Below, piece by piece: positions 1 to 64,000 of a stretch of DNA of 64,000 nucleotides. The DNA lies in contig JAILLO010000093.1 in assembly GCA_024693105.1 (NCBI GenBank), positions 1 through 64,000 of the forward strand. Reading direction: 5' to 3'. A program made the translations under genes and the position numbers. This stretch comes from Clostridia bacterium. Its GTDB lineage: Bacteria; Bacillota; Clostridia; Peptostreptococcales; Anaerovoracaceae. Positions within the stretch are counted from its first letter, which is position 1, and each line of letters opens with the position of its first letter. Under the pieces are notes generated by a model that did no database searches, had not been told where the DNA came from, and saw nothing but the letters and a program-made list of their open reading frames with translations.

Positions 1-632
1 GTTTCATCGACAAACTGGCTCGAAATCTTCTTCTCCTTCATTGCAAAACCGATGACCCTTTTGCCTTCCTCATGAACAAAGCCTTCCTCACGAAGAATAT
101 TACGGCCCGTCTCAAGTTCAGCCGGTTTAATCCGAAGCACCGGGTCTGCCGTCACAACAATGCGCTCGCCCGGAATTCCTATCTCCTGAAGAAATTCCGC
201 CGAGGTCTCATCCCTGACAACGATTCCGCTTGCCTTCCCGAGCATTCGCGCCGTCATCTTTCTGTTGAATTTCGACTTAATCGGTCCGATTCCCTGAGAA
301 TATATCAGGAATTTTTTCCCGAGCAGATTTGCAAGCCACATGATGAAGAGATAATAGTATATGCTTCTGCTGCTTGTAGCGTCCTGCAAAAGGCTTCCTC
401 CTCCGCTTATCAAAAGGTCGCACTGCCTTACTGCCGAAAAAATCGAACGCACCGACTTTCTGTTTACCGATCTGACGTCATACTTTTCTGCCGTTGATTC
501 CGGATTCTGCGAAAGAACCGTAATCTGAATATCATCCAGTTTTTCTTTTAAATTGTCAACAACCGCGCTGAGTATGGACTCGTCTCCGATGTTGTTGAAC
601 CCATAATAGCCCGAAATCAGTATTTTGTACAT
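1..632 (-). CDS. csaB: polysaccharide pyruvyl transferase CsaB (N-terminal part, runs off left edge)
   Basis: CsaB-family enzymes add ketal pyruvate to secondary cell-wall polysaccharide, which anchors SLH-domain surface proteins. About 210 residues are visible, starting MYKILISGYYGFNNIGDE, which is the typical glycine-rich start of the family. It continues through a GGGSLLQD segment and a YSQGIGPIKS segment, both characteristic of polysaccharide pyruvyl transferases. The start ATG lies at 632, about 15 bases after the DUF5693 stop, so the two genes are co-transcribed. The C-terminal half is outside the window. The family call is from recognition of these motifs. The surface-anchoring role is known for the family, not shown here. 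Confidence 0.88.
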   Translation of the reverse strand, partial: MYKILISGYYGFNNIGDESILSAVVDNLKEKLDDIQITVLSQNPESTAEKYDVRSVNRKSVRSIFSAVRQCDLLISGGGSLLQDATSSRSIYYYLFIMWLANLLGKKFLIYSQGIGPIKSKFNRKMTARMLGKASGIVVRDETSAEFLQEIGIPGERIVVTADPVLRIKPAELETGRNILREEGFVHEEGKRVIGFAMKEKKISSQFVDE

Positions 633-647
633 TTTGTAATAATCCCG

Positions 648-2834
648 CTATTCTTTAAGTGCAGCTTCCACGTATTTGGCCGCACTCTTTTTGTAGAGTC
701 TGTAAAGAAGGTCAAAAATAACAATGGCAACAGCGCCGAGAACAAGTCCGAACAGAAGTGAATATCCCGTTCTGACAAAGCCCAGATAAAGCGGCGTCCT
801 GATGTGCATAAAGGTATTTACAACCGAGGTCATTCCTATAACACCCGCAGCGCCGAAAACAAGGCTCCACAGCTTCAGTTTTCTGACGGAAGTATATACC
901 ATCATCATTATTGCAGGGAACGCAAACAGGAATTCCTTTGAACGCGGCCTTGCGAGCAAAACGTCCTCAAGCTTGTTTCTGAAAAGCATTTCCGCGCTTG
1001 AAACCTCAACCGATGAATCGTGGCCGGTCCTCATTATATAATAGATTCCCACAATGCCTGCAATTCCGATGAGAATTACCATCCATATTTTTATGGACAG
1101 ATTCAGAAGATCGAAAATATCATGAAGCTCAAGCGTCCCCGTCTTCTTCTTCCTTGCGCCGTAACCGTAATACGAAAGGAAGGCAATTATAAAGTATGCA
1201 AGAGGCAGAAGCTGTGCGAGCTTGACGCCCCTGAAAATATCGATTTCAAGCATATAGCTTGTCGAGCAAAGAGGCGCCGCAGTCATCATACCGCCCGCAA
1301 GCGCTATAAGCACCGAAATCACAAGTGTAACGGCTGCCCCTCCGATAATGCGTCCTATACCCGCATCGTTTCCGAGACTGTCCGCAAGTATCCTGCTTCT
1401 GTACGTAAAGAATGTCACCGCAAGGCATGCAAATACGACCGCCGCCGCAAAGCTTGCGATAAGCTCCGATGTTTTCGGCATTACAAAGAACGCGCCGATT
1501 ACCGCAAGAATTCCAAGTCCGGCAAGAATAAACGCAGCCTTTTTCCTAATCGGAAGGAAGCACCTGAGAAGCAGAACCGCACCGAGTGCAGAACCTATGC
1601 CAAGCAGAATCTTGAAGATTGTGCTGACCTGATGCGATCTGATAAGAGTTGCAGAACCGAATTCAAAGCCGTGTTCACCAAGACGTGTCTGCAGATTTGC
1701 AAACATTTCTCTGTAATCATCCACATTCGTAATATATGTATGCAGGTCCTGATTTTCCATAAACGGTTTGAAATAAATAACCCTGATATTTCTTTCCGTA
1801 ACGGCGCGGAAAAGAGTATTTTCAATTTCTTCGGCGCCTTTATACCCGTAATACCGGTACCTGTACTGAATATAATTCCATACGCTGAATACACGGACAG
1901 TATCATAATCCGTCGAAATTGCGACATCCTCAACTCCGTACTGAAGAATATTCTGAAGCTGTGTCGTATTCTCGATAAGGCCGATGGTGATGCCGTTGTC
2001 CTTGATGTAATTCTTTGCAAATTCGCTGCCGTCATCATAGCCCATAATGGCCTCACCGCCCACGATGATATATTCGGGCACAATTCCGTAATTTGCATAA
2101 CCGTCAACAACAGCCTCCGCGTATTTTGTATCGTTGAAGCCCGAATAGCTGAGCGTTCTCGGAATTATGTCCATTCCGAGATCCTGAATCGTCTTTACCT
2201 TTTCAGGCAGCATACCGAGGCTGATATACATGATTTTCGAGCTGACTATGTCTCTTCTTTCGGCAAAGCCGCCCTTCTTTGAATTCATATATTTGTAATC
2301 CTGTGAATAAAGTGCCTTGTCCGCGGTACCGTCAATCCAGATGTATGCGTTTGCACCGTCTTCAAAGATAATGTACTTGTCCTCATGAAATCTCTTTCTG
2401 ATTCCGTCGGTAACAAAGGAAACAGCTCCGCCCCCGTCAATCTCGACAATTATGTCAAAACGGTCATAGCCGTGTTTCTCAAGAGTATCGACAAACTCTG
2501 CGGGATAGTCGTCCTTCCAGTTTGCTTCGCGAAGGACCTCGTCCATCATTGTCCCCGTAACGGGAAGCTGCGAGTCCTCCATAAGCGTTATAATGCTTTC
2601 TTCCGTAAGTCCGACCTTTGTAATGCCCATGTCCTTAAACTGAGCGAGCCACCAGCTTATATCATGATCCGACTGCTCCGCCAGATTGTATATTTCGTTG
2701 TAATCAAGTACAACATCATAACTTTTGTTGTCTTTTTCAATGGCCGCTCTCGTTGCAATAACTGTTACACATACCGCAAAGACAAGTACCATGGCTATCA
2801 GAAGTATTTTGTTTTCTCTGATAAATTCCTTCAT
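648..2834 (-). CDS. DUF5693 family multi-pass membrane protein
   Basis: This 728-residue protein starts with one membrane segment (about residues 11-28). A large extracytoplasmic domain of about 370 residues follows, then a C-terminal block of roughly eight to nine hydrophobic segments (about 405-720). It matches my memory of DUF5693, which is commonly found beside csaB in Firmicutes. The extracytoplasmic domain begins with a YNLAEQSDHDISWWLAQF stretch. Its role is unknown, but the position directly upstream of csaB suggests export, ligation or pyruvylation of a wall polymer. The start has GGAGG upstream of the ATG. It sits in an apparent operon of nnrD, lipoprotein, DUF5693 and csaB. Confidence 0.8.
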   Translation of the reverse strand: MKEFIRENKILLIAMVLVFAVCVTVIATRAAIEKDNKSYDVVLDYNEIYNLAEQSDHDISWWLAQFKDMGITKVGLTEESIITLMEDSQLPVTGTMMDEVLREANWKDDYPAEFVDTLEKHGYDRFDIIVEIDGGGAVSFVTDGIRKRFHEDKYIIFEDGANAYIWIDGTADKALYSQDYKYMNSKKGGFAERRDIVSSKIMYISLGMLPEKVKTIQDLGMDIIPRTLSYSGFNDTKYAEAVVDGYANYGIVPEYIIVGGEAIMGYDDGSEFAKNYIKDNGITIGLIENTTQLQNILQYGVEDVAISTDYDTVRVFSVWNYIQYRYRYYGYKGAEEIENTLFRAVTERNIRVIYFKPFMENQDLHTYITNVDDYREMFANLQTRLGEHGFEFGSATLIRSHQVSTIFKILLGIGSALGAVLLLRCFLPIRKKAAFILAGLGILAVIGAFFVMPKTSELIASFAAAVVFACLAVTFFTYRSRILADSLGNDAGIGRIIGGAAVTLVISVLIALAGGMMTAAPLCSTSYMLEIDIFRGVKLAQLLPLAYFIIAFLSYYGYGARKKKTGTLELHDIFDLLNLSIKIWMVILIGIAGIVGIYYIMRTGHDSSVEVSSAEMLFRNKLEDVLLARPRSKEFLFAFPAIMMMVYTSVRKLKLWSLVFGAAGVIGMTSVVNTFMHIRTPLYLGFVRTGYSLLFGLVLGAVAIVIFDLLYRLYKKSAAKYVEAALKE

Positions 2835-2873
2835 TGTGCAATTTCCTCCAAGCTTAAATTTGTAGCCGGTATT

Positions 2874-3287
2874 TTACTGAACGGTATAAACACCCTTCAC
2901 CATAACCCAGATATCTGTTGTTGCCTTTATGCCCCTGCCGTCGGCTCTCGGCACAAGAAGCAGATGGTTTTGAAATACCCAGTAACCGTCAAGAAGGTCC
3001 TTTCCCTCCGTCACATCCGAAACGCCGTTTTCGCCGTTTCCTATTGCCGATGCCTCGCCGCTTCTGAGTATCATTTCACTGCCTTCACCGCCTATGACGC
3101 TTTTTCCGGCTTTGACTTCTATCGGTGTAAACCTTGACATACTGTCAACATAGCTCTTGCTGACCACAGGATCGTCCGAAGATCCCGGCAGAATCGAATC
3201 GCCGAAAACCCCCACACATGCCGACAGCATAATTACAAGGCCTGCCAGCAGTGGCAGCAAAATCTTATTTTTCTTCGTGTTTTTCAT
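2874..3287 (-). CDS. small predicted lipoprotein of unknown function
   Basis: This 137-residue protein begins MKNTKKNKILLPLLAGLVIM and reaches a lipobox LSAC at about residues 21-24, so it is predicted to be a lipoprotein anchored outside the membrane. The mature part is short, soluble and without repeats; I do not recognise a family. It has a good ribosome site (AAAGGA about 6 bases before the ATG). It lies 40 bases upstream of the DUF5693 gene and 22 bases downstream of nnrD. Context suggests a cell-envelope role together with DUF5693 and CsaB. That is inference only. Confidence 0.7.
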   Translation of the reverse strand: MKNTKKNKILLPLLAGLVIMLSACVGVFGDSILPGSSDDPVVSKSYVDSMSRFTPIEVKAGKSVIGGEGSEMILRSGEASAIGNGENGVSDVTEGKDLLDGYWVFQNHLLLVPRADGRGIKATTDIWVMVKGVYTVQ

Positions 3288-3308
3288 GCGTTTTCCTTTC
3301 CCGCTCCT

Positions 3309-4211
3309 TTATTTTTCTGCGGTCTGATTTTGCAGAACCCGTTTGATTGCAAGCGCACACATATCCGCAATATCAAGAGCCGTCATTCCGTATTCTCCGA
3401 ATGCCTCACAGCTCATGTCACCTGCCATGCCGTGCAGAAAGACAGCTGTTTTTGCTGCATCAAACGGCTCAATTCCCTGCCCTGCAAATGCAGTAATCAT
3501 ACCGGTCAGCACATCTCCCGAACCGCCCGTTGCCATGCCGGGATTGCCCGTGGTATTGATATATGAAGGATGATCCTTTGCAGCGACCACAGTTCCCGCG
3601 CCCTTAAGCACCGAAACCGATTCCGTAAGATTCACCAGTTCTTCTGCAAGACGTTCACGGCTGTTGACAGGCTGGTATTTAACCATGCCCATCAGCCTCT
3701 TTGCTTCGCCAAGATGAGGCGTTATTATTGTTTTTGCGCGTGACCTTTTCAGAAGCTCGTGATTTCCTTTTTTTGCTACAATATTGAGCGCATCGGCATC
3801 AAGCACAAGCGTCTTTTCGTAATCATCGAGAACTTTTTCAAGAAGCCTTGCGCTTTCTTCATCCGTTCCGAGTCCCGGTCCTATTGCAATCGCATCGTAC
3901 TCTTCAAAATCTTCCTTTGTCAGATTTCTTCCGACACAGATTGCTTCGGGAACGGAAATCTGCACAATAGGGAAAAGCTCTTCCGGAATCGAAACCTTTA
4001 CAAGCCCCGCGCCGGACCTCAGCGCCGCTCTTGCACACATCACGGCAGCGCCGGCCATTCCTTTTGTTCCCGCAATAATAAGAATTTTGCCGAAATCTCC
4101 CTTGTGTGCCTCTGTATTTCTGGGTTTGAGTATACGCCTTACATAATCAGCCGTAATAAATACCGGCTTCATTTCCGAATCAGTGACGTTCTCGTTCAGT
4201 CTGTCGCTCAT
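3309..4211 (-). CDS. nnrD: ADP-dependent NAD(P)H-hydrate dehydratase
   Basis: The enzyme repairs hydrated NAD(P)H using ADP. The 300-residue sequence shows the ribokinase-like fold of the YjeF C-terminal family: GKILIIAGTKGMAGAAVM near residue 40, AIGPGLGTDEES near 110, and the terminal signature NTTGNPGMATGGSGDVLTGM near 220. Only the dehydratase (NnrD) half is present, and the epimerase (NnrE) half normally fused in the bifunctional YjeF form is absent. The start has AAAGGAG upstream of the ATG at 4211. It appears to be the first gene of the operon that leads into the lipoprotein, DUF5693 and csaB, a grouping with no obvious metabolic logic. Confidence 0.9.
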   Translation of the reverse strand: MSDRLNENVTDSEMKPVFITADYVRRILKPRNTEAHKGDFGKILIIAGTKGMAGAAVMCARAALRSGAGLVKVSIPEELFPIVQISVPEAICVGRNLTKEDFEEYDAIAIGPGLGTDEESARLLEKVLDDYEKTLVLDADALNIVAKKGNHELLKRSRAKTIITPHLGEAKRLMGMVKYQPVNSRERLAEELVNLTESVSVLKGAGTVVAAKDHPSYINTTGNPGMATGGSGDVLTGMITAFAGQGIEPFDAAKTAVFLHGMAGDMSCEAFGEYGMTALDIADMCALAIKRVLQNQTAEK

Positions 4212-4301
4212 TTGCGGTCTCCTTTCCGTCTTTACTGTCCGAATTGAAGATTCAGTTCGGATTTTTGTTTATTTTCGTTTTGTTTTGTCTTTTCAAATTT
4301 C

Positions 4302-4343
4302 AAGCTGCCGCAAAGCCCTTTCTGGGCCGAAATGCCGGCAGCT
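4302..4343 (-). terminator. stem-loop downstream of mgtE
   Basis: An inverted repeat pairs AAGCTGCCG with CGGCAGCTT and contains an inner GCCC/GGGC stem, about 90 bases after the mgtE stop. There is no clean run of U after it, so it may act as a weak terminator or an mRNA 3' end. It lies in the 224-base gap between mgtE and nnrD, where nothing else was recognised. Confidence 0.4.
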
Positions 4344-4435
4344 TTTGTGTCTTTGCATATTGAATTTCCGTATCTGCTGCGGCTGCATCATATCCGTATT
4401 CCCAAAGCCGGGCATCCGATACTCCGTTTCAGCCG

Positions 4436-5836
4436 CTAAAGGTTCAGTATCGCCGTCGCAAGCAGAAAATATGTAACTACCGAAACCATATCAGTAATTG
4501 AGGAAATCATAGGCGTTGCCATAAGCGCCGGGTCGATTCCGACACGCTTTGCAAGCATCGGAAGCATACCACCGACAAGCTTTGCAAACATGATAATTAC
4601 CAGCATCGAAACGCATACCGTACATGCAATAACGGCGCTCTGCCGGTCGATAATCATGATTTTCGCAAAATTCAGCGCGCTCAAAACGCAGCCGACTATA
4701 AAGCTTATCCTCAGTTCCTTCCAGAATACTCCTATGGCATCCCGAAGGTCTATTTCACCTACCGCCATACCTCGTATAATAAGCGTTGCAGCCTGCGATC
4801 CCGTATTTCCTCCTGTTCCCATCAAAAGAGGCAGATAAGAAACAAGTGCAATAACCTTCGAAAGCATATCTTCAAATTGCGTGATGATCATTCCCGTAAT
4901 CATAAGGGATATCATCAGAAATACCAGCCATGGCAGTCTGTTTTTGACATGATGCATAACGCTCATATCAAGATATTCCTTGTCGGATTTGTCGATAACG
5001 CCGGCCATACGCTCGATATCTTCTGTGGCCTCCTCTTCGATGACGTCGAGGATATCATCCACGGTAATTATTCCTACAAGCCTGTCTTCCCTGTCAACTA
5101 CAGGAATGGCCAGATAACCGTATCTCTTAAACATTTCGGATACATCTTCACGGTCATCGTATACATTCACACTGACATAGTCCTCATGCATAAGCTCCGA
5201 AATCGGTGTATCGTCGTCCTTAATCACAAGCGTTCTAAGCGAAACTATACCTATAAGTCTGCGCCCCTTGTCCTTGACATAGCATGTATATACAGTCTCA
5301 CTGTCCATGCCCTCCCTTTTGATATAAGCAAGGGCCTGTGCAACGGTCATGTCCTTTTGAAGACTGATATATTCAGGTGTCATCAGGCTTCCCGCGCAGT
5401 TGTCGGGATAATTGAGGAAGGTATTTATGAGCTTTCGCTCATCCTTCGGAGTTTTTTCAAGAATCTTGTCAACAAGATTTGCCGGAAGCTCCTCCAGCAC
5501 GTCAATCATATCGTCGAAGTCGAGTTCATCAATGATAAACGCAACTTCCTTATCTGTAATACCGTTGATAATTGCAAGCTGATCGTCTGAAGGCAGGTAT
5601 GAAAACACCTCAACCGAGACATCCTTCGGCAGCATCCTGAAGATAATGATAGTTTTTTCAACACCGAGTTTTTCAAGAACCTCCTCAAGGATTTCGGCAA
5701 TATCAACCTCGTTGTTTTCAAGGAGTTTCGCTCTTGCGGCCACATACTTTTTTTCCTCAAGAAGCTCCAAAATCTCCTCGACAATTTCCAGAAAGACTTC
5801 ATCAAAAGTCTTTTCCATCGTCTTTTCGTTTTCCAT
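4436..5836 (-). CDS. mgtE: magnesium transporter MgtE
   Basis: MgtE is a homodimeric, Mg-gated channel in the cytoplasmic membrane. The 466-residue protein has the expected order: an N-terminal superhelical domain (about 1-125), paired CBS domains (about 130-260), a connecting helix, and a five-helix membrane domain (about 285-466). The membrane domain includes the GTGGNTGSQAATLIIRG segment and GIDPALMATPM. I place the start at the ATG at 5836 rather than at the upstream GTG at 5845. The AGAGGGG ribosome site is 8 bases before the ATG but would touch the GTG. A leader of about 290 bases with its own promoter precedes the gene, consistent with RNA-level control. Confidence 0.92.
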   Translation of the reverse strand: MENEKTMEKTFDEVFLEIVEEILELLEEKKYVAARAKLLENNEVDIAEILEEVLEKLGVEKTIIIFRMLPKDVSVEVFSYLPSDDQLAIINGITDKEVAFIIDELDFDDMIDVLEELPANLVDKILEKTPKDERKLINTFLNYPDNCAGSLMTPEYISLQKDMTVAQALAYIKREGMDSETVYTCYVKDKGRRLIGIVSLRTLVIKDDDTPISELMHEDYVSVNVYDDREDVSEMFKRYGYLAIPVVDREDRLVGIITVDDILDVIEEEATEDIERMAGVIDKSDKEYLDMSVMHHVKNRLPWLVFLMISLMITGMIITQFEDMLSKVIALVSYLPLLMGTGGNTGSQAATLIIRGMAVGEIDLRDAIGVFWKELRISFIVGCVLSALNFAKIMIIDRQSAVIACTVCVSMLVIIMFAKLVGGMLPMLAKRVGIDPALMATPMISSITDMVSVVTYFLLATAILNL

Positions 5837-6122
5837 TGGGTTCACCCCTCTTTCCGAAAATCCACGATGTTCGGGGCCTTTGATCGGATCTTTCCTTCCG
5901 TTCCTCCCTCTTGCCGTATGCCCGATTCAAATTCGGCGCCGCACCTTCCCATGTGCAAATAAGGCTGATGAGCTAAGGTTATTTTAATGACCGTAAGGCT
6001 GCAAAAACCGTGAATTTTCTGTTTTGTAATTATTTACCCGTCGTTTAGGGCCCGGGTTAGCGTCCACGGCTCTCACTTCCTTTCGTTTTCCGCATTTTCT
6101 TTGGTGTGCAAAACCCCACACA
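5837..6122 (-). promoter_or_regulatory. long structured 5' leader of mgtE, no known riboswitch class recognised
   Basis: About 290 bases separate the promoter at 6129-6158 from the mgtE start. The leader is richer in GC than nearby intergenic DNA and has several short complementary stretches: a GTGTG/CACAC stem near its 5' end, an ACCCGGGCCC segment, and two copies of CAGCCTTA about 35 bases apart. MgtE genes in Firmicutes are often controlled by the M-box (ykoK) Mg riboswitch. I could not find the conserved M-box segments (GUUAGGUGAGGCUCCU, and GACGCCAAUGGGU with its partners). It may be a divergent M-box, another ion-sensing RNA, or a leader without ligand sensing. Confidence 0.45.
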
Positions 6123-6128
6123 TATTAA

Positions 6129-6158
6129 ATTATACTCCCTTTTCAGGCATATTGGCAA
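6129..6158 (-). promoter_or_regulatory. predicted sigma-A promoter of mgtE
   Basis: Read on the minus strand, a -35 TTGCCA (6158-6153) and a perfect -10 TATAAT (6134-6129) are separated by 18 bases. Transcription would start near 6122 and include the long mgtE leader. Confidence 0.7.
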
Positions 6159-6208
6159 GAAAAAGCAGCAAAAGTACAACAAAAATTGACGGCAAAGGCG
6201 CAGCTAAA

Positions 6209-6292
6209 GAAAGTGCCTCCGCCAAACGCTGATTTAACGCGGTCGCGGCACTTTCAGACAATAAAAAAGGCTGTCAAAAGACAGCCTTTTTT
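6209..6292 (-). terminator. terminator of gdhA, with a second inverted repeat
   Basis: At 6263-6292 a perfect hairpin AAAAAAGGCTGTC-TTTT-GACAGCCTTTTTT gives a textbook intrinsic terminator, usable on either strand. A second inverted repeat (GAAAGTGCC at 6209-6217 with GGCACTTTC at 6247-6255) follows on the minus strand and may back it up. The first lies about 40 bases after the gdhA stop. Confidence 0.85.
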
Positions 6293-6334
6293 GAGCATGA
6301 AATTTCATGCGTTTATTTGATTTGAGGTTTGGGT

Positions 6335-7705
6335 TTATACTAAGCCCTGAGCCATCATAGCGCCTGCAACCTTTTCAAATCCTGCGATGTTAGCACCCTG
6401 AACAAGAGCATTCTTGTCGTTGTAGTACTTTTCACCTGCATTAGCGCAAGCCTTGTAGATGTTAACCATGATCTGATGTAACTGATCATAAACATCCTGG
6501 TGCTGATATACAGTGTGACCAGAGTTCTGACCCATTTCGATACAGGATGTAGCAACACCACCTGCGTTAGCAGCCTTTGCAGGGCCAACAGCAGTAAGCT
6601 TGTCCATAAGGAATACGAGTGCATCGTTTGTTGTAGGCATGTTAGCGCCTTCGCAGTAGAACTTGCATCCACCTTCAACGATGAGCTTAGCGGAATCCAT
6701 GTTAACGTCGTTCTGCATTGCGCATGGGATGAAGAGGTCGATCTTGCAGCCTGTATCCTGGAATACGCCCCAAGGCTTCTTTCCTGCAAAGAACTTAGCG
6801 TTAGGGAACTTTTCTGCGTAAGGTGCGCAGATGTTCTTTCCGGATGATCTGAGGTCGAGCATGAATGCAACCTTTTCGTCAGTGTTGATTCCGTCAGGAT
6901 CGTAGATGTATCCGTCCGGACCGGAGATAGTAACCAGCTTAGCGCCTAACTGCTGGAGCTTCCAAGCTGTTCCCCAAGCAACGTTACCGAAACCGGAGAT
7001 AGCAACAGTCTTACCCTTGATATCTTCGCCGTTAGCCTTCAGCATTTCTTCTGCATACCATACGATACCGAAGCCTGTAGCTTCTGTTCTTCCGAGGCAT
7101 CCGCCGTACTGAAGTCCTTTTCCTGTAAGAACACCACCGTCGAATCTGTCAACGATTCTCTTGTACTGTCCGAAGAGGTAACCGATTTCTCTTCCGCCAA
7201 CACCGAGGTCACCTGCAGGAACGTCAGTGTAAGGTCCGATATGTCTGAAAAGTTCTGTCATGAAAGCCTGGCAGAATCTCATTACTTCTGCATCTGATTT
7301 TCCGTTTGGATCGAAGTCTGAACCACCCTTGCCTCCGCCGATAGGAAGACCTGTAAGGCTGTTCTTGAAGATCTGTTCGAATCCGAGGAACTTGATGATT
7401 CCAGGGTATACGTTCGGAGCGAATCTCAGACCGCCTTTGTAAGGTCCGATTGCGCTGTTGAACTGATATCTGTAACCCTTGTTAACCTGTACTTTACCGT
7501 TGTCATCAACCCAAACAACTCTGAAAGTAACTCCTCTTTCAGGTTCTACTAATCTTTCGAGAAGAGCGCACTTTTCATATTCCGGATGCTGTTCTACAAC
7601 AGGAATCAGTGAAGTCAGTACTTCTTCAACAGTCTGGTGGAATTCTACTTCGCCAGGATTGTTCTTCTTGCACAGTTCGATAACATTCTGAACATAGTTT
7701 GACAT
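6335..7705 (-). CDS. gdhA: NADP-type glutamate dehydrogenase
   Basis: This cytoplasmic hexameric enzyme converts 2-oxoglutarate and ammonium to glutamate, or the reverse. The 456-residue length fits the short hexameric class. Visible motifs are the substrate-binding glycine-rich LPIGGGKGGSDFDP, the catalytic region PAGDLGVGGREIGYLFGQYK, and the Rossmann motif AISGFGNVAWG. Assignment to the NADP-using biosynthetic class is from overall resemblance to bacterial GdhA, and the cofactor choice is not certain. The gene is monocistronic, with its own promoter and strong terminator, and has AAGGAG ahead of the ATG. It avoids rare codons and favours a small codon set, suggesting high expression. Confidence 0.95.
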   Translation of the reverse strand: MSNYVQNVIELCKKNNPGEVEFHQTVEEVLTSLIPVVEQHPEYEKCALLERLVEPERGVTFRVVWVDDNGKVQVNKGYRYQFNSAIGPYKGGLRFAPNVYPGIIKFLGFEQIFKNSLTGLPIGGGKGGSDFDPNGKSDAEVMRFCQAFMTELFRHIGPYTDVPAGDLGVGGREIGYLFGQYKRIVDRFDGGVLTGKGLQYGGCLGRTEATGFGIVWYAEEMLKANGEDIKGKTVAISGFGNVAWGTAWKLQQLGAKLVTISGPDGYIYDPDGINTDEKVAFMLDLRSSGKNICAPYAEKFPNAKFFAGKKPWGVFQDTGCKIDLFIPCAMQNDVNMDSAKLIVEGGCKFYCEGANMPTTNDALVFLMDKLTAVGPAKAANAGGVATSCIEMGQNSGHTVYQHQDVYDQLHQIMVNIYKACANAGEKYYNDKNALVQGANIAGFEKVAGAMMAQGLV

Positions 7706-7771
7706 AACTTATTCTCCTTTTTCTTTCTATATATTTTTTGCAATAAAATATTTAGTACAAAACTTAACTCA

Positions 7772-7800
7772 AGTGTAGCACTTTGATAATTTGAAGTCAA
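7772..7800 (-). promoter_or_regulatory. predicted sigma-A promoter of gdhA
   Basis: On the minus strand, -35 TTGACT (7800-7795) and -10 TACACT (7777-7772) are separated by exactly 17 bases. The transcript would start near 7765, about 60 bases before the gdhA ATG. The 7706-7937 gap holds no other recognised element. Confidence 0.7.
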
Positions 7801-7937
7801 CGATAAGGTAAAAAATCCGTATTTTCACTGTTGAAGTTGTAATTTTCTGAATTGTTGCCCCCTGTCTCACGGCAACTTTATATCGTCAAAAACCGCAAAA
7901 GCACGTATAATCGCGAATATATCCGGTTTCTTTTGTT

Positions 7938-7967
7938 CAAAAAAAGAGGGACTCAGCCGAATCCCTC
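7938..7967 (-). terminator. terminator of the LDH-like gene
   Basis: On the minus strand a GAGGGA/TCCCTC stem (7967-7946) is followed by a run of T residues (7945-7938), giving an intrinsic terminator about 85 bases after the stop at 8050. Confidence 0.75.
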
Positions 7968-8049
7968 ATACACCTTTGTCACGCTTCAGTAGCAGTTATT
8001 TTTCTTTACTGATTTGTCGTTCTTCTTTGTTCTTCTTTGTTCTTCTTTT

Positions 8050-9831
8050 TTACTTTTCCTTTTGCTTCTCCCGCAGTTCTTCTTCTTCGCGTGCAAGTCT
8101 TGCCGCTCTGGCCTGCATCAGCCTCTTTGCTGCCGCGTCGCCCGAACCGGTTCCGACTATAGGCGTTCCGGAAACTGTTCTTTCCGCCGATTTCTTGGCA
8201 GCTTCTTCTATGCTCGCCTCGACAAAAGCCTCCTGGTCAAACATAATCTTGTCATCCTTTGCAAAATCAGGGTCGTCTGTAACCATGAAAACTTTTATAG
8301 GCTTGTGCTCCTGAACATCATCTTCATCCCTGAAACGCGATGATGCAAGCGAATCCGCCTTTTCCTGCGCAGCTTTGCGCCGTTCTGCGGCACGTGCTTT
8401 TGCAAGCGCAATCGGATCAAGCGGCTTTTGTTCTTCCGGAGCTTCGTTTTGGATTTCTTTTCCCTGCAAGTTTTCCGCTTCTGCCTGACTGCCCGTTTCC
8501 GGCGCAGCTGCCGCTGAGGAAGTTTCCTGCTCTTTTTCGGAAGGCGCAGCATTGAGCTGCTCCTGCTCCTCCTCCGCCATCTTCATTCTGGTTGCGAGAT
8601 TGTATCCGAACTCGCTGCTGTTTTCAAGCGATTCCTTTCTGAGCGCAAACGGCGATTTCTTTTTGAGCGAATCCTGTTTTTTCAGGCGGTCGGCATAATC
8701 GCTCGCAGTATCGCCGGCTCTTTCCTTTTGGGAATGAGCGTGTTCGGATTTTTCTTCGGCCTCTTTTTCCGCCTTTTCCCTCGCAATTCTTTCCTTTTCT
8801 GCAGCTTCGGCTGCTCTTGCTGCTTCTTCCGCATCGGGATCTCTTCCCTCCTGCAAAGCTCTGTGCCGTTCGAAGGCTGCCGAAAGCATATGGAAAAGAA
8901 CATCGGGAACCGCTTCTTTTTCTATCAGATTTTCTGACTCGTACGGTCTGTTGAAAATACCGAAAAAGCCTCCTTTTTCTCCCGGCTTGCCGAGATAAAC
9001 CGTACTGTAATGCCATTCCTCTTTCAGGAATGCAATAACAGAATGCGTCCCCGACGCAACCGCCGTGCATATATAAGGTGCCGCACCTGTCATCTTTATT
9101 TTCATCGCGGACTTCTGCAGCATCCTTGTCATCTCTTTTGAAAGCTCCTCGTCGAATTCTCCGAGACTGTTTGCAAATATAAAGTCCTTGCCGAGATAAC
9201 CGAATACCCTCATCTTTGCAGGGTCGATTTTTTCGAATAATCCTTCCTCGGTTTTAATAATATATTCTGCCCTTGAGGCCATAACTCCGAGGTCGAATCC
9301 GCGTATTCTTTCGGGACTGATTCCCGCTCCCATGCAGGCCGCACAAAGCATATCGCTGCTTTCGGCAACTATTCCGAAGGTTCCTTCAAAGCCCCAGTCA
9401 TTTGCCGCGCCCGCAAATCTGACAATCTCTTCCCTGTTATATTCAAACATGGTCTGCCTGTCTTCATATTTCCTGATATCGTCCATATCCTCAGCAAGTT
9501 TTGCACAGAACAAAATCATGTCACAGTCAAAAATCCTGTTTTCGTCAACAGCTTCCGTCTGCTGCACTTCCCCGGTATTTTCCTCAAAAGCGGACTGATT
9601 CATTTCAAGCTCATACCGCCTTGCGCGCCTTGAATCATTATCAAAAATACCAATACTTTCAATAACCTCTCCCCCAAGAAGTTTAAGTGAAAACAATACT
9701 GCGCCCCCAAGCTGCCCCAGATTTATGATGTTTACTCTGCGTCTTTCCCTGTCATGAGGTACTTTTTTGTATTTTTTTTCGTCCGGTTCATAGACAAAAT
9801 TTTTTTCTGCAAGCTCTGCAAGATATCTCAT
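8050..9831 (-). CDS. LDH/malate-dehydrogenase-like Rossmann protein with long charged C-terminal tail
   Basis: The 593-residue protein has an N-terminal part of about 280 residues. It contains a nucleotide-binding-like stretch RVNIINLGQLGGAVLFSLKL followed by an acidic strand end (GIFDND), which resembles the lactate/malate dehydrogenase fold. The usual catalytic Arg/His signatures are not obvious, so activity is doubtful. Residues from about 320 onward are rich in Glu, Lys, Ala and Arg, probably coiled coil and disorder. I choose the ATG at 9831, preceded by a GGGGGTG element, over an in-frame start 44 codons upstream. Three tandem 10-base repeats lie just past the stop (8019-8048). The gene stands alone between terminators. 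Function unknown. Confidence 0.65.
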   Translation of the reverse strand: MRYLAELAEKNFVYEPDEKKYKKVPHDRERRRVNIINLGQLGGAVLFSLKLLGGEVIESIGIFDNDSRRARRYELEMNQSAFEENTGEVQQTEAVDENRIFDCDMILFCAKLAEDMDDIRKYEDRQTMFEYNREEIVRFAGAANDWGFEGTFGIVAESSDMLCAACMGAGISPERIRGFDLGVMASRAEYIIKTEEGLFEKIDPAKMRVFGYLGKDFIFANSLGEFDEELSKEMTRMLQKSAMKIKMTGAAPYICTAVASGTHSVIAFLKEEWHYSTVYLGKPGEKGGFFGIFNRPYESENLIEKEAVPDVLFHMLSAAFERHRALQEGRDPDAEEAARAAEAAEKERIAREKAEKEAEEKSEHAHSQKERAGDTASDYADRLKKQDSLKKKSPFALRKESLENSSEFGYNLATRMKMAEEEQEQLNAAPSEKEQETSSAAAAPETGSQAEAENLQGKEIQNEAPEEQKPLDPIALAKARAAERRKAAQEKADSLASSRFRDEDDVQEHKPIKVFMVTDDPDFAKDDKIMFDQEAFVEASIEEAAKKSAERTVSGTPIVGTGSGDAAAKRLMQARAARLAREEEELREKQKEK

Positions 9832-10026
9832 GAAACACACCCCCATTCCACCAAAAGTCTGCTTAAAACAAGTATGCAATATTTTTCCAAGACTTGCAAT
9901 CTTATTTAGCTTATTATCGGCTGTTTTTAGCCAATCTTTAGAATCGCGGTCTGCAGAAAACAAAAACTCCCCGAGGAATTTTTTAAACTCCCGGGAAGTC
10001 TGATTCCGTGAACTCCGCAGGCAGAT

Positions 10027-11211
10027 TTACTCCTGCTGCGACTCGGTTTTTATTTCTTCTTTTTCTTCTCCGCTATTGATGAAATAATCTCCCTGATCGA
10101 AGAACTCGCCCTCCTCGGCCTCATTTAGCGATTCTTTGACAGTGATATTGTAATATTCTTTTTCGTGGAACAAATCTACCTCCGTTCCCCTCTTTGCGCC
10201 AAGAGCGGCAACTTCTTCTCCCGGCTTCAAAATACGCACCGTAGGCCTCAGCACATTGCTTTCGGAGTTTTTTATGACAAGCGCCGTTGTATTGTCGCTG
10301 AGCCGCACCATCATTCCTACAGGATAAGCCGCAACAACCTTCAGAAAAGTTTTCAGAAGCTGCATATCAAAATGCGTATTGGCACAGCCCATCATATATT
10401 CTATAACCTCATTTGCATGCCATGCATTTCTGTAAGAACGGACAGATGTCAGCGCATCAAACACATCCGCAAGTGCGATAATTTTGCCGAAATAAGGAAT
10501 CTTGTCGCCTTTGATTCCCTGCGGATAACCTGTACCGTCCACCTTTTCATGGTGTGAATAAACCGCGCCGACGATTTCACTTGTAATACCGCTCAGGCGA
10601 AGAAGTCTTTTCACTCCGAATTCGGGATGCTTTTTCATAATATCGCGCTCGCTGTCCGAAAGCGGACCGTTCTTCTGTATAATGTCCAGCGGAACATCAA
10701 CCTTGCCTATATCATGCAAAAGTCCCGCAGTCGTGAGAATCGAAACATCGCCTCTTGTGAGGCCGAGCTTAATTCCCGTAAGCATGCTTAAAATGCCCAC
10801 ATACATACTGTGTGAATACGTGTAATTGTCATAATCCTTTATGTCGATAACATTAAGAAGAAACTCATCCTTTGAGAGAACAATATTCATAAGCTTGTCC
10901 GAAACTTCAAAGATATCGTTCACAAGCCTTGAGGACATGTTTCTTTCTTCCAGAAAACCGTTGTAAACGCCCTTAAGATCCTCTGCAATCTCTTCTTTTT
11001 CTTCTGTCGAAATAATTTCCTTAACTTCAACACCCTCCGCAATATCAGCCTCTATATAAGCGCCGATTATACGGAATTCCCGAAGTCTCCGGAGCATTTT
11101 TTCGGTAAGAACCTGACCGGTGTTCACAAGCGGTTCCTTGGAGGTTGCAAATCTGATCGGTCTTGCAAGAGTCATCCCGGCTTTCAAACGTTTTAAAGGA
11201 ACATATAGCAT
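10027..11211 (-). CDS. HD-GYP domain protein (probable cyclic-di-GMP phosphodiesterase)
   Basis: HD-GYP enzymes hydrolyse cyclic-di-GMP. The 394-residue protein has an N-terminal region of about 110 residues without a clear known domain. The HD-GYP domain follows: LLHDIGKVDVP near residue 165, YSHHEKVDGTGYP near 215-226, and a conserved ALADVFDALTSVRSYR segment. Residues after about 300 form a small beta-rich tail ending in an acidic stretch. All metal-binding and GYP signature residues I can check are present, so activity is likely. It lies 40 bases after addA in the same direction and could share its transcript. No diguanylate cyclase is in the window. Confidence 0.88.
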   Translation of the reverse strand: MLYVPLKRLKAGMTLARPIRFATSKEPLVNTGQVLTEKMLRRLREFRIIGAYIEADIAEGVEVKEIISTEEKEEIAEDLKGVYNGFLEERNMSSRLVNDIFEVSDKLMNIVLSKDEFLLNVIDIKDYDNYTYSHSMYVGILSMLTGIKLGLTRGDVSILTTAGLLHDIGKVDVPLDIIQKNGPLSDSERDIMKKHPEFGVKRLLRLSGITSEIVGAVYSHHEKVDGTGYPQGIKGDKIPYFGKIIALADVFDALTSVRSYRNAWHANEVIEYMMGCANTHFDMQLLKTFLKVVAAYPVGMMVRLSDNTTALVIKNSESNVLRPTVRILKPGEEVAALGAKRGTEVDLFHEKEYYNITVKESLNEAEEGEFFDQGDYFINSGEEKEEIKTESQQE

Positions 11212-11251
11212 TTCAAATACCCCTATAATTACGATAATTAATCTTAACTGT

Positions 11252-14200
11252 CTACAATACCCTTATTTCTTTATCTATGGCAAAAAGATAAAGATATGCT
11301 TCTTTTACTTTTTTCCCGTATATCCCCTCAAGTGCTTCTTTGTAGAGGGTAAGCTGACCTCTGTAAGTATCGGAAAGTCTGTCGATTTCTTCCTGAGAAT
11401 CATCTTTCATGTAATTTGTCTTGTAATCAACAATAACATAATTATCGTTCTCTGTAAAACATGCGTCGATAACACCCTGCACAAGGGCTTCGTGGCCCTG
11501 CACATCGCTTATCATCGTGAAAGGAAGCTCACGCCGCAAATTCGGTGAAGCTGCCATTCTTTTTCCGATACCGGATTTCACAAGACGCGCAAGTCCCCGA
11601 ACAGAAACCGCCTCAGCTTCTGCCGGAAGAAGTATTTCATCCACGACAAGCCTTTCTATGTATTTTTCTATCTCCGCGCAAAGGACTCCGTCTCCCTTTT
11701 CCGCCGCTTTTGAAAGTCCGGCAAAATCCAGTTTCTCGGCAACCGCATGAACCACAGTACCGCGCTCATTTGCCGCAAGCCCCTTCTTCTCAAGCGCAAA
11801 CCCCGGAATCTTCAGTTTAACGCTGCGGTTTTCGTGTTGTCCTGATATATCAAGTTCATCTTCGTCTTTTCTCCTCAGAGGACCATCCTCGTCAGAGTCG
11901 GCGCCGCTTCTTCGAAGCACAGCCTTTCCGGCTTCATTCAGCTCCGTAACGGTATACTTTGATTTGAGGATTTTTGCTTCCCCGCTGACATAACGATAAT
12001 CAAGTTTTCTGTCTGTCTCCTGTATAATCTCGTCGGAAGGAAGCTCAAATTTACCCTCAAGCACCGTCTGAAGAGCCGTCGGCTTAACAGTATTCTTTTC
12101 CTGTTCGGATTCTGAATCTTCCGGTGTTTTGAGAGCCGGTTCCCCTCCGTTTTCAAAAGAATAAACGCCGTCTTCCCGAAGAATCGGAATCAGCATGTCG
12201 CAAAAGCTTTTGGCGGAAAGAGGGTTTGCCTCAAGTTCATTTCTGCGCTGTTCAAGCTTTGACAAATCGTCAATGCCGCCAAGCAGCACAAGGTAATCCA
12301 TGGCACGCGTCATTGCCACATAAAGAACTCTGATTTCCTCTTCGCGTTCTCCCCTTTTCTGATGCCTGTTGATGACATTCTGAAGAAGAGTAGTTTTTTT
12401 CCTGCATTTTTCGCGGTCGCTCCTGTACAAAGCAAGACCGAAATCCTTGTCTATGCAAAGGCCCTTCTTGTTTTTCGAGCCCGCAAACTGCCTGCCGAGT
12501 CCGGCAACGATTGTCATCGGAAACTCCAGACCCTTGCTCTTGTGGATGGTCATAATTCTCACGCAGTCACTCTCCTGCTGTGAAAGGCTGACCTGGCGGG
12601 CAATCGCGCCATGCCTGCGGACCTGATCGATATACTGCACAAAGCTGTAAATACCGTTCATATGGTTCGACAAAAATGCGACCGCATGATCCGTGAGAAC
12701 TCTGAGATTTGCCTGCCTGTGAACACCTGCCGGAAGCGTTCCGACGTAATTATAATAACCGGTATCCCACATCAGCTGCCATATAAATTCGTCAAGCGGC
12801 ATATCAAGCGAACGCCTGCGCCATAATTCCAGTGATTCAAGAGCGTCGCTTATTTTCTTTCTGAGCGCCGGATCCGCATTCTCATCGGCCGCATAATCAC
12901 AAAGGGCATCAAAATACGATCCCTTCCTGCAGTGTATGCGCACCTCTGCAAGCTGCGAGGCGTCAAAGCCGAAAATTACGGAATAAAGCGTTCCTATAAG
13001 AGGAATATCCTGTCTGCGGTTGTCAATAACACGCAGAAGATTGATAAATATTTCTATCTCAAGTGTATCGTAATATCCGTCACTGTCATCAATATGAACC
13101 GGTATGCCTCTGTCCATAAGTATCTTCTGGAACTTCGATGCCGAAGCCTTTGTGCTTCGCATAAGTATCGCAATGTCACCGTATGAAAAGCTTCTGCAGG
13201 CCGGATAAAGATGCTTTTCTCCGTCGCTGCCTTCGGTTTCCTCATATCTGACATACTGCTTCTTTTCAACTGCCTTCTGTATAATATCGGCGGCCGCAAG
13301 AGCCTCCCTTTCCGCTTTTTCAAGCTCTTCGATAAGCTCTGCCTCTTCGGAGGAATGTGCCGAAGAAGATTCGTCTGCTTCAGCCGCCTCTACGCCCTGA
13401 CTCGAATCATCCGAGGCGTCGCCTTCCGCTTCTTTCTTCTTTTTGCCTGTCTCAACAAGATAAAATTCCGATTTGTTGAGAAGCTCTTCCGGATAAACAG
13501 CCCCAAGATGAAGCTCCGCATTTTCATCATATGCGCTGCCCATCAGATTCCTGAAAACCGTATTGATCGTATCGACGACAGTCTTTGTACTTCTGAAATT
13601 CGTGTTCATGTCGATGTTTTCGCTCAGAGCGTCGTTGCTTCCTTTGTAATCACTGTAACGCTGCATGAAAAGCTCAGGCTCCGCAAGACGGAACTTGTAG
13701 ATACTCTGCTTGACATCACCGACCATAAAGAGATTGTTTTCTCTTTTAATGCAGTCAAGAAGCGCTTCCTGCACCCTGTTGCTGTCCTGATATTCATCGA
13801 CAAAGATATATTCGAATTTTTCTCTGTATTCGTCTGCAGCCTCACTATGTGAAAGAATCTTCAGCGCCATATGCTCGATATCCGAAAAATCTATGAGATT
13901 GCCTGCGGTCTTTTCCTGCCCGTAAAGCTCGGTAAACCTTCTGACCATCTCTACAAGAATATTTCTGAAAGGCATTGTTTTCACGATATCATCCGCATGC
14001 CCGGAAATTGTTTCGGAGAAAAACTCAGCGTGAAGGCTTTTGATTTCTCCTTTCGCCGTTCTTCTGAGCTTTGATATCAGTTCCTTCACCGGCTCATAAT
14101 CTTCTTTTTCGGTTTTTTTAAGCAAATATTTGACATTCGGGATTTCCGCAAGCACAGCCGACATCCTGTCAAACTGCATATCAGGCAGTTCTTCGAGTAC

Positions 14201-15004
14201 ACTCTGTGCCCAGTCTCTTTCCTGCGCGCATTTTGGCAGCAGACTTTCTGCCCCGACCTGTTCGATCATTTCGCTGACCTTGTCTGCACAGCTTATAAAA
14301 TTTTCGAGTACAATCTCCGCTTCATTGCGTATAAAAGATAGCACCGGACCGTTTTTAATAATATCCTCTACAGGTCCCAAATTGCCGGACGCAACAGCCG
14401 CATCGACAGCGGCAGCCCTTTCGTCTCCGAATTTCTCAAGCCATTTTTCGCCGTCGGGAACACTGCTCAGAGTTTCAAAAACCTGAAGTATCATCTCCCT
14501 GATTTTGTTTTCGTTCTTTGAAGATGCGTAAGATTTCAGAAACTCAATAAATTCCGGAGAAGATTCATCGAAATACTCTTCAAAAAGCGTATCCATTGCC
14601 GACGCCTTGAGAAGCACCGCCTCAGCCTCATCACAGATTCTGAAATTCGGATCGGCGTCAATAATATAAAAATATCTTCGTATAACTTCCAGACAAAATG
14701 CATGGAAGGTGCTTATATTTGCGTGATTGAGAAGTGAAAGCTGTTTCTTCATCAGTGCCGCATCCGACGGATTTTCCAGAATGTGCCTGTTAATTGCGTT
14801 AAGAAGCTTACGCTTCATATCTTTTGAAGCCGCATTTGTAAAGGTAACAATCAGGAACCTGTCCACCGATGCATTTTCCTGAAGGATCAGCCTTTTGATT
14901 CTCTCTACAAGCACTGCCGTCTTTCCCGAGCCTGCTGCCGCAGAAACAAGCAGATTTTTGTTTCGTTTTGTAATTGCTTCACTTTGTTTTTCAGTCCATT
15001 TCAT
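11252..15004 (-). CDS. addA: ATP-dependent helicase/nuclease subunit A
   Basis: AddA is the UvrD-type helicase and nuclease subunit of the AddAB complex that processes double-strand breaks for recombination. The 1250-residue length is normal. Seen are Walker A AAAGSGKT at residues 22-29, the helicase motif YIFVDEYQDSN, an IMTIHKSKGLEFP motif V/VI region, and the C-terminal RecB-like nuclease with GVIDA and VIVDYKTN. The start ATG has AAGGGG 8 bases upstream and follows the flippase stop by only 13 bases. addB normally sits directly upstream of addA, but here a flippase gene takes that place. Two acidic low-complexity stretches lie in the middle and C-terminal parts. Confidence 0.95.
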   Translation of the reverse strand: MKWTEKQSEAITKRNKNLLVSAAAGSGKTAVLVERIKRLILQENASVDRFLIVTFTNAASKDMKRKLLNAINRHILENPSDAALMKKQLSLLNHANISTFHAFCLEVIRRYFYIIDADPNFRICDEAEAVLLKASAMDTLFEEYFDESSPEFIEFLKSYASSKNENKIREMILQVFETLSSVPDGEKWLEKFGDERAAAVDAAVASGNLGPVEDIIKNGPVLSFIRNEAEIVLENFISCADKVSEMIEQVGAESLLPKCAQERDWAQSVLEELPDMQFDRMSAVLAEIPNVKYLLKKTEKEDYEPVKELISKLRRTAKGEIKSLHAEFFSETISGHADDIVKTMPFRNILVEMVRRFTELYGQEKTAGNLIDFSDIEHMALKILSHSEAADEYREKFEYIFVDEYQDSNRVQEALLDCIKRENNLFMVGDVKQSIYKFRLAEPELFMQRYSDYKGSNDALSENIDMNTNFRSTKTVVDTINTVFRNLMGSAYDENAELHLGAVYPEELLNKSEFYLVETGKKKKEAEGDASDDSSQGVEAAEADESSSAHSSEEAELIEELEKAEREALAAADIIQKAVEKKQYVRYEETEGSDGEKHLYPACRSFSYGDIAILMRSTKASASKFQKILMDRGIPVHIDDSDGYYDTLEIEIFINLLRVIDNRRQDIPLIGTLYSVIFGFDASQLAEVRIHCRKGSYFDALCDYAADENADPALRKKISDALESLELWRRRSLDMPLDEFIWQLMWDTGYYNYVGTLPAGVHRQANLRVLTDHAVAFLSNHMNGIYSFVQYIDQVRRHGAIARQVSLSQQESDCVRIMTIHKSKGLEFPMTIVAGLGRQFAGSKNKKGLCIDKDFGLALYRSDREKCRKKTTLLQNVINRHQKRGEREEEIRVLYVAMTRAMDYLVLLGGIDDLSKLEQRRNELEANPLSAKSFCDMLIPILREDGVYSFENGGEPALKTPEDSESEQEKNTVKPTALQTVLEGKFELPSDEIIQETDRKLDYRYVSGEAKILKSKYTVTELNEAGKAVLRRSGADSDEDGPLRRKDEDELDISGQHENRSVKLKIPGFALEKKGLAANERGTVVHAVAEKLDFAGLSKAAEKGDGVLCAEIEKYIERLVVDEILLPAEAEAVSVRGLARLVKSGIGKRMAASPNLRRELPFTMISDVQGHEALVQGVIDACFTENDNYVIVDYKTNYMKDDSQEEIDRLSDTYRGQLTLYKEALEGIYGKKVKEAYLYLFAIDKEIRVL

Positions 15005-15016
15005 AAATCAAACCCC

Positions 15017-16660
15017 TTATATAAGCTTCAGTTTCTTCAAAAGTACCGCCAGCTTTTTCCCCTTTGGAAGTGCTTCAATCTCATGAGGCTCTATAGCATG
15101 CAGCTTCAGAAGTGTAATCCCGTATATGCATGCACCTGTACCGATTGACAAAACAGTCGAAATACTGTTGCCGCAAACCGCCGAAAGAAGCCTGTAGACA
15201 ATTACAACCACCGCATACATAAGTGCGCCGCAGGCAACCGGCTTTACAACAGAAAGCTTAATATCGTATCTGACGCCGGTAATTTTCTTTACCGCGATCA
15301 TATTGAAAAGACCTATCGTAACAAACCCAAGAACGCTTGCCCATGCCGCGCCGTTGATATTCAGTGCCGGTATAGCCGTCAGTATGTAATTTCCGGCGCA
15401 TTTCACGGCGAATCCCGCAATAAGGCCGTAAACGGCGGTTCCCGGTCTTCCGACACCCTGCAGAACGCCTGCCATTGTCTGCGCTATGCAAAGGAAAATA
15501 ATACCTGCCGAAACTATGAAAAGGCACTGTGCGCTGCTTACCGCACTTTCTTCCTCAAGAGGATAAAGAAGCCGCATTACAGGTTCTGCAAGCGACATAA
15601 GCCCAAACGAACACGGAACGCCGATAATCATCGAGGTTCTCATGCCGAGCCTGATATTCGTACCGAGAAAAGCATTGTCGCCTGTTGATTTTGCCGCCGC
15701 AATTGCAGGAACCATTGCAAGTGCCATCGAAAGCGCAAGCGCCATCGGTATATTGACTACAGGAAGAGCCATTCCCGTAAGCTGCCCGTAAAGCGCATTT
15801 GCCTGCTGCTCGCTGAAGCCTATATCACGCAGTCTCCTCATTACAAAGAGCAGATCCGCGAGGTTCATAATCGGCATGATTGAAACGCCTATTGTAATCG
15901 GAATGCCTATATATGCCAGTGTTTTGATAATATCCGAAGCCTTTTCCTTCTCAAAAGGAATAGCGTTTTCCACGGTATTTTCAGCTGCGCCTGCCCGGGA
16001 ATTTTCTTCTTCCATCTGCGCAAACAGCTGCTTCTTCCTGCGTGCATAGATAATAAATAGGACAATAAGTCCGACAACAGGTCCGATGCTTGTTCCCGCC
16101 GTTGCGCCCGCAGCCGCGGCCTCAAGCCCGTTCTTCAGAAGCACCACCGAAAGAGTAAGACCGACGGCCACTCTTACAGCCTGCTCAGCAAGCTGTGAAA
16201 CCGCAGTCGGCCCCATATCCTGCATGCCTTGGAAATAACCTCTGTACACAGCCATAAGAGGAACGATCAGAAGTGCCGGGGCTATTGCTCTCATGGCATA
16301 ATATGCTCCGGGATTCGAAACCGCCTCAACAATCATGCCCGCGCCGAAAAATACCGCCGCAAAAGCAACTATGCCGAGTGCAAACATAAGTATAAACGAA
16401 CATCTGAAAACCCTGTATGCCTCACTGTATCTGCCAAGTGCTATTCTCTCCGAAGTCATCTTCGAAATGGCGGCAGGTGCCCCGTTTGTCGAAAATACCA
16501 ACAGAAATACGTAAATAGGATATGCCGTCTGGTAATATCCCATACCGTCATCGCCTATAATATTGCCAAGGGGAATTCTGAAAACCGCCCCCATTATCTG
16601 TACAAGAAGTCCTGCAATGCCAAGTATCGCAGCACCCTTCAAAAATGTTTTTTTCTCCAT
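15017..16660 (-). CDS. MOP-superfamily polysaccharide/lipid II flippase (SpoVB/YtgP-like)
   Basis: Proteins of this family move undecaprenyl-linked wall precursors or polysaccharide units across the cytoplasmic membrane. The 547-residue protein is hydrophobic throughout, with about 14 membrane segments. It begins KKTFLKGAAILGIAGLLVQ followed by GAVFRIPLGNIIGDDGMGYY, the usual SpoVB/YtgP start. A charged cytoplasmic loop (about 215-250) splits the two halves, as in the family. Whether it serves sporulation, lipid II transport or an exopolysaccharide cannot be decided from sequence alone. It is immediately upstream of addA, with 12 bases between them, so the two are probably co-transcribed. Confidence 0.88.
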   Translation of the reverse strand: MEKKTFLKGAAILGIAGLLVQIMGAVFRIPLGNIIGDDGMGYYQTAYPIYVFLLVFSTNGAPAAISKMTSERIALGRYSEAYRVFRCSFILMFALGIVAFAAVFFGAGMIVEAVSNPGAYYAMRAIAPALLIVPLMAVYRGYFQGMQDMGPTAVSQLAEQAVRVAVGLTLSVVLLKNGLEAAAAGATAGTSIGPVVGLIVLFIIYARRKKQLFAQMEEENSRAGAAENTVENAIPFEKEKASDIIKTLAYIGIPITIGVSIMPIMNLADLLFVMRRLRDIGFSEQQANALYGQLTGMALPVVNIPMALALSMALAMVPAIAAAKSTGDNAFLGTNIRLGMRTSMIIGVPCSFGLMSLAEPVMRLLYPLEEESAVSSAQCLFIVSAGIIFLCIAQTMAGVLQGVGRPGTAVYGLIAGFAVKCAGNYILTAIPALNINGAAWASVLGFVTIGLFNMIAVKKITGVRYDIKLSVVKPVACGALMYAVVVIVYRLLSAVCGNSISTVLSIGTGACIYGITLLKLHAIEPHEIEALPKGKKLAVLLKKLKLI

Positions 16661-16831
16661 TGTCTTTTGTGCCTTCTTCCCTAAAAACGTCGGATTTCGC
16701 CGCAGCGCGGCCGCTTAAAACATCAACCTGCCACGCATGGCAAATCCGGCAAGCTGAATTTACGGAATATATTATATCAAAAAAAGGAAATGCGGTATAT
16801 AATTTGATTGAAGATATCTCGCTTTTTTTCA

Positions 16832-16897
16832 TTGAAGGCTGTCTGCTTTTTTGATAAAATACAAAAAGTTTGACAGCATACAAAAGATTTATAAAAT
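16832..16897 (+). promoter_or_regulatory. tandem predicted promoters of gpmI
   Basis: Two sigma-A-like promoters lie in series. The first is TTGAAG (16832-16837), 17 bases, TAAAAT (16855-16860). The second is TTGACA (16870-16875), 16 bases, TAAAAT (16892-16897). Both point at gpmI, whose ATG is at 16976. Confidence 0.65.
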
Positions 16898-16975
16898 ACA
16901 AAACACTTCGGCAAAAATCCGTGTGCGAAGAACACCCGGTAAGCTTTGTCGAAAATATGAATACGGAGAACAAAA

Positions 16976-18550
16976 ATGAAAAATTTCAAAAGACCAACAA
17001 TGCTGATGATACTCGACGGCTTCGGCTGCAGCAAAAAAACGGAAGGAAACGCCATTGCAGCGGCAAAGACTCCGAATCTTGACAGCATTTTTGCAAAATA
17101 CCCGCATACACAGCTCGGATGCTGCGGCCTCAGTGTCGGCCTGCCCGAAGGGCAGATGGGTAATTCCGAAGTCGGCCACCTCAATATAGGCGCAGGACGC
17201 ATCGTCTATCAGGAGCTGACAAAAATAACAAAGAAAATCGAGGATAAATCCTTCTTTTCAAACAGAGCATTCTGCGATGCTGCCGCTCACTTAAAGAAAA
17301 CCGGCGGCTGCCTTCATCTTTTCGGACTTCTTTCGGACGGCGGCGTACACAGCCATATTTCACACCTTGAGGCTCTGCTCGGATTTGCATCCGAAAATGA
17401 AATCAGCAAAGTTTATGTTCACTGCTTTCTTGACGGCCGTGATGTTCCGCCGCGCTGCGCGATGAAATACATTTCGCAACTTGAAGATTTCATGAAGAAG
17501 CTCGGAACCGGCAAAATCGCAACTGTTTCGGGCCGTTACTATGCAATGGACAGAGATAAACGCTGGGACAGAATTCAAAAGGCATATGATGCCCTGACTC
17601 TCGGCAAAGGGCGCATTGCTCCCGATGCGGCGGCTGCGATTGATATGGCTTACAACGCCGATGAAAACGACGAATTTGTAATTCCTACAGTCATAAGCAG
17701 CGACAGCGAGGTGCTTTCAAACGGTTCGGATGAAGCCGTTGCCAAAGATGCATGCGTTGTAAATAACGGTGACGCAATTATCATGTATAACTTCCGTCCC
17801 GACAGGGCAAGAGAAATAACGCGCGCCTTTGTCGATGCGGATTTCAACGGTTTTAAACGCGAAAAAGTCATCCGCGACCTCAAATACGTCTGCATGACGC
17901 AGTACGATGCCGAAATGCCGGCAGTTGAAATTGCTTATCCGCCCGAAAAAATGCAAAACACCTTCGGTGAATATATTTCAAAGCTCGGGCTCAGACAGCT
18001 GAGAATAGCCGAAACCGAAAAATACGCGCACGTCACCTTCTTCTTTAACGGAGGCGTGGAGGAGCCCAACAAAAACGAAGACAGAATACTCATCCCTTCA
18101 CCAAAGGTAGCAACATACGACCTGCAGCCCGAAATGAGCGCTTACCTTGTCAAAGATGCTGTTCTTGAACAAATTGCTTCCGACAAATACGATGTCATAA
18201 TTTTGAATTTCGCAAATGCCGACATGGTCGGTCACACAGGAATAATGTCTGCCGCCGTAAGCGCCGTGGAAGCACTTGACTCATGCGTTGAGGAAATCAA
18301 AAATGCGGTCCTTGAAAAAGGCGGCCGGATTCTTCTGACTGCAGACCACGGAAATGCCGACTGTATGATTGACGAAAACGGAAACACCGTAACGGCGCAC
18401 TCCCTCAACCCTGTTCCCCTTGTTCACATTGCGGAGAACCCCTGCGAGCTGAAGGACGGCGGAATTCTTGCCGATCTGATTCCGACAATGCTTGATTTAA
18501 TGGGAATTGACATACCTCCGGAAATGACAGGAAGAAGTCTGAAAAAATAG
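16976..18550 (+). CDS. gpmI: 2,3-bisphosphoglycerate-independent phosphoglycerate mutase
   Basis: This glycolytic enzyme interconverts 3- and 2-phosphoglycerate with a Mn-dependent phosphoserine intermediate. The 524-residue protein has the alkaline-phosphatase-like metal sites split around an inserted transferase domain. Visible are LMILDGFG at the start, the phosphorylated serine in QMGNSEVGHLNIGAGR near residue 60, LLSDGGVHSHISH near 120, and the distal metal-binding TADHGNAD near 460. Length and motif order are typical. The gene is transcribed alone from tandem promoters and ends in a strong stem-loop. Its spacing away from other glycolytic genes (pfkA is about 6 kb away on the other strand) is unremarkable. 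Confidence 0.96.
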   Translation: MKNFKRPTMLMILDGFGCSKKTEGNAIAAAKTPNLDSIFAKYPHTQLGCCGLSVGLPEGQMGNSEVGHLNIGAGRIVYQELTKITKKIEDKSFFSNRAFCDAAAHLKKTGGCLHLFGLLSDGGVHSHISHLEALLGFASENEISKVYVHCFLDGRDVPPRCAMKYISQLEDFMKKLGTGKIATVSGRYYAMDRDKRWDRIQKAYDALTLGKGRIAPDAAAAIDMAYNADENDEFVIPTVISSDSEVLSNGSDEAVAKDACVVNNGDAIIMYNFRPDRAREITRAFVDADFNGFKREKVIRDLKYVCMTQYDAEMPAVEIAYPPEKMQNTFGEYISKLGLRQLRIAETEKYAHVTFFFNGGVEEPNKNEDRILIPSPKVATYDLQPEMSAYLVKDAVLEQIASDKYDVIILNFANADMVGHTGIMSAAVSAVEALDSCVEEIKNAVLEKGGRILLTADHGNADCMIDENGNTVTAHSLNPVPLVHIAENPCELKDGGILADLIPTMLDLMGIDIPPEMTGRSLKK

Positions 18551-18759
18551 ACCGGATACCCCGTCGGAAATTCCGAAAAATTCATGCGGAATGCCACGCC
18601 GGAAGCTCCGAAAAAACTTCCGGAATATCCCGCGCCAAGACTTCGGAAAGCTGTCACGGTTTTGTCACGCGGCAGCGCTTTTTAGTGGCTTTTCCGAACA
18701 AATATTTACACGAAATTACACAAATGTTACTCTTATGTTACATTTGCTTAAAAACTGAT

Positions 18760-18812
18760 AAAAGCAATGGTTTCAAGGTATATTTTCCTTGTGAAAACCA
18801 CTGCTTTTTGTT
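18760..18812 (+). terminator. terminator downstream of gpmI
   Basis: A long imperfect stem (AAAAGCAATGGTTT with AAAACCACTGCTTTTT) with a short inner AGG/CCT pairing ends in TTTTTGTT. It lies about 210 bases after the gpmI stop. Between them is a GC-rich stretch with several CGGAA/TTCCG repeats and, at 18721-18748, a near-palindrome of CAAATGTTAC with GTTACATTTG. No gene was seen there. Confidence 0.8.
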
Positions 18813-18817
18813 ATAAT
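18789..18817 (+). promoter_or_regulatory. predicted promoter of the TVP38-pssA-psd operon
   Basis: TTGTGA (18789-18794) and a perfect TATAAT (18812-18817) are separated by 17 bases. The -35 element lies in the 3' arm of the gpmI terminator hairpin, so terminator and promoter overlap. Confidence 0.55.
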
Positions 18818-18911
18818 TATTATAATCGCAAAGTGTTGCCACGGAGCGGATACACCTTCGGGTTTTTACCTGAAACCGGGCTTCCGGTTGCGGAAAGGGG
18901 TGGTTAATTAT

Positions 18912-19481
18912 ATGAGCGTGAGCATGGGCAAAAAGATAAAGTCCTGGACCATCCTCTTCTTTATCATAGCAATAGCTCTTCTATTAAAACAGATATTCAG
19001 CAAACAGGTTTCATCGGTTGAAGATTTCCGGCTTCTGATGGAATCCTTCGGACTGGCAGCTCCCCTGGTTCTGACAGTTATTCAGGCCTTTCAGGTTGTC
19101 GTGCCGGTTCTTCCGGGATATCTGGGATGTATAGTCGGTGCCATTGCATTCGGACCGTGGGTCGGCTTCCTTTGCAATTATGTCGGCATCAGTGTCGGTT
19201 CCATAATTGCCTATTATCTTGGCAAAAAATACGGAATTGATATTGTGCTTACATTTTTCAGCGAAAAGCAATTTTATAAATGGCAAAGCAGAATAGAAAA
19301 AAGCAAATCTTATACCTGGTTTTTATTCCTTGCCATACTGCTTCCTCTTTTTCCGGATGATTTTTTCTGTTACTTTTCAGGACTTATCAAAATGGACAGC
19401 AGAAAATTTACATGGATTATTATTCTTTGCAAGCCATGGTGCATAATGGCTTACAGCATTATTTTCGGAGTCCTCATATAG
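18912..19481 (+). CDS. TVP38/TMEM64 (DedA-like) family membrane protein
   Basis: DedA/TVP38 proteins are membrane proteins that in several bacteria scramble or recycle phospholipids or undecaprenyl phosphate. The 189-residue protein has about five hydrophobic segments and the family core, seen as VLPGYLGCIVGAIAFGPWVG, then GSIIAYYLGKKYG near residue 105, and a C-terminal LFPDDFFCYFSGL stretch that matches the usual PxFPxDxxxYxxG motif. I start at the ATG at 18912 with AAAGGGGTGG ahead of it, rather than at an in-frame TTG at 18888. It heads an operon with pssA and psd, which fits a phospholipid role. Confidence 0.82.
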   Translation: MSVSMGKKIKSWTILFFIIAIALLLKQIFSKQVSSVEDFRLLMESFGLAAPLVLTVIQAFQVVVPVLPGYLGCIVGAIAFGPWVGFLCNYVGISVGSIIAYYLGKKYGIDIVLTFFSEKQFYKWQSRIEKSKSYTWFLFLAILLPLFPDDFFCYFSGLIKMDSRKFTWIIILCKPWCIMAYSIIFGVLI

Positions 19482-19523
19482 AGGACTTATGGACTCATTA
19501 CAAAATAATAAAAGGAGTACAAA

Positions 19524-20168
19524 ATGAAAAATAAATTACTTGGTGTTTATGATTACACCGTCATTCTGACTTATGCTGCATTGGTTTTCGGAGTTTTCGG
19601 TATTTTAAGTGCCATAAATCTCGACTTCTGGAATTCTGTTATCTGTCTCATGCTTGCAGGTATCTGTGACATGTTCGACGGTGCTGTTGCCCGTACAAAG
19701 GTTGACAGAACCGATGCGGAAAAGCGTTTCGGAATACAGATTGATTCGCTTGCAGACCTTGTCAATTTCGGAGTTCTGCCGGCCATATTCGTATATATGA
19801 TTTGCGACGAAAGTGTGGTTATTTCAATCGTTGCCGTACTCTTCGTACTTTGCGCGCTTATCCGTCTCTCCTACTTCAACGTTCTCGAAGAAGAAAGACA
19901 AAGACAGACTACGGGCAAAAGAAAGAGTTATCTCGGCCTTCCCGTTACAAGTGCTGCACTGATACTTCCCCTTGTATATCTTATGTTTGATTACAGAATG
20001 ATTAAAAACACGGCAATCTTCCCGATTATGCTTGTTCTTCTCGGAAGCGGCTATATTTCAACCTTCCACATCAAAAAACCGGGTGTTGTCGGCAAGATTA
20101 TTGTCGTAATCATCGGTGCTGTTGAAGCTGTCGGTATGTTTTTCGTTATGGGTTGGGATGCAGTATGA
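19524..20168 (+). CDS. pssA: CDP-diacylglycerol-serine O-phosphatidyltransferase
   Basis: The enzyme makes phosphatidylserine from CDP-diacylglycerol and serine in the membrane. The 214-residue, multi-pass protein shows the CDP-alcohol transferase signature D-G-x2-A-R-x8-G-x3-D-x3-D: MFDGAVARTKVD followed by GIQIDSLAD, all key aspartates present. It is followed, with an ATGA overlap, by phosphatidylserine decarboxylase, so the two consecutive steps to phosphatidylethanolamine are translationally coupled. This neighbour is what separates serine as the head group from other CDP-alcohol enzymes. It has AAAGGAG before the ATG and lies 42 bases after the TVP38 gene. Confidence 0.92.
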   Translation: MKNKLLGVYDYTVILTYAALVFGVFGILSAINLDFWNSVICLMLAGICDMFDGAVARTKVDRTDAEKRFGIQIDSLADLVNFGVLPAIFVYMICDESVVISIVAVLFVLCALIRLSYFNVLEEERQRQTTGKRKSYLGLPVTSAALILPLVYLMFDYRMIKNTAIFPIMLVLLGSGYISTFHIKKPGVVGKIIVVIIGAVEAVGMFFVMGWDAV

Positions 20169-21103
20169 GTGATACACTTACGTTACGTTTTCTGTACAAC
20201 ACGATTCCCGGAAGAGCGATTCTCAAAGTGCTTGTTACACCGGCCGTTTCGAAAGCCGGAGGAGTTCTGCTTTCTTCGGGATTCTCAAAGCTCTTCATTG
20301 ACGGGTTTATCAAAAAACACAATATAGATATGAGCGCTACCGATATTCCGAAGGAGGGTTTTCCCTCCTTCAATGCTTTTTTCAAAAGAAAAAGAAAAAG
20401 CATCGAATATGACCTTTCGCCCGGAAGGCTCATCAGTCCGTGCGAAGCTTTTCTGACCCCGGCCGTGATACGGGACGGTACTGTCCTTGACATCAAGAAT
20501 TCGCGTTACACGGTCGAAGACCTCCTGCAGGACAAAGAACTCGCAAAAGAATTTGAAAACGGTCTGGCGCTCATTTTCAGGCTTACGCCGGCAAATTATC
20601 ACCGCTATTCATTTGCAGTATCGGGTTTTGTACAAAAGAGCCGCCGAATCGACGGAGAACTCCACTGTGTCAGGCCCGTGGCGCTCCGCAATATTCCGGT
20701 TCATGCTCGAAATTCGCGTGAATATGTCGTTGTGGAAACGGAAGATTTCGGTAAAGTTGTTCAGATGGAGGTCGGTGCCCTCTTTGTAGGAAAAATACAG
20801 AATCACCCGCTTGTGCAGTCCGGGTCTGCAACCGCATCGGAGGCTGCATCAGAGTCTGCGTCAGTGGCTGCGTCAGGGCCTGCATCAGAGGCTGCGTCAG
20901 AGGCTGCGTCAGAGTCTGCGGCAGGATTCCCTTATGTCAAAGCCGGCGATGAAAAAGGCTTCTTTGAATTCGGAGGCTCCACGATTATCCTTCTGCTTCA
21001 AAAGGACGCCGTTGATTTCGACGAAACGCTCCTTTCGCCGCGCGATGAAAACGACGAAATCCCCGTGGATATCGGAGCATTTATAGCAAATACAAAATCT
21101 TGA
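20165..21103 (+). CDS. psd: phosphatidylserine decarboxylase with an expanded Ala/Ser repeat
   Basis: Psd converts phosphatidylserine to phosphatidylethanolamine using a pyruvoyl group made by self-cleavage. In this 312-residue protein the cleavage site is FGGSTIILLL, with the Gly-Ser bond at about 271/272. The conserved LTPANYHRYSF lies near 140-150. An unusual low-complexity run of Ala, Ser and Glu (about residues 220-253, DNA 20826-20925, built of 12-base units) sits between the GKIQNH motif and the cleavage site, where homologues normally have a short loop. The run is in frame and the rest of the protein is intact, so it is probably functional. The ATG overlaps the pssA stop. Confidence 0.92.
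   Translation: MSDTLTLRFLYNTIPGRAILKVLVTPAVSKAGGVLLSSGFSKLFIDGFIKKHNIDMSATDIPKEGFPSFNAFFKRKRKSIEYDLSPGRLISPCEAFLTPAVIRDGTVLDIKNSRYTVEDLLQDKELAKEFENGLALIFRLTPANYHRYSFAVSGFVQKSRRIDGELHCVRPVALRNIPVHARNSREYVVVETEDFGKVVQMEVGALFVGKIQNHPLVQSGSATASEAASESASVAASGPASEAASEAASESAAGFPYVKAGDEKGFFEFGGSTIILLLQKDAVDFDETLLSPRDENDEIPVDIGAFIANTKS
20826..20925 (+). repeat. 12-base in-frame tandem repeats within psd
   Basis: About eight degenerate copies of a 12-base unit close to GCTGCGTCAGAG encode alternating Ala-Ser-Glu-Ala/Ser. The unit is a multiple of three, so copy-number change would not break the frame. Confidence 0.85.
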
Positions 21104-21153
21104 AAATCTATGACTTATACAAGGTAAATATATCTTATAAGTCATAGATTTTT
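21103..21153 (+). terminator. terminator of the TVP38-pssA-psd operon
   Basis: A 17-base perfect stem (AAAATCTATGACTTATA with its complement) and a run of T residues begin at the psd stop codon. Confidence 0.85.
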
Positions 21154-21242
21154 ACTTAAAAACAGATATTCTGTCTTCACCCGCTGCAGCAATCCGGCCG
21201 CTACAGCAAGCCGGCAACTACGGCAACAAGCGAATTCAGGCC

Positions 21243-21282
21243 AAAAAAACAGATGCCACCTGTGCAATACAGGATAGCATCC
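21243..21282 (-). terminator. terminator of the amino-acid ABC transporter operon
   Basis: On the minus strand, a GATGC/GCATC stem with an inner CCTG/CAGG pairing is followed by TGTTTTTTT, shortly after the ATPase gene stop at 21307. Confidence 0.72.
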
Positions 21283-21306
21283 ATGTGATTATTCGATTCG
21301 GAAGGC

Positions 21307-22026
21307 TTATACAAGCACCTTGTCCAGGAACTGCTTCAGTCTTTCAGTCTTCGGATTTCCGAAGATTTCTTCCGCGCTTCCCTCTTCCACTATCGTTCCG
21401 GCATCCATAAAAATTATGTCGTCGGCAACTTCCTTTGCAAAGCCCATCTCGTGCGTTACCACAACCATGGTCATTCCGCTTTCCGCAAGCTTTTTCATTA
21501 CATCGAGAACCTCGCCGACCATCTCCGGGTCAAGTGCCGAAGTAGGCTCGTCAAACAAAATGATTTCAGGATCCATCGCAAGCGCACGCGCAATTGCGAC
21601 TCTCTGCTTCTGTCCTCCCGAAAGGCTTCTCGGCTTTACATGCGCCTTCTCTTCAAGACCTACAAGCTTCAGAAGCTCCATTCCCTTCTTTTCCGCCTCG
21701 GCCTTTGGCATCTTTTTTACATGAATCGGACTTGCAGTGATATTTCCCAGAACAGTCATGTTCGAGAAGAGATTAAAGCTCTGGAACACCATCGCCATCT
21801 TTTCTCTGACGCCTGTAAGATTCTTCTCGCTTACCTCTTCACCGTCTATAACAATTGTTCCGCCGTCGGGAACTTCAAGATGATTCATACATCTGAGAAA
21901 TGTTGATTTGCCCGAACCGGAAGGTCCGATAATACAAAGCACCTCACCGTCGCTTACAGTTGCAGATACTTCATTTACGGCACGAAGTGCGCCGAAGTTT
22001 TTTACTATTTTTTTTGCTTCAAGCAT
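21307..22026 (-). CDS. polar amino-acid ABC transporter ATP-binding protein
   Basis: This is the cytoplasmic ATPase of a PAAT-family amino-acid importer. The 239-residue protein has Walker [10 protein letters not shown] near residue 35, signature [15 protein letters not shown] near 135, Walker [15 protein letters not shown], and the switch histidine in VVTHEMGFA. It closely resembles GlnQ/HisP-type ATPases. It is the last gene of the three-gene operon (binding protein, permease, ATPase), 11 bases after the permease. Substrate cannot be read from the ATPase; the ArgR-like boxes upstream of the operon favour arginine or another basic amino acid. Confidence 0.92.
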
Positions 22027-22037
22027 ACCTGTACCTC

Positions 22038-22760
22038 CTATTTGTCGCTCTTTTCCGCTTTTGCGAACAGTTTTCTGTCATTTTTCACATCGTTTGTTCC
22101 GTCTTCGTCCATCTTCTTTTCGAGAAGTCCCACAAGTTTTGAAAGCGGGAAGCATACAATCAGATATACAATTGCCGCGCCGACATAAGCAGGAAAGGTT
22201 TCAAAGGACTGAGCATTCCAAAGCTGTGCAGAACGTATTACTTCAACAACGCCTACAAAACCAAGCACCGATGTCTCCTTAATCATTGTAACAAGTTCAT
22301 TTCCAAGCGCCGGTATGCAGATTCTGAGTGCCTGCGGCCATACGACAAGCTTATTTACCATTCCCTTTGACATTCCGAGAGAATATGCAGCCTCAATCTG
22401 TCCCGGATCCACGGCCTGAATACCGCTTCTGAGGATTTCCGCAACATATGCCGCCGAGTTAAATGCGCATACAATAATTGCCGGAATTACAAGGCTCGGC
22501 CACTTAAAATCCACACCGTTTGACTGCAGAATCATAGGAAGACCGTAAGCCATGATAAGTGCCTGGGCAAGCATAGGCGTTGCACGCATTACTTCAATAT
22601 ATACATCCGATACTATTTTCGCCGGCTTTGATTTTCCAAGCTTCATAACTGCCAGAAGCAGACCTATCACAACACCCCCCGCAACTGCGAAAAGCGAGAC
22701 ATATAAGGTTGTCGGAAGACCTCTTAACGCGACCTCCACACCTTTTAAATAAACTCCCAT
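22038..22760 (-). CDS. polar amino-acid ABC transporter permease
   Basis: This is a membrane subunit of the HisMQ/GlnP family. The 240-residue protein has about five membrane segments, begins [20 protein letters not shown] as is usual for the family, and carries the EAA-loop region [20 protein letters not shown] followed by [13 protein letters not shown]. Only one permease gene is present, so the transporter would be a homodimer. It is preceded by a hairpin that separates it from the binding-protein gene and is followed closely by the ATPase gene. Confidence 0.92.
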
Positions 22761-22811
22761 TTTTTTCTCCTGTTTCCTGTAATTTGTAATTTATTCCATT
22801 ATGCAAAACAA

Positions 22812-22835
22812 GGCCGTCCACCGCAGGGGACGGCC
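22812..22835 (-). terminator. intra-operon hairpin between binding protein and permease
   Basis: An 8-base perfect GC-rich stem (GGCCGTCC/GGACGGCC) followed by TTGTTTTG lies between the two genes. Such hairpins commonly let the binding protein be made in excess over the membrane parts by partial termination or 3'-end protection. Confidence 0.6.
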
Positions 22836-22873
22836 GTAAATGTTCTTATTTTCCGCTTGAGCCTGAAACCGGA

Positions 22874-23662
22874 TTAGTTGAACCACTTTTCAAGAAGCTT
22901 GTCGTAAGTTCCGTTTTCCATCATGTTCTTGAGACCTGCATTGATCTTTTCAAGAAGTTCGGTGTTGTCCTTTGCAACTGCAAATCCGTAAGCTTCTGCA
23001 TTCATAGGTTCGCCTACCATCTTGAATCCTTCAATCTTGTTGATATAAGCCTGAGCAACCGGCTTGTCGATGATAACAGCCTGAACGTCTCCGTTCTTCA
23101 GCTGAAGCATGCAGTCGGAAAATGCATCTATAATTGTAGCTGACTTGATTTTCTTTTCGTCTGCCAGTGAGTTACACATGTCTGCGCCTGTAGTTCCAAC
23201 CTGGGAAGCAACGATCATATCAGTAGTAAGGTCATCAACCGAAGTAACAGTGGAATCTTCCTTTACTACTACCATAAGAGCTGAATCATAATAAGTATCT
23301 GAGAATGAAACGTGCTTCTGACGTTCAGGATCTTCCGCATTCATTCCTGCAGTAATGATGTCATACTGATGTGATTCAACGGAAGGAATAAGTGAATCAA
23401 ATACCATATCTGTGTAATCAACCTTGAATCCCTGGTCCTCAGCAATTGCGTTCATAAGGTCCATATCGAATCCAACGATGTTTCCGTCTTCGTCAGTTGT
23501 GTCAAACGGTGGGAAAGATGCCTCTGTAATGCAGTGGTATGTAGGAACATCTGCAGCAGGCTCTTCTGCAGCAGGTTCGCTGCTGCTTCCGCATCCGCTG
23601 AAAATCATAGCGAGCATGGCGATAACCATAATAAGTGTCATAAGTTTCTTTGTAGTCTTCAT
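22874..23662 (-). CDS. amino-acid ABC transporter substrate-binding lipoprotein
   Basis: This is the extracellular solute-binding subunit of the importer. The 262-residue precursor starts MKTTKKLMTLIMVIAMLAMI and has lipobox FSGC, so it is anchored as a lipoprotein. The mature domain is SBP family 3: FPPFDTTDEDGNIVGFDMDL near residue 60, then VGTTGADMC, and a C-terminal NAGLKNMMENGTYDKLLEKW. I use the ATG at 23662, which has GAAGGAG upstream, instead of an in-frame ATG 15 codons earlier. It is the promoter-proximal gene of its operon. The substrate is probably a basic amino acid, by regulation rather than by binding residues. Confidence 0.92.
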   Translation of the reverse strand: MKTTKKLMTLIMVIAMLAMIFSGCGSSSEPAAEEPAADVPTYHCITEASFPPFDTTDEDGNIVGFDMDLMNAIAEDQGFKVDYTDMVFDSLIPSVESHQYDIITAGMNAEDPERQKHVSFSDTYYDSALMVVVKEDSTVTSVDDLTTDMIVASQVGTTGADMCNSLADEKKIKSATIIDAFSDCMLQLKNGDVQAVIIDKPVAQAYINKIEGFKMVGEPMNAEAYGFAVAKDNTELLEKINAGLKNMMENGTYDKLLEKWFN

Positions 23663-23769
23663 AATTTTTTCTCCTTCTTTAATAAATATTATCTTCTTTG
23701 TAATCATTTTCAGTATTCATCCGGCATAAACTTTCATATTATCTACTCAAGTTTCATATGCATTGTTTT

Positions 23770-23803
23770 TGTATATTTATGCATCCGTCTGAATAATTTT
23801 TCA
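23770..23803. promoter_or_regulatory. pair of ARG-box-like operators over the ABC transporter start site
   Basis: Two imperfect palindromes, TGAATAATTTTTCA (23790-23803) and TGTATATTTATGCA (23770-23783), match the ArgR consensus core TGAATWWWWATTCA with one and two mismatches. Their centres are 20 bases apart, about the spacing of tandem ARG boxes. They lie just downstream of the -10 element, where a bound repressor would block initiation. Confidence 0.5.
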
Positions 23804-23817
23804 TATTGACAAGATTC

Positions 23818-23845
23818 ATTATAGCACCATTATTTATATTGTCAA
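23818..23845 (-). promoter_or_regulatory. consensus sigma-A promoter of the ABC transporter operon
   Basis: On the minus strand a perfect TTGACA (23845-23840) and a perfect TATAAT (23823-23818) are separated by 16 bases. The leader to the binding-protein ATG is about 150 bases. Confidence 0.8.
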
Positions 23846-24007
23846 CACATTTTACGAATAAAAATAAATTTTTGCGAATAATAATTATCTATCGGGCAAA
23901 GCTTCACCCAAAGGCCCGCTTTCGGGCCGGCAGCGGCAGCAGCGGCAGCTTATCCGAATACGCAATTTGCGGCGCTGATTATTTACACATAAATCTCTCT
24001 TTCTTCT

Positions 24008-24049
24008 AAAAGAAAACCGGAGGCTTTGGATCTTGGTCCAAAGCCTCCG
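24008..24049 (-). terminator. terminator of pfkA
   Basis: On the minus strand, a 12-base perfect stem CGGAGGCTTTGG/CCAAAGCCTCCG is followed by GTTTTCTTTT. A further small GGCCCG/CGGGCC hairpin lies at 23911-23926. Confidence 0.85.
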
Positions 24050-24071
24050 TAATGCTTTTCGCGGCATTTTA

Positions 24072-25034
24072 TCATATTGAAAGAATATCCGCAAGCTTCA
24101 TTATATCCGTTTCGAATTCTCTTCCCATGTGCAGTGCTTCTTCAAGGTCATATTCAACAATGCAGTCACCGCTTATTCCGATTGCCTTGCTTAAGCTGTC
24201 ATCCTTCAGAAGTTCGACAGCCTTTGATGCCATGCGGCTTGCCAGCATTCTGTCTCTTGCCGTCGGAGAACCTCCCCTTTGAATATATCCCAAAACCACT
24301 ATCTTTGTATCTACGCCGGTTCTCTCTCCGATAACCGCAGCAAGCTCCTGAGAAGAAATATTGACGCCCTCCGCCTTTATGATCAGATTGTGCTTCTTTC
24401 CTCTGTTTCTTCCCTGTATAACCTTTCTGCACAGCGCATTTATATCCACCGGGATTTCAGGAATCAGTATCGTTTCGGCGCCGCCTGTAAGCCCCGCATA
24501 AAGAGCAATATCTCCACACCGCCGTCCCATTACCTCTATAACCGTACTTCTTTCATGTGCGGAAGAAGTATCCCTAATGTTGCTTATTGCGCCAAGCACG
24601 GTATTTACCGCCGTATCGAAGCCTATCGTAAAATCGGTATAGGCAAGGTCATTATCGATAGTCCCCGGTATTCCCATGACTCTGACTCCTTTTTTTGAAA
24701 GTTCAAGTCCTCCGCGCAGAGAGCCGTCGCCTCCTATCACCACAAGGCCCTCGATTTCAAAGTTTTCAAGCATTCCTACAGCACGCTTTTGCCCTTCCTG
24801 CGTCATAAAGCGCTCGCTTCTTGCCGTTCCCAGAATCGTGCCGCCTCTGTGCATAATATCTCCGACCGAGGATACGTCCATCTGCCTGATATCTCCGTCT
24901 ATCAGCCCTTCATAGCCTCTTTCTATTCCGTAAACCTCCATCCCGTAATAAATGGCGCTCCTTACTGCTGCACGCAAAGCCGCATTCATGCCCGGAGCAT
25001 CCCCGCCGCTTGTAAGTATGGCAATTTTCTTCAT
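24072..25034 (-). CDS. pfkA: ATP-dependent 6-phosphofructokinase
   Basis: This is the glycolytic kinase forming fructose 1,6-bisphosphate. The 320-residue protein has the normal bacterial length and motifs: ILTSGGDAPGMNAALRA at the start (phosphate binding; GGDA fits ATP use), GTARSERF near 72, PGTIDNDLAYTDFTIGFD near 125 (catalytic Asp in TIDND), EVMGRRCGDIALYAG near 167, and LGYIQRGGSPTARDR near 245. The ATG has GGGGGTG upstream. It lies 128 bases downstream of dnaE in the same direction and has its own TATAAT-containing AT-rich upstream region and a strong terminator. Confidence 0.95.
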   Translation of the reverse strand: MKKIAILTSGGDAPGMNAALRAAVRSAIYYGMEVYGIERGYEGLIDGDIRQMDVSSVGDIMHRGGTILGTARSERFMTQEGQKRAVGMLENFEIEGLVVIGGDGSLRGGLELSKKGVRVMGIPGTIDNDLAYTDFTIGFDTAVNTVLGAISNIRDTSSAHERSTVIEVMGRRCGDIALYAGLTGGAETILIPEIPVDINALCRKVIQGRNRGKKHNLIIKAEGVNISSQELAAVIGERTGVDTKIVVLGYIQRGGSPTARDRMLASRMASKAVELLKDDSLSKAIGISGDCIVEYDLEEALHMGREFETDIMKLADILSI

Positions 25035-25162
25035 GATATTACACCCCCGTTCGGATAAAACAACCTTATTAATGTAATAATTGATGCATTATATATGATA
25101 ATTATGTATATATATACGTTTTTGAGAATGGCTTCTATACGCTTTTGGAAATGGCTTCGGCA

Positions 25163-28100
25163 TCATATTTTGACGTTCTCCTCTCCGAGAAGTTCTTTCA
25201 GCCGTGTAAGCAGTTCCCCGCTCGGATTCACTCCGAGTTTCTCGGAAACCTTCAGCTTCTTCCCGTCCGGCAGGAAAATCATGACCTGTGTATCGCCTTT
25301 ATATCCGGCAAGGATTTGGCCAATCTTTTCTACAATTTCCATGCTTTTGGAGCTGTCGGCGGTTTTGGCGTTTTCTGCGCTCTTGGAGTTTTCTGCGTTC
25401 TTGGAGTTTTCTGCGCTCTTGGAGCTTTCTGCGCCTTCACAGTTTTCTGCGCTCCCGGAGCCTTCCCTTCCTTCGGCAGCTCCGCCCTCAATCCTGAGTT
25501 TCAGGAATTTGCGTGGCATCAGATTTTGTACAGTCTCCGTCTGCCGTATGTCGGTAATTGTATCCGCCAGGAGCTTTACCGCTTCATCCTCTTTGAAGCT
25601 CAGCCTGCCTTTCACGACAATAATCGCGTCCTCCTTCACAGACGAAAGAAACTTTTCGTAAACGTTCGGGAATACAATTACCTCGGTAATTCCGTAGAGA
25701 TCTTCAAGATTGACAAAGGCCATCATTTTGTTGCTCTTTGTCACAAGCGTCTTGACATGCGTGACTATCCCCGCCATTACAGCCTGCATACCGTCGAAAA
25801 TAGTCTTGCCGCCGTTTCCCGCAACAGCAGCGGCTGCAACATCCGCATAGCCTTCAGACTCGTCGCCTTCGCCTTTTTCTCCCGAAAGATGCGAAAGCTC
25901 CTCGGATGTCACGCTTACGATTTGCCGTATAGTATCTTCATATTCCCTAAGCGGATGATTCGTAATATATACGCCAAGCATTTCCTTTTCAAATGCCGTC
26001 AGTATACGCGAATCATATTCGGCCACCTTCGGAAGTTCGGACTGCGCCGCACTGAGCGCTTCGCCTGCAGCAGAACCCGCGTCAAACAGCGACATCTGCC
26101 CCGCAATTGTGTTTTTCAGGGAAGAAGCCGCAGAATCCATCAGGCTTTCATATACTGCCATATGCTGCGCCCTGTTTCCGGGCAGTTCCTCAAAAGCGCC
26201 GGCCTTAATCAGACTTTCGGCTGCCTTCTTGTTTATTTCATGTATGTCTATATTGTTGAAAAACTGAAAAATATCCTTCGGAAGACCTTTTTCTTCCCTC
26301 ATTTTCTCAATTGCATGCACAACACCGGCGCCTACATGCTTAACGCCGAGCAGGCCGTATCTGATTTTTCCGCCTGATGCCGTAAACTTTTCACCGCTTT
26401 TCAATATGCTCGGCGGAAGAACTTCAATACCGTTTTCCGTACAGTTTCTGATATACTTTGCAATCTGTGAGGAATCACTCATCACACTTGTCATGAGTGC
26501 CGCCATAAATTCGGACGGATAATAACATTTGAGGAAGGCCGTTTCATATGCAACAACAGCATACGCCGCAGCATGCGACTTATTGAAGGCATATTCGGCA
26601 AAGCTTACCATACTGTTGAAAATTTCCTCCGCGGCAGCCTCCGGAATACCGTTTCTGACACATCCTGTTATCTCGACATTTCCGTTTTCGTCATCCTTGC
26701 CGTGTATAAAGAACTCTTTTTCGCGCATCATTTCCGCCATCTTTTTCTTGCTCATTGCGCGTCTTACGAGGTCGCTCCTTCCGTATGTATAGCCTGCGAG
26801 GTCACGCACTATCTGCATTACCTGCTCCTGATAAACAAGGCACCCGTATGTAACGGAAAGAATGTGCTCAAGATGCGGGTCGATATATTTGATTCCTCCC
26901 GGATTTTTCTTGTTCTTAATATATGTTGGGATTGAATCCATCGGGCCCGGTCTGTAAAGGGAAATACCTGCGACAACATCTTCAAAGCAGCTCGGTCTCA
27001 GATTTTTCATAAACTGAGTCATGCCGGCGCTTTCAAGCTGAAAAACTCCCATTGTATTTCCGTTTGAAATCATTTCATAGACCTTCGGATCGTCATAGGT
27101 CATCGATGAAAAATCAATCTCCGCCCCATGATTTTTTTTGATCATTTCAAGGGCGTCGCGTATAACAGTCAGCGTGCGCAGACCGAGGAAGTCCATTTTG
27201 AGCAGTCCGAGCTGTTCGATTGTGGTCATCGTAAACTGCGTTGAAATGCCTTTGTCCGACATATAAAGAGGAACATATTCATCAAGATTCTTCCTGGAAA
27301 TAACGACACCCGCAGCATGCGTTGAGGCATGTCTTGCAAGACCTTCAAGCTTTCTTGCGGTATCGATAAGCTTCGCAACGCGCGCATCGGCCTTGTACAT
27401 TGACATCAGTTCGGGATTCATCGAAAGAGCTTTGTCAATCGTCATTTTTAAATCAAACGGTATTGCCTTTGCAATCGCATCCACTTCGCTGTAGCTCATG
27501 TCAAGAGCCCTGCCGACATCACGAATTACCGCCTTTGCCTTCATGGTTCCGAAGGTAATAATCTGCGCCACCTTGCCCTGTCCGTATTTGCGGTTAACGT
27601 ACTCAATGACCTCCTGACGTCTTTCATAGCAGAAATCGACATCAATATCCGGCATGCTGACTCTCTCGGGATTGAGAAATCTCTCAAAAATCAAGCCGTT
27701 TCGGATAGGATCTATATCGGTAATTCTCAAGGCATAGGCAACAATACTTCCGGCTGCCGAGCCTCTTCCCGGGCCGACCATAATGCTGTTTTCCTTCGCG
27801 TAATTTATAAAATCCCATACGATAAGAAAATACTCAACATAGCCCATCTTTTCTATGGTTGAAAGCTCGTATCCGGCTCTTTCCTCTATTTCCTTTGTAA
27901 TTGTGCCGTACCTCTTCTCAAGGCCGCTTCTGCAAAGCTTTCGAAGGTATTCTTCGTTCGTCATCCCTTCGGGCGCATGGAACTCCGGCAGATGAAGCTT
28001 TCCGAATTCGAACTCCATATTGCACTGTTCCGCAATTTTCTGCGTGTTTTCTATGGCTTCCGGAATATCGGCAAACAGCATTTTCATCTCGCTTTCCGAT

Positions 28101-28834
28101 TTGAGATAAAACTGATCGTTTGCAAAACGCATCCTGTTTTCGTCATCTACCTTTGCAACAGTCTGTATGCACAAAAGTACATCATGCGCCTCCGCATCCT
28201 CCTGCTTCACATAATGGACGTCATTTGTGGCAACAAAAGGAATCCCGGTTTCCTCATGAAGCTTTTTCATAAGCGGAAGTATCTGCTGTTCCTCGGGAAG
28301 TCCCTGGTCCTGAAGCTCAAGATAGAAATTTCCCTCCCCGAAAATATCAAGAAGTTCGAGAGCTTCTTTTTTGGCGCCTTCATAATCACCGAAAAGAAGT
28401 CTGTGCTGGACTTCACCGGCAAGGCAGCCCGAAAGTGCGATAATGCCGTCGCTGTGCTGTCTCAGGAGTTCTTTGTCAGTACGCGGTTTGTAATAAAAGC
28501 CCTCCGTATAAGCCCTCGATACTATTTTGATAAGATTTCTATATCCGTCATTATTTTTTGCCAGCAGAACAAGATGCCCAAGCCGCTTGTCCTTTTCCGC
28601 ATCCTTGTCATGTCTTGTTCTTGCCGCAGTATAGACTTCGCAGCCTATAACCGGCCTGATTCCCTGTGCCTTTGCCTCCTTGAAAAAGTCAACCGCGCCA
28701 AACATTGCGCCGTGGTCTGTGATTGCAAGGCTGTCCATGCCAAGTTCCTTTGCCCTTGAAACAAGGTCTTTAATTCGCCCCGCGCCGTCAAGCAGGCTGT
28801 ATTCGGTATGTACATGAAGATGTGTAAATGCCAT
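25163..28834 (-). CDS. dnaE: DNA polymerase III alpha subunit with an expanded C-terminal repeat
   Basis: This is a replicative polymerase of the DnaE class. The 1223-residue protein has an N-terminal PHP domain (FTHLHVHTEYSLLDG, LAITDHGAMFG), the palm domain with GRGSAAGSIVAYAL and catalytic MPDIDVDF near residue 395, a helix-hairpin-helix region, and an OB-fold (AGIVTHVKTLVTKSNKMMAF). Start is at the ATG at 28834 with GAGGG ahead of it; an in-frame ATG 31 codons upstream is less likely. Between residues about 1118 and 1163 a Ser-Ala-Glu-Asn-Ser-Lys hexapeptide repeats several times, in a region that is normally a short loop in the C-terminal domain. Polymerase motifs are intact. Confidence 0.95.
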   Translation of the reverse strand: MAFTHLHVHTEYSLLDGAGRIKDLVSRAKELGMDSLAITDHGAMFGAVDFFKEAKAQGIRPVIGCEVYTAARTRHDKDAEKDKRLGHLVLLAKNNDGYRNLIKIVSRAYTEGFYYKPRTDKELLRQHSDGIIALSGCLAGEVQHRLLFGDYEGAKKEALELLDIFGEGNFYLELQDQGLPEEQQILPLMKKLHEETGIPFVATNDVHYVKQEDAEAHDVLLCIQTVAKVDDENRMRFANDQFYLKSESEMKMLFADIPEAIENTQKIAEQCNMEFEFGKLHLPEFHAPEGMTNEEYLRKLCRSGLEKRYGTITKEIEERAGYELSTIEKMGYVEYFLIVWDFINYAKENSIMVGPGRGSAAGSIVAYALRITDIDPIRNGLIFERFLNPERVSMPDIDVDFCYERRQEVIEYVNRKYGQGKVAQIITFGTMKAKAVIRDVGRALDMSYSEVDAIAKAIPFDLKMTIDKALSMNPELMSMYKADARVAKLIDTARKLEGLARHASTHAAGVVISRKNLDEYVPLYMSDKGISTQFTMTTIEQLGLLKMDFLGLRTLTVIRDALEMIKKNHGAEIDFSSMTYDDPKVYEMISNGNTMGVFQLESAGMTQFMKNLRPSCFEDVVAGISLYRPGPMDSIPTYIKNKKNPGGIKYIDPHLEHILSVTYGCLVYQEQVMQIVRDLAGYTYGRSDLVRRAMSKKKMAEMMREKEFFIHGKDDENGNVEITGCVRNGIPEAAAEEIFNSMVSFAEYAFNKSHAAAYAVVAYETAFLKCYYPSEFMAALMTSVMSDSSQIAKYIRNCTENGIEVLPPSILKSGEKFTASGGKIRYGLLGVKHVGAGVVHAIEKMREEKGLPKDIFQFFNNIDIHEINKKAAESLIKAGAFEELPGNRAQHMAVYESLMDSAASSLKNTIAGQMSLFDAGSAAGEALSAAQSELPKVAEYDSRILTAFEKEMLGVYITNHPLREYEDTIRQIVSVTSEELSHLSGEKGEGDESEGYADVAAAAVAGNGGKTIFDGMQAVMAGIVTHVKTLVTKSNKMMAFVNLEDLYGITEVIVFPNVYEKFLSSVKEDAIIVVKGRLSFKEDEAVKLLADTITDIRQTETVQNLMPRKFLKLRIEGGAAEGREGSGSAENCEGAESSKSAENSKNAENSKSAENAKTADSSKSMEIVEKIGQILAGYKGDTQVMIFLPDGKKLKVSEKLGVNPSGELLTRLKELLGEENVKI
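25365..25465 (-). repeat. 18-base in-frame tandem repeats within dnaE
   Basis: About five degenerate copies of an 18-base unit (minus strand, about AACTCCAAGAGCGCAGAA) encode SAENSK-like hexapeptides in the C-terminal domain of DnaE. Confidence 0.85.
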
Positions 28835-29043
28835 ATTTTCCCTCTGTGTTATAATTTTTGCGCTTTGCTGGCAAAGCCGTGTATTTCGTGGTAAAATTCT
28901 ATGGTAAAATTCTTTTGCGGCTTTCACGCCGCATCTTTATTAACATATAACATATACTTTATTATACACGAAACAATCAAAAAATAATTAATAATTACAA
29001 TAAGATATAAAAACGCCGAAAATCGCCGGCCCGGGAGATATTT

Positions 29044-30222
29044 ATGGAAAAAATACTTGAACTTATTGCGGAAAGCATCGAAAATGACACTCTTGTAAAG
29101 ATAATTTTGGGCAATCTCCGAAAAAAATCGGTGCCCTACAAAAAAGTCACCGTGCGCCCCGTTATTATAAAAAACGAGACGCTCTTTCAGATTGAGTACC
29201 ACTTTGAAAAGAAAGTAACGCAGGAAAATGTTTCGAAAGACGTGCTTCCGTCAATAATAGAAGATTTTATGACACAGGACTTTAAACAGCTCAATCTGCT
29301 CACAACCTCCGCGGATATCCAGGTGCTTGCAAACGACCCTCAGAAGCCGAGAATTACAAAGAAAAACGCATGCCGAGAAAAGAACTCCGCCGAACACAAT
29401 GTCACAAAAAAATATGCGATTCCGGATGGCGAGCCGTGTGATTTTCTCAGATATCTGGGAGTTATGGACGAGAAGAACCGCGTCGTGAAAAAGCATTACG
29501 CCAAGTTCAGGCAAATCAACAGATTCCTCGAAATCGTCTCGGATGCCGAAAGCTTTCTGCCAAAGGACAAAACCCTGAAAATTATCGATTTCGGCTGCGG
29601 AAAAGCATATCTGACTTTTGCGCTTTATTATTACCTTGTAATATGCAAAAAGATGAGCGTTGATATCGTCGGGCTCGACCTCAAGGAGGATGTAATTGAC
29701 TTCTGCAACAATGTGGCGAAGGAGCTCGGCTACGACGGGCTGTCCTTCCTCAAGGGCGATATTGCGGATTATACCGAAGACAGAGCCGATATGGTTGTAA
29801 CACTTCACGCCTGCGACACGGCCACGGATTTTGCGCTTATAAATGCCGTCTCCCGGCATACAAAGGTGATTCTTTCCGTTCCGTGCTGCCAGCATGAGCT
29901 TTTTGACAGGATCAAAAACGATATTCATGCTCCGATGTACAAACACGGAATTCTGAAGGACCGCTTCACCGAAATTCTGACAGACGGACTTCGTGGGCTT
30001 GCTCTTGAACGCAACGGCTATGATGTTGATATGATTGAATTCACAAGTCTTGAGCATACCGCGCGAAATATTATGATAAGGGCGGTGCTTACTTCCGATA
30101 AGGACTGCGCATGCGCTCCCGTATCAAAAAAAGCAAAGAAAGCCGAGTCCGAATACAGGGCGCTTGCGGAATTTTACAATGTTTATTCGACAACCGACAG
30201 GCTTCTTGAACAGGGAAAATAG
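29044..30222 (+). CDS. SAM-dependent methyltransferase, Methyltransf_32 family
   Basis: The 392-residue protein has an N-terminal region of about 130 residues of unknown fold, then a class I methyltransferase domain. The SAM motif IDFGCGKAYLTFALYYYL lies near residue 182, an acidic end of strand 2 in IVGLDLKEDV near 215, and the family-typical VTLHACDTATDFAL near 255 with LSVPCCQHEL near 280. These match Methyltransf_32 (GSTCD-like), whose substrate is not established; RNA has been proposed for relatives. The gene is divergent from dnaE and monocistronic, with GGGAG before the ATG. The divergent gap 28835-29043 also holds a direct repeat of TGGTAAAATTCT at about 28890-28915. Confidence 0.85.
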   Translation: MEKILELIAESIENDTLVKIILGNLRKKSVPYKKVTVRPVIIKNETLFQIEYHFEKKVTQENVSKDVLPSIIEDFMTQDFKQLNLLTTSADIQVLANDPQKPRITKKNACREKNSAEHNVTKKYAIPDGEPCDFLRYLGVMDEKNRVVKKHYAKFRQINRFLEIVSDAESFLPKDKTLKIIDFGCGKAYLTFALYYYLVICKKMSVDIVGLDLKEDVIDFCNNVAKELGYDGLSFLKGDIADYTEDRADMVVTLHACDTATDFALINAVSRHTKVILSVPCCQHELFDRIKNDIHAPMYKHGILKDRFTEILTDGLRGLALERNGYDVDMIEFTSLEHTARNIMIRAVLTSDKDCACAPVSKKAKKAESEYRALAEFYNVYSTTDRLLEQGK

Positions 30223-30335
30223 GCCAAAGGCCGCACATTGCGTCTTTGAATGCGCTCCATCTCTTCGGGGATGCTCCCGCATATGGATCAGCCGGGCTTT
30301 GGGCCTTGGGCGCCGGTGCCGCAACAAAAAATACG

Positions 30336-30378
30336 AAACCGCTGCACATTTGGTTTTTCAACATGTGCAGCGGTTTTT
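30336..30378. terminator. bidirectional terminator between the methyltransferase and SPFH genes
   Basis: A 14-base stem AAACCGCTGCACAT with its complement is flanked by T runs in the plus direction and by A-rich DNA on the other side, so it can end both converging transcripts. Confidence 0.8.
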
Positions 30379-30391
30379 CAGTTCTTTTTTC

Positions 30392-30459
30392 CGTCCGGCA
30401 GGCAGCCTCTGCTGCGGCTTTCATTTTTCGTCCGGCAGGCAGCCTCTGCTGCGGCTTTC
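30392..30459. repeat. two-copy 37-base tandem repeat
   Basis: The 31-base core beginning CGTCCGGCAGGCAGCC occurs at 30392-30422 and again, identical, at 30429-30459, giving a period of 37. It is intergenic, just past the SPFH stop. Confidence 0.85.
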
Positions 30460-30468
30460 CTTCAGTCC

Positions 30469-31704
30469 CTACGGTCTTTTGTTTCCGCAGTTTGAGCAGA
30501 AATTACCTGTATTCTGCGTTCCGCAGGTGCAGGTCCATGGCGCGTTCGGATTCTTGCTTCCGCAGTTTGAACAGAAGTTTCCGGTATTTACCGTACCGCA
30601 GCTGCAGGTCCATCCGCCCTGCTGAGCCTGAGGCTGCTGCATCTGCGGCTGCTGTGGCTGCTGAGCCTGAGCCTGAGGCTGCTGCATCTGCTGTGCCTGC
30701 CCCATCGCATACAGATTCTGAGTATTGACTCCGCCAAGTCCCTGAGCCATTCCCATGCCCATAAAGCCTGCCATTGCTCCGTTCGGATTTTCCGCTGCTG
30801 CCTGCATTGCGGCACCGGCGCTTCCGACCATATACGATGCGGCGCGTGTAGGATCCGTAAATGCGGCATTTCTCTGCATCTCCTTGATCATCTTTTCGTC
30901 TTCTTCGCTTGCGGTAACCGAAGAAACACCGCAGGATACGATCTCAATACCTCTTAAATTCTTCCATTTTTCGGAAAGCACTTCGTTAAGCGCATCGGCA
31001 AGATCGTCTGCGTGCGCAGGAAGCTGACTGTATCTGACTCCGTTTTCAGAAATCTTTGCGAACGCAGGCTGAAGCGCAGTGAGAAGCTCTGTCTTCATCT
31101 GACTGTCCAGATTTTCCCTGTCATAATCCTCAGATACATTTCCGCATACATTTGTATAAAACAAAACAGGATTTGTAAGTCTGTAGCTGTATTCGCCAAA
31201 GCATCTTATCGAAACATCGATATCAATTCCGGCTCCGGCATCAACGACTCTGAAAGGAATCGGGCTCGGCGTCCCGTACTTGTTTCCGACAAGCTCCTTT
31301 GTATTAAAGTAGTATACTCTCTGATCCTTTGGTGCCTCTCCTCCGAACGTAAAACGCTTTCCCATGTTGCCGAAAACAGCCTTGATATTATCTGCAAGCA
31401 AGCCGCCCGCAAACAGCGAAGGCTCTGTTGAAGCATCATAAGTGAATTCGCCCGGTTCCGCACAAAAGTCCACTACCTTGCCCTGTTCCACGATAACCAT
31501 GCACTGTCCGTCTGCCACCGCAATTACAGAGCCGTTTGTAATAATATTTTCATCGCCCTTTGTATTGCTTGACCGCTTTGTTGCCTTTTTCTTTCCCTTT
31601 GTGGCAAGAATATTTGCCGGCATTGCCTCACAATAAAAGTATTCTTTCCACTGATCGGCGAGAACGCCGCCGCCTGCTCCCAGAGCCGCTTTAATAAGTC
31701 CCAT
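30469..31704 (-). CDS. SPFH-domain protein with two C-terminal zinc ribbons
   Basis: The protein of 411 residues belongs to the bacterial SPFH group often annotated as virion-core-like. It has an N-terminal segment GLIKAALGAGGGVLADQW, an SPFH core (about 30-290), a Gln/Pro/Met-rich linker (about 325-365), and two tandem zinc ribbons of pattern C-x-C-x8-C-x2-C (for example WTCSCGTVNTGNFCSNCG). SPFH proteins form membrane-associated rings or scaffolds; the zinc ribbons may bind partners. It is the last gene of an apparent operon with a TPM-domain protein and a zinc-ribbon membrane protein. The joint function of this set is not known to me. Confidence 0.85.
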   Translation of the reverse strand: MGLIKAALGAGGGVLADQWKEYFYCEAMPANILATKGKKKATKRSSNTKGDENIITNGSVIAVADGQCMVIVEQGKVVDFCAEPGEFTYDASTEPSLFAGGLLADNIKAVFGNMGKRFTFGGEAPKDQRVYYFNTKELVGNKYGTPSPIPFRVVDAGAGIDIDVSIRCFGEYSYRLTNPVLFYTNVCGNVSEDYDRENLDSQMKTELLTALQPAFAKISENGVRYSQLPAHADDLADALNEVLSEKWKNLRGIEIVSCGVSSVTASEEDEKMIKEMQRNAAFTDPTRAASYMVGSAGAAMQAAAENPNGAMAGFMGMGMAQGLGGVNTQNLYAMGQAQQMQQPQAQAQQPQQPQMQQPQAQQGGWTCSCGTVNTGNFCSNCGSKNPNAPWTCTCGTQNTGNFCSNCGNKRP

Positions 31705-31811
31705 AATTTCTCCCTCCCTGCATGATTACAAAGCCGTAAGCCTTGACATGCATCTGAAAAATAACCTTAATATAACATAATCCTTGCAATTATCACAGTA
31801 ACCGGCAATTA

Positions 31812-32663
31812 TCAAAAGCCTCTTCCGCCGCCGCTGTGAAAGCTTCCCGAGGAGCTTCTGTGTCCTCCGGAATACGAAGAACCGCCGCTCTTGCGACTCT
31901 CGATTTTCGTTCTTGTTACAGATCTGAAAAGGAAGTGATCCCTGCTGCCTCTCAGATTGAAACTTTTTCCGTCAAGGTATTCACTTGCCTCTGCAGCTGT
32001 GGCAACTGTTTTCATCAGTCTTTTCTTTGAGAATAAAACAGCAAGACCGACAACCAGTCCCACTATAAGGCCCGCCGTAATTGCCATCGGAAGAGTCTGC
32101 ATTAAAGCAGCTTCATGTTCCGACTCCTGTGAGTACTCAGTGTAATACGGAAATTCTCCGTCAGCATACAGTGTATCCACAAGCGTCAGATATTCCACGG
32201 CACCGCCGTAATAATCGCCATCCCTCATATAAGGATACACTCTGTCGTCGATATAATTAATGGCTTCCTCCGTGTAATAAGGCATTGCAGCGCCTTTTGC
32301 CGAAGTCCACCAGCCGCGGTTGTCGGGGTCCATACATATAAACAGGCATGTTCCCCTGCCGTCTTCACCTACTCCGAAATTGTTGTAATCATAAAAATCA
32401 TCTGCTTCGTTCATCCATGATTCGGGACCTGTAAGATCGGTATAAGCCGTCTCTTTGGAAGTATAAACAGTCAGGTCCATATCATACTTGGTATAAATAT
32501 CCGTTATTCTTGCCTCAAGGTCAGCTTCCTGCTCCTCCGTATAAATATCGGCAAAGTCGTTTACCCTGTAGAGCTCCGGATTGATAAGCGGCTCTGCGAA
32601 TGATATGCAGAAACATGAAAGAACAAGAGCCGATGCAAAAATTACCGCAAAAAATCTTCTCAT
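31812..32663 (-). CDS. TPM-domain secreted/membrane protein
   Basis: The TPM (TLP18.3/Psb32/MOLO-1) domain is an extracytoplasmic domain, described as a phosphatase in plants. The 283-residue protein has an N-terminal signal segment (RRFFAVIFASALVLSCFCIS), the TPM domain (about 35-170, opening VNDFADIYTEEQEADLEARI), one membrane span (about 195-215), and a cytoplasmic tail ending in a Ser/Gly-rich SGSFHSGGGRGF, which is typical of this family. I start at the ATG at 32663, since AGGAGGTG lies 9 bases upstream of it. It sits between the zinc-ribbon and SPFH genes. Confidence 0.85.
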   Translation of the reverse strand: MRRFFAVIFASALVLSCFCISFAEPLINPELYRVNDFADIYTEEQEADLEARITDIYTKYDMDLTVYTSKETAYTDLTGPESWMNEADDFYDYNNFGVGEDGRGTCLFICMDPDNRGWWTSAKGAAMPYYTEEAINYIDDRVYPYMRDGDYYGGAVEYLTLVDTLYADGEFPYYTEYSQESEHEAALMQTLPMAITAGLIVGLVVGLAVLFSKKRLMKTVATAAEASEYLDGKSFNLRGSRDHFLFRSVTRTKIESRKSGGSSYSGGHRSSSGSFHSGGGRGF

Positions 32664-32679
32664 TTTTCTTTCACACCTC

Positions 32680-33777
32680 CTAAACAAAAATCAAAACCAG
32701 CCCTGTCATTGCTGCAAACGCTATTAAAAAAGGAATCAGAAATGCCTTTATACTTTCAGCTTTTCCTATAGGAAGTTCACCGACTACCTTTCCGGTCTGG
32801 CCGTTGATGGCATATCTGTATTTTTTGTCGCCGTAGTGGCAGTTCAAAATATATACCGGCAGGAAGACATACTTAACAGATGAATTTCTCATTTTTAAGT
32901 TTTTTGTTACTACCCTGACTGCACTGTAACCGGAAATTGTACTCTTGAAGACGTTTTCCGCACTGTTTTCCATACGACCCGAAGCCCTTTCGAGTTCATC
33001 GTCGGGAGTACTGTCAAAGCGTTCGGCAACAAACCCTGTCAGGTATGCCGGGTCAAAGTCCTTCATTTCACTGAAATCAAAAGGTTCTATGGAATCCATA
33101 AGATCGTTGTCCATCTTCACCGAAGCGTCAACAGGGACATTGCGGAAAGCCATCTCTCCGTCTCTTTCCATTGCAAAATGATCGGTTTCCGTCACCCTGT
33201 AATCACCGCTTTTGTAGACATGCACGCGTTCTCCGCGGAAACTTACATGACCGTCGATTTCAGCATTAAAAAGCCAGAACGGAACATACATCCCCTGCGC
33301 TTTTTCCGTAACATTTTCCGAGAAAAAGTTCTTTGGAAGAAGCGGTTTGTTCTTGTAAAACGCTTTTAACCTTTCCGGAATATCTTTCTTTGTAATTTTG
33401 AAAGGTATAACGGCATTTGGCCTGAGTCCTCCGCTGACTCTGTCCGTAATTACAACATTGTTTTCACAGTAAGGACATTTTGTCGCAACAGTGTTTTCAT
33501 CGGCCTCTATCAGGGCGCCGCAGCTTTGACACTGATAAACCCTGACATCCTCAAGTTTCTCTTCAAAATTGAGATCTTTCTTTAAATCTCCCCAGTCAAA
33601 GCCGTCGGATTCTTCTCCTTCACCCGCAACGGCCTTCAGCGCCTCAATATCAAAATCCGTATCACATGCCCCGCAGTGAATTTTTTCCGCAGACGGATCG
33701 TATTCAAGCGGTGCGCCGCAGCGCGGACACTTATATTGCAAAGCTTTTTCAACGGTAGTGTTTTCGTCGAATTCCAT
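32680..33777 (-). CDS. zinc-ribbon protein with C-terminal membrane anchor (TFIIB/PriA-ribbon-like)
   Basis: The 365-residue protein opens with two Cys-rich ribbons: CPRCG with CGAC (residues about 16-37) and CQSCG with CPYC (about 80-101). A beta-rich domain with WLFNAEIDGHVSF follows, and a single C-terminal hydrophobic segment (about 343-364) ends the protein. Such proteins are often labelled TFIIB-type or PriA-like from the ribbon alone. I see no evidence for transcription or replication functions. It is the first gene of the operon with TPM and SPFH proteins and has an extended -10 (TGG TATAAT) upstream at about 33862-33870. Likely a membrane-tethered adaptor; inference. Confidence 0.75.
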   Translation of the reverse strand: MEFDENTTVEKALQYKCPRCGAPLEYDPSAEKIHCGACDTDFDIEALKAVAGEGEESDGFDWGDLKKDLNFEEKLEDVRVYQCQSCGALIEADENTVATKCPYCENNVVITDRVSGGLRPNAVIPFKITKKDIPERLKAFYKNKPLLPKNFFSENVTEKAQGMYVPFWLFNAEIDGHVSFRGERVHVYKSGDYRVTETDHFAMERDGEMAFRNVPVDASVKMDNDLMDSIEPFDFSEMKDFDPAYLTGFVAERFDSTPDDELERASGRMENSAENVFKSTISGYSAVRVVTKNLKMRNSSVKYVFLPVYILNCHYGDKKYRYAINGQTGKVVGELPIGKAESIKAFLIPFLIAFAAMTGLVLIFV

Positions 33778-33961
33778 ATTTTTTCTCCTGTTTTTCGTTT
33801 GGAAAGGCAGTTATCGGACATATTTCACAATATGCCGGTCATAATTTTGCCTCACTGCGACATTATACCAAATTTTTCGTCAATATACATCATGTTTACT
33901 TTTGGTTGTAAAATCGCAGGAGCCGCCGCCTTGGGGGGCTTATTGTATTCAGCTCCGCTTT

Positions 33962-33991
33962 TTGACCATACCGGTGCATTTTATGTTACAA
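33962..33991 (+). promoter_or_regulatory. possible promoter of the Mrr-like gene and ung
   Basis: TTGACC (33962-33967), 18 bases, TTACAA (33986-33991). The -10 is weak. The 34,000 region also lies between divergent genes, so both need promoters here. Confidence 0.35.
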
Positions 33992-34072
33992 TTAAGCTGT
34001 TAATATTATGAAAGGAAAATCCGTTTACGGCTGCCGCCTCATTCGCGCAGCAGTCATTTCGGGCTGTAAAAT

Positions 34073-34642
34073 ATGTTTTTCAAAAGAAGGCGTATCAAGG
34101 GTCTGACCATGCGGAGGCTTTTACTTGCATTCATTCTTGTCGGCATGATTATGACAATTTCAAGGTCCAACGCCATCACCGGCGGCATTACCGTTGTCGC
34201 AGTCCTTGGCCTGTTTGCCCTTGTCAAATACAAAAGAAAAGAGTTTGTAAAAGTCTACGCTTCTGTTGAGGAATTGACAGAAGCCTTTCGCGGCGACCAC
34301 GATGCCTTTGCCGATTATGTCGAAAAAAGCTTTGCGAAAAATGATTACATAGTGCAGCTGCCGCCTGATGATATTGAAACAGACGTCGCTATGCGCGTAT
34401 GGAAGGATGGCCACGAAGCTCTTGTAATTACAGAGTTTCTTGAAGAGGGGCAGGAAATCGCGCGCAGTGTAATGCTCGGGCTTCATATAGATTTGATTGA
34501 ATGTGACGTCGAGGGCGGGATTATTGTAACAAACGGAACTTATACACGGGAGCAGGATTACGATGCCCACAAATACGGTATCAGACTTATAGACGGCCAT
34601 GAACTCCTGAAAATGAACGAAACACCCGAAAAGGAGCAGTAA
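34073..34642 (+). CDS. membrane protein with a degenerate Mrr-like nuclease fold
   Basis: This 189-residue protein has two hydrophobic segments (about 14-30 and 33-50), then a cytoplasmic domain. Its end, GGIIVTNGTYTREQDYDAHKYG followed by IRLIDGHELLKM, strongly resembles the C-terminal half of Mrr-type restriction endonuclease domains. Where active Mrr domains carry D and QxK catalytic residues, this protein has ETDVAMRV and ALVITEF, so the catalytic lysine appears to be lost and the domain is probably inactive. Start could instead be at 34109, where AAGGG precedes the ATG. The stop is 1 base before ung, so the two are coupled. Confidence 0.6.
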   Translation: MFFKRRRIKGLTMRRLLLAFILVGMIMTISRSNAITGGITVVAVLGLFALVKYKRKEFVKVYASVEELTEAFRGDHDAFADYVEKSFAKNDYIVQLPPDDIETDVAMRVWKDGHEALVITEFLEEGQEIARSVMLGLHIDLIECDVEGGIIVTNGTYTREQDYDAHKYGIRLIDGHELLKMNETPEKEQ

Positions 34643-34643
34643 A

Positions 34644-35318
34644 ATGCCAAAGATTACAAACGACTGGCTCACAGCAGTGGGAGAAGAATTCGAAAAGGAT
34701 TATTATCTCAAACTGAGGCAGTTTCTTATAACCGAATACAACACAAAACGCATCTATCCTAAAGCGGATGATATTTTCAACGCTTTCCACTACACTCCGC
34801 TTTCGAAAGTCAGGGTTCTCCTTCTCGGGCAGGATCCGTACCACAACGAAAATCAGGCCTGCGGTCTTTCGTTCGCCGTTCCGGAGAGTCAGACTCAGCT
34901 GCCGCCCTCGCTGCAAAATATTTATAAGGAACTTTCGGATGATTTGGGCTGCGCAATTCCAAAGAGCGGCAATCTGAAAAAATGGGCCGATCAGGGTGTA
35001 CTCCTTCTTAATACTGTTCTGACAGTAAGGGCGCATCAGGCGTTTTCGCACCGGGGAATGGGCTGGGAGACATTTACGGATGCCGTGATACGGGCCGTAA
35101 ACGAAATTGACAGACCTGTTGTATATCTTCTATGGGGAAAGCCCGCGCAAAGCAAAAGGCCGATGCTTACAAATCCAAAGCACCTCGTACTGTGCGCTCC
35201 GCACCCGAGTCCGCTTTCGGCATACAGAGGCTTCTTCGGCTGCAGGCATTTCAGCAAAACAAACGAATTTCTGACTGCGGGCGGGCTCGATCCGATTGAC
35301 TGGCAGATTGAAGACTGA
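34644..35318 (+). CDS. ung: uracil-DNA glycosylase
   Basis: The enzyme removes uracil from DNA to start base-excision repair. The 224-residue protein is full length for family 1 UDG and carries all signature motifs: the water-activating loop LLGQDPYHNENQACGLSF near residue 60, LLLNTVLTVRAHQAFSH near 120, the uracil-binding VVYLLWGKPAQSK, and the DNA-intercalating HPSPLSAYRGFFGC near 190. The ATG is preceded by AAGGAG located within the end of the Mrr-like gene, so it is translated from the same mRNA. It ends before a strong bidirectional terminator. Confidence 0.97.
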   Translation: MPKITNDWLTAVGEEFEKDYYLKLRQFLITEYNTKRIYPKADDIFNAFHYTPLSKVRVLLLGQDPYHNENQACGLSFAVPESQTQLPPSLQNIYKELSDDLGCAIPKSGNLKKWADQGVLLLNTVLTVRAHQAFSHRGMGWETFTDAVIRAVNEIDRPVVYLLWGKPAQSKRPMLTNPKHLVLCAPHPSPLSAYRGFFGCRHFSKTNEFLTAGGLDPIDWQIED

Positions 35319-35339
35319 TATTTCTCCGTTTGGCCGGTT

Positions 35340-35372
35340 CGGACATATTTCGAACATATTTCGGACATATTG
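35340..35372. repeat. three tandem 11-base repeats
   Basis: CGGACATATTT, CGAACATATTT and CGGACATATTG follow each other directly in the gap after ung. Confidence 0.85.
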
Positions 35373-35380
35373 TGAGAAAA

Positions 35381-35418
35381 GGGCGTGTGAAAAATGAAAC
35401 TTCATTTTTCACACGCCC
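35381..35418. terminator. bidirectional terminator between ung and the UPF0210 gene
   Basis: An 18-base stem beginning GGGCGTGTGAAAAATGAA with its complement has a 2-base loop, seven T residues on the plus side and TTTTC on the minus side. Confidence 0.9.
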
Positions 35419-35519
35419 TTTTTTTCTTTTCTCTCTTTGAACGGTTTCGGCGGTAATTCCCGTTGACTTGTCTCCGGGATAAAATCCCGTTTTGCCTAAC
35501 CTGAATACGGCCTTATTTC

Positions 35520-36878
35520 TTAGTTTTTCAGACTCTGAATAGGAGCCGGGATCCTGCCGCCCCTGTTGATCATGACAAGCGGTGATTTTTCGTTTACCTT
35601 CATAATCGGACCGCTTCCGAAAAGTCCTCCGAAGTCAAGCTCTTCTCCTTCGGAATGACCTATTGCCGGTATTATTCTGACTGCCGTTGTTTTTGAATTT
35701 ACCATGCCAATTGCGGCTTCATCGGCTATGATAGCCGAGATAACTTCCTGCGGAGTATCTCCGGGAACCACTATCATGTCAAGACCTACAGAGCATACTG
35801 CCGTCATGGCCTCAAGCTTTTCAATGCACAGCGTACCTGCCCTTGCGGCATCAATCATCCCCGCATCCTCGGAAACAGGAATAAATGCTCCGGAAAGTCC
35901 GCCTACACTTGATGATGCCATAACTCCGCCCTTTTTAACGGCGTCATTGAGCATTGCAAGCGCTGCGGTAGTACCGCATGCACCGCACTGCTCCAGTCCG
36001 ATTTCTTCCAGAATATGCGCAACAGAGTCGCCCACAGCAGGAGTCGGTGCAAGTGAAAGATCTATAATACCAAACGGAACGCCGAGCTTTTTGGAAGCTT
36101 CGTTTCCCACAAGCTGGCCCACACGCGTAATTTTGAAGGCCGTTCTTTTAATAAGCTCTGCAACCTGCAAAAGGTCAGCATCCTTTGGAAGCTTTGAAAG
36201 AGCTGCCCTTACAACGCCCGGACCCGAAACACCGACATTAATTACACAGTCAGGTTCTCCCGCACCGTGAAAAGCTCCGGCCATAAAAGGATTGTCCTCC
36301 GGTGCATTACAGAAAACAACAAGCTTTGATGCGCCCATGCACTGACGGTCCTTTGTAAGTTCAGCCGATTTTCTGACTATTGAACCCATCAGCTTTACGG
36401 CATCCATGTTAATTCCCGATTTTGTACTTCCTATATTTACGGAAGAACAAACGCGTGAAGTGCACGCAAGTGCCTCCGGTATTGAAGCGATCAGCTCACG
36501 GTCTCCCGGCGAAAAGCCTTTGTGTACAAGAGCGGAAAATCCTCCGATAAAATTGACGCCGACTTCCTCCGCCGCTTTGTCGAGAGTTTTGGCGTATTTT
36601 ATGGGATCTCCTCCCGATGCTCCCAGAAGCATTGCAATCGGAGTTACCGAAATTCGTTTGTTAACAATAGGAACAGCGTATTTCTTTTCAATCTCTTCTC
36701 CTGTCTTAACGAGGTCTTTTGCACATCTGAGAATCTTGTCATGAATCTTTTTGCATGAAACATCAATATCACTGTCTGCACAGTCAAGAAGCGATATGCC
36801 CATAGTTATTGTCCTTATATCGAGATTTTCATCCCTGATCATGGTAATCGTTTCCATGAAATCTTTTGTATATAGCAT
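35520..36878 (-). CDS. PFL-like UPF0210 (DUF711) family protein
   Basis: The 452-residue protein matches the UPF0210/DUF711 family, whose fold resembles pyruvate formate-lyase but lacks a known reaction. Recognised segments are [15 protein letters not shown] near residue 20, [13 protein letters not shown] near 130, [20 protein letters not shown] near 165, and [11 protein letters not shown] near 215. The glycyl radical region of true PFL is not seen. The ATG is preceded by GGGGAGG at 5 bases. It follows the ACT-domain gene by 38 bases, and this gene pair is widely conserved in Firmicutes, so the ACT protein probably regulates it. The function is unknown. Confidence 0.92.
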
Positions 36879-36916
36879 AATTTCCTCCCCGGATATGATT
36901 TTTTGTTATTTTTACG

Positions 36917-37180
36917 TTAAATTCTGTGCATGGAATTGAAAATATCTTCATGCATAACAAAGGTTTCCATATCAGGACATGTTTTGCCCAGCAATTCGCG
37001 TAAACCTTCAAGTTCACAATGCATATTGTCGATTTCCACTATCATAATCATGGTAAAATATCCGAACACTACCGACTGGGATATTTCCAGAACATTTGCA
37101 TTAACATCTGCAACTGCGTTTGTAACCCTGCTAAGAATTCCCGGCTTGTCTTTTCCTATAACACTAATTACTGCATTCAT
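36917..37180 (-). CDS. ACT domain protein (UPF0237)
   Basis: This 87-residue protein is a single ACT domain, MNAVISVIGKDKPGILSRVT followed by a beta-alpha-beta-beta-alpha-beta pattern. ACT domains bind amino acids or other small ligands and work as dimers. It is the first gene of a two-gene operon with the UPF0210 protein, 38 bases apart, so a role in sensing a ligand for that protein is likely. Its promoter is clear upstream. Confidence 0.92.
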   Translation of the reverse strand: MNAVISVIGKDKPGILSRVTNAVADVNANVLEISQSVVFGYFTMIMIVEIDNMHCELEGLRELLGKTCPDMETFVMHEDIFNSMHRI

Positions 37181-37210
37181 TCTTTTTCCTCCTAAAACTG
37201 TTGTTGAATT

Positions 37211-37239
37211 ATATTAACACCTGAAGCGCTGCACTTCAA
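37211..37239 (-). promoter_or_regulatory. predicted promoter of the ACT-UPF0210 operon
   Basis: On the minus strand TTGAAG (37239-37234) and TAATAT (37216-37211) are separated by 17 bases. The spacer holds an inverted repeat, TGAAG and CTTCA, that could be an operator. Confidence 0.6.
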
Positions 37240-37800
37240 GACAGTTATTATTGCGTATTATTTTTTTATTATTACATATTAATTCTTTTAACCGGGCGGC
37301 AACTTGAAATCTTTAATGTACGAATTTTGATTCTTTTGTTTCTTCACCGTCTTATGAACCGCTGTCACGAATTTGTCACCCGATTTTAGGTTATCAATGC
37401 TTATAAAATCATGTAATTTTTGCCATGCAAGTATATTTTTATAATTCGGATGATGTTGTTCCTGTTTTGGTCCGTATTTACATATTTGCAATTGAAGCTG
37501 AGAATTTCAACGTCTTCGGTTTTGTTAACTAATCATTTATGTACAGGTTAATTTTTATGTTAACATTTGCTGCTTTTCGGATCATATTCTGATTTGCTCC
37601 CGCTTCTGAGTCGATTTTTTGCGTTTTTTATAGTTTACGTTCCTTTGAAAATAAATTTTTCCCCGGAAGCATGAGTCCCGATTGCACATAAGTTAACACT
37701 TTATGCATTTAATAAGACAATCTTTGTTACTTTCCGTTATTTTTTTGTGAATAAGCGCTACATTTATTTTTTTTCTTTTCCGCAGCTTTGTTTTTTGCCG
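37240..37800. other. AT-rich gap without a supported gene
   Basis: About 560 bases of AT-rich DNA hold no convincing gene. A 67-codon open frame on the minus strand (37288-37491) has no ribosome site and no recognised family. Three GTTAAC palindromes (37523, 37559 and 37691, approximately) and long T runs are the only visible patterns. It may hold an unrecognised RNA or a decayed gene. Confidence 0.5.
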
Positions 37801-38841
37801 TTAGTTTTCCGAAAAAGATTTCAGAACATATTTTCCGTCAGGTATTTTTTCATCCGCAAAAAAGGAAAATCTGATTCCCGGATAATTTTCCCTGAACCAT
37901 TTTTTATTTTCTCCGTTATTTCCGGCCATATTTGAAACACATCTGCTGCATGATGAAAAGATCACTTTTCCTTTGGTTTCTTTTTCTATTTTTGCCTTTT
38001 GCATAAGCTCAAGCATATCCTCACGAGCTATTGTCGCCTCGACAAGTTGACGGAATGCGGGATGATAAGTGCCTCCGCTGATGACTCCGTCCTCGTTAAT
38101 AAGCTCCGTACTTTTCAGTCCGACTCTTATAATATTAATACCGGCTTCGTATAAAATCCTGTACATCTGCTTTGTGATTTCAACCGCGGCTTCTGTAGTA
38201 AGAGGTTCATACTCTCCGCGCCTGAACATACGCATCAGCTCCGTATCATTTATAACGATGGTAGGATAAAGACGCGCTATATCAGGTTTCATCGACACTG
38301 CCTTCCCGGCAGAATATATGCATTTTTCGGCAGTGTCTCCCGGAAGGCCTATCATAAGCTGTATTCCGAGGGAAAAACCATACCTGTGTATCAGTTCGCA
38401 GCTTTTTTCAACAACGGCGGCGTCATGTCCCCTGTTTGAAAGTCTGAGAACTTCCTCATCAAACGACTGTACGCCGAGTTCTATAATATCCACATCATAT
38501 TTTTTCAGATTTGAAAGAATTTCATCATCTATATAATCCGGCCGGGTTGAAAGATGTATTTTGTCTATGCTTCCCTGCCTTTTGTACTTTTGTGCGACCT
38601 CAAGATATTCTGACTGCTGCTCAATCGGAATGCCCGTAAAACTTCCCCCGAAAAAAGCAACCTCAGTCGTTTCAAGGTTTCTGCCCCTGAGTGTAGTAAG
38701 GTGTTTCTCTATTATCCCCGATACATCCTCTGCCGAGGCATCCTTTATTCTTGCCGTGATTGCCTTCTGATTGCAGAAAACGCAATCGTTCGGACAACCC
38801 TTATGCGGTATGAAAATAGGAATAATTGCATGCTTCTTCAT
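37801..38841 (-). CDS. radical SAM protein with Elp3/HemN-like core
   Basis: The 346-residue protein carries the iron-sulfur motif GCPNDCVFCNQ near residue 20 (CxxxCxxC), the SAM-binding VAFFGGSFTGIP near 65, IIELGVQSFDEEVL near 120, and GIQLMIGLPGDTAEK near 155, then a C-terminal domain with two cysteines (SSCSRC). It belongs to the Elp3-like radical SAM proteins common in Clostridia and lacks the acetyltransferase domain of true Elp3. The substrate is unknown; tRNA modification is possible. I prefer the ATG at 38841 with GGGAG upstream over the one at 38856. It follows the DUF6873-like gene closely. Confidence 0.82.
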   Translation of the reverse strand: MKKHAIIPIFIPHKGCPNDCVFCNQKAITARIKDASAEDVSGIIEKHLTTLRGRNLETTEVAFFGGSFTGIPIEQQSEYLEVAQKYKRQGSIDKIHLSTRPDYIDDEILSNLKKYDVDIIELGVQSFDEEVLRLSNRGHDAAVVEKSCELIHRYGFSLGIQLMIGLPGDTAEKCIYSAGKAVSMKPDIARLYPTIVINDTELMRMFRRGEYEPLTTEAAVEITKQMYRILYEAGINIIRVGLKSTELINEDGVISGGTYHPAFRQLVEATIAREDMLELMQKAKIEKETKGKVIFSSCSRCVSNMAGNNGENKKWFRENYPGIRFSFFADEKIPDGKYVLKSFSEN

Positions 38842-38861
38842 AAATCCGTCTCCCATATGCT

Positions 38862-38897
38862 CACCGGCATCAGTCTCTGCATCAGTCTCTGCATCAG
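38862..38897. repeat. 12-base tandem repeat between two genes
   Basis: CATCAGTCTCTG occurs twice in tandem, followed by a third partial CATCAGGCTATG, in the gap upstream of the radical SAM gene. Confidence 0.75.
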
Positions 38898-38898
38898 G

Positions 38899-39588
38899 CT
38901 ATGCCTTTGCTTTTGACGCATTTTTATCACAGCCCGCAGCCGGCTCTTCAATGATCGAGCCGATATCCTCAAGCTCATACTCTTTAAAATACTTAAGACT
39001 CAGACCACGCGCTTCGATAAAATCACGTATCTGCGCAAAATCAGGATGTTTTTCCAGATTGCCGTTAAAAAGGATTTCACTGCCGACTCTTCCCGAAGCC
39101 CCGCCGAGAAATCCGTACTCAAATCCCTCGAGTTTTACGTATCCGGTCCTGACCTTCAATATGTCGATTTCGTCAATCTGCCTTAAAGCTTTGAAAATTC
39201 CGGCATCCGAAGTAATCGCACTATTGTTGTCAACCACTACAAGGTTACATTTTGTGTACCCTTGTTTAATGTTAACCCCTTGGAAACAATCTGCGGCTTT
39301 AAGTAATTTTTCCGAAGTGAATTTCAGATTGTGAATGAAAAAATCACCTATGCAGGCTGCGTTAAATTTGACATCATACGGGTACTCAAAGCCAAGTTCT
39401 TCAATGTCACCTTTAAAAACTTTGTCATCAGGTTCGGCTCCAAGCTTGCACATATAGATATCCGGATGAGTCTCAACCGCAGGATATACCGCCCCTGTTG
39501 CACCGATTTCAATGATTTCATGCCCTCTCTGCAGTAAATATGCTTTGATTATTTCATTTGCTTTTTTAGAAATATATACTCTGCTCAT
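38899..39588 (-). CDS. DUF6873-like GME-fold protein
   Basis: The 229-residue soluble protein has the features of the DUF6873 group, which has a guanidino-group-modifying-enzyme-like fold: HPDIYMCKL near residue 40, FNAACIGDFFIHNLKF near 75, QGYTKCNLVVVD near 108, and FLGGASGRVGSEILFNGNLE near 160. Catalytic residues typical for amidino-hydrolases (His and Cys) may be H41 and a late Cys, but I cannot assign them. It lies upstream of the radical SAM gene in the same direction, so they may be co-transcribed. The C-terminus ends in a low-complexity Ala/Lys stretch. Function unknown. Confidence 0.6.
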   Translation of the reverse strand: MSRVYISKKANEIIKAYLLQRGHEIIEIGATGAVYPAVETHPDIYMCKLGAEPDDKVFKGDIEELGFEYPYDVKFNAACIGDFFIHNLKFTSEKLLKAADCFQGVNIKQGYTKCNLVVVDNNSAITSDAGIFKALRQIDEIDILKVRTGYVKLEGFEYGFLGGASGRVGSEILFNGNLEKHPDFAQIRDFIEARGLSLKYFKEYELEDIGSIIEEPAAGCDKNASKAKA

Positions 39589-39644
39589 TTTGCTATTCTA
39601 CCATACAATCGACTTTGCTTAAACATCAAATATACATTTTTTCC

Positions 39645-39679
39645 AAAATAATAAGCGGATGCTTTTTTACGGCACCCGC
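39645..39679 (-). terminator. terminator of the chemoreceptor-like gene
   Basis: On the minus strand, GCGGGTGC pairs with GCATCCGC (one G-T) around a 9-base loop, followed by TTATTATTTT. It lies about 100 bases after the stop at 39782. Confidence 0.7.
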
Positions 39680-39781
39680 CTGATTCTTTGATATTTGTTT
39701 TGGTATTTTTGCCGCATTTTTGTCAACTTATTCGATTGACATTTGCTTTTGGCAGTATATTTCGTTTCTCCGAAGCATTCA

Positions 39782-41350
39782 TCAGGATTTTGTAAGCTCC
39801 TGGCTTATATACTTGGATGCCGCAAGTACATTTTCTGCAATCTTTCTTGCGTCAATCGCAACATTTGAGAAGCCCATTGAAGCTTTATCGCCGGTGAAAT
39901 CAGCATGCAGACCTATCTGAAGTATTCCGCCCGAGAAATTTCCCGTTCCGAGATATTTCATTACCTTTCCGTCAAGAGCTCTCTTCTGCTGCGGCGCGGT
40001 AACAACCAGATCCTGATTGTTTAAAATAGCCATATAAGGAGCTGTCTGGCCTTCGTTCTTGAACTGGAAGCCGATTCCGCCCGGTGCATTACAAAATACA
40101 ACAGTTCCGGTATTGTCCGTATTCCAGACTTCGTCAATTCCCGTGAAATTACACATATCTGCTACTTCTTCAAACGTCATGATCTGCTCTGCAACATACT
40201 GTTTGAGTACTTTTATCTGAATTTCCATATGCACGCCCAACAGACGGTCAAGTGTACCGTTATCATTTGATGCCTGTGCCGATTCTATCTTTGCACGTAT
40301 TGCAAGAAGATTTGCAAGGCGGGCATTCTGGTTCAGATCGTCAACGACATTTTTGAGTGTTTTATATTTGTCGGTATACTCTGTCTTGAGATCTATCATT
40401 TTTCTGCGCTGTTCGAGCTCACTCATCTTCATGAATTCTTCTTTGAATTTTTTGAGTTCAAGTTCTTCCTCAGACAGTTCTGCATCTGCGTCCTCATCAG
40501 TATCCGCAGTTTCCCGATCGGCTGCCGGTTCTTCTGCGGAATCAGCTTTTACTTCCGGTGCAACAACTTCGGAAATTTCCGAAGAAGCATAGGCTTCGTC
40601 TATGTTTTCCACAGTCTCTTCCGGAATTGCCGTTTCTTCTGATTCGTCTGCCTGTGAATCATCTGCATCAAAAATTTCTTCCGCCTTATCTGCAGACCCC
40701 TCAGCCATACCCTCATGTTCTTCAGTTTCCTTTTCAAGGACATCTATCTTTTCCTGAACGCCTCTGACTTCAATAAGCGTTGCTTCGACAATTGCGATAT
40801 TGTCCTCCATTGTTCTTGCAAGCTTGCCTATTTCTTCGGCCACAACACTGAAGCTTCTGACAGTGCAGATTCCCTCGGACGGTCTGTATCTTGATTTTAT
40901 CTGGACAATACCCTTACAGTCCTTTCTGAGGGTTATGACGGTCTTTTCCATCTCGCCGTCGTTCAGATCCTTTTCAGGAAGTTCCAAAATGTGAGGCTCT
41001 GCCTCAACCTTTGAAAGTATGCTCAAATCATACATATTCTTTCCGCAAAGGCTTGCCGGCACGGAGCAGATTACAATTCCCTTTTCGTCAGTAACAAAAA
41101 TATCTTTGAATCCGCTTCTTGTCAAAACCTCATTTAATATAGCCGAATTTCCTTCATATCTCTCAACCAGCAGTGCAACCAGCTTCGCCTGAATAGCCAT
41201 ACTGTCGCTTATTACCTTTGCACAGTTAGAAAAATAGCTCTCGGCCTTTGCAGTTTCAATTCTTGCATTGATGGCAAGAATTCTCAGGCTTCTTGCTGCG
41301 TCTGAAATAAGTTTTATTTCTTTCGCAAAGTTTTCCCCTAATTTGCACAT
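39782..41350 (-). CDS. soluble chemoreceptor-tip-like protein with internal duplication
   Basis: This 522-residue protein has no membrane segment. It shows two homologous units joined by an acidic linker (about 203-300). In unit 1, ILAINARIETAKAES (residues 24-38) resembles the first half of a chemoreceptor (MCP) signalling tip, and FSVVAEEIGKLA (167-178) the second half. Between them lies a sensor-like segment with FKDIFVTDEKGIVIC. In unit 2 the same order recurs: LLAIRAKIESAQAS (348-361), IDEVWNTDNTGTVVFC, and GFSNVAIDARKIAE (493-506). The spacing from MxIQxK to TD is 36 residues in both. The fold resembles MCP tips split by a Cache/PAS-like domain. It may act as a cytoplasmic sensor; its partner is unknown. 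Confidence 0.6.
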   Translation of the reverse strand: MCKLGENFAKEIKLISDAARSLRILAINARIETAKAESYFSNCAKVISDSMAIQAKLVALLVERYEGNSAILNEVLTRSGFKDIFVTDEKGIVICSVPASLCGKNMYDLSILSKVEAEPHILELPEKDLNDGEMEKTVITLRKDCKGIVQIKSRYRPSEGICTVRSFSVVAEEIGKLARTMEDNIAIVEATLIEVRGVQEKIDVLEKETEEHEGMAEGSADKAEEIFDADDSQADESEETAIPEETVENIDEAYASSEISEVVAPEVKADSAEEPAADRETADTDEDADAELSEEELELKKFKEEFMKMSELEQRRKMIDLKTEYTDKYKTLKNVVDDLNQNARLANLLAIRAKIESAQASNDNGTLDRLLGVHMEIQIKVLKQYVAEQIMTFEEVADMCNFTGIDEVWNTDNTGTVVFCNAPGGIGFQFKNEGQTAPYMAILNNQDLVVTAPQQKRALDGKVMKYLGTGNFSGGILQIGLHADFTGDKASMGFSNVAIDARKIAENVLAASKYISQELTKS

Positions 41351-41524
41351 AATCTTACCTCCCAGTTTTTAGTTATGCGGCCCTAATCTATTAATATTAT
41401 TATATGATGTATCGTGCCGATAAGCGTTAAAGGTTTATTAAAGATTAGGATTTTTTTACTTAATATGGCTGAAAATCAACAATAAAACTAAGAATTCAGG
41501 CAAAAAGGCTCTCTCGCATCAAAA

Positions 41525-41560
41525 AACAAAAGCCCTGCCGGTATCTCTGCCGGCAGGGGC
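41525..41560 (-). terminator. terminator after the unknown 200-residue gene
   Basis: On the minus strand, GCCCCTGCCGG pairs with CCGGCAGGGC around an 8-base loop, followed by TTTTGTTTTTT. It separates the STAS and unknown genes from the chemoreceptor-like gene. Confidence 0.85.
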
Positions 41561-41626
41561 ATTAAATCAAACTCCTATGCAAAAAAACTGTGTCTGACAG
41601 CATCTGAAATGCTGTGTCAAATCGAA

Positions 41627-42229
41627 CTACATAACCCGTTTAAATTCTTCTATAGCAAACATAACGGCATTCATGCTTTTTGTCTGTCTTGCGTCAGATT
41701 TTTTTTCAGGCTCTTCTTCCTGTAATTCTCTTTCTTCTTCTCTCACTTCGTCTGCAGAAGCATCATCATCCGTTACAGCTTCACGCGCCTCCATCTCCTG
41801 CACATATTCGCTCCTTGTAATGGTTCCTGAAACCATCAGCTGCTTAAGCTCCGTTGTCGTGTAATTTGAGAGATTTTCTTTGACCTCTGCAGCGTAATCC
41901 TTTTCGGAAGCCTCAACTGATGCGGTAGGCTGTGCCTGCTGCACCGGTGCGGTTGCCTGAGGAGCATTCACGGGTCCGCGCCTGATTGTGGCAGCAACTC
42001 CCGTCATTGCAAGCGATTTTGTATCGGCATTTTCTTTTTGGGCATTGTTTAATGCCCAACGTCCTTCATTGCTTAACTCAAGAGTGTCAAATTTTCTTCT
42101 GTACTCAATCTGTTCCGCATTTGTAGCATTCGGATCCACCGATCCTGCCACCTGCGCACTTTGTGTTCTGTCTGCCGCATATGTCTGCGCAGACGTTATC
42201 TGCTGAACACCTACCTGGGAAATTTCCAT
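41627..42229 (-). CDS. unknown protein next to the STAS gene
   Basis: This 200-residue protein is soluble, Ala/Gln/Glu-rich and largely disordered. A helical middle contains RRKFDTLELSNEGRWALNNA, a TTELKQLMVSGTITRSEYV segment near residue 120, and a short C-terminal helix MNAVMFAIEEFKRVM. The LELSNEG stretch faintly recalls small flagellar and anti-sigma proteins, but this is too weak to name a family. It has AGGTGATTAT just before the ATG. It is 60 bases downstream of the STAS gene and ends at a strong terminator, so the two are probably one transcript. Confidence 0.6.
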   Translation of the reverse strand: MEISQVGVQQITSAQTYAADRTQSAQVAGSVDPNATNAEQIEYRRKFDTLELSNEGRWALNNAQKENADTKSLAMTGVAATIRRGPVNAPQATAPVQQAQPTASVEASEKDYAAEVKENLSNYTTTELKQLMVSGTITRSEYVQEMEAREAVTDDDASADEVREEERELQEEEPEKKSDARQTKSMNAVMFAIEEFKRVM

Positions 42230-42289
42230 ATAATCACCTCCCCAAACCTTCTTCTGTCCGAATCAGTCTGCCCCTCTCAGAGGCATCGG

Positions 42290-42592
42290 CTAATCAACAA
42301 TCTGAAGCACATCCATGAAGCCCGTGATTGTGAAAACATTTCTGACTTCTTCATTTACATGAAGAACCTTCATGTATCCTTTTTTGCTCATCGCAGTCTT
42401 CTGTCCTATCAAAAGAGCCCTGAGACCTGCACTGCTGATATATTCCACATCCCCAAAATCCAGAACCAGCATGTTTGAATCACTGAAAGCATTCAGAATC
42501 TCTGACTGCAAAAGTCCTACAGAACCCGAATCAATTCTACCTTCAACGGACAAAACCACTTCGTTTTCGTTATAATCTTTTGTAACCTGCAT
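42290..42592 (-). CDS. STAS-domain anti-sigma-factor antagonist
   Basis: STAS proteins of this size switch partner proteins, typically anti-sigma kinases, through phosphorylation of a serine. The 100-residue protein is a single STAS domain: VLSVEGRIDSGSVGLLQSEI at the start, then LDFGDVEYISSAGLRALL with the candidate phosphoserine. The ATG at 42592 has GGAGGG 4 bases upstream; the GTG at 42604 overlaps that ribosome site and is rejected. It has its own promoter (42650-42622) and lies just downstream of the CIS operon terminator. No kinase, phosphatase or sigma factor partner is in the window. Confidence 0.88.
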   Translation of the reverse strand: MQVTKDYNENEVVLSVEGRIDSGSVGLLQSEILNAFSDSNMLVLDFGDVEYISSAGLRALLIGQKTAMSKKGYMKVLHVNEEVRNVFTITGFMDVLQIVD

Positions 42593-42621
42593 TTTGCCCT
42601 CCACCTAATCATTCTTAATTA

Positions 42622-42650
42622 ATAATACAATAAATCCACAAAAAAATCAA
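42622..42650 (-). promoter_or_regulatory. predicted promoter of the STAS gene
   Basis: On the minus strand TTGATT (42650-42645) and TATTAT (42627-42622) are separated by 17 bases. Confidence 0.6.
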
Positions 42651-42716
42651 ATCCCGAATCTAAAAATTCGTTAAAGCATATTGACATATCCGTGCATATG
42701 TGCTTTTCATCAAAAG

Positions 42717-42736
42717 CGGCCCTGCTGTTCGGGCCG
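42717..42736 (-). terminator. terminator-like hairpin at the end of the CIS operon
   Basis: On the minus strand CGGCCC pairs with GGGCCG around an 8-base loop, followed by CTTTTGATG. It lies 10 bases after the last CIS gene, so the CIS genes and the STAS module are probably separate transcripts. Confidence 0.55.
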
Positions 42737-42745
42737 TTTTTATCG

Positions 42746-43849
42746 CTATTCCAGTCTGATATTTTCGCCAAGTATAAAGTCACGATCCAGTTCACATGAC
42801 TGATATTCCGAAAGGAATGCATTCATGTCGAGATAGCAGTAACTGTTAAGATTTCCTGCCTTGTCGAGGAATATTATCTTTGCCTTGCTCCTGGCCGGTT
42901 TAAACTGTTCAATCAGGAATTTCAACTGCGCGTATAGTTTTTCATCCTTATGCTGCCGTATAATAATAGTAAAGGAATACGGGTCTGAACTGTACAGCTT
43001 GTCGTATGTATCCTTATCCTGCGCCGAAACGCTTCCCACACGTGATTTTTCGATAATAATCGGCTCCTCACCAAGTATAAGCCTGCAAATCATGCTTACG
43101 GCTCTTCTGGTACCCTTTATGCGGCTCAGACGATAACCGTTTTTCAAAAGCTCACGCATCTTTTCCTCCTCAAGAAAGCCGCCGTCTATTTTTATTCCCA
43201 TCCAATCCGCAAGTATAGGCAAAACTTCAAGCGGGGCTTTTTCAGGATCCACAAGATTCGGAAGTGCCTCAATCCTGCGGTCAAAATCCATATAAAGAGA
43301 CGAAAAGATTGAAAGATATCTTCCGAAGAAATCTCCCTGATTCTTGTATATTTCAGGGAACGTCTTTAAAAATACATCACCGGGATTAAAAACAGTTATG
43401 GATTTAATTTCACACATCATGCTGCCGATGATTTCAATTCCGATCCACAGATATCTTCCCTGCAGACTGCTGAGAAGAAGATCGTCGACATTTGAAAATT
43501 TCTTTCCGCCGCTCATTATTACAGCCTTGAATTTTGTTACAAAAGGCTCATCCGGATTCATAAAAAAGTCATCAAATTTGGTCTCAAGACCGTTTCTCAG
43601 AAAATAATCGTTATCCGAGGCAAACGCATAAACATTAAAGACCGTTTCAGACTCAATATCCATATCCATACTGAATCTTCCCCAGACTGTGTCTTTTTCG
43701 CCGCTGTCAATCTTTGAAAAAAACAAAGCAGCCGCGCTTTCGCTTCCGTCTACCGCAAGATGGCCGTTTTCAAGAAGCGTAAAACCTTTCTTCGCGGCTT
43801 TTCTGAATCTGTTGATATTAATTCTGAAGATTTTTGCATCCGTAGCCAT
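42746..43849 (-). CDS. CIS baseplate protein, TIGR02242/gpI-like
   Basis: This is the last gene of the contractile injection system operon. The 367-residue protein has an N-terminal beta-rich part (about 1-155) and a C-terminal phage-tail-protein domain (TIGR02242): FPEIYKNQGDFFGRYLSIFS, LVDPEKAPLEVLPILADWMG, then GYRLSRIKGTRRAVSMICRL and YSFTIIIRQHKDEK. Proteins of this type complete the baseplate wedge in phages (gpI) and CIS. The ATG has AGGAG at 7 bases. It follows the 705-residue baseplate-J protein with an 81-base gap. No receptor-binding fibre gene follows it. Confidence 0.8.
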   Translation of the reverse strand: MATDAKIFRININRFRKAAKKGFTLLENGHLAVDGSESAAALFFSKIDSGEKDTVWGRFSMDMDIESETVFNVYAFASDNDYFLRNGLETKFDDFFMNPDEPFVTKFKAVIMSGGKKFSNVDDLLLSSLQGRYLWIGIEIIGSMMCEIKSITVFNPGDVFLKTFPEIYKNQGDFFGRYLSIFSSLYMDFDRRIEALPNLVDPEKAPLEVLPILADWMGIKIDGGFLEEEKMRELLKNGYRLSRIKGTRRAVSMICRLILGEEPIIIEKSRVGSVSAQDKDTYDKLYSSDPYSFTIIIRQHKDEKLYAQLKFLIEQFKPARSKAKIIFLDKAGNLNSYCYLDMNAFLSEYQSCELDRDFILGENIRLE

Positions 43850-43930
43850 AACTTTTCTCCTATTTTAATTTCCCGCCGAACAGACTGTCAGGCAATTTGT
43901 TCCGGATTGCCCGGATTGCCGGCTGCTTTC

Positions 43931-46048
43931 CTAAATTCTGTCTATAAGCTGTATACTCAGTTCCTTCAGGAAGCATAGCTCGTTATATTCAAACTGAAGA
44001 TCTTCACCTGTAGTTTTTCTCGAAGAATCACCCTGCACCGAAATCGACAGATTGTAGATATATTCCACGCACGGAAGCTTTTCAAGCTTGCTGTAAATAT
44101 CCGAAAACGGCAGCTTTTCTCCGAAACCGTGCTCGCCTTCAATAAAGTTAAGTTCTTTGTCCAAAAGCTCTGATATCATCCCTTCGGCATTGCTGTAATG
44201 CGCTTTTACATAAACAGAACCGCTCACAACAAGAGGCACGTATTTCGGTTCTTCAAGTACAACATTAGTCGTTAAAAGACGGTATCTGTTCACATTTGAC
44301 ATGATTACCTTTTTGTACTGCTCGCTAAGAATCGGGAAAGGCTTCCTCGATATCGGAAGCACAACAAGCTTCACCAGATTCTTTTTGTAATCAACACCGG
44401 CTTTCACCTTTTTTATGGCAAGCCCCGGCGTCTCCATAACTATTGTCTCGTAGTCCTCCCTTGTTACTGCCGTTGCCGTATGGCTGAAATCTTTAATAAA
44501 GCGGCTTCTCATGTCCTCGGCCGATTCTTCTTCTTTTCCTTTAACACTTGAAGCCACGCTTATGAATTCGGCCTCGCGCACCTGCGGATTGTCCACAACG
44601 ACGAACAATCCCTCCTCCGGTTCATATTCGCCCGGCATAAATCCTGCATTCTTTATGAGCTCTTCCATTCCGCCTTTTATCTGTGAAAGCCTCGAGGAAA
44701 TCAGCCATCCCTCCGACGCAATACCCGGTTTTAGAATTTTAACATTGTCATCCGCTATCGTATATAAAAATCCGTCCGCGCTTTCCGTATCCGGCCTGAC
44801 AAAGCTGTAATAAGCCTCGCCGTTTTCATCGTTCTGCTGCAAAATAAGTTCAAAATCAGAGGTTATTACATCTTCTGTATCAAGCTCGACCGTCTGACCG
44901 TCATAGGCATAAACCTCGCCGATATTCTCCCTTCCCGCATATGCAGGTCCGTATATAACCACCTTTATTTCACAGTCGCTTTCAGCGGGAATTTCATTCG
45001 CAAATTCAAGTTCAAGCCTGTAATTTTCTCTTGCGATCACGCTGTAAACAAACGGGCTGTTTTTGGATTCAAGCTGTTCTCTTTCACAGCTGCTGCAGAA
45101 TCTGTAATACTCCCCGTCACGCCTGTAAACCGCAAAAGAGCCGTTTTTCAGCAGATTTGTACAAACTGTGAAGTGCCTGTCTCCTCCCGCAAAATCAAAC
45201 GTACCGGCAAGTGTCTTCTTCTGCTTCATTCTGAATACATTTGAAAAAACATTCCTTACCTGCGGAGTAATATCATAATTGTTTTCAAGCAGCAGGCATC
45301 TTACGGCAAATCCGAGGTCATCAAAGACTGCCGGAGTTTTTTCCCCTTTTTTGAAGACAATGCATCCGTCATACATAAAAAGCCTCGTGTTGTCCTCAAC
45401 ATCCATATCCTCCCAGCCGTTTTCGGTATAAAGCTGCCATTTCATTTTTGAGAAAACAATTTCCGGACGCTCTCCCAGGTTGTTTCTCTCATTTTCGTTA
45501 TCGTCAACATCAAAATAAAGAACTACCTCTTCACCTCCGAAAGCATCAAAGATAAAATACAGTTCGCTTCCTTCTTCCTGATCCTCCGGGAAAACATCAA
45601 TGAGACTGTCATTATTTACATCAAGTACCCTTGAAATATCCCTGCGCCTCAATCCCGAAACTCCGAAAACCCTTTTTAGCGGATTGTTGTAAAGCTTAAC
45701 GGTATTCTCAACCTCAAAGACGCTCTCATCGCATGTAAACGGCGTTCCTGCAGGAATTTCCATCGGTTCGCTGCTGTGTGATTCAAATCTCACGAAAACC
45801 TCCGCAGGCGTCCTTTTAATCCTTTCAAAACCCAGAAGCCCCAGCATTTTCATCTTCAGAAACTCCGTCAGTTCATCAATGGCAGTTTCCTGAATAAGAT
45901 TCATCGCTGACAAAGACTCAATAACAGTCAGACCCGGGTCTGAAGGATTAAAATTTGTCCATTCACTGCAAAGCAGCGGAATCCGGTACAATGCGTCTTC
46001 CATCAGATCGTTATACGTTTTGTCAATTAAACTGAAATTTTCTATCAT
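43931..46048 (-). CDS. CIS baseplate J-like protein (smaller of two)
   Basis: Baseplate J/gp47-type proteins form the wedge ring around the spike hub. The 705-residue protein opens FSLIDKTYNDLMEDALYRIP then WTNFNPSDPGLTVIESLSAM, the standard start of putative baseplate assembly proteins in CIS clusters. The C-terminal half has the J-like core (SHTATAVTREDYETIVMETP near 515). Two J-like proteins in tandem, this one and the 1012-residue one upstream, match the paired Afp11/Afp12 organisation of extracellular CIS. The gap to the upstream J gene (46049-46161) has a tandem 36-base repeat. Confidence 0.85.
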   Translation of the reverse strand: MIENFSLIDKTYNDLMEDALYRIPLLCSEWTNFNPSDPGLTVIESLSAMNLIQETAIDELTEFLKMKMLGLLGFERIKRTPAEVFVRFESHSSEPMEIPAGTPFTCDESVFEVENTVKLYNNPLKRVFGVSGLRRRDISRVLDVNNDSLIDVFPEDQEEGSELYFIFDAFGGEEVVLYFDVDDNENERNNLGERPEIVFSKMKWQLYTENGWEDMDVEDNTRLFMYDGCIVFKKGEKTPAVFDDLGFAVRCLLLENNYDITPQVRNVFSNVFRMKQKKTLAGTFDFAGGDRHFTVCTNLLKNGSFAVYRRDGEYYRFCSSCEREQLESKNSPFVYSVIARENYRLELEFANEIPAESDCEIKVVIYGPAYAGRENIGEVYAYDGQTVELDTEDVITSDFELILQQNDENGEAYYSFVRPDTESADGFLYTIADDNVKILKPGIASEGWLISSRLSQIKGGMEELIKNAGFMPGEYEPEEGLFVVVDNPQVREAEFISVASSVKGKEEESAEDMRSRFIKDFSHTATAVTREDYETIVMETPGLAIKKVKAGVDYKKNLVKLVVLPISRKPFPILSEQYKKVIMSNVNRYRLLTTNVVLEEPKYVPLVVSGSVYVKAHYSNAEGMISELLDKELNFIEGEHGFGEKLPFSDIYSKLEKLPCVEYIYNLSISVQGDSSRKTTGEDLQFEYNELCFLKELSIQLIDRI

Positions 46049-46080
46049 GCCATCGTCCTCTGCCTTTACGGCATTTCCCG

Positions 46081-46160
46081 GTAATTACCGTGTATGCTGC
46101 AGTCGTAACGTTCTTTGTAATTACAACGTCTGCTACAGCTGAAAAATTCTTTGTAATTAC
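46081..46160. repeat. 36-base degenerate tandem repeat between the two baseplate-J genes
   Basis: GTAATTAC starts at 46081, 46117 and 46153, exactly 36 bases apart; each full unit ends in TTCTTT. Unit interiors are partly conserved (TGCTGCAG, TGCTACAG). Confidence 0.8.
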
Positions 46161-46161
46161 C

Positions 46162-49100
46162 TTACTTTCCAAGTATCTGCACCTTGTGCTGCCCGTTAAC
46201 GGCTATCATAAAAGGCGTAGGCTTCATCTCGTTATAATCAACTTCATGCCAGCCGTCTCTGTCCTGATAGCTTGCCGTAATTGTGTAATAACGCACAACC
46301 ACATTGTTTTCCGCGCGTTTCATAATCAGGCGAAGCTGATGCGGTGCGGGAAGTCTTCCGATTTCCCAGCCGTTTCCGTAGCATCCGGTGATCGGGTCAA
46401 TAAATTCGTTCAGTTCCCTCAGAAAATTGTTCTGAATATCGAAAATATGCTCGTAATCATCTGTATTTATCCATATATCCGCTTCGAGCTTTACAAATAC
46501 AGGTTCGACTATATTTACCTTGTTGAGCACATATTCATTGTTTGTAAGCAGTTTTTCACGAAGCTTCTCCGCAATTCCTTCGAAAGCCCTGGTTCCTTTT
46601 TTGTATTCCTTGGTCAGGACTACCATTGTAATTTCATTATCTGCGGCAGTTCCCTCAAAGTCCATGCCCGATACACACTTTGCCGAATGTATCTGGCTGA
46701 AATTTGAGATAGCTTCTCTTTCAAAATCAAGATAGCTTACCATACGGTTTTTCGAGCTGAATATTCCGGAGCCTCTTTTTAGGGCAGCCTCATAACGCTC
46801 GATATTGCTTCCTCCCGTAATCTCGGCAGGATTTGTAATGGTCCCTATAAAAGGTATCCTTCCGACAGGATTTGTAACTGCGTCGCTCGGAAGATTTGCC
46901 TCTTCGCCGTTGCAGCAGGAAACACTTACCTTCAGTGTCGGTTCCATCCTGTTTGCCTGCGGAATCCGCACATTGACACCGTTTCCGAATTTAAGCGTAT
47001 TGCTCATCCTGTCAAGGACATAATGTCTGTCTTCAGGTTTTGAACAGTCAAAATTCTGTACTTCCGACCATCTGACGAAGAAATTACGCATATTGCCAAG
47101 ATAATCATATTCGGTTCTGACATCATTCGGAAACTTTTGCTGAAGCTCCTGCATCTCGGCAAGCGAAAGAGAATTTCTTTCGTTTACAAAAACATCTGCG
47201 TTGAGAATATTTTCATATGGCAGACTGAACTCTGCATTGGCCTCCGTATTGTCAAGGAACAAATCGATCTCCTGCATTTTTTCCCTGTTTACTATATTTA
47301 TTCCGTTTATATAAATATGTCTGATATACGGATTTGTATTGTCAAATCTGTGGAGTGTTTCCTCCTCATCGACTATTTTTATCCAGAATCTCCTGACTCC
47401 TTCTATTTCGACAGCCGCAAAATCCGAAGGAGCTATCATCATGATAAGACCGCTCTTTCTGAGACCGTCTGTAAGGTCTATTACCTTCATCTGCTTGAAA
47501 CCCGAAAGCGAGGAATACAGGAATTTCAGTTTTTTACTTCTGTAATTTGTATTGTCGTTCAAAAGAAAATACAGACTGAACGGTTCGCCCTGAGGCCTCT
47601 TTGTAAGGCCTATTGCAAGAGCCTCCTCGCCCACATTGACAGGTTCAAATATCTTTGCGGACTCATCCTTTGCCATATCAAGTGTTATATCCTTCTTGTA
47701 ACGACCGGTTACCGTATCCGCAAAAACAGGAATCTGCCAGTTTCTCGAATATTTATATGCAAGCCGCATATTTGAAATTAAAGGCATCGTATGGTAGCAC
47801 GGCATCAGGTAACAGTTATCCGCCTGAACAATTCTGATTCTGAACAGTCTGCCTTCATAACCGCCGGCCTGGAACGGTGCCATATCGTCCGGACACTCAA
47901 ATTCCAGATGAACATGTCCTTCGTTGTCGCCTTTGAAAAGTTCCTCATAATTTTCACTGCAGTCAAGCTTGACCCAGCCTTTGTTGTTGAAATATTCGAA
48001 GACTACTTTTTCGACTTTTGTCCTGTAGGTTTCACCGAAAACCGTCTTACGCTTTCTCTTGATAATTTTAAGCTCGGCTTCTTCGGCTTCAGGCGTCATC
48101 GTAACGAGCTTCTCCGTATATTCAAGGTCAAAATCGAGCGAAATTACAGAGCCTCTCTGTCCCAGTATTCTGTTCTCGGCAATATAGCATTCGGAATACA
48201 ATGCCGCCGTTTCTCCGAAAGGATAGAATTTCTGCGTATCAAGCTGCGTGTTGTCATAGCAGATAAACTCCGGAATTACATCCTCTGCCTCGGAGGCCAT
48301 CTCTATCTTGTCCACGGAAACAACGCTTTCGAAAGGCTTTTCCGCCTCAATGGCTATACACTGATATTCTTTTCCCCTGATTGAAAGCCTCTCGATTTCG
48401 TTATCGGTTTCGAGAATAAAACAGCCGTCAGCATATGAAACGTTTTCGAAATTTTCAAGTCTGCCGTTTCTGTAATATTTCCAGGAATACTGCTGCGGAT
48501 CTGCAAGATTCGGGTATTCTTCATTGGCAAGATTCAGAAATCTGAGTGTAATCCTCCCGTTTTCTCCCACATCAAAAATAGAATCGTGGTAGATGACGAG
48601 TGTATTTTGTGAAACGCCTTCATTTCTGTAATCAAACAGATAAAGAGGTCTTGTATATTCATCCTGACCCGAAACGGTTTCCTCACCGCTTTCTGCCGGT
48701 TCTTCCGTGGCATAATCGCTTTCACGCAGAGGATTTATTCTGTCGGCCTGCCCCAGATACGGAATAATCTTTCCCTGCTCCTTGCTCAGACCCATTACAT
48801 AATCGATTGAAACACTTGCGACATACATTGTCTGGTCTGTTTCGAAAACGATGCTGTTGCCGTTTTCCGAAGTACCCATGAGCTTTGTTCCCGCAGGCAC
48901 ATATGTCCCTTCGACAGTCGGGCTTATTGTTTTCATTACCACGGTACCCTCTGCAGGAATTGCCGGAAGTATTGAAAGGTCGAGAAGATTTACAAATTCA
49001 ACTCTGTATCGCTCCATAACCTGATTGGTTTTTCTGATATTGTCACTCAGCTGTTCAGCGAAGATCATTCCTATAGTGGAACCTATATCGGGATTTTCAG

Positions 49101-49200
49101 TGTCAAATTTCCACTCCGGGGTATATGATTTGGCAAGCCTGTCAATCTCTTTATATATATCTTCCGATGTTCTGCTGTCTATTTTAAACTTGTTATCCAT
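46162..49200 (-). CDS. CIS baseplate J-like protein (larger of two)
   Basis: The 1012-residue protein starts FKIDSRTSEDIYKEIDRLAK then WKFDTENPDIGSTIGMIFAE, typical of long CIS baseplate J-like proteins (Afp11-like). The N-terminal 200 residues include PAEGTVVMKTISPTVEGTYV; the middle is long and beta-rich with acidic inserts; the J core lies in the last 300 residues (SKNRMVSYLDFEREAISNFS, CVSGMDFEGTAADNEITMVV). In the assembled machine it should form baseplate wedges that hold the sheath first ring and trigger contraction. It lies 21 bases after the gp25 stop, with AAGAGGT ahead of its ATG. Confidence 0.85.
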   Translation of the reverse strand: MDNKFKIDSRTSEDIYKEIDRLAKSYTPEWKFDTENPDIGSTIGMIFAEQLSDNIRKTNQVMERYRVEFVNLLDLSILPAIPAEGTVVMKTISPTVEGTYVPAGTKLMGTSENGNSIVFETDQTMYVASVSIDYVMGLSKEQGKIIPYLGQADRINPLRESDYATEEPAESGEETVSGQDEYTRPLYLFDYRNEGVSQNTLVIYHDSIFDVGENGRITLRFLNLANEEYPNLADPQQYSWKYYRNGRLENFENVSYADGCFILETDNEIERLSIRGKEYQCIAIEAEKPFESVVSVDKIEMASEAEDVIPEFICYDNTQLDTQKFYPFGETAALYSECYIAENRILGQRGSVISLDFDLEYTEKLVTMTPEAEEAELKIIKRKRKTVFGETYRTKVEKVVFEYFNNKGWVKLDCSENYEELFKGDNEGHVHLEFECPDDMAPFQAGGYEGRLFRIRIVQADNCYLMPCYHTMPLISNMRLAYKYSRNWQIPVFADTVTGRYKKDITLDMAKDESAKIFEPVNVGEEALAIGLTKRPQGEPFSLYFLLNDNTNYRSKKLKFLYSSLSGFKQMKVIDLTDGLRKSGLIMMIAPSDFAAVEIEGVRRFWIKIVDEEETLHRFDNTNPYIRHIYINGINIVNREKMQEIDLFLDNTEANAEFSLPYENILNADVFVNERNSLSLAEMQELQQKFPNDVRTEYDYLGNMRNFFVRWSEVQNFDCSKPEDRHYVLDRMSNTLKFGNGVNVRIPQANRMEPTLKVSVSCCNGEEANLPSDAVTNPVGRIPFIGTITNPAEITGGSNIERYEAALKRGSGIFSSKNRMVSYLDFEREAISNFSQIHSAKCVSGMDFEGTAADNEITMVVLTKEYKKGTRAFEGIAEKLREKLLTNNEYVLNKVNIVEPVFVKLEADIWINTDDYEHIFDIQNNFLRELNEFIDPITGCYGNGWEIGRLPAPHQLRLIMKRAENNVVVRYYTITASYQDRDGWHEVDYNEMKPTPFMIAVNGQHKVQILGK

Positions 49201-49221
49201 CTGAAACCTCTTTCGTTTTCC

Positions 49222-49629
49222 TTAGCCTACTATTTCCGTTCCCATCTTGAAGAACGGGAATACAAGGCTGTCAGGTCTGTGTTCACCTGTTACGGTGTAT
49301 GTTACCGTAACGATGATTTTTCCGTCCTCGTCCGTATCCTCAACAGATACGTCCACGTCCGTGATTCGTGGCTCATTTGTAATAATTGCCTCAATAATAT
49401 CCCTTTTCATAAGACTTGTCATAGTCGGACCCAGGTCAACAAAGGTATATGACAAAACATTGCTGCCGAACTCCGGACGCATGAAACGTTCCGTAACCTG
49501 AGTCATCAGAATTATATATACAGACTCTTTGATGTTGTCATATCCGGAAGACACCTTGAACCGTCCGGTGCTCTTGTCAACCTGCGGCGGAAATTTCATT
49601 CCTTTTCCCAAAAAATCTAAATCTGACAT
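49222..49629 (-). CDS. GPW/gp25-family baseplate protein
   Basis: gp25-like proteins join the sheath to the baseplate wedge and are needed for sheath assembly. The 135-residue length and segments match: MKFPPQVDKSTGRFKVSSG, ESVYIILMTQVTERFMRPEF (the conserved EGRP-like region, here ERFMRPEFGS), and DIIEAIITNEPRITDVDVSV. It is the counterpart of Afp9. It sits between the spike and the large J protein, the conserved CIS order, with gaps of 25 and 21 bases. Confidence 0.93.
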   Translation of the reverse strand: MSDLDFLGKGMKFPPQVDKSTGRFKVSSGYDNIKESVYIILMTQVTERFMRPEFGSNVLSYTFVDLGPTMTSLMKRDIIEAIITNEPRITDVDVSVEDTDEDGKIIVTVTYTVTGEHRPDSLVFPFFKMGTEIVG

Positions 49630-49654
49630 AATATTTCAGCCTTCCCTTTCTTCT

Positions 49655-50488
49655 TCAGCCTCCAACCTTTACTACCTGACCTTCAACCGAAACAAACGAA
49701 CCTGAAGTCTTGACATTCTGACCGTCAATTTTGAGATTGTTTCCTTCGATATCTACTGTTGCGCCTTTGATCTTTACGCTGCTGTTCGCTTCAAAGGTAA
49801 AGGTATTTGCTTTTATCGTAACTGAATTTGACTGACCGTTGAGTTCAATCTTTGCATCTCCTGTCTTCAGCAAAACGTCTGTTTCAGCCTCGACTTCGAT
49901 TTTTCCTTTATTTGATCCGGCAGTTTTGCCTGTTGTTATCAGTACTTTGTTTTTCCCGTCTTTGTCGGAAATTTTGAGATAACCCGCCTCGTTGTTGAGT
50001 TCTATAATATGTGTCTGATTTTCGCCTGTTGCCTGTATTGTCAGGCAGCTTGCTTTTTTGGAAGATTCTTTTCCCGCTCCGTCATCAAAGCGTATAAAGC
50101 TTCCCGAATTCGTCTGAATCACCTTCAGATTGTTGTCTTCTTTTGCATTTTCGGAAAGGAATTTATTCCCTTCCTTCGGTATGCATCCGATTACATAAGG
50201 TCTTTCAATATTTCCGCCCTCAAAAGCAAGGAGCACCTCATCGCCGATTTCGGGAAGAAAATAATGGCCCCAGGTCTCGCCGCTGCTTGGCATTGCCACT
50301 CTTGCCCACATTATTTCGTTCTTTTCCTCGTCTCTTGTAGGTACCTGAACGCAAACCTTGCCCTTGATGCCTTCAATATAATTCTTTGTGACAACGCCCA
50401 GCATTACACCGAAAATACGCGGGTCTCCCGTCTCGCTTTTTACAACATTTTTTGCCGAAATATCTTCGAAAACATCCAACATGCTCAT
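49655..50488 (-). CDS. CIS spike protein, gpV/VgrG C-terminal-like
   Basis: The central spike punctures the target membrane. The 277-residue protein has an OB-fold like phage gpV/gp5 (FGVMLGVVTKNYIEGIKGKV, MWARVAMPSSGETWGHYFLP, VLLAFEGGNIERPYVIG) at about 20-115. A C-terminal repeated beta pattern (about 150-277) follows, likely a triple-stranded beta-helix needle. The hub (gp27/gpD) part, fused in VgrG and Afp8, is a separate gene here. Start is at the ATG at 50488 with GAGGTAAAGACT ahead of it. The 144-base gap to the hub gene has no gene. Confidence 0.85.
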   Translation of the reverse strand: MSMLDVFEDISAKNVVKSETGDPRIFGVMLGVVTKNYIEGIKGKVCVQVPTRDEEKNEIMWARVAMPSSGETWGHYFLPEIGDEVLLAFEGGNIERPYVIGCIPKEGNKFLSENAKEDNNLKVIQTNSGSFIRFDDGAGKESSKKASCLTIQATGENQTHIIELNNEAGYLKISDKDGKNKVLITTGKTAGSNKGKIEVEAETDVLLKTGDAKIELNGQSNSVTIKANTFTFEANSSVKIKGATVDIEGNNLKIDGQNVKTSGSFVSVEGQVVKVGG

Positions 50489-50632
50489 AGTCTTTACCTC
50501 ATCCGGCCACAGAGTCCGCAAAGACTCCTGCCGCCCGTCACCTTTTAACTTCTGCCTGTTTTGGCCTCCTGTGCCATATGTCTGCCCCGGCTTGCTTCGT
50601 CATCTTACTGCTTCAGCCTTCGCACTGCTTTT

Positions 50633-51766
50633 CTATCTTGGGAATTCTTTCATCCTGCCTTTGAGTTCAGTCACATATCCTCTTTTCGAGTCAAATACAT
50701 GTGTAACCGAATCTATATAGCATGCAACCTTCTTTCCTTCCATCAGGCCCTCAACATCAATAAATCTGCCCGGCCTCAACTCCGGAATGCCTATGCACTG
50801 CATCGAAAAATTACCGAATCTGTACTGAATCTGTTCAACAACCGCCTGCGCTCTCAAATCGGCCATGTTTGTGCTGTCGATTGTAGGGTCGATATATGTC
50901 TTTCTCGACTTTGACAGAAGCTTTGATGCCGGACTTCCCGTAGTGTTGTAATTACCCGTTATAGTCGCTTTCTTTACAAAGAGTTTGCCGTCCGCAGGAT
51001 TTGAAGACCTGACCTCGACCTCATTTACAAGACCGTTCATTGAAAATTCCAATTCCATGTAAACTGCTCCGGTACCTATTCCGATTTCCATGAAAACATC
51101 GTTGTTTGACTTCGGTTTTCTGAAATAAAGCATGCTGCCGTCGCTGTAAAAATCATATGCGAATTTCTTAGCCGCCTTTACTATAAATTCATAATCACTT
51201 TCCTCAACAAGATCTATGGTTTTCATATCCTTGCCGTCAGCCTTGAGTGCCTCTTCGGGAGTATCGTCGATGTAATATGCTTCCTTCAGAATATCCTTGT
51301 ATGAGTCTGATGTAAAAAGCGACTTGATGCATTCGGAATACTTTTTGCCTTTCATCTGGAAAGAGTTGTTATTTGACATCATCAGGCCTTTTACATCCAT
51401 TGCCGCTACTTCAAGAACCTGGCCGCCTTCTTTTTCAACCTTGAAACGCAGCGATGCTATATAGCCTCTGAATACGGGCTCAAGCTTGTCACCGTAACCG
51501 AGGAACGCCGCAATCGGCGCACCGATTTGAACCTCTTGAAATTCCGAGAACTTAAAGCAGCCTTTCTCATAATCATACACGTTATATATGCTGAAAAGCG
51601 CCATTCCCGCTTCATATCCGGCTGTAAGCTGCACCTTTATGGATGAAACCGGCTTGATGCTTTTGTGCTTTGCGTCAAGCTGTCTTTCGTTAATAAAGAC
51701 CTGCATTATCGGAGATGAAAAGTCTGCATATTTTTCTTTTAAATTTTGGAATGAATTCTCCGGCAT
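50633..51766 (-). CDS. CIS hub protein, phage gpD/gp27-like
   Basis: The 377-residue protein resembles phage late-control D proteins, which form the hub at the tube base holding the spike. Recognised segments are VFRGYIASLRFKVEKEGGQV near residue 95, DYEFIVKAAKKFAYDFYSDG near 190, and VNEVEVRSSNPADGKLFVKK near 245. A C-terminal RPGRFIDVEGLMEGKKVACY with a beta-barrel pattern completes the fold. Its separate status from the spike gene resembles P2-like phages and some Firmicute and actinobacterial CIS rather than Afp8. The ATG has AGAGGA ahead of it, and it lies 19 bases after the upstream CIS_tube gene. Confidence 0.85.
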   Translation of the reverse strand: MPENSFQNLKEKYADFSSPIMQVFINERQLDAKHKSIKPVSSIKVQLTAGYEAGMALFSIYNVYDYEKGCFKFSEFQEVQIGAPIAAFLGYGDKLEPVFRGYIASLRFKVEKEGGQVLEVAAMDVKGLMMSNNNSFQMKGKKYSECIKSLFTSDSYKDILKEAYYIDDTPEEALKADGKDMKTIDLVEESDYEFIVKAAKKFAYDFYSDGSMLYFRKPKSNNDVFMEIGIGTGAVYMELEFSMNGLVNEVEVRSSNPADGKLFVKKATITGNYNTTGSPASKLLSKSRKTYIDPTIDSTNMADLRAQAVVEQIQYRFGNFSMQCIGIPELRPGRFIDVEGLMEGKKVACYIDSVTHVFDSKRGYVTELKGRMKEFPR

Positions 51767-51785
51767 TATTGTTTCCTCTGCTTAA

Positions 51786-52466
51786 TTATAAATTCAGATT
51801 TAGAATATTTTCCACCTTGCTTGTCGCAGATCTTGCATCTGCCTTGTTTTCCTTGAAAACCTTGGAAAACGAAAGTGCCATTTTCGTAACTACCTCACGA
51901 TGGTTGACGCTCTCTCTGATTCTCAGTAATATTGAACCTCTTACAGGCTCTCCCGAAGGACTGAACATATCAAAAGAAGTCTGTGCTTCAGATACCGATC
52001 CCACAATTTTTAATTCGTTCCATATAAAACCGACATATTCCACCTCAGGCGAAATCAGAAGGGAGGAAAGTGCGCAAAGCTGTTCCTTTACGGAACCTCC
52101 GCCCGACATTTTTCTGAAGGCAGTTGCCGCAGCCTTTGCGACTTCTGTAGGGTTTGGCGTCATACTTGCAAGATTGATTTTTTCCTGTGAAAAGCAGTCA
52201 AAACGCATTGTGTCGTCAAACATAATCTTGAGCTGAAGCATACCCTGAATAGGTCTTGCCTTGACATAGAAATGCATATCCTTTAGTCTCTGCTGTCTGT
52301 AACTGTTAACTGCAACCGGTTCACTCGATGCAAAATAACCGATTGTAGACGGATTGAACTGAACTTGAAAATACAGTTCACTGCCGTCCTCGGCGCAGAT
52401 ATAAAGAATGCCTTTTTCTACCATACCCACGAGGCCTTTTCCTGCTGCCTCCATAACTCCCGGCAT
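51786..52466 (-). CDS. CIS_tube-family baseplate/tube adaptor protein (second copy)
   Basis: This 226-residue protein carries the CIS tube N-terminal-like domain: ELYFQVQFNPSTIGYFASSE, then DMHFYVKARPIQGMLQLKIM. The FNPST motif is the usual mark of this family (Afp7/Pvc7-like adaptor between tube and hub). Unlike Afp7 it has no C-terminal LysM domain. It follows a paralogue by 19 bases and precedes the hub gene. The pair may build two adaptor rings below the tube. Confidence 0.78.
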   Translation of the reverse strand: MPGVMEAAGKGLVGMVEKGILYICAEDGSELYFQVQFNPSTIGYFASSEPVAVNSYRQQRLKDMHFYVKARPIQGMLQLKIMFDDTMRFDCFSQEKINLASMTPNPTEVAKAAATAFRKMSGGGSVKEQLCALSSLLISPEVEYVGFIWNELKIVGSVSEAQTSFDMFSPSGEPVRGSILLRIRESVNHREVVTKMALSFSKVFKENKADARSATSKVENILNLNL

Positions 52467-52485
52467 ATAACGTCACCTCCGATTA

Positions 52486-53256
52486 CTATAAACCAAGTCC
52501 GAGCGCACCCATATTTGCAAGCATCTTGTAAGTTGCCGATGAATTGAAAACCTTGTTAAGATCCTTTGACCAACATTCAATCTTGTCATTCTGTCTTAAT
52601 GTCAGGTCAAGCTCTGCTCTTACCGGATTTCCGTACTTATCAAACATTGTGTACCTTGTATTTGCACGGAAAAACAGTCCCGAAAAAATATACGTTCCCC
52701 AAAGGAAGAAAACTCTTTCCACCTTCTGGTTTCCGATACATGAATAGATGGCTTCTATATAATCCTTCACACGCGGACTGCCTGTCATGACAGGCAGTGC
52801 CATTCCAAGGGCGGTTTTTGCGATAAATGTAGGATTCAGCGATGCGGCCGCATTTGCAATTTCAAGTGTAAACGCATCCGCGAGCGTTGCCTGGTCAAAA
52901 ATAAGCGTAAACTGAAGTTCATTTATACCTATCCCTTTTGGAATCGTAACCTGACTGTCTCCTGCTTTCTGTTCAAGGTCGATATAATAATCAATGTCTT
53001 TTTCACCGTTAATAAGCAGATTCTGCGGATTGTACTGCGTGTAGAAGAAATATCGCAGACATCCCTGCGGAGTTTGCATACCGTCGCCTCCCAGATTTTG
53101 CAGTCTCTCGGCCATGGCCTTTGCTTCGTCGGCTTTTTTCTTCATTTGCGATAATTTTGTCGGAGGTGCCGGGTCTGCTATCGGAACATCTTTTTTGTTG
53201 ATATCCACTATAAGCATCGCCTGCTCGTTTCCGCCAAGTATATTTCCGAGTGCCAC
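52486..53256 (-). CDS. CIS_tube-family baseplate/tube adaptor protein (first copy)
   Basis: The 256-residue protein shows the same domain as its neighbour: LRYFFYTQYNPQNLLINGEK, then INELQFTLIFDQATLADAFT, and YMFDKYGNPVRAELDLTLRQ-like C-terminal strand pattern. A helical N-terminal insert of Lys/Ala/Glu (about 35-60) precedes it. Start is a GTG at 53256 with GGAG ahead of it. Like the second copy, it has no LysM domain. Confidence 0.76.
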   Translation of the reverse strand: MALGNILGGNEQAMLIVDINKKDVPIADPAPPTKLSQMKKKADEAKAMAERLQNLGGDGMQTPQGCLRYFFYTQYNPQNLLINGEKDIDYYIDLEQKAGDSQVTIPKGIGINELQFTLIFDQATLADAFTLEIANAAASLNPTFIAKTALGMALPVMTGSPRVKDYIEAIYSCIGNQKVERVFFLWGTYIFSGLFFRANTRYTMFDKYGNPVRAELDLTLRQNDKIECWSKDLNKVFNSSATYKMLANMGALGLGL

Positions 53257-53355
53257 TTCAGTCTCCTTTCTCCGTGCATGCAGTCATCCTTCATAAAAGA
53301 GGCATGAGTGCAAGTCGGTTCTTCCGTATTTCTGTGCATCAGCCGTACATTCGGT

Positions 53356-56034
53356 TTAATAGCCGCGTCTGCTTCGTTCGTCTCTGAGCCTTCGCTCAAT
53401 CTGGTCATATACTTTGTCAGTCAGCTCATCAAGTTGGTCTGATACACTTTTTTCAATGGTTTTTTCGATTTTTCTGCCTGTTTTTTCAATAACCTGCTCT
53501 GAAATATTGTTGATCTGCACCTTGTCAAGCTCGATATTTTTTTCAATCGTCTGCTGAACGGTCTGCTCGCTTTTCGTTGTCTTTACGCGATTGATTTCCT
53601 CAAGTATTTCATCGCTTATGTCGTTTACTCTTTTGTGAACTATCGGTGCCTCTTTGTGGAACTGCTGCACCTCACGTTCTGTTTTCACGGTACGTCTTTC
53701 GATCGGAGTGATAGTTTCATGAACTGTGCTGACAGCCTCTGATATCACATTGTCCCTGACGATACCCGCCTGTCTCAGTATCTCTGTCTCACTTATAAGC
53801 GGAGCGGTCGTGTCAGTATCTTTGTGAACCATATCCGCCTGCTTCTTTGACGCCCCCCGTTTTCCGGCTTTTGCAGGCGCAGAAACTGCTCCCGCCTCAC
53901 CTTGCATATGCACATTTTCTATCGTGACATCTGTTTTTTCGTTATTCACATTGACTATGCTTGCAGGCTCAAAAGGCTCTCTTTTCCCCGCCGAAGCCGC
54001 TTTTTTGTAATCGTCGCGCTCTTTTGTAATTATCTGCTGCAGGGCCTTTTCCATTTCTTTCTCAAGAACGGTTTCCTTCTGCCTCTTTTGCTCAATTATA
54101 TTTCGGTTGATATTTCTTATTTCCGAAAAATCATTGCTTTCTTCAATACGCTCAAGCATAACGGCCGGTTCAAAAGGCACGTCTTTCTTTTGCTCATGCC
54201 CGGCAGTTACCGTTATATGATTCTCAACCGCCTGAACCGCTTTCTTTTCTATTTCACTGTCAAGCCGTCTGTTCTCCTCAGCCCTCTTTGCTTCTGTTTC
54301 CTTTGTAATTGTCTCAATGCTCTCTCTGTCATATATGCTTTCTGTCCGGAGCATCTCCATCGGTGCGGGAACATAATCTTCCGGAGGATTTTCCTCCGAA
54401 GCCCTGTTCGCCTCGGCAAGATCCGACATAAGCATACCCATGTTTCCCGATGCAACAATTCCGTCATCGATTGCCTTTTGCGGGTCATTATGGATAAAAA
54501 GAATTGTTTCGTAAATTTTTCTTGTGTCCGGGTCAAGAGATTCAAGCTGCGGATAAAGATTTAAAATATTATTCTCCGGTTTTTCAATCTTAACTTCGCT
54601 GAAGAATTCGCTTATTGCCTTTTCCGGCTCCTCCATTGCCTTCAGTGCCGCATTCATGAGACTTTTTCTGTCAATCTTCACTACAGGCTTTTGTGCAACC
54701 TGCTGTTCGTTGATAATTTTGTTGACTTCGTTCTGAATCCTTACGTTTCGCTCGTTCAGATTGCGCAGCTGCGTCATAAAGTCCTGACTTCTGAAATCCT
54801 GCACTGTATTCACATTTGTGATTTCATTTTGCAGCTCGCTGTAATTTTCGGTAACCTGCTCCGGAGTCACATTTAATGTCTGCTCGCTCACAGTCGTATC
54901 ATTGCGGTACAACAGATTCTGTCTCGAATTATAAAGCGTATCTCCCTCAGGATATACTTTTGCGGCTGCGTTATATATATTTTGAAGATTTTGTATGTTG
55001 TTCAATATTGCCTCTGTTTCCTGCCTGTAATTATTGTTGACTTCTTCAATATCAATATCGTTTTTCAGGAGGTTCAGGCTGTTTTCTTCCGTAAGCAGTT
55101 CAAAACGTTTAATCGAGTTTTCAGCTGCTCCGTAGAATGATTTTTCGGCATTCACCCATGTGTTTGCACTTATGTTTTCCTGTAATTTGTTTACTGTGAT
55201 ATTTCCGACCAGGTTTACAAGTGCTGCCGCTGCACCGCCTGAAAGGATGCTTTCCCTTGTAATTTCGCCCCTGCTGTTTTCGTGTTTTTCATATATGTTG
55301 GTAAGTGAATTATATACGCTTTCATCCAGAACACCGGCTTCCTGTTTCAGCTGCATCAGTTTCAGCTGTCTGAAAACGTTTGTCTGCTCCGAAATCAGCA
55401 TTGTGTCATTTGATATATTTGAAACATACCGGTTCGACGGCTTCGAAAAATTATATACCGTCTCATAGATGTTTTCTGTCTGTAATCTGTTAAAAATTTC
55501 GTTTTGCAGATAATATCTGCTCTTATGTACATGGTCGCCTTCCTCTGCCTTTGTAACGGAAGTGTTTTGCGACACATACTGCGTATTCTGCAGTTTCAGC
55601 ATTTCAATGTTTTCGGAATATGCATTGATAAGCCGCGAAATGTTTTCGGCGTTTTCGCTGATATTTCTGACTGCCTTCATAAATTCGGAAACATTCGTAA
55701 TTCCGAGTTTTGAAAGGATATTTGTCACATAAACGCTGTCCTGATAAGTAAAATCCGCCGTGCCGTAATTCGTAATTCTGTTGACAAAGTTATTAAGCAC
55801 TTCTACGGAAAGCTTGTGATTTGACACCGAACTGTTGAAAACGTTTGTGTTGTTGAGATTTGTCTCTGCAGCAACAACGTCCTGAGGGTTCACAAGAAGG
55901 AAAAGTAAATCCTGCGCGGTAAAATCTTCCCTGATGATCGTATAGTTCTTTTCAATTGTGTTGTTGAGCTTCTGCGGAAGAGCTCTTATGTCCTTTCCGC
56001 TTTGAAGCATCAGTGGTTTTTGAATCGTCAGCAT
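53356..56034 (-). CDS. 892-residue Asn-rich coiled-coil protein of the CIS, unknown
   Basis: The protein has no recognised domain. Residues 1 to about 480 are rich in Asn with helical heptads (for example NISENAENISRLINAYSENI). A middle part (about 480-570) has a short ordered segment LDPDTRKIYETILFIHNDPQ. The rest is rich in Glu, Lys, Arg and Thr, ending in a basic helix DKVYDQIERRLRDERSRRGY. The C-terminal motif recalls short helical tails of unnamed proteins in the same position of other CIS clusters, but here the protein is greatly enlarged. It could be the tape measure, an adaptor or a cargo; I cannot tell. It has AGGGG before the ATG. Confidence 0.7.
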   Translation of the reverse strand: MLTIQKPLMLQSGKDIRALPQKLNNTIEKNYTIIREDFTAQDLLFLLVNPQDVVAAETNLNNTNVFNSSVSNHKLSVEVLNNFVNRITNYGTADFTYQDSVYVTNILSKLGITNVSEFMKAVRNISENAENISRLINAYSENIEMLKLQNTQYVSQNTSVTKAEEGDHVHKSRYYLQNEIFNRLQTENIYETVYNFSKPSNRYVSNISNDTMLISEQTNVFRQLKLMQLKQEAGVLDESVYNSLTNIYEKHENSRGEITRESILSGGAAAALVNLVGNITVNKLQENISANTWVNAEKSFYGAAENSIKRFELLTEENSLNLLKNDIDIEEVNNNYRQETEAILNNIQNLQNIYNAAAKVYPEGDTLYNSRQNLLYRNDTTVSEQTLNVTPEQVTENYSELQNEITNVNTVQDFRSQDFMTQLRNLNERNVRIQNEVNKIINEQQVAQKPVVKIDRKSLMNAALKAMEEPEKAISEFFSEVKIEKPENNILNLYPQLESLDPDTRKIYETILFIHNDPQKAIDDGIVASGNMGMLMSDLAEANRASEENPPEDYVPAPMEMLRTESIYDRESIETITKETEAKRAEENRRLDSEIEKKAVQAVENHITVTAGHEQKKDVPFEPAVMLERIEESNDFSEIRNINRNIIEQKRQKETVLEKEMEKALQQIITKERDDYKKAASAGKREPFEPASIVNVNNEKTDVTIENVHMQGEAGAVSAPAKAGKRGASKKQADMVHKDTDTTAPLISETEILRQAGIVRDNVISEAVSTVHETITPIERRTVKTEREVQQFHKEAPIVHKRVNDISDEILEEINRVKTTKSEQTVQQTIEKNIELDKVQINNISEQVIEKTGRKIEKTIEKSVSDQLDELTDKVYDQIERRLRDERSRRGY

Positions 56035-56124
56035 ATTTTGCCCCTGTAATTACCCGTCTTTCCTGATTTTGTTGAAATGCCTCAGCTTGCAATCTTCGCC
56101 CGACAGCCTGAACCGCTCATATTA

Positions 56125-57267
56125 TCAGGAGTTGTTGTTGTTATTATTGTTGTTATTGCCGTCTGTGCTTGAAGGTGTGGTCGGATCTGCCTTAGCAAGC
56201 ACTTTCTTGATATCATCGATTTTCTCTTTTGTTTTGTTGAACTGTTCCTGTTTTTCTTCGACCTTTTCCTCGGCCTTGTTGAGTTCGTAAAGCTCCTTAT
56301 TAAGTTTGTCCTGAGCAGCAGCCTTTTCAGCATCCGTTGTTGCGGCCGCAAGTTCGGCCTTGGCAGCGGCAACATCCGCCTTTTCGGTCTCAAGATCGGC
56401 TTTTGCCTGTTCAAGTTCTGCATTGGCAGCGGTATTTGCAAGTTGAGCCTTGGCAAGTTCACCCTCTGCCTGCGATTTCTGTGCGTTTAAGAGAGCATTT
56501 GCCTTTTCTGATTCTTCGTATTCCTTATCGAATTTTTCTTTTGCTTTTTCTTCTTCCTTCTTGGCCTGGTCAAGTTCTTTCTGTGCATCAGCCTTTTCGG
56601 AATCCGTTTGAGCATCATCAAGTTTCTTCTGTGCGTCTTCAACCTTCTTCTGAGCTGCTACGAGATCCTTGGCAGCTTCGTCTGCTTCGCCCTTTTCCTT
56701 ATCTGCGGAGCTCTTTGCTTTCTCTGCATCTTTCTCGGCCTTGTCCGTATCGTAGCCCACAACTGTTCCCGTTCCGCCGAGAGCGCTGTGGTCTGCTTCT
56801 GCCGCACCGTGCGAATTCGTCCACGGAAGATTTACAACAAGAAATTCCTTGTAAGCAATAGTAATTGTTTCTGTCAGAAGACCGCTGTGTTCGGCATCAA
56901 GTTCTCCCCAGGTTTTACTTATAACAGTACAACCGGTAAAAGTGTAAGTTCTTGCCGCTCCGCCAAAATCTCCCGCATTTTTGCTCACCATCAGAAGAAT
57001 CGGAAGTACCGGTTCTGAACCGAGCGGAAGAGGATCGATATATTCAAAGCCCGTATATCTTTCTACTGTAAGGGTAAACGGCTTTGAAATAGGCTTTCTT
57101 CTCAAATGAACATAGTCATTGAGACCGCCTTCCTGTATATATTCAAATTCATTTTCCCGCGTAAAAGCATGGACTTTTTTGCATGGAACGTCATAAAGTC
57201 CTTCAACACGAAGCATAAAATTTGTATTCATCAGGACGCCGCGTCCTGCTTCAGATACTACAGCCAC
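56125..57267 (-). CDS. CIS tube paralogue with long C-terminal coiled coil
   Basis: Residues 1-150 look like a T4 gp19-type tube protein: MNTNFMLRVEGLYDVPCKKV, HLRRKPISKPFTLTVERYTG, and ISKTWGELDAEHSGLLTETI, which parallel the segments of the main tube gene. From about residue 176 to 360 the sequence is almost only Ala, Glu, Lys, Asp and Gln, a long coiled coil. It ends TDG, nine Asn residues and Ser. Start is a GTG at 57267 with GGAGG ahead of it. A second tube-like gene is normal in CIS, where it forms the tube start or cap, but the coiled-coil extension is not. It might sit inside the tube or link to the 892-residue protein. Confidence 0.75.
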   Translation of the reverse strand: MAVVSEAGRGVLMNTNFMLRVEGLYDVPCKKVHAFTRENEFEYIQEGGLNDYVHLRRKPISKPFTLTVERYTGFEYIDPLPLGSEPVLPILLMVSKNAGDFGGAARTYTFTGCTVISKTWGELDAEHSGLLTETITIAYKEFLVVNLPWTNSHGAAEADHSALGGTGTVVGYDTDKAEKDAEKAKSSADKEKGEADEAAKDLVAAQKKVEDAQKKLDDAQTDSEKADAQKELDQAKKEEEKAKEKFDKEYEESEKANALLNAQKSQAEGELAKAQLANTAANAELEQAKADLETEKADVAAAKAELAAATTDAEKAAAQDKLNKELYELNKAEEKVEEKQEQFNKTKEKIDDIKKVLAKADPTTPSSTDGNNNNNNNNNS

Positions 57268-57355
57268 GATTCTTCCTCCATACTTCTGATTCTTTGTCTG
57301 CTGTCACTTTTATTATTACATCTGCTTTTGCTTCTTATTGCAAAAGTTTTTTCTG

Positions 57356-57553
57356 TTATTTTCTGTATTTATTGATGTCGAAAATATTTTCCGACTCTTT
57401 GTCTGAGGGATTCAGACTCTTGTTTATTTCCGATATTTCACTGCACCATTTGCGTCTGCTTTTGTGATCCAGTTTCATAACATCTTCCCTGCTCCAGTGG
57501 AAGTAATATGAAATGAACGACATTTCCCGGTACAGCTCCTCCTCCGGATACAA
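57356..57553 (-). CDS. DUF6760-like small CIS protein
   Basis: This 65-residue protein fits DUF6760, a short helical protein found in CIS clusters: YPEEELYREMSFISYYFHWS then MKLDHKSRRKWCSEI. I place the start at the TTG at 57553, because GGGAGG lies 7 bases ahead and because it follows the assembly protein's stop by 2 bases. Function is unknown. Its location between the assembly protein and the tube paralogue matches other CIS clusters. Confidence 0.7.
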   Translation of the reverse strand: MYPEEELYREMSFISYYFHWSREDVMKLDHKSRRKWCSEISEINKSLNPSDKESENIFDINKYRK

Positions 57554-57555
57554 GG

Positions 57556-57918
57556 CTATCCCTCCCTGGTAAAATTTATCGGTACACTGTGCACCTTTCC
57601 GCATTCAGGGCAGACAACTTCCATTGTCGGCGGCTCAATACTGTTGATTCTCTGATACATATCCTGCAAAAAAGCAAGATCTGCCGTAAACATATGCTCT
57701 ATCACCGTAGGAAGTATTTCAACCCCCTCAAGCTCGGTAATTACACGGGAGAGAATCACTATCGTAAGATAGGACGGATTCATCATTACGCGCGGATCCC
57801 TTGTCGCGGAAATTTCATCTCCTGCGGTAGCAAGTCTCATTTTCCCTTTTTTGTGAACATTTCCCGCGCCGTCCACATAGCCTCTTGGGAGTTCAAAGTC
57901 ATATACTGTTGTAAACAT
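57556..57918 (-). CDS. CIS tail-assembly protein with zinc-knuckle-like Cys pair
   Basis: This 120-residue protein resembles the small tail-assembly proteins of CIS (gp24/chaperone-type): MFTTVYDFELPRGYVDGAGN, DPRVMMNPSYLTIVILSRVI, then a C-terminal VVCPECGKVHSVPIN. It probably chaperones tube or tape-measure assembly, by analogy to phages. The single CxxC is unusual in such proteins; it may bind zinc with a partner. It lies 86 bases after the main tube gene, separated by a UUCG-loop hairpin. Confidence 0.72.
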   Translation of the reverse strand: MFTTVYDFELPRGYVDGAGNVHKKGKMRLATAGDEISATRDPRVMMNPSYLTIVILSRVITELEGVEILPTVIEHMFTADLAFLQDMYQRINSIEPPTMEVVCPECGKVHSVPINFTREG

Positions 57919-57940
57919 ATAGCCCTCCGATTTTATTCAC

Positions 57941-57970
57941 CGATGGCTGTATCCGAAGATACAGCCACCG
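57941..57970 (-). other. UUCG-loop RNA hairpin after the tube gene
   Basis: On the minus strand GGCTGTATC, TTCG, GATACAGCC form a 9-base stem with a UUCG loop, extended by partial pairing of CCGGTG with CATCGG. There is no U run, so it is more likely a 3' stabiliser or processing barrier than a terminator. It would favour extra tube mRNA over downstream genes. Confidence 0.65.
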
Positions 57971-58004
57971 GCAGTTGATTTAATTTGTTTGTGTTAAGCT
58001 GTTT

Positions 58005-58496
58005 TTAGGTTGCTGAAGTGCCCGATGGAACAGTGAGTTCTTCGTATGCAACTTCCATGGAAGCAACTGCCACTTCGTTTGCAGTACTGTTCATATCAGG
58101 AATTGAATACTTTGTAATAAAAGCATTCTTCAGAGTCCATGCCACTGCTCCGGCGTTTGTGCCGTCGTTAAGCGAAGTAAGAAGCTCAATCTTGATATCC
58201 TTTCTTGAAGGTTCAGGTCTGTTGTCAGCTACGCAGGTATGTGCCCATGCAAGGAACTGGCTGCTTGTGATGTAACCCATTTTGAAAGTTACATTTCCGT
58301 GCTTAACAAGTCCCGGCATCTTAACGGAAGTCCACAGTTTTGCGTTTCCCTGACGGAATTCAATTACTTCTGCAGTCGCATCCATACCGGAAACTTCGGT
58401 GAATGCGCCTACAGAACTTATATCTGAGTCACCTAAATCTGTTGCGGATACCACAAAATTCATTTTGGTCATTGGATATGTGTATTCGTCTGCCAT
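58005..58496 (-). CDS. CIS inner tube protein, T4 gp19-like
   Basis: This is the main subunit of the inner tube. The 163-residue protein matches gp19/Pvc1: FVVSATDLGDSDISSVGAFT, VIEFRQGNAKLWTSVKMPGL, HGNVTFKMGYITSSQFLAWA, and a C-terminal VASMEVAYEELTV. Length is normal for the family. It lies 104 bases after the sheath gene and has GAGGAGGT before its ATG, fitting a highly produced structural protein. A short CCCGG/CCGGG hairpin is in the gap (58553-58567). Confidence 0.93.
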   Translation of the reverse strand: MADEYTYPMTKMNFVVSATDLGDSDISSVGAFTEVSGMDATAEVIEFRQGNAKLWTSVKMPGLVKHGNVTFKMGYITSSQFLAWAHTCVADNRPEPSRKDIKIELLTSLNDGTNAGAVAWTLKNAFITKYSIPDMNSTANEVAVASMEVAYEELTVPSGTSAT

Positions 58497-58600
58497 AAAA
58501 AGTACCTCCTCAATTATTCTTTGTTACGCTATATGATGTTCTTAATACACTGCCCGGATGAACCGGGAAAAGCCCTGCTTTGAGAATTTCAGACAGGTCA

Positions 58601-60286
58601 TTACTGAGCTGTATGCTGAGTAATTCTGAAGATTACAAATTCTGCAGGCTTTGACGGTGCGATACCGATCTGGCAGATGAGTCTGCCGTTTTCAATATCG
58701 TCTCTTGTCATTGTGTTAGGGCCGATATCAACATAGAATGCTTCTGCTTCTGTAGCTCCAACCAGCATTCCTGCTCTCCACAGTCCTCCGAGGAAGCCCT
58801 CGATGGTCATTCTTACTCTGTCCCACAAACCTGCATCGTTTGGTTCGAATACAACCCAGTTTGTGTTTGCGCGAATGCTTTCTTCCACAAATATGAAGAG
58901 TCTTCTTACATTGACATATTTGAAGTTTGAATTTGAAGAAGCTGTTCTTGCTCCCCAGATTTTGATACCCTGTCCCGGAAGCGCTCTGATGAGGTTTACT
59001 CCCTTAGGATTGAGAATATCCTGTTCGCCTGTATTGAAGTTTGTGCTGAGTCCGGAAGTCATGATTGTCTCATTTGCCGGTGCCTTGTGCACTCCGCGAA
59101 CGATATCTGTTCTCGAATATACGCCTGCAACAGAACCCGAAGGCGGAATAAATGCCGGCTTCTTTGCCTGCTGGTCAAATATCTGAATCCACGGATGATA
59201 CATTGCAGCGTATGTACTGTCAATGAGTTCTCTGTATTCAAGAATTTCGTTAGTCTTGACAAGATCCATAGGAATGTCAAGTACTGCAAAACAGGACTTC
59301 TTTCTTTCGCAGAATGTAACAAGTGATACAACTACTTCAGGAAGAGTGATTCCCGGAACTGCCATAATGCTTACTACATCATTTTCAAGGAATGACATGA
59401 TACCTGTTCTCTTGCCCGGGCCGAGGTCTTTTCCGATGAAAACATCAGGAGTAACATTCTTAACTTCGCCTTCAGTTCCTCCGGAAAGAGTGATTGTAAC
59501 AACACCCTTGCCTTCTTCTCCTGTAAGCAGTTCTGTAGGTGAACCGATGCCGAAGATTTCCTGGCACTCAAATCTTACAAGTGCGCTCTTTGCCATCTTT
59601 CTTACGATGAAGTCGCTTGACTCAGGATTGAGGCATACGCCTGTATAAACTTCGCCTTCTCCTCCGCAGGAAACAGTTACGTCAACCTCTGCGGAATATA
59701 CAAACTTCTTCGGAATCAGATCTGTATCAACAGGATTCTCTGCAAATGCTCTTTCAAATACTACATGATCTCCGTTAACCGAAAGGATTTTGTTGTACTC
59801 TCCGTTAAATACAACAAGATTTCCTTCTTCAAAACCGGACAGAGACTTTGCAACATATTCTGTGTCGCTTACCTGTTCAAGCATCTGTGCCTTAAAGCTG
59901 CTTACGTCTTTGAAATTGATTGTAACTTTGTTGCCCCATTTACCTTCGTTAGCTGCCGTTACTCTGATAGCGCCTGTTGTAACAGTTGCTGCCGCTGCTC
60001 CTTCAGGAGCAACTCTTGAAACGTAACATCTTGTTCCTCCGTTAATAAAGAACTGTTCTACAGCATATGGAAGGAAACGGTTTCCGCCGTATACATGCTC
60101 ACCGAGATAGCCGCCGAATACTCTGATATATTCAGCATAGCTTGTGATAAGAACCGGTGCCCCGGAAGTAGGTCCCTTTTCCGCAAATCCCACAAAACCT
60201 GCAGTACTTGTTCCCACGCCCTCTATCGCTCTTGGCGCCGAATCAAATTCCTCGACATAAACACCTGGAGATAAATATTCTGCCAT
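58601..60286 (-). CDS. CIS contractile sheath protein
   Basis: This is the sheath subunit that stores contraction energy. The 561-residue protein has the typical start SPGVYVEEFDSAPRAIEGVG and GFVGFAEKGPTSGAPVLITS, a variable middle, and the conserved C-terminal domain: INLIRALPGQGIKIWGART-like region near residue 430, VNVRRLFIFVEESIRANTNW, then VRMTIEGFLGGLWRAGMLVG and VIFRITQHTAQ. Only one sheath gene is present, versus three in AFP/PVC. Its 5' region has an unusual hairpin directly ahead of the ATG. It lies 127 bases after the PAAR-like gene. Confidence 0.96.
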   Translation of the reverse strand: MAEYLSPGVYVEEFDSAPRAIEGVGTSTAGFVGFAEKGPTSGAPVLITSYAEYIRVFGGYLGEHVYGGNRFLPYAVEQFFINGGTRCYVSRVAPEGAAAATVTTGAIRVTAANEGKWGNKVTINFKDVSSFKAQMLEQVSDTEYVAKSLSGFEEGNLVVFNGEYNKILSVNGDHVVFERAFAENPVDTDLIPKKFVYSAEVDVTVSCGGEGEVYTGVCLNPESSDFIVRKMAKSALVRFECQEIFGIGSPTELLTGEEGKGVVTITLSGGTEGEVKNVTPDVFIGKDLGPGKRTGIMSFLENDVVSIMAVPGITLPEVVVSLVTFCERKKSCFAVLDIPMDLVKTNEILEYRELIDSTYAAMYHPWIQIFDQQAKKPAFIPPSGSVAGVYSRTDIVRGVHKAPANETIMTSGLSTNFNTGEQDILNPKGVNLIRALPGQGIKIWGARTASSNSNFKYVNVRRLFIFVEESIRANTNWVVFEPNDAGLWDRVRMTIEGFLGGLWRAGMLVGATEAEAFYVDIGPNTMTRDDIENGRLICQIGIAPSKPAEFVIFRITQHTAQ

Positions 60287-60296
60287 AATTCTCTTC

Positions 60297-60318
60297 GTTT
60301 TAAGCCTCCGCTTAAAAC
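60297..60318 (-). other. hairpin in the sheath gene 5' region
   Basis: On the minus strand GTTTTAAGC pairs with GCTTAAAAC around the loop GGAG. A strong AGGAGGAG lies just before the hairpin, about 30 bases from the ATG, and the loop itself carries GGAG. It could protect the mRNA, present a ribosome site in the loop, or bring the upstream site close to the start. Confidence 0.65.
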
Positions 60319-60413
60319 TCCTCCTTTCACCTATTCTTTATATCCCTGCTATAACATCAGGTTTAAAAAATAACTTGTATAACCACGACTTTTCGGTCAA
60401 TTGGATATCTTTT

Positions 60414-60797
60414 TCAGATAACGACTTTAGTCTGTCCCGGAAATACTATTGATATCGAACCACCCCAAACGCATGTGCATTTTGCGGTCTGGTCGATTGC
60501 AGGCATTCCGCCCACCAGCCTTTTGGTTGCCGGAGCCCAGGGTGCAACAGTATTCGGGATACATGGTGCCGGTGTGAAAACACCCAAGGCTGCTGCCGTA
60601 GCGGCTTGAACCGCCGGATTTGCCGGACAAGTGCACATGCCAAAAGGCATAATATTTGCTAAAGCATTAAAATCCTTTATTGTCGCTTCCGGCTTTCCGT
60701 CTGCCATTGTCTTCGTCTGAGATGTCACCATAAGTTGCGAGGGGACTGTCCCAAACGTGCACATCAGGTTTGCGCCGGTCACTACCGCCATAGCCAT
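60414..60797 (-). CDS. PAAR-like DUF4280 tip protein
   Basis: PAAR-like proteins cap the spike tip and bind cargo. The 127-residue protein fits DUF4280: MAVVTGANLMCTFGTVPSQL, then ATIKDFNALANIMPFGMCTC, and KCTCVWGGSISIVFPGQTKV. Its seven or so cysteines could bind a metal at the tip. It lies upstream of the sheath, far from the spike gene at 49.7 kb, a separation seen in some CIS clusters. The ATG has AAAGGAGGAG ahead. Confidence 0.85.
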   Translation of the reverse strand: MAMAVVTGANLMCTFGTVPSQLMVTSQTKTMADGKPEATIKDFNALANIMPFGMCTCPANPAVQAATAAALGVFTPAPCIPNTVAPWAPATKRLVGGMPAIDQTAKCTCVWGGSISIVFPGQTKVVI

Positions 60798-60818
60798 AAC
60801 TTTACTCCTCCTTTCTGA

Positions 60819-61544
60819 CTAAAGTTTAAAATCATCTGCAAGTCGGAAGTCAAGGAACGCGAAATGCTCCCCTTCCTCATCACAGGTTTTAACAATGTAT
60901 TTCTCATTTCCCTCATCCGCAAGGACAAGACTGTAATTTCCCTCTTCGTCAACTCGCCCGAAGCAGATTCTGTTAATTCTGTCTCCGACTGAATATTCCT
61001 TTTCGGGAACTGTCTGTACCTTGATTTTTCCTCCTCCGATATTTTTTATGATATCAAGACGCTCATAAGTCATATCTCTGTCACTTATAATCGCATAAGG
61101 CGTCTCGAGAAAATCTTTTCCCCTCTGATCGTAAACTGTAATAATTCTTTTGCGTTCGTCCGTTTCACGATATCTGCATGTTTCTCTGTTCAAACGGACT
61201 GCTTCAATCGATGTGAGGCCCCTTTTGCACCCCTCAAAGCGCCTGAACGGCCTGTCCCCCGTATAATATTCGTCAGGCATAAGATACAGCAGCCTGTCAA
61301 TCATCTTTCCGTCCGGTTCCACGTCCACCTCAAAGGTAAGAGGTTCAAAGCCGTAGGCTTTAACCGTCAGCTTCAGATGTCCCGGCAGCAGATCCGTAAA
61401 AACATATACGCCGGCGCCTTTTCCGATTGCATTGATCGGCACATTTCCGTCTGCGGTAAATTTCGCTTTTTCGAATATATTCACTCCCGAAACGGTATCA
61501 AACAGGCTGACAGCCAGTAAAACCCTGTATCTGATATTAAGCAT
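60819..61544 (-). CDS. beta-sandwich (carboxypeptidase-regulatory-like) CIS accessory protein
   Basis: The 241-residue protein has an N-terminal Ig/CarboxypepD-reg-like fold: RYRVLLAVSLFDTVSGVNIF, GAGVYVFTDLLPGHLKLTVK, then AYGFEPLTFEVDVEPDG. The rest is beta-rich without a family. In other CIS and phage-like clusters similar proteins sit near the DUF4255 gene, possibly as decorations or fibre-attachment parts. Start at the ATG at 61544 overlaps the DUF4255 stop by 8 bases, with GGAGGG upstream. Confidence 0.68.
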   Translation of the reverse strand: MLNIRYRVLLAVSLFDTVSGVNIFEKAKFTADGNVPINAIGKGAGVYVFTDLLPGHLKLTVKAYGFEPLTFEVDVEPDGKMIDRLLYLMPDEYYTGDRPFRRFEGCKRGLTSIEAVRLNRETCRYRETDERKRIITVYDQRGKDFLETPYAIISDRDMTYERLDIIKNIGGGKIKVQTVPEKEYSVGDRINRICFGRVDEEGNYSLVLADEGNEKYIVKTCDEEGEHFAFLDFRLADDFKL

Positions 61545-62127
61545 CTTTCTCACCCTCCATGCGAATGTTGAATTCGGCTTCAACAACAGGCGAAGCTTCA
61601 GCAACAATTTCGCTGCTTATAAGAACGGGCGCAGCCTTATAAAACAGGCTTACCTGATACGGTTTGTTGATTGTCTGCCAGATTCTTGCCTTTTCCTCAA
61701 GCGTAAGCTTCGGTGCGGAAAATATAATCGGCGGCTCAGCGAAATCAAGCCACGGCTGAATTTCACGCGGTGAAACCGTTTCCGTATCCGCAACTACCTG
61801 TGCAACCTTGCCAAGTATCTTCTGGATGTCAGGCGCCTTAAGACCCATCTGTGAAGAACCGTTTATAAATATCATGTAATAAAGAGTGTACGGCTTTGGT
61901 GGTTTTTTGAGTCTTGTCTTTCCGCTCTTTATCATAGGCGGCGTTGAAATTTCGCCTTCCTGCTTGATATCAAACAAATATACACCGAGAATATAGTCAA
62001 CATCCTGTGCCGAAGGTGATGAGGACTCTATCGAATGCTCTGTCGGAATAGGTTCCGGACACATTTTCTTTCTCAGTCTGCTTACAAGAAAGTTTGTAAC
62101 ATCCGAAATAATCGTATAATCTGCCAT
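61537..62127 (-). CDS. DUF4255 / Pvc16-like tube or sheath terminator
   Basis: DUF4255 proteins (Afp16/Pvc16-like N-terminal domain) close the growing tube/sheath at the distal end. The 196-residue protein shows the domain: YTIISDVTNFLVSRLRKKMC, DYILGVYLFDIKQEGEI, RLKKPPKPYTLYYMIFINGS and VSLFYKAAPVLISSEIVAEA. It overlaps the accessory gene downstream and follows the partial first gene by 11 bases. It is a strong CIS marker, not found in ordinary Firmicute prophages to my knowledge. Confidence 0.88.
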   Translation of the reverse strand: MADYTIISDVTNFLVSRLRKKMCPEPIPTEHSIESSSPSAQDVDYILGVYLFDIKQEGEISTPPMIKSGKTRLKKPPKPYTLYYMIFINGSSQMGLKAPDIQKILGKVAQVVADTETVSPREIQPWLDFAEPPIIFSAPKLTLEEKARIWQTINKPYQVSLFYKAAPVLISSEIVAEASPVVEAEFNIRMEGEKDA

Positions 62128-62138
62128 GCCTTTCCTCC

Positions 62139-64000
62139 TTATTCGATAATCATTCCCGTAAGTTCATCAGCGGCATCCTGTGCATCTGCATCAAGCAGAA
62201 CTCCGTAATCCGAACCGGACAGGTAAATCGTAATAAATCCCCATTCCGAACTTATATATGAGCTTGGAATGTACAAAAGCTTTTGCGTCATTGCCGGAAT
62301 CGACATTTCCGAATTTGTGCCGTTCTTTGTGACAACCTTTGAAAAGCTGCTGAACTCATAACGCTGAGAGCCCTTTGCAAGGACAGCGTTATTCCTGCTT
62401 ACATACCATACATATCTCCATCCGAGCTTTTGTGCCACCGCATTTACCGGAGCATAAAGTCCGTTTGCAACACGTATTTTTTCGAAAACATAAGGATTTC
62501 CCGACTGTTTCATCTTTTGAGCCAGCGCATTCATCTTGTTTTTCAGTGCGTCACCCTGCGGACTGCCGGAAGCTGCTGCTATCGCATTATTCATTGCGGA
62601 AAGCTTGCATGCGTCTTTTTCGGCTCCCGTAAGGTCGTCGGCTTCGTCAAGGGCATCATCAAGAATTCCTTCAACTTCGGCCGGATCCTTGATTCCTACC
62701 ATTCCGGCTTCATAAAGATCGATATTTTCGGCTATTATTCCTTTTGCAAGGTCAATTGCACCGTCAAAAGCATTGTTTGTTGCGGCAGCCGGAACATTCT
62801 GTGTCGAACCGCCTGCACCGCCGCTCTTTCCTGCGTTTGAAGTGCTGTATTTCTGATCTCTCATAGCTTCAAGAAGCTGCTGTACTGCCGGGAATGCCGT
62901 CTTGTAATCCGTTTCCATAAGTGCATTCAGACTTCCGAGAATATTCTCAAGCTGCGAAAGATTTGCATTTGTACTTCCCGAACCTGCACCTCCTGCTCCG
63001 CTTCCGCTGCCGGAGGTTCCCGAACCTGCTCCGCTTCCGCTGCCGGAGGTTCCCGAGCCTGCTCCGCTTCCGCTACCGGAGGCTCCCGCGCCTGCTGAAG
63101 AATCCGCACCGTATGCAGGTCCTTCCGAAGCAATACTGCTTATTAGATTGAGTGCGGTGTTCTTGAGGTCAGCCACCATGTCGGAATTCGGGCTGCCGGA
63201 TTCACCAAGCTCCTGAATCTGTGCCGTTATGTCGTTGATTTCCGACATAATGCTCTTTGCAAGTGCCAGATTGTTGTCTGCAAGTGCGTCCTCATATTGT
63301 GCCTCGAGCTGGTCCTTCTTTGCCTGAAGCAAATCCTTTTCACCGCCGCCTGCAGCTGCCTTCAGTTCACTGAGTGTCTGCTCAAGCCATGTGATATAAT
63401 CCTGAACCGCATTCTGGGCTTTAACCGCAAAATCGTCGGTCGGAATATTTCCGACATATGTATATGCCTTTTCAAGTTTTGATTCTATAAGCTTCTGTGC
63501 TTCGGAATTTGGAATTCTTATGCACTTTGCGTTAAGATAAACCTCAAGCTCCGTTACCTGCATGGAAAGCATGTCGTAAAAATCATCCTGAAGTCTGTTC
63601 AGAACAACAGTCGAAGCCTGTTTTGAAACTTCCGTCTTGTATTCCCCGTTTTCACCGGATGACTTGTCTCTTTCGAAAATTCTTTCCGCCTCCGGAATCA
63701 GTTCTTCGTTCAGAAGCCTGAGTTCTCTTTCTCTGTCCACAACCTGCGCACTTGAGATATTGTCAAGCGCAACGATGTTTTTTACATCCAGCGCCGAATT
63801 TGCATCATCATTTGCCCTGCAGTGTTCTATAAGCGAATTCTGATATTTGTATTTAACCTTGCTTGCAACAGTAGTCCCCTCACCGAGCGCCTTTGCAGAG
63901 CATTCGGCCAGGCTGTCCTGAACATTGTTGTAGCTTTCTTCGTATGCGGAGCCTACCGCAACGCTTCCCGCAATCTCCGAATATTCGATATCATCCGGAT
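62139..64000 (-). CDS. CIS-linked coiled-coil protein with Gly/Ser repeats and a stalk-like C-terminal domain (5' end outside window)
   Basis: The frame stays open from the stop at 62139 to the right edge, so at least 619 residues are encoded and the start is outside the window; an internal GTG at 63740 is not needed. The N-terminal visible part is helical (EVYLNAKCIRIPNSEAQKLI region and QLEAQYEDALADNNLALAKS). A Gly/Ser/Ala linker of about 50 residues from a 30-base repeat follows (about 62985-63090). The last 120 residues (RVANGLYAPVNAVAQKLGWR, then MTQKLLYIPSSYISSEWG) resemble the copper amine oxidase N-terminal (stalk) domain of secreted Firmicute proteins. No signal peptide can be judged. 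Role in the CIS is unknown. Confidence 0.65.
   Translation of the reverse strand, partial: PDDIEYSEIAGSVAVGSAYEESYNNVQDSLAECSAKALGEGTTVASKVKYKYQNSLIEHCRANDDANSALDVKNIVALDNISSAQVVDRERELRLLNEELIPEAERIFERDKSSGENGEYKTEVSKQASTVVLNRLQDDFYDMLSMQVTELEVYLNAKCIRIPNSEAQKLIESKLEKAYTYVGNIPTDDFAVKAQNAVQDYITWLEQTLSELKAAAGGGEKDLLQAKKDQLEAQYEDALADNNLALAKSIMSEINDITAQIQELGESGSPNSDMVADLKNTALNLISSIASEGPAYGADSSAGAGASGSGSGAGSGTSGSGSGAGSGTSGSGSGAGGAGSGSTNANLSQLENILGSLNALMETDYKTAFPAVQQLLEAMRDQKYSTSNAGKSGGAGGSTQNVPAAATNNAFDGAIDLAKGIIAENIDLYEAGMVGIKDPAEVEGILDDALDEADDLTGAEKDACKLSAMNNAIAAASGSPQGDALKNKMNALAQKMKQSGNPYVFEKIRVANGLYAPVNAVAQKLGWRYVWYVSRNNAVLAKGSQRYEFSSFSKVVTKNGTNSEMSIPAMTQKLLYIPSSYISSEWGFITIYLSGSDYGVLLDADAQDAADELTGMIIE
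62985..63090 (-). repeat. 30-base in-frame tandem repeat coding Gly/Ser/Ala linker
   Basis: About three near-identical 30-base units (minus strand about GGAAGCGGAGCAGG plus GGAACCTCCGGCAGC) encode GSGAGSGTSG-like linker. Confidence 0.85.

What the first reader, a model, noticed from the sequence alone, without database searches (positions are those of the whole stretch)
42746..64000. Contractile injection system in a monoderm Clostridia-like chromosome
Sequence shows a co-directional run with sheath, gp19 tube, DUF4255, DUF4280 tip, DUF6760, two CIS_tube proteins, gpD hub, gpV spike, gp25, two J-like baseplate proteins and a TIGR02242 protein, and no capsid, portal, terminase, integrase or lysis gene. 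Known families make this an extracellular/cytoplasmic-type CIS and not a prophage. Compared with AFP/PVC it has one sheath gene, a split hub and spike, two LysM-less CIS_tube proteins, a coiled-coil tube paralogue and very large unknown proteins, so it may be a separate lineage.
Basis: partly seen in the sequence, partly recalled or inferred. Interest (0 to 1): 0.85.

Follow-up and report, generated by a model that had tools for sequence, protein, structure and literature searches.

The report
Clostridial contractile injector with membrane module
This stretch encodes a complete spring-loaded, phage-tail-like injection machine found in many gut Clostridia, and it travels with an exclusive set of membrane and cell-surface proteins suggesting that, unlike typical free-floating versions, it is bolted to the envelope of a single-membrane bacterium.

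Summary
The contractile injection system (CIS) is real and complete; it is not a prophage. The operon continues past 64,000 to about 73,960 on the 94,928-base contig, and no capsid, portal, terminase or integrase was found among the proteins scanned there. The out-of-window half encodes a conserved module: an eBAP3/CIS13-like baseplate protein, a tail-anchored kinase-fold protein lacking the catalytic Asp, a multi-pass sensor, a MORN membrane protein, a secreted TolC-like protein and a ~900-aa single-pass surface protein. Among loci with enough flank, the surface, TolC-like, MORN and sensor genes lie upstream of the sheath in 63/68, 61/64, 58/62 and 45/49. Across 391 Clostridia-class genomes the TolC-like and surface proteins occur in 5 genomes each, all among the six with a close sheath, and in none of the other 385. 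The sheaths form one clade (at least 527 loci). The closest solved sheath is the membrane-bound haloarchaeal type VI system. Best reading: a cell-envelope-anchored, T6SS-like CIS in monoderm Clostridia (about 0.6); a new variant of a known kind. CISs in Bacillota are already catalogued; I found no description of this module. The mode of action is inferred, not shown.

The parts
42746..43849 (-). Tail_P2_I / TIGR02242 baseplate protein (CIS12_fam partial match); TssG-like adaptor for the CIS13/eBAP3-like protein by inference
43931..46048 (-). Baseplate J-like protein (TIGR02243-like), second wedge protein
46162..49200 (-). Large baseplate J-like protein (TIGR02243-like), 1012 aa
49222..49629 (-). 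gp25 / sheath initiator
49655..50521 (-). gpV/VgrG OB-fold spike protein
50633..51766 (-). gpD-like hub (YQBQ; weak VgrG-related)
51786..52466 (-). CIS_tube protein, second copy
52486..53256 (-). CIS_tube protein, first copy
53356..56034 (-). 892-aa protein of unknown family, no TM segment; tape-measure candidate; homologues of 623-1139 aa, present in 55 of 58 loci with enough flank
56125..57267 (-). Second gp19-like tube protein with a low-complexity coiled-coil C-terminal extension (extension 0-872 aa in homologues)
57356..57604 (-). DUF6760 protein
57556..57918 (-). 120-aa protein matching a phage tail assembly chaperone family (phrog_508)
58005..58496 (-). gp19-family inner tube
58601..60286 (-). 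Contractile sheath; best solved match 9ezm (Halogeometricum borinquense sheath), E=4.2e-109
60414..60797 (-). DUF4280 PAAR-like tip
60819..61607 (-). Carboxypeptidase-regulatory-like domain protein, usually next to the DUF4255 protein in CIS loci
61537..62127 (-). DUF4255 / Pvc16_N cap (tail terminator) protein
62139..64000 (-). 'TM921' single-pass surface protein with a Cu_amine_oxidN1 domain; the gene continues to 64904. Upstream on the contig, same strand: TolC-like 64920-66995, MORN/TM 67017-68255, multi-TM sensor 68333-71128, tail-anchored pseudokinase 71309-72166, CIS13/eBAP3-like 72166-73959

Best explanation
A contractile injection system built in the cytoplasm and docked to the inside of the cell envelope of a monoderm Clostridium, working like a type VI secretion system rather than as a released particle. 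Proposed order of events: (1) baseplate, tube and sheath assemble around the hub and spike; the number of sheath rings is set by the 892-aa protein. (2) The CIS13/eBAP3-like protein on the Tail_P2_I adaptor, in the role TssK plays in T6SS, binds the tail-anchored pseudokinase protein in the membrane. (3) The MORN membrane protein, the multi-pass sensor, the single-pass surface protein and the secreted TolC-like alpha-helical protein form a channel or scaffold through membrane and peptidoglycan. (4) An outside signal sensed by the multi-pass protein and/or the two-component system triggers contraction, driving the PAAR-tipped tube and cargo outward into a neighbouring cell. Shown: gene content, order, conservation, exclusive co-occurrence, folds (on homologues) and TM segments. 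Inferred: binding between the parts, anchoring, direction of firing and target.
For: Among loci with enough flank, TM921 63/68, TolC-like 61/64, MORN 58/62 and sensor 45/49 sit co-directionally with the sheath. In 391 Clostridia-class genomes the TolC-like and TM921 proteins each occur in 5, all among the 6 with a close sheath (Fisher p=8e-11), and the pseudokinase in 5 of 6 plus two weak hits elsewhere. CIS13 is directly followed by the pseudokinase gene in 17 of 17 loci that have both, overlapping by 1 base in the own genome. The tail-anchored protein has a protein-kinase fold (Z 14.6), a C-terminal TM and no HRD Asp in any of 13 sequences. The OEP-like protein matches TolC/OprM-type proteins in its top 44 fold hits, with no membrane-length beta strands between the helices. 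The C-terminal part of CIS13 is conserved inside the lineage (50% mean identity over residues 451-597), unlike a diversifying receptor-binding tip, and differs in Paenibacillus (17%) and Haloferax. The closest solved sheath is that of the membrane-bound haloarchaeal T6SS (PMC11566945 also reports Bacillota Cis11 as its nearest kin). eBAP3 proteins resemble TssK and their Tail_P2_I partners TssG (PMC12923769).
Against: No protein-protein contact was modelled or measured. The 2026 catalogue treats eBAP3 proteins of Bacillota as tail fibres of extracellular particles (PMC12923769). More basal Clostridia systems (G122, G354) show the same core without the module in the stretch read, so the core does not need it. 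G060 has only weak matches to the TolC-like and TM921 proteins and none to the pseudokinase. Both fold predictions were made on homologues (L051, L019), not on the own copies.
Confidence: 0.6

Rival explanations
1. Extracellular CIS: particles are released by lysis of a subset of cells and bind targets through the CIS13/eBAP3-like protein as a tail fibre; the membrane proteins serve regulation, release or surface display.
For: Core gene set matches eCIS; eBAP3 proteins of Bacillota are catalogued as fibres and a Paenibacillus one was chosen for testing on engineered particles (PMC12923769). AAA ATPase present as in eCIS clusters.
Against: No holin/endolysin pair seen in the operon. The C-terminal part of CIS13 is conserved across families rather than diversified. 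It does not explain an exclusive membrane/TolC-like module in the same operon.
Confidence: 0.2
2. Cytoplasmic, Streptomyces-like CIS: free-floating particles that, after stress, meet membrane partners (CisA-like) and fire to kill or remodel the producing cell.
For: Two tube homologues and no conventional fibre, as in Streptomyces CIS (PMC10066040); a membrane protein is needed for firing there (PMC12237407); split hub and spike as in S. clavuligerus.
Against: The Streptomyces sheath falls outside the Clostridia clade. Five or six genes spanning cytoplasm to surface are far more than one CisA. The hosts are not known to be multicellular, so suicide firing has no obvious developmental role.
Confidence: 0.15
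3. Defective prophage or tailocin derived from a myophage.
For: General homology of sheath, tube and baseplate to phage tails.
Against: No head, packaging or integrase genes found; best phage sheaths have 23-33% identity; conserved operon in many species; AAA ATPase, DUF4255, DUF4280 and CIS_tube are CIS-type.
Confidence: 0.02

Closest known systems
Haloarchaeal T6SS (clade IIa CIS of Halogeometricum borinquense, PMC11566945)
   Same: Nearest solved sheath (9ezm); the Haloferax larsenii relative has the same core, a CIS13 homologue, AAA, split hub/spike and DUF6760
   Different: The archaeal anchor candidate is one six-TM protein (Hbor_38620); here a five-protein envelope module with kinase-fold and TolC-like members; the sheath is in a separate Clostridia clade
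Bacillota eCIS with eBAP3 fibres (Paenibacillus type, PMC12923769)
   Same: Tail_P2_I plus CIS13/eBAP3-like N-terminus (46% identity over residues 1-80), AAA, DUF4255, DUF6760
   Different: The Paenibacillus CIS13 has a repeat-rich fibre-like C-terminus, and no homologue of the membrane module was found in the stretch read
Streptomyces cytoplasmic CIS (PMC10066040, PMC12237407)
   Same: Monoderm host, two tube homologues, split hub/spike, DUF4255 plus carboxypeptidase-like pair, a membrane protein needed for firing
   Different: One membrane partner (CisA, substrate-binding-like); no kinase-fold, MORN or TolC-like protein reported; sheath outside the clade
Thylakoid-anchored CIS of Anabaena (PMC8894136)
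   Same: Baseplate periphery proteins anchor to a membrane; CIS13 here weakly matches the crown protein All3314/Cis19 (E 0.0076)
   Different: Anchoring there is through a TM helix in Cis13 and a Cis12 extension; here CIS13 lacks a TM helix and separate membrane proteins exist
Canonical T6SS (i-iii)
   Same: Proposed mode of action; TssK/TssG resemblance of eBAP3/Tail_P2_I (from PMC12923769)
   Different: No TssB/C, TssJLM or ClpV found in the cluster; a single sheath gene of phage/eCIS type

Membership tests
Contractile injection system (CIS, lineage II-like core) | Sheath, gp19 tube, CIS_tube, hub, spike, gp25, J-type baseplate, DUF4255 cap in one cluster | tested here: met
Contractile injection system (CIS, lineage II-like core) | eCIS-type AAA ATPase near the cluster | tested here: met
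   AAA at contig 77700-80084, homologous to AAA genes inside relatives' CIS clusters
Contractile injection system (CIS, lineage II-like core) | Formal assignment to a dbeCIS subtype (IIa-IId) | not tested
   No reference database at hand; nearest solved sheath is the clade IIa haloarchaeal one
Myophage / prophage | Capsid, portal, terminase, integrase | tested here: not met
   None among proteins scanned at 37.8-95 kb
Extracellular CIS (AFP/PVC mode) | Afp13-type tail fibre with variable receptor-binding tip | tested here: inconclusive
   No fibre match in Pfam; a CIS13/eBAP3-like protein exists but its C-terminus is conserved
Extracellular CIS (AFP/PVC mode) | Particles released into the medium | not testable with these tools
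   needs microscopy
T6SS (canonical i-iii) | TssB/TssC sheath, TssJLM membrane complex, ClpV | tested here: not met
   No such Pfam match in any cluster protein scanned
T6SS mode of action (membrane-anchored CIS) | Conserved membrane proteins exclusive to the system | tested here: met
T6SS mode of action (membrane-anchored CIS) | Baseplate docked at the cytoplasmic membrane; contact-dependent killing | not testable with these tools
   needs cryo-ET and competition assays
eBAP3 / CIS13_fam protein | Conserved N-terminal baseplate-anchoring domain | tested here: inconclusive
   NF053767 CIS13_fam E=9.1e-26 over residues 9-136 but below the whole-protein cut-off; identity to the published eBAP3 set not tested

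The most novel reading that the evidence does not exclude
A T6SS-like, contact-dependent, trans-envelope secretion machine of monoderm gut Clostridia, anchored by a tail-anchored pseudokinase and threaded through the cell wall by a TolC-like alpha-barrel that has no outer membrane to sit in.
Probability: 0.45. Interest if true: 0.92.

Novelty: new variant of a known kind. Interest (0 to 1): 0.72.

Why it matters
Cell-anchored contractile secretion is described from diderm bacteria and, since 2024, haloarchaea; how a contractile machine could fire outward through the thick wall of a monoderm is open. This lineage is widespread in commensal Lachnospiraceae, Oscillospiraceae and Family XIII, some of them cultured isolates, and it names five candidate anchor and wall-spanning genes that single deletions can test. 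If confirmed, it would give major gut and rumen bacteria a contact-dependent weapon of a kind not credited to them.

Tried and rejected
Prophage/tailocin: rejected. Close viral relatives: the IMG/VR scan gave 27-53% best-segment identity; the seven of its contigs placed in the tree fall outside the clade. The TolC-like and TM921 genes as a general Clostridia feature: rejected, zero of 385 genomes without a close sheath. EssB (T7SS pseudokinase) as closest fold of the tail-anchored protein: considered from memory; it did not appear in the lists shown and this is left open. Sequence search of the sensor protein against solved structures: nothing convincing; my reading of its C-terminus as a degenerate nucleotide cyclase is by eye only. 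CIS13 against solved structures: only a weak match to the tCIS crown. Full-text searches for a description of this Clostridia module gave none (open-access papers only). One early alignment (A1) was mis-specified and not used.

Full report
OBSERVATION. The window is bases 1-64000 of a 94,928-base contig in a 1.9 Mb, 91% complete genome. The 57556-57918 gene matches a phage tail assembly chaperone family (phrog_508). The 892-aa protein at 53356-56034 has no family. It sits between the second tube and the CIS_tube genes, has relatives of 623-1139 aa in 55 of 58 loci with enough flank and no TM segment, and is my tape-measure candidate.

BEYOND THE WINDOW. The operon continues with small gaps (-71 to +180 bases) to contig position 73,959: TM921 (62139-64904, one N-terminal TM, Cu_amine_oxidN1 domain), an OEP-like secreted protein (64920-66995), a MORN protein with a TM at about residue 70 (67017-68255), a 931-aa protein with four TM segments (68333-71128), a 285-aa protein with one C-terminal TM (71309-72166) and a CIS13-family protein (72166-73959, NF053767 E=9.1e-26). 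A histidine kinase and response regulator follow at 74-76 kb and an eCIS-type AAA ATPase at 77.7-80.1 kb. No head, packaging or integration gene was found among the proteins scanned.

RELATIVES. A sheath search found 6 of 99 genomes, the own one included. A scan of GTDB species genomes returned at least 527 encoding loci, of which the best 80 were kept, in Family XIII, Oscillospiraceae, Lachnospiraceae and Gracilibacteraceae, 55-63% identical. In the sheath tree all Clostridia systems form one clade (98*), with the query inside a 100* subclade; Haloferax, Paenibacillus, Streptomyces, Treponema, cyanobacterial and phage sheaths fall outside (quick tree, long outgroup branches). Phage sheaths reach only 23-33% identity. 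The best solved match is 9ezm, the H. borinquense sheath, whose system is bound to the cytoplasmic membrane and kills by contact (PMC11566945).

THE MEMBRANE MODULE. Counting only loci with enough flank, TM921 is present in 63/68, OEP-like in 61/64, MORN in 58/62 and the sensor in 45/49. Two fully read operons (G182, G313) repeat the order CIS13 - kinase-fold - sensor - MORN - OEP-like - TM921 - cap - carboxypeptidase-like - tip - sheath ... Tail_P2_I. In 391 Clostridia-class genomes, 6 carry a close sheath (>900 bits). OEP-like and TM921 are each in 5 of these 6 and in none of the other 385; the kinase-fold protein is in 5 of 6 plus two weak hits elsewhere (Fisher p 8e-11 and 2e-9; genomes are not phylogenetically independent). 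CIS13 is followed directly by the kinase-fold gene in 17 of 17 loci that have both. In a second tier (G008, G293) CIS13 - kinase-fold - MORN is kept although OEP-like and TM921 are absent. In the stretches read of G122 and G354 no module gene was found beyond CIS13 itself.

FOLDS. The tail-anchored protein (L051 copy) is predicted at pLDDT 81 and matches protein kinases over residues 1-216 (Foldseek probability 1.00, VIA Z up to 14.6). The catalytic HRD Asp is missing in all 13 aligned sequences, hence pseudokinase. The OEP-like protein (L019 copy, pLDDT 80.5) has its top 44 matches in TolC/OprM-type proteins. Between its helices the model shows only strands of 2-4 residues, too short for an outer-membrane barrel, which fits a monoderm host. 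TM counts over homologues: TM921 one in 59 of 63, MORN one or two, sensor three to five, CIS13 none in 8 of 9 (hydropathy only).

CIS13 AS HINGE OF THE ARGUMENT. A 2026 catalogue defines eBAP3 proteins as fibres common in Bacillota, working with Tail_P2_I, and notes that they resemble TssK, with Tail_P2_I resembling TssG (PMC12923769). In T6SS, TssK ties the baseplate to the membrane complex (general knowledge). Inside this lineage the C-terminal part of CIS13 is conserved (mean pairwise identity 60% over residues 1-140, 30% over 141-300, 40% over 301-450, 50% over 451-597), while Paenibacillus keeps only the N-terminus (46% over residues 1-80, 17% over 451-597) and carries fibre-like repeats. 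A conserved tip next to a translationally coupled membrane gene suggests a conserved partner in the own envelope. This is inference.

MECHANISM AND RIVALS. I favour an envelope-anchored, T6SS-like machine (0.6) over a released eCIS with CIS13 as fibre (0.2) and a Streptomyces-like cytoplasmic system (0.15). Gene content, order, co-occurrence and folds are shown; contacts, docking, firing direction and target are not.

NOVELTY. CIS in Bacillota are already catalogued (PMC8213781 lists Paenibacillus and Ruminiclostridium; PMC12923769), so the CIS itself is a new member of a known kind. I found no paper describing this module; only open-access papers and no preprints were searched. Hence new variant of a known kind.

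Noticed in passing
window 56125-57267 and homologues in L019-L098: The second tube protein has a ~155-aa gp19-like core and a low-complexity C-terminal extension of 0 to 872 aa. In 21 of 76 copies it ends with WPxx[KR][SR]A 13-26 residues before the stop; the motif occurs in no other protein examined. The own copy lacks it (poly-Asn end)..
   Followed up: partly
contig 77,700-86,142 (L002/L003): Likely CIS-associated satellite: AAA ATPase, two GNAT proteins (80319, 82903), a 307-aa protein sharing a KS[IV]FDxxxxF[KR] motif with small proteins near the AAA gene in G182 and G313, and a 785-aa candidate cargo protein with a weak PI3/PI4-kinase-like match (E 0.0024, below cut-off)..
   Followed up: partly
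contig 76,048-77,622 (+): SLT lytic transglycosylase next to the two-component system; could open the wall for the machine, but it was seen in the own genome only.
   Followed up: no
L180:3283-9832 (G182): Two large related proteins (1072 and 800 aa) downstream of the CIS with a shared N-terminal MDQLLxxxxIxxxxQQ stretch, each near a GNAT protein: possible cargo with a loading signal.
   Followed up: partly
G060:C1:1584035-1586410 and G008:C18:142214-145261: Proteins with about eleven TM segments near CIS13 in relatives with a reduced module; possible alternative anchors, compare the haloarchaeal six-TM candidate.
   Followed up: no
L175 (Treponema succinifaciens plasmid pTRESU01): CIS-like sheath/tube/gp25/J cluster on a plasmid with M23 peptidase and SH3 proteins.
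   Followed up: no
window 39782-42229: 522-aa protein with weak MCP-signalling similarity and a 200-aa protein just downstream of the operon; relation to the CIS unknown.
   Followed up: no
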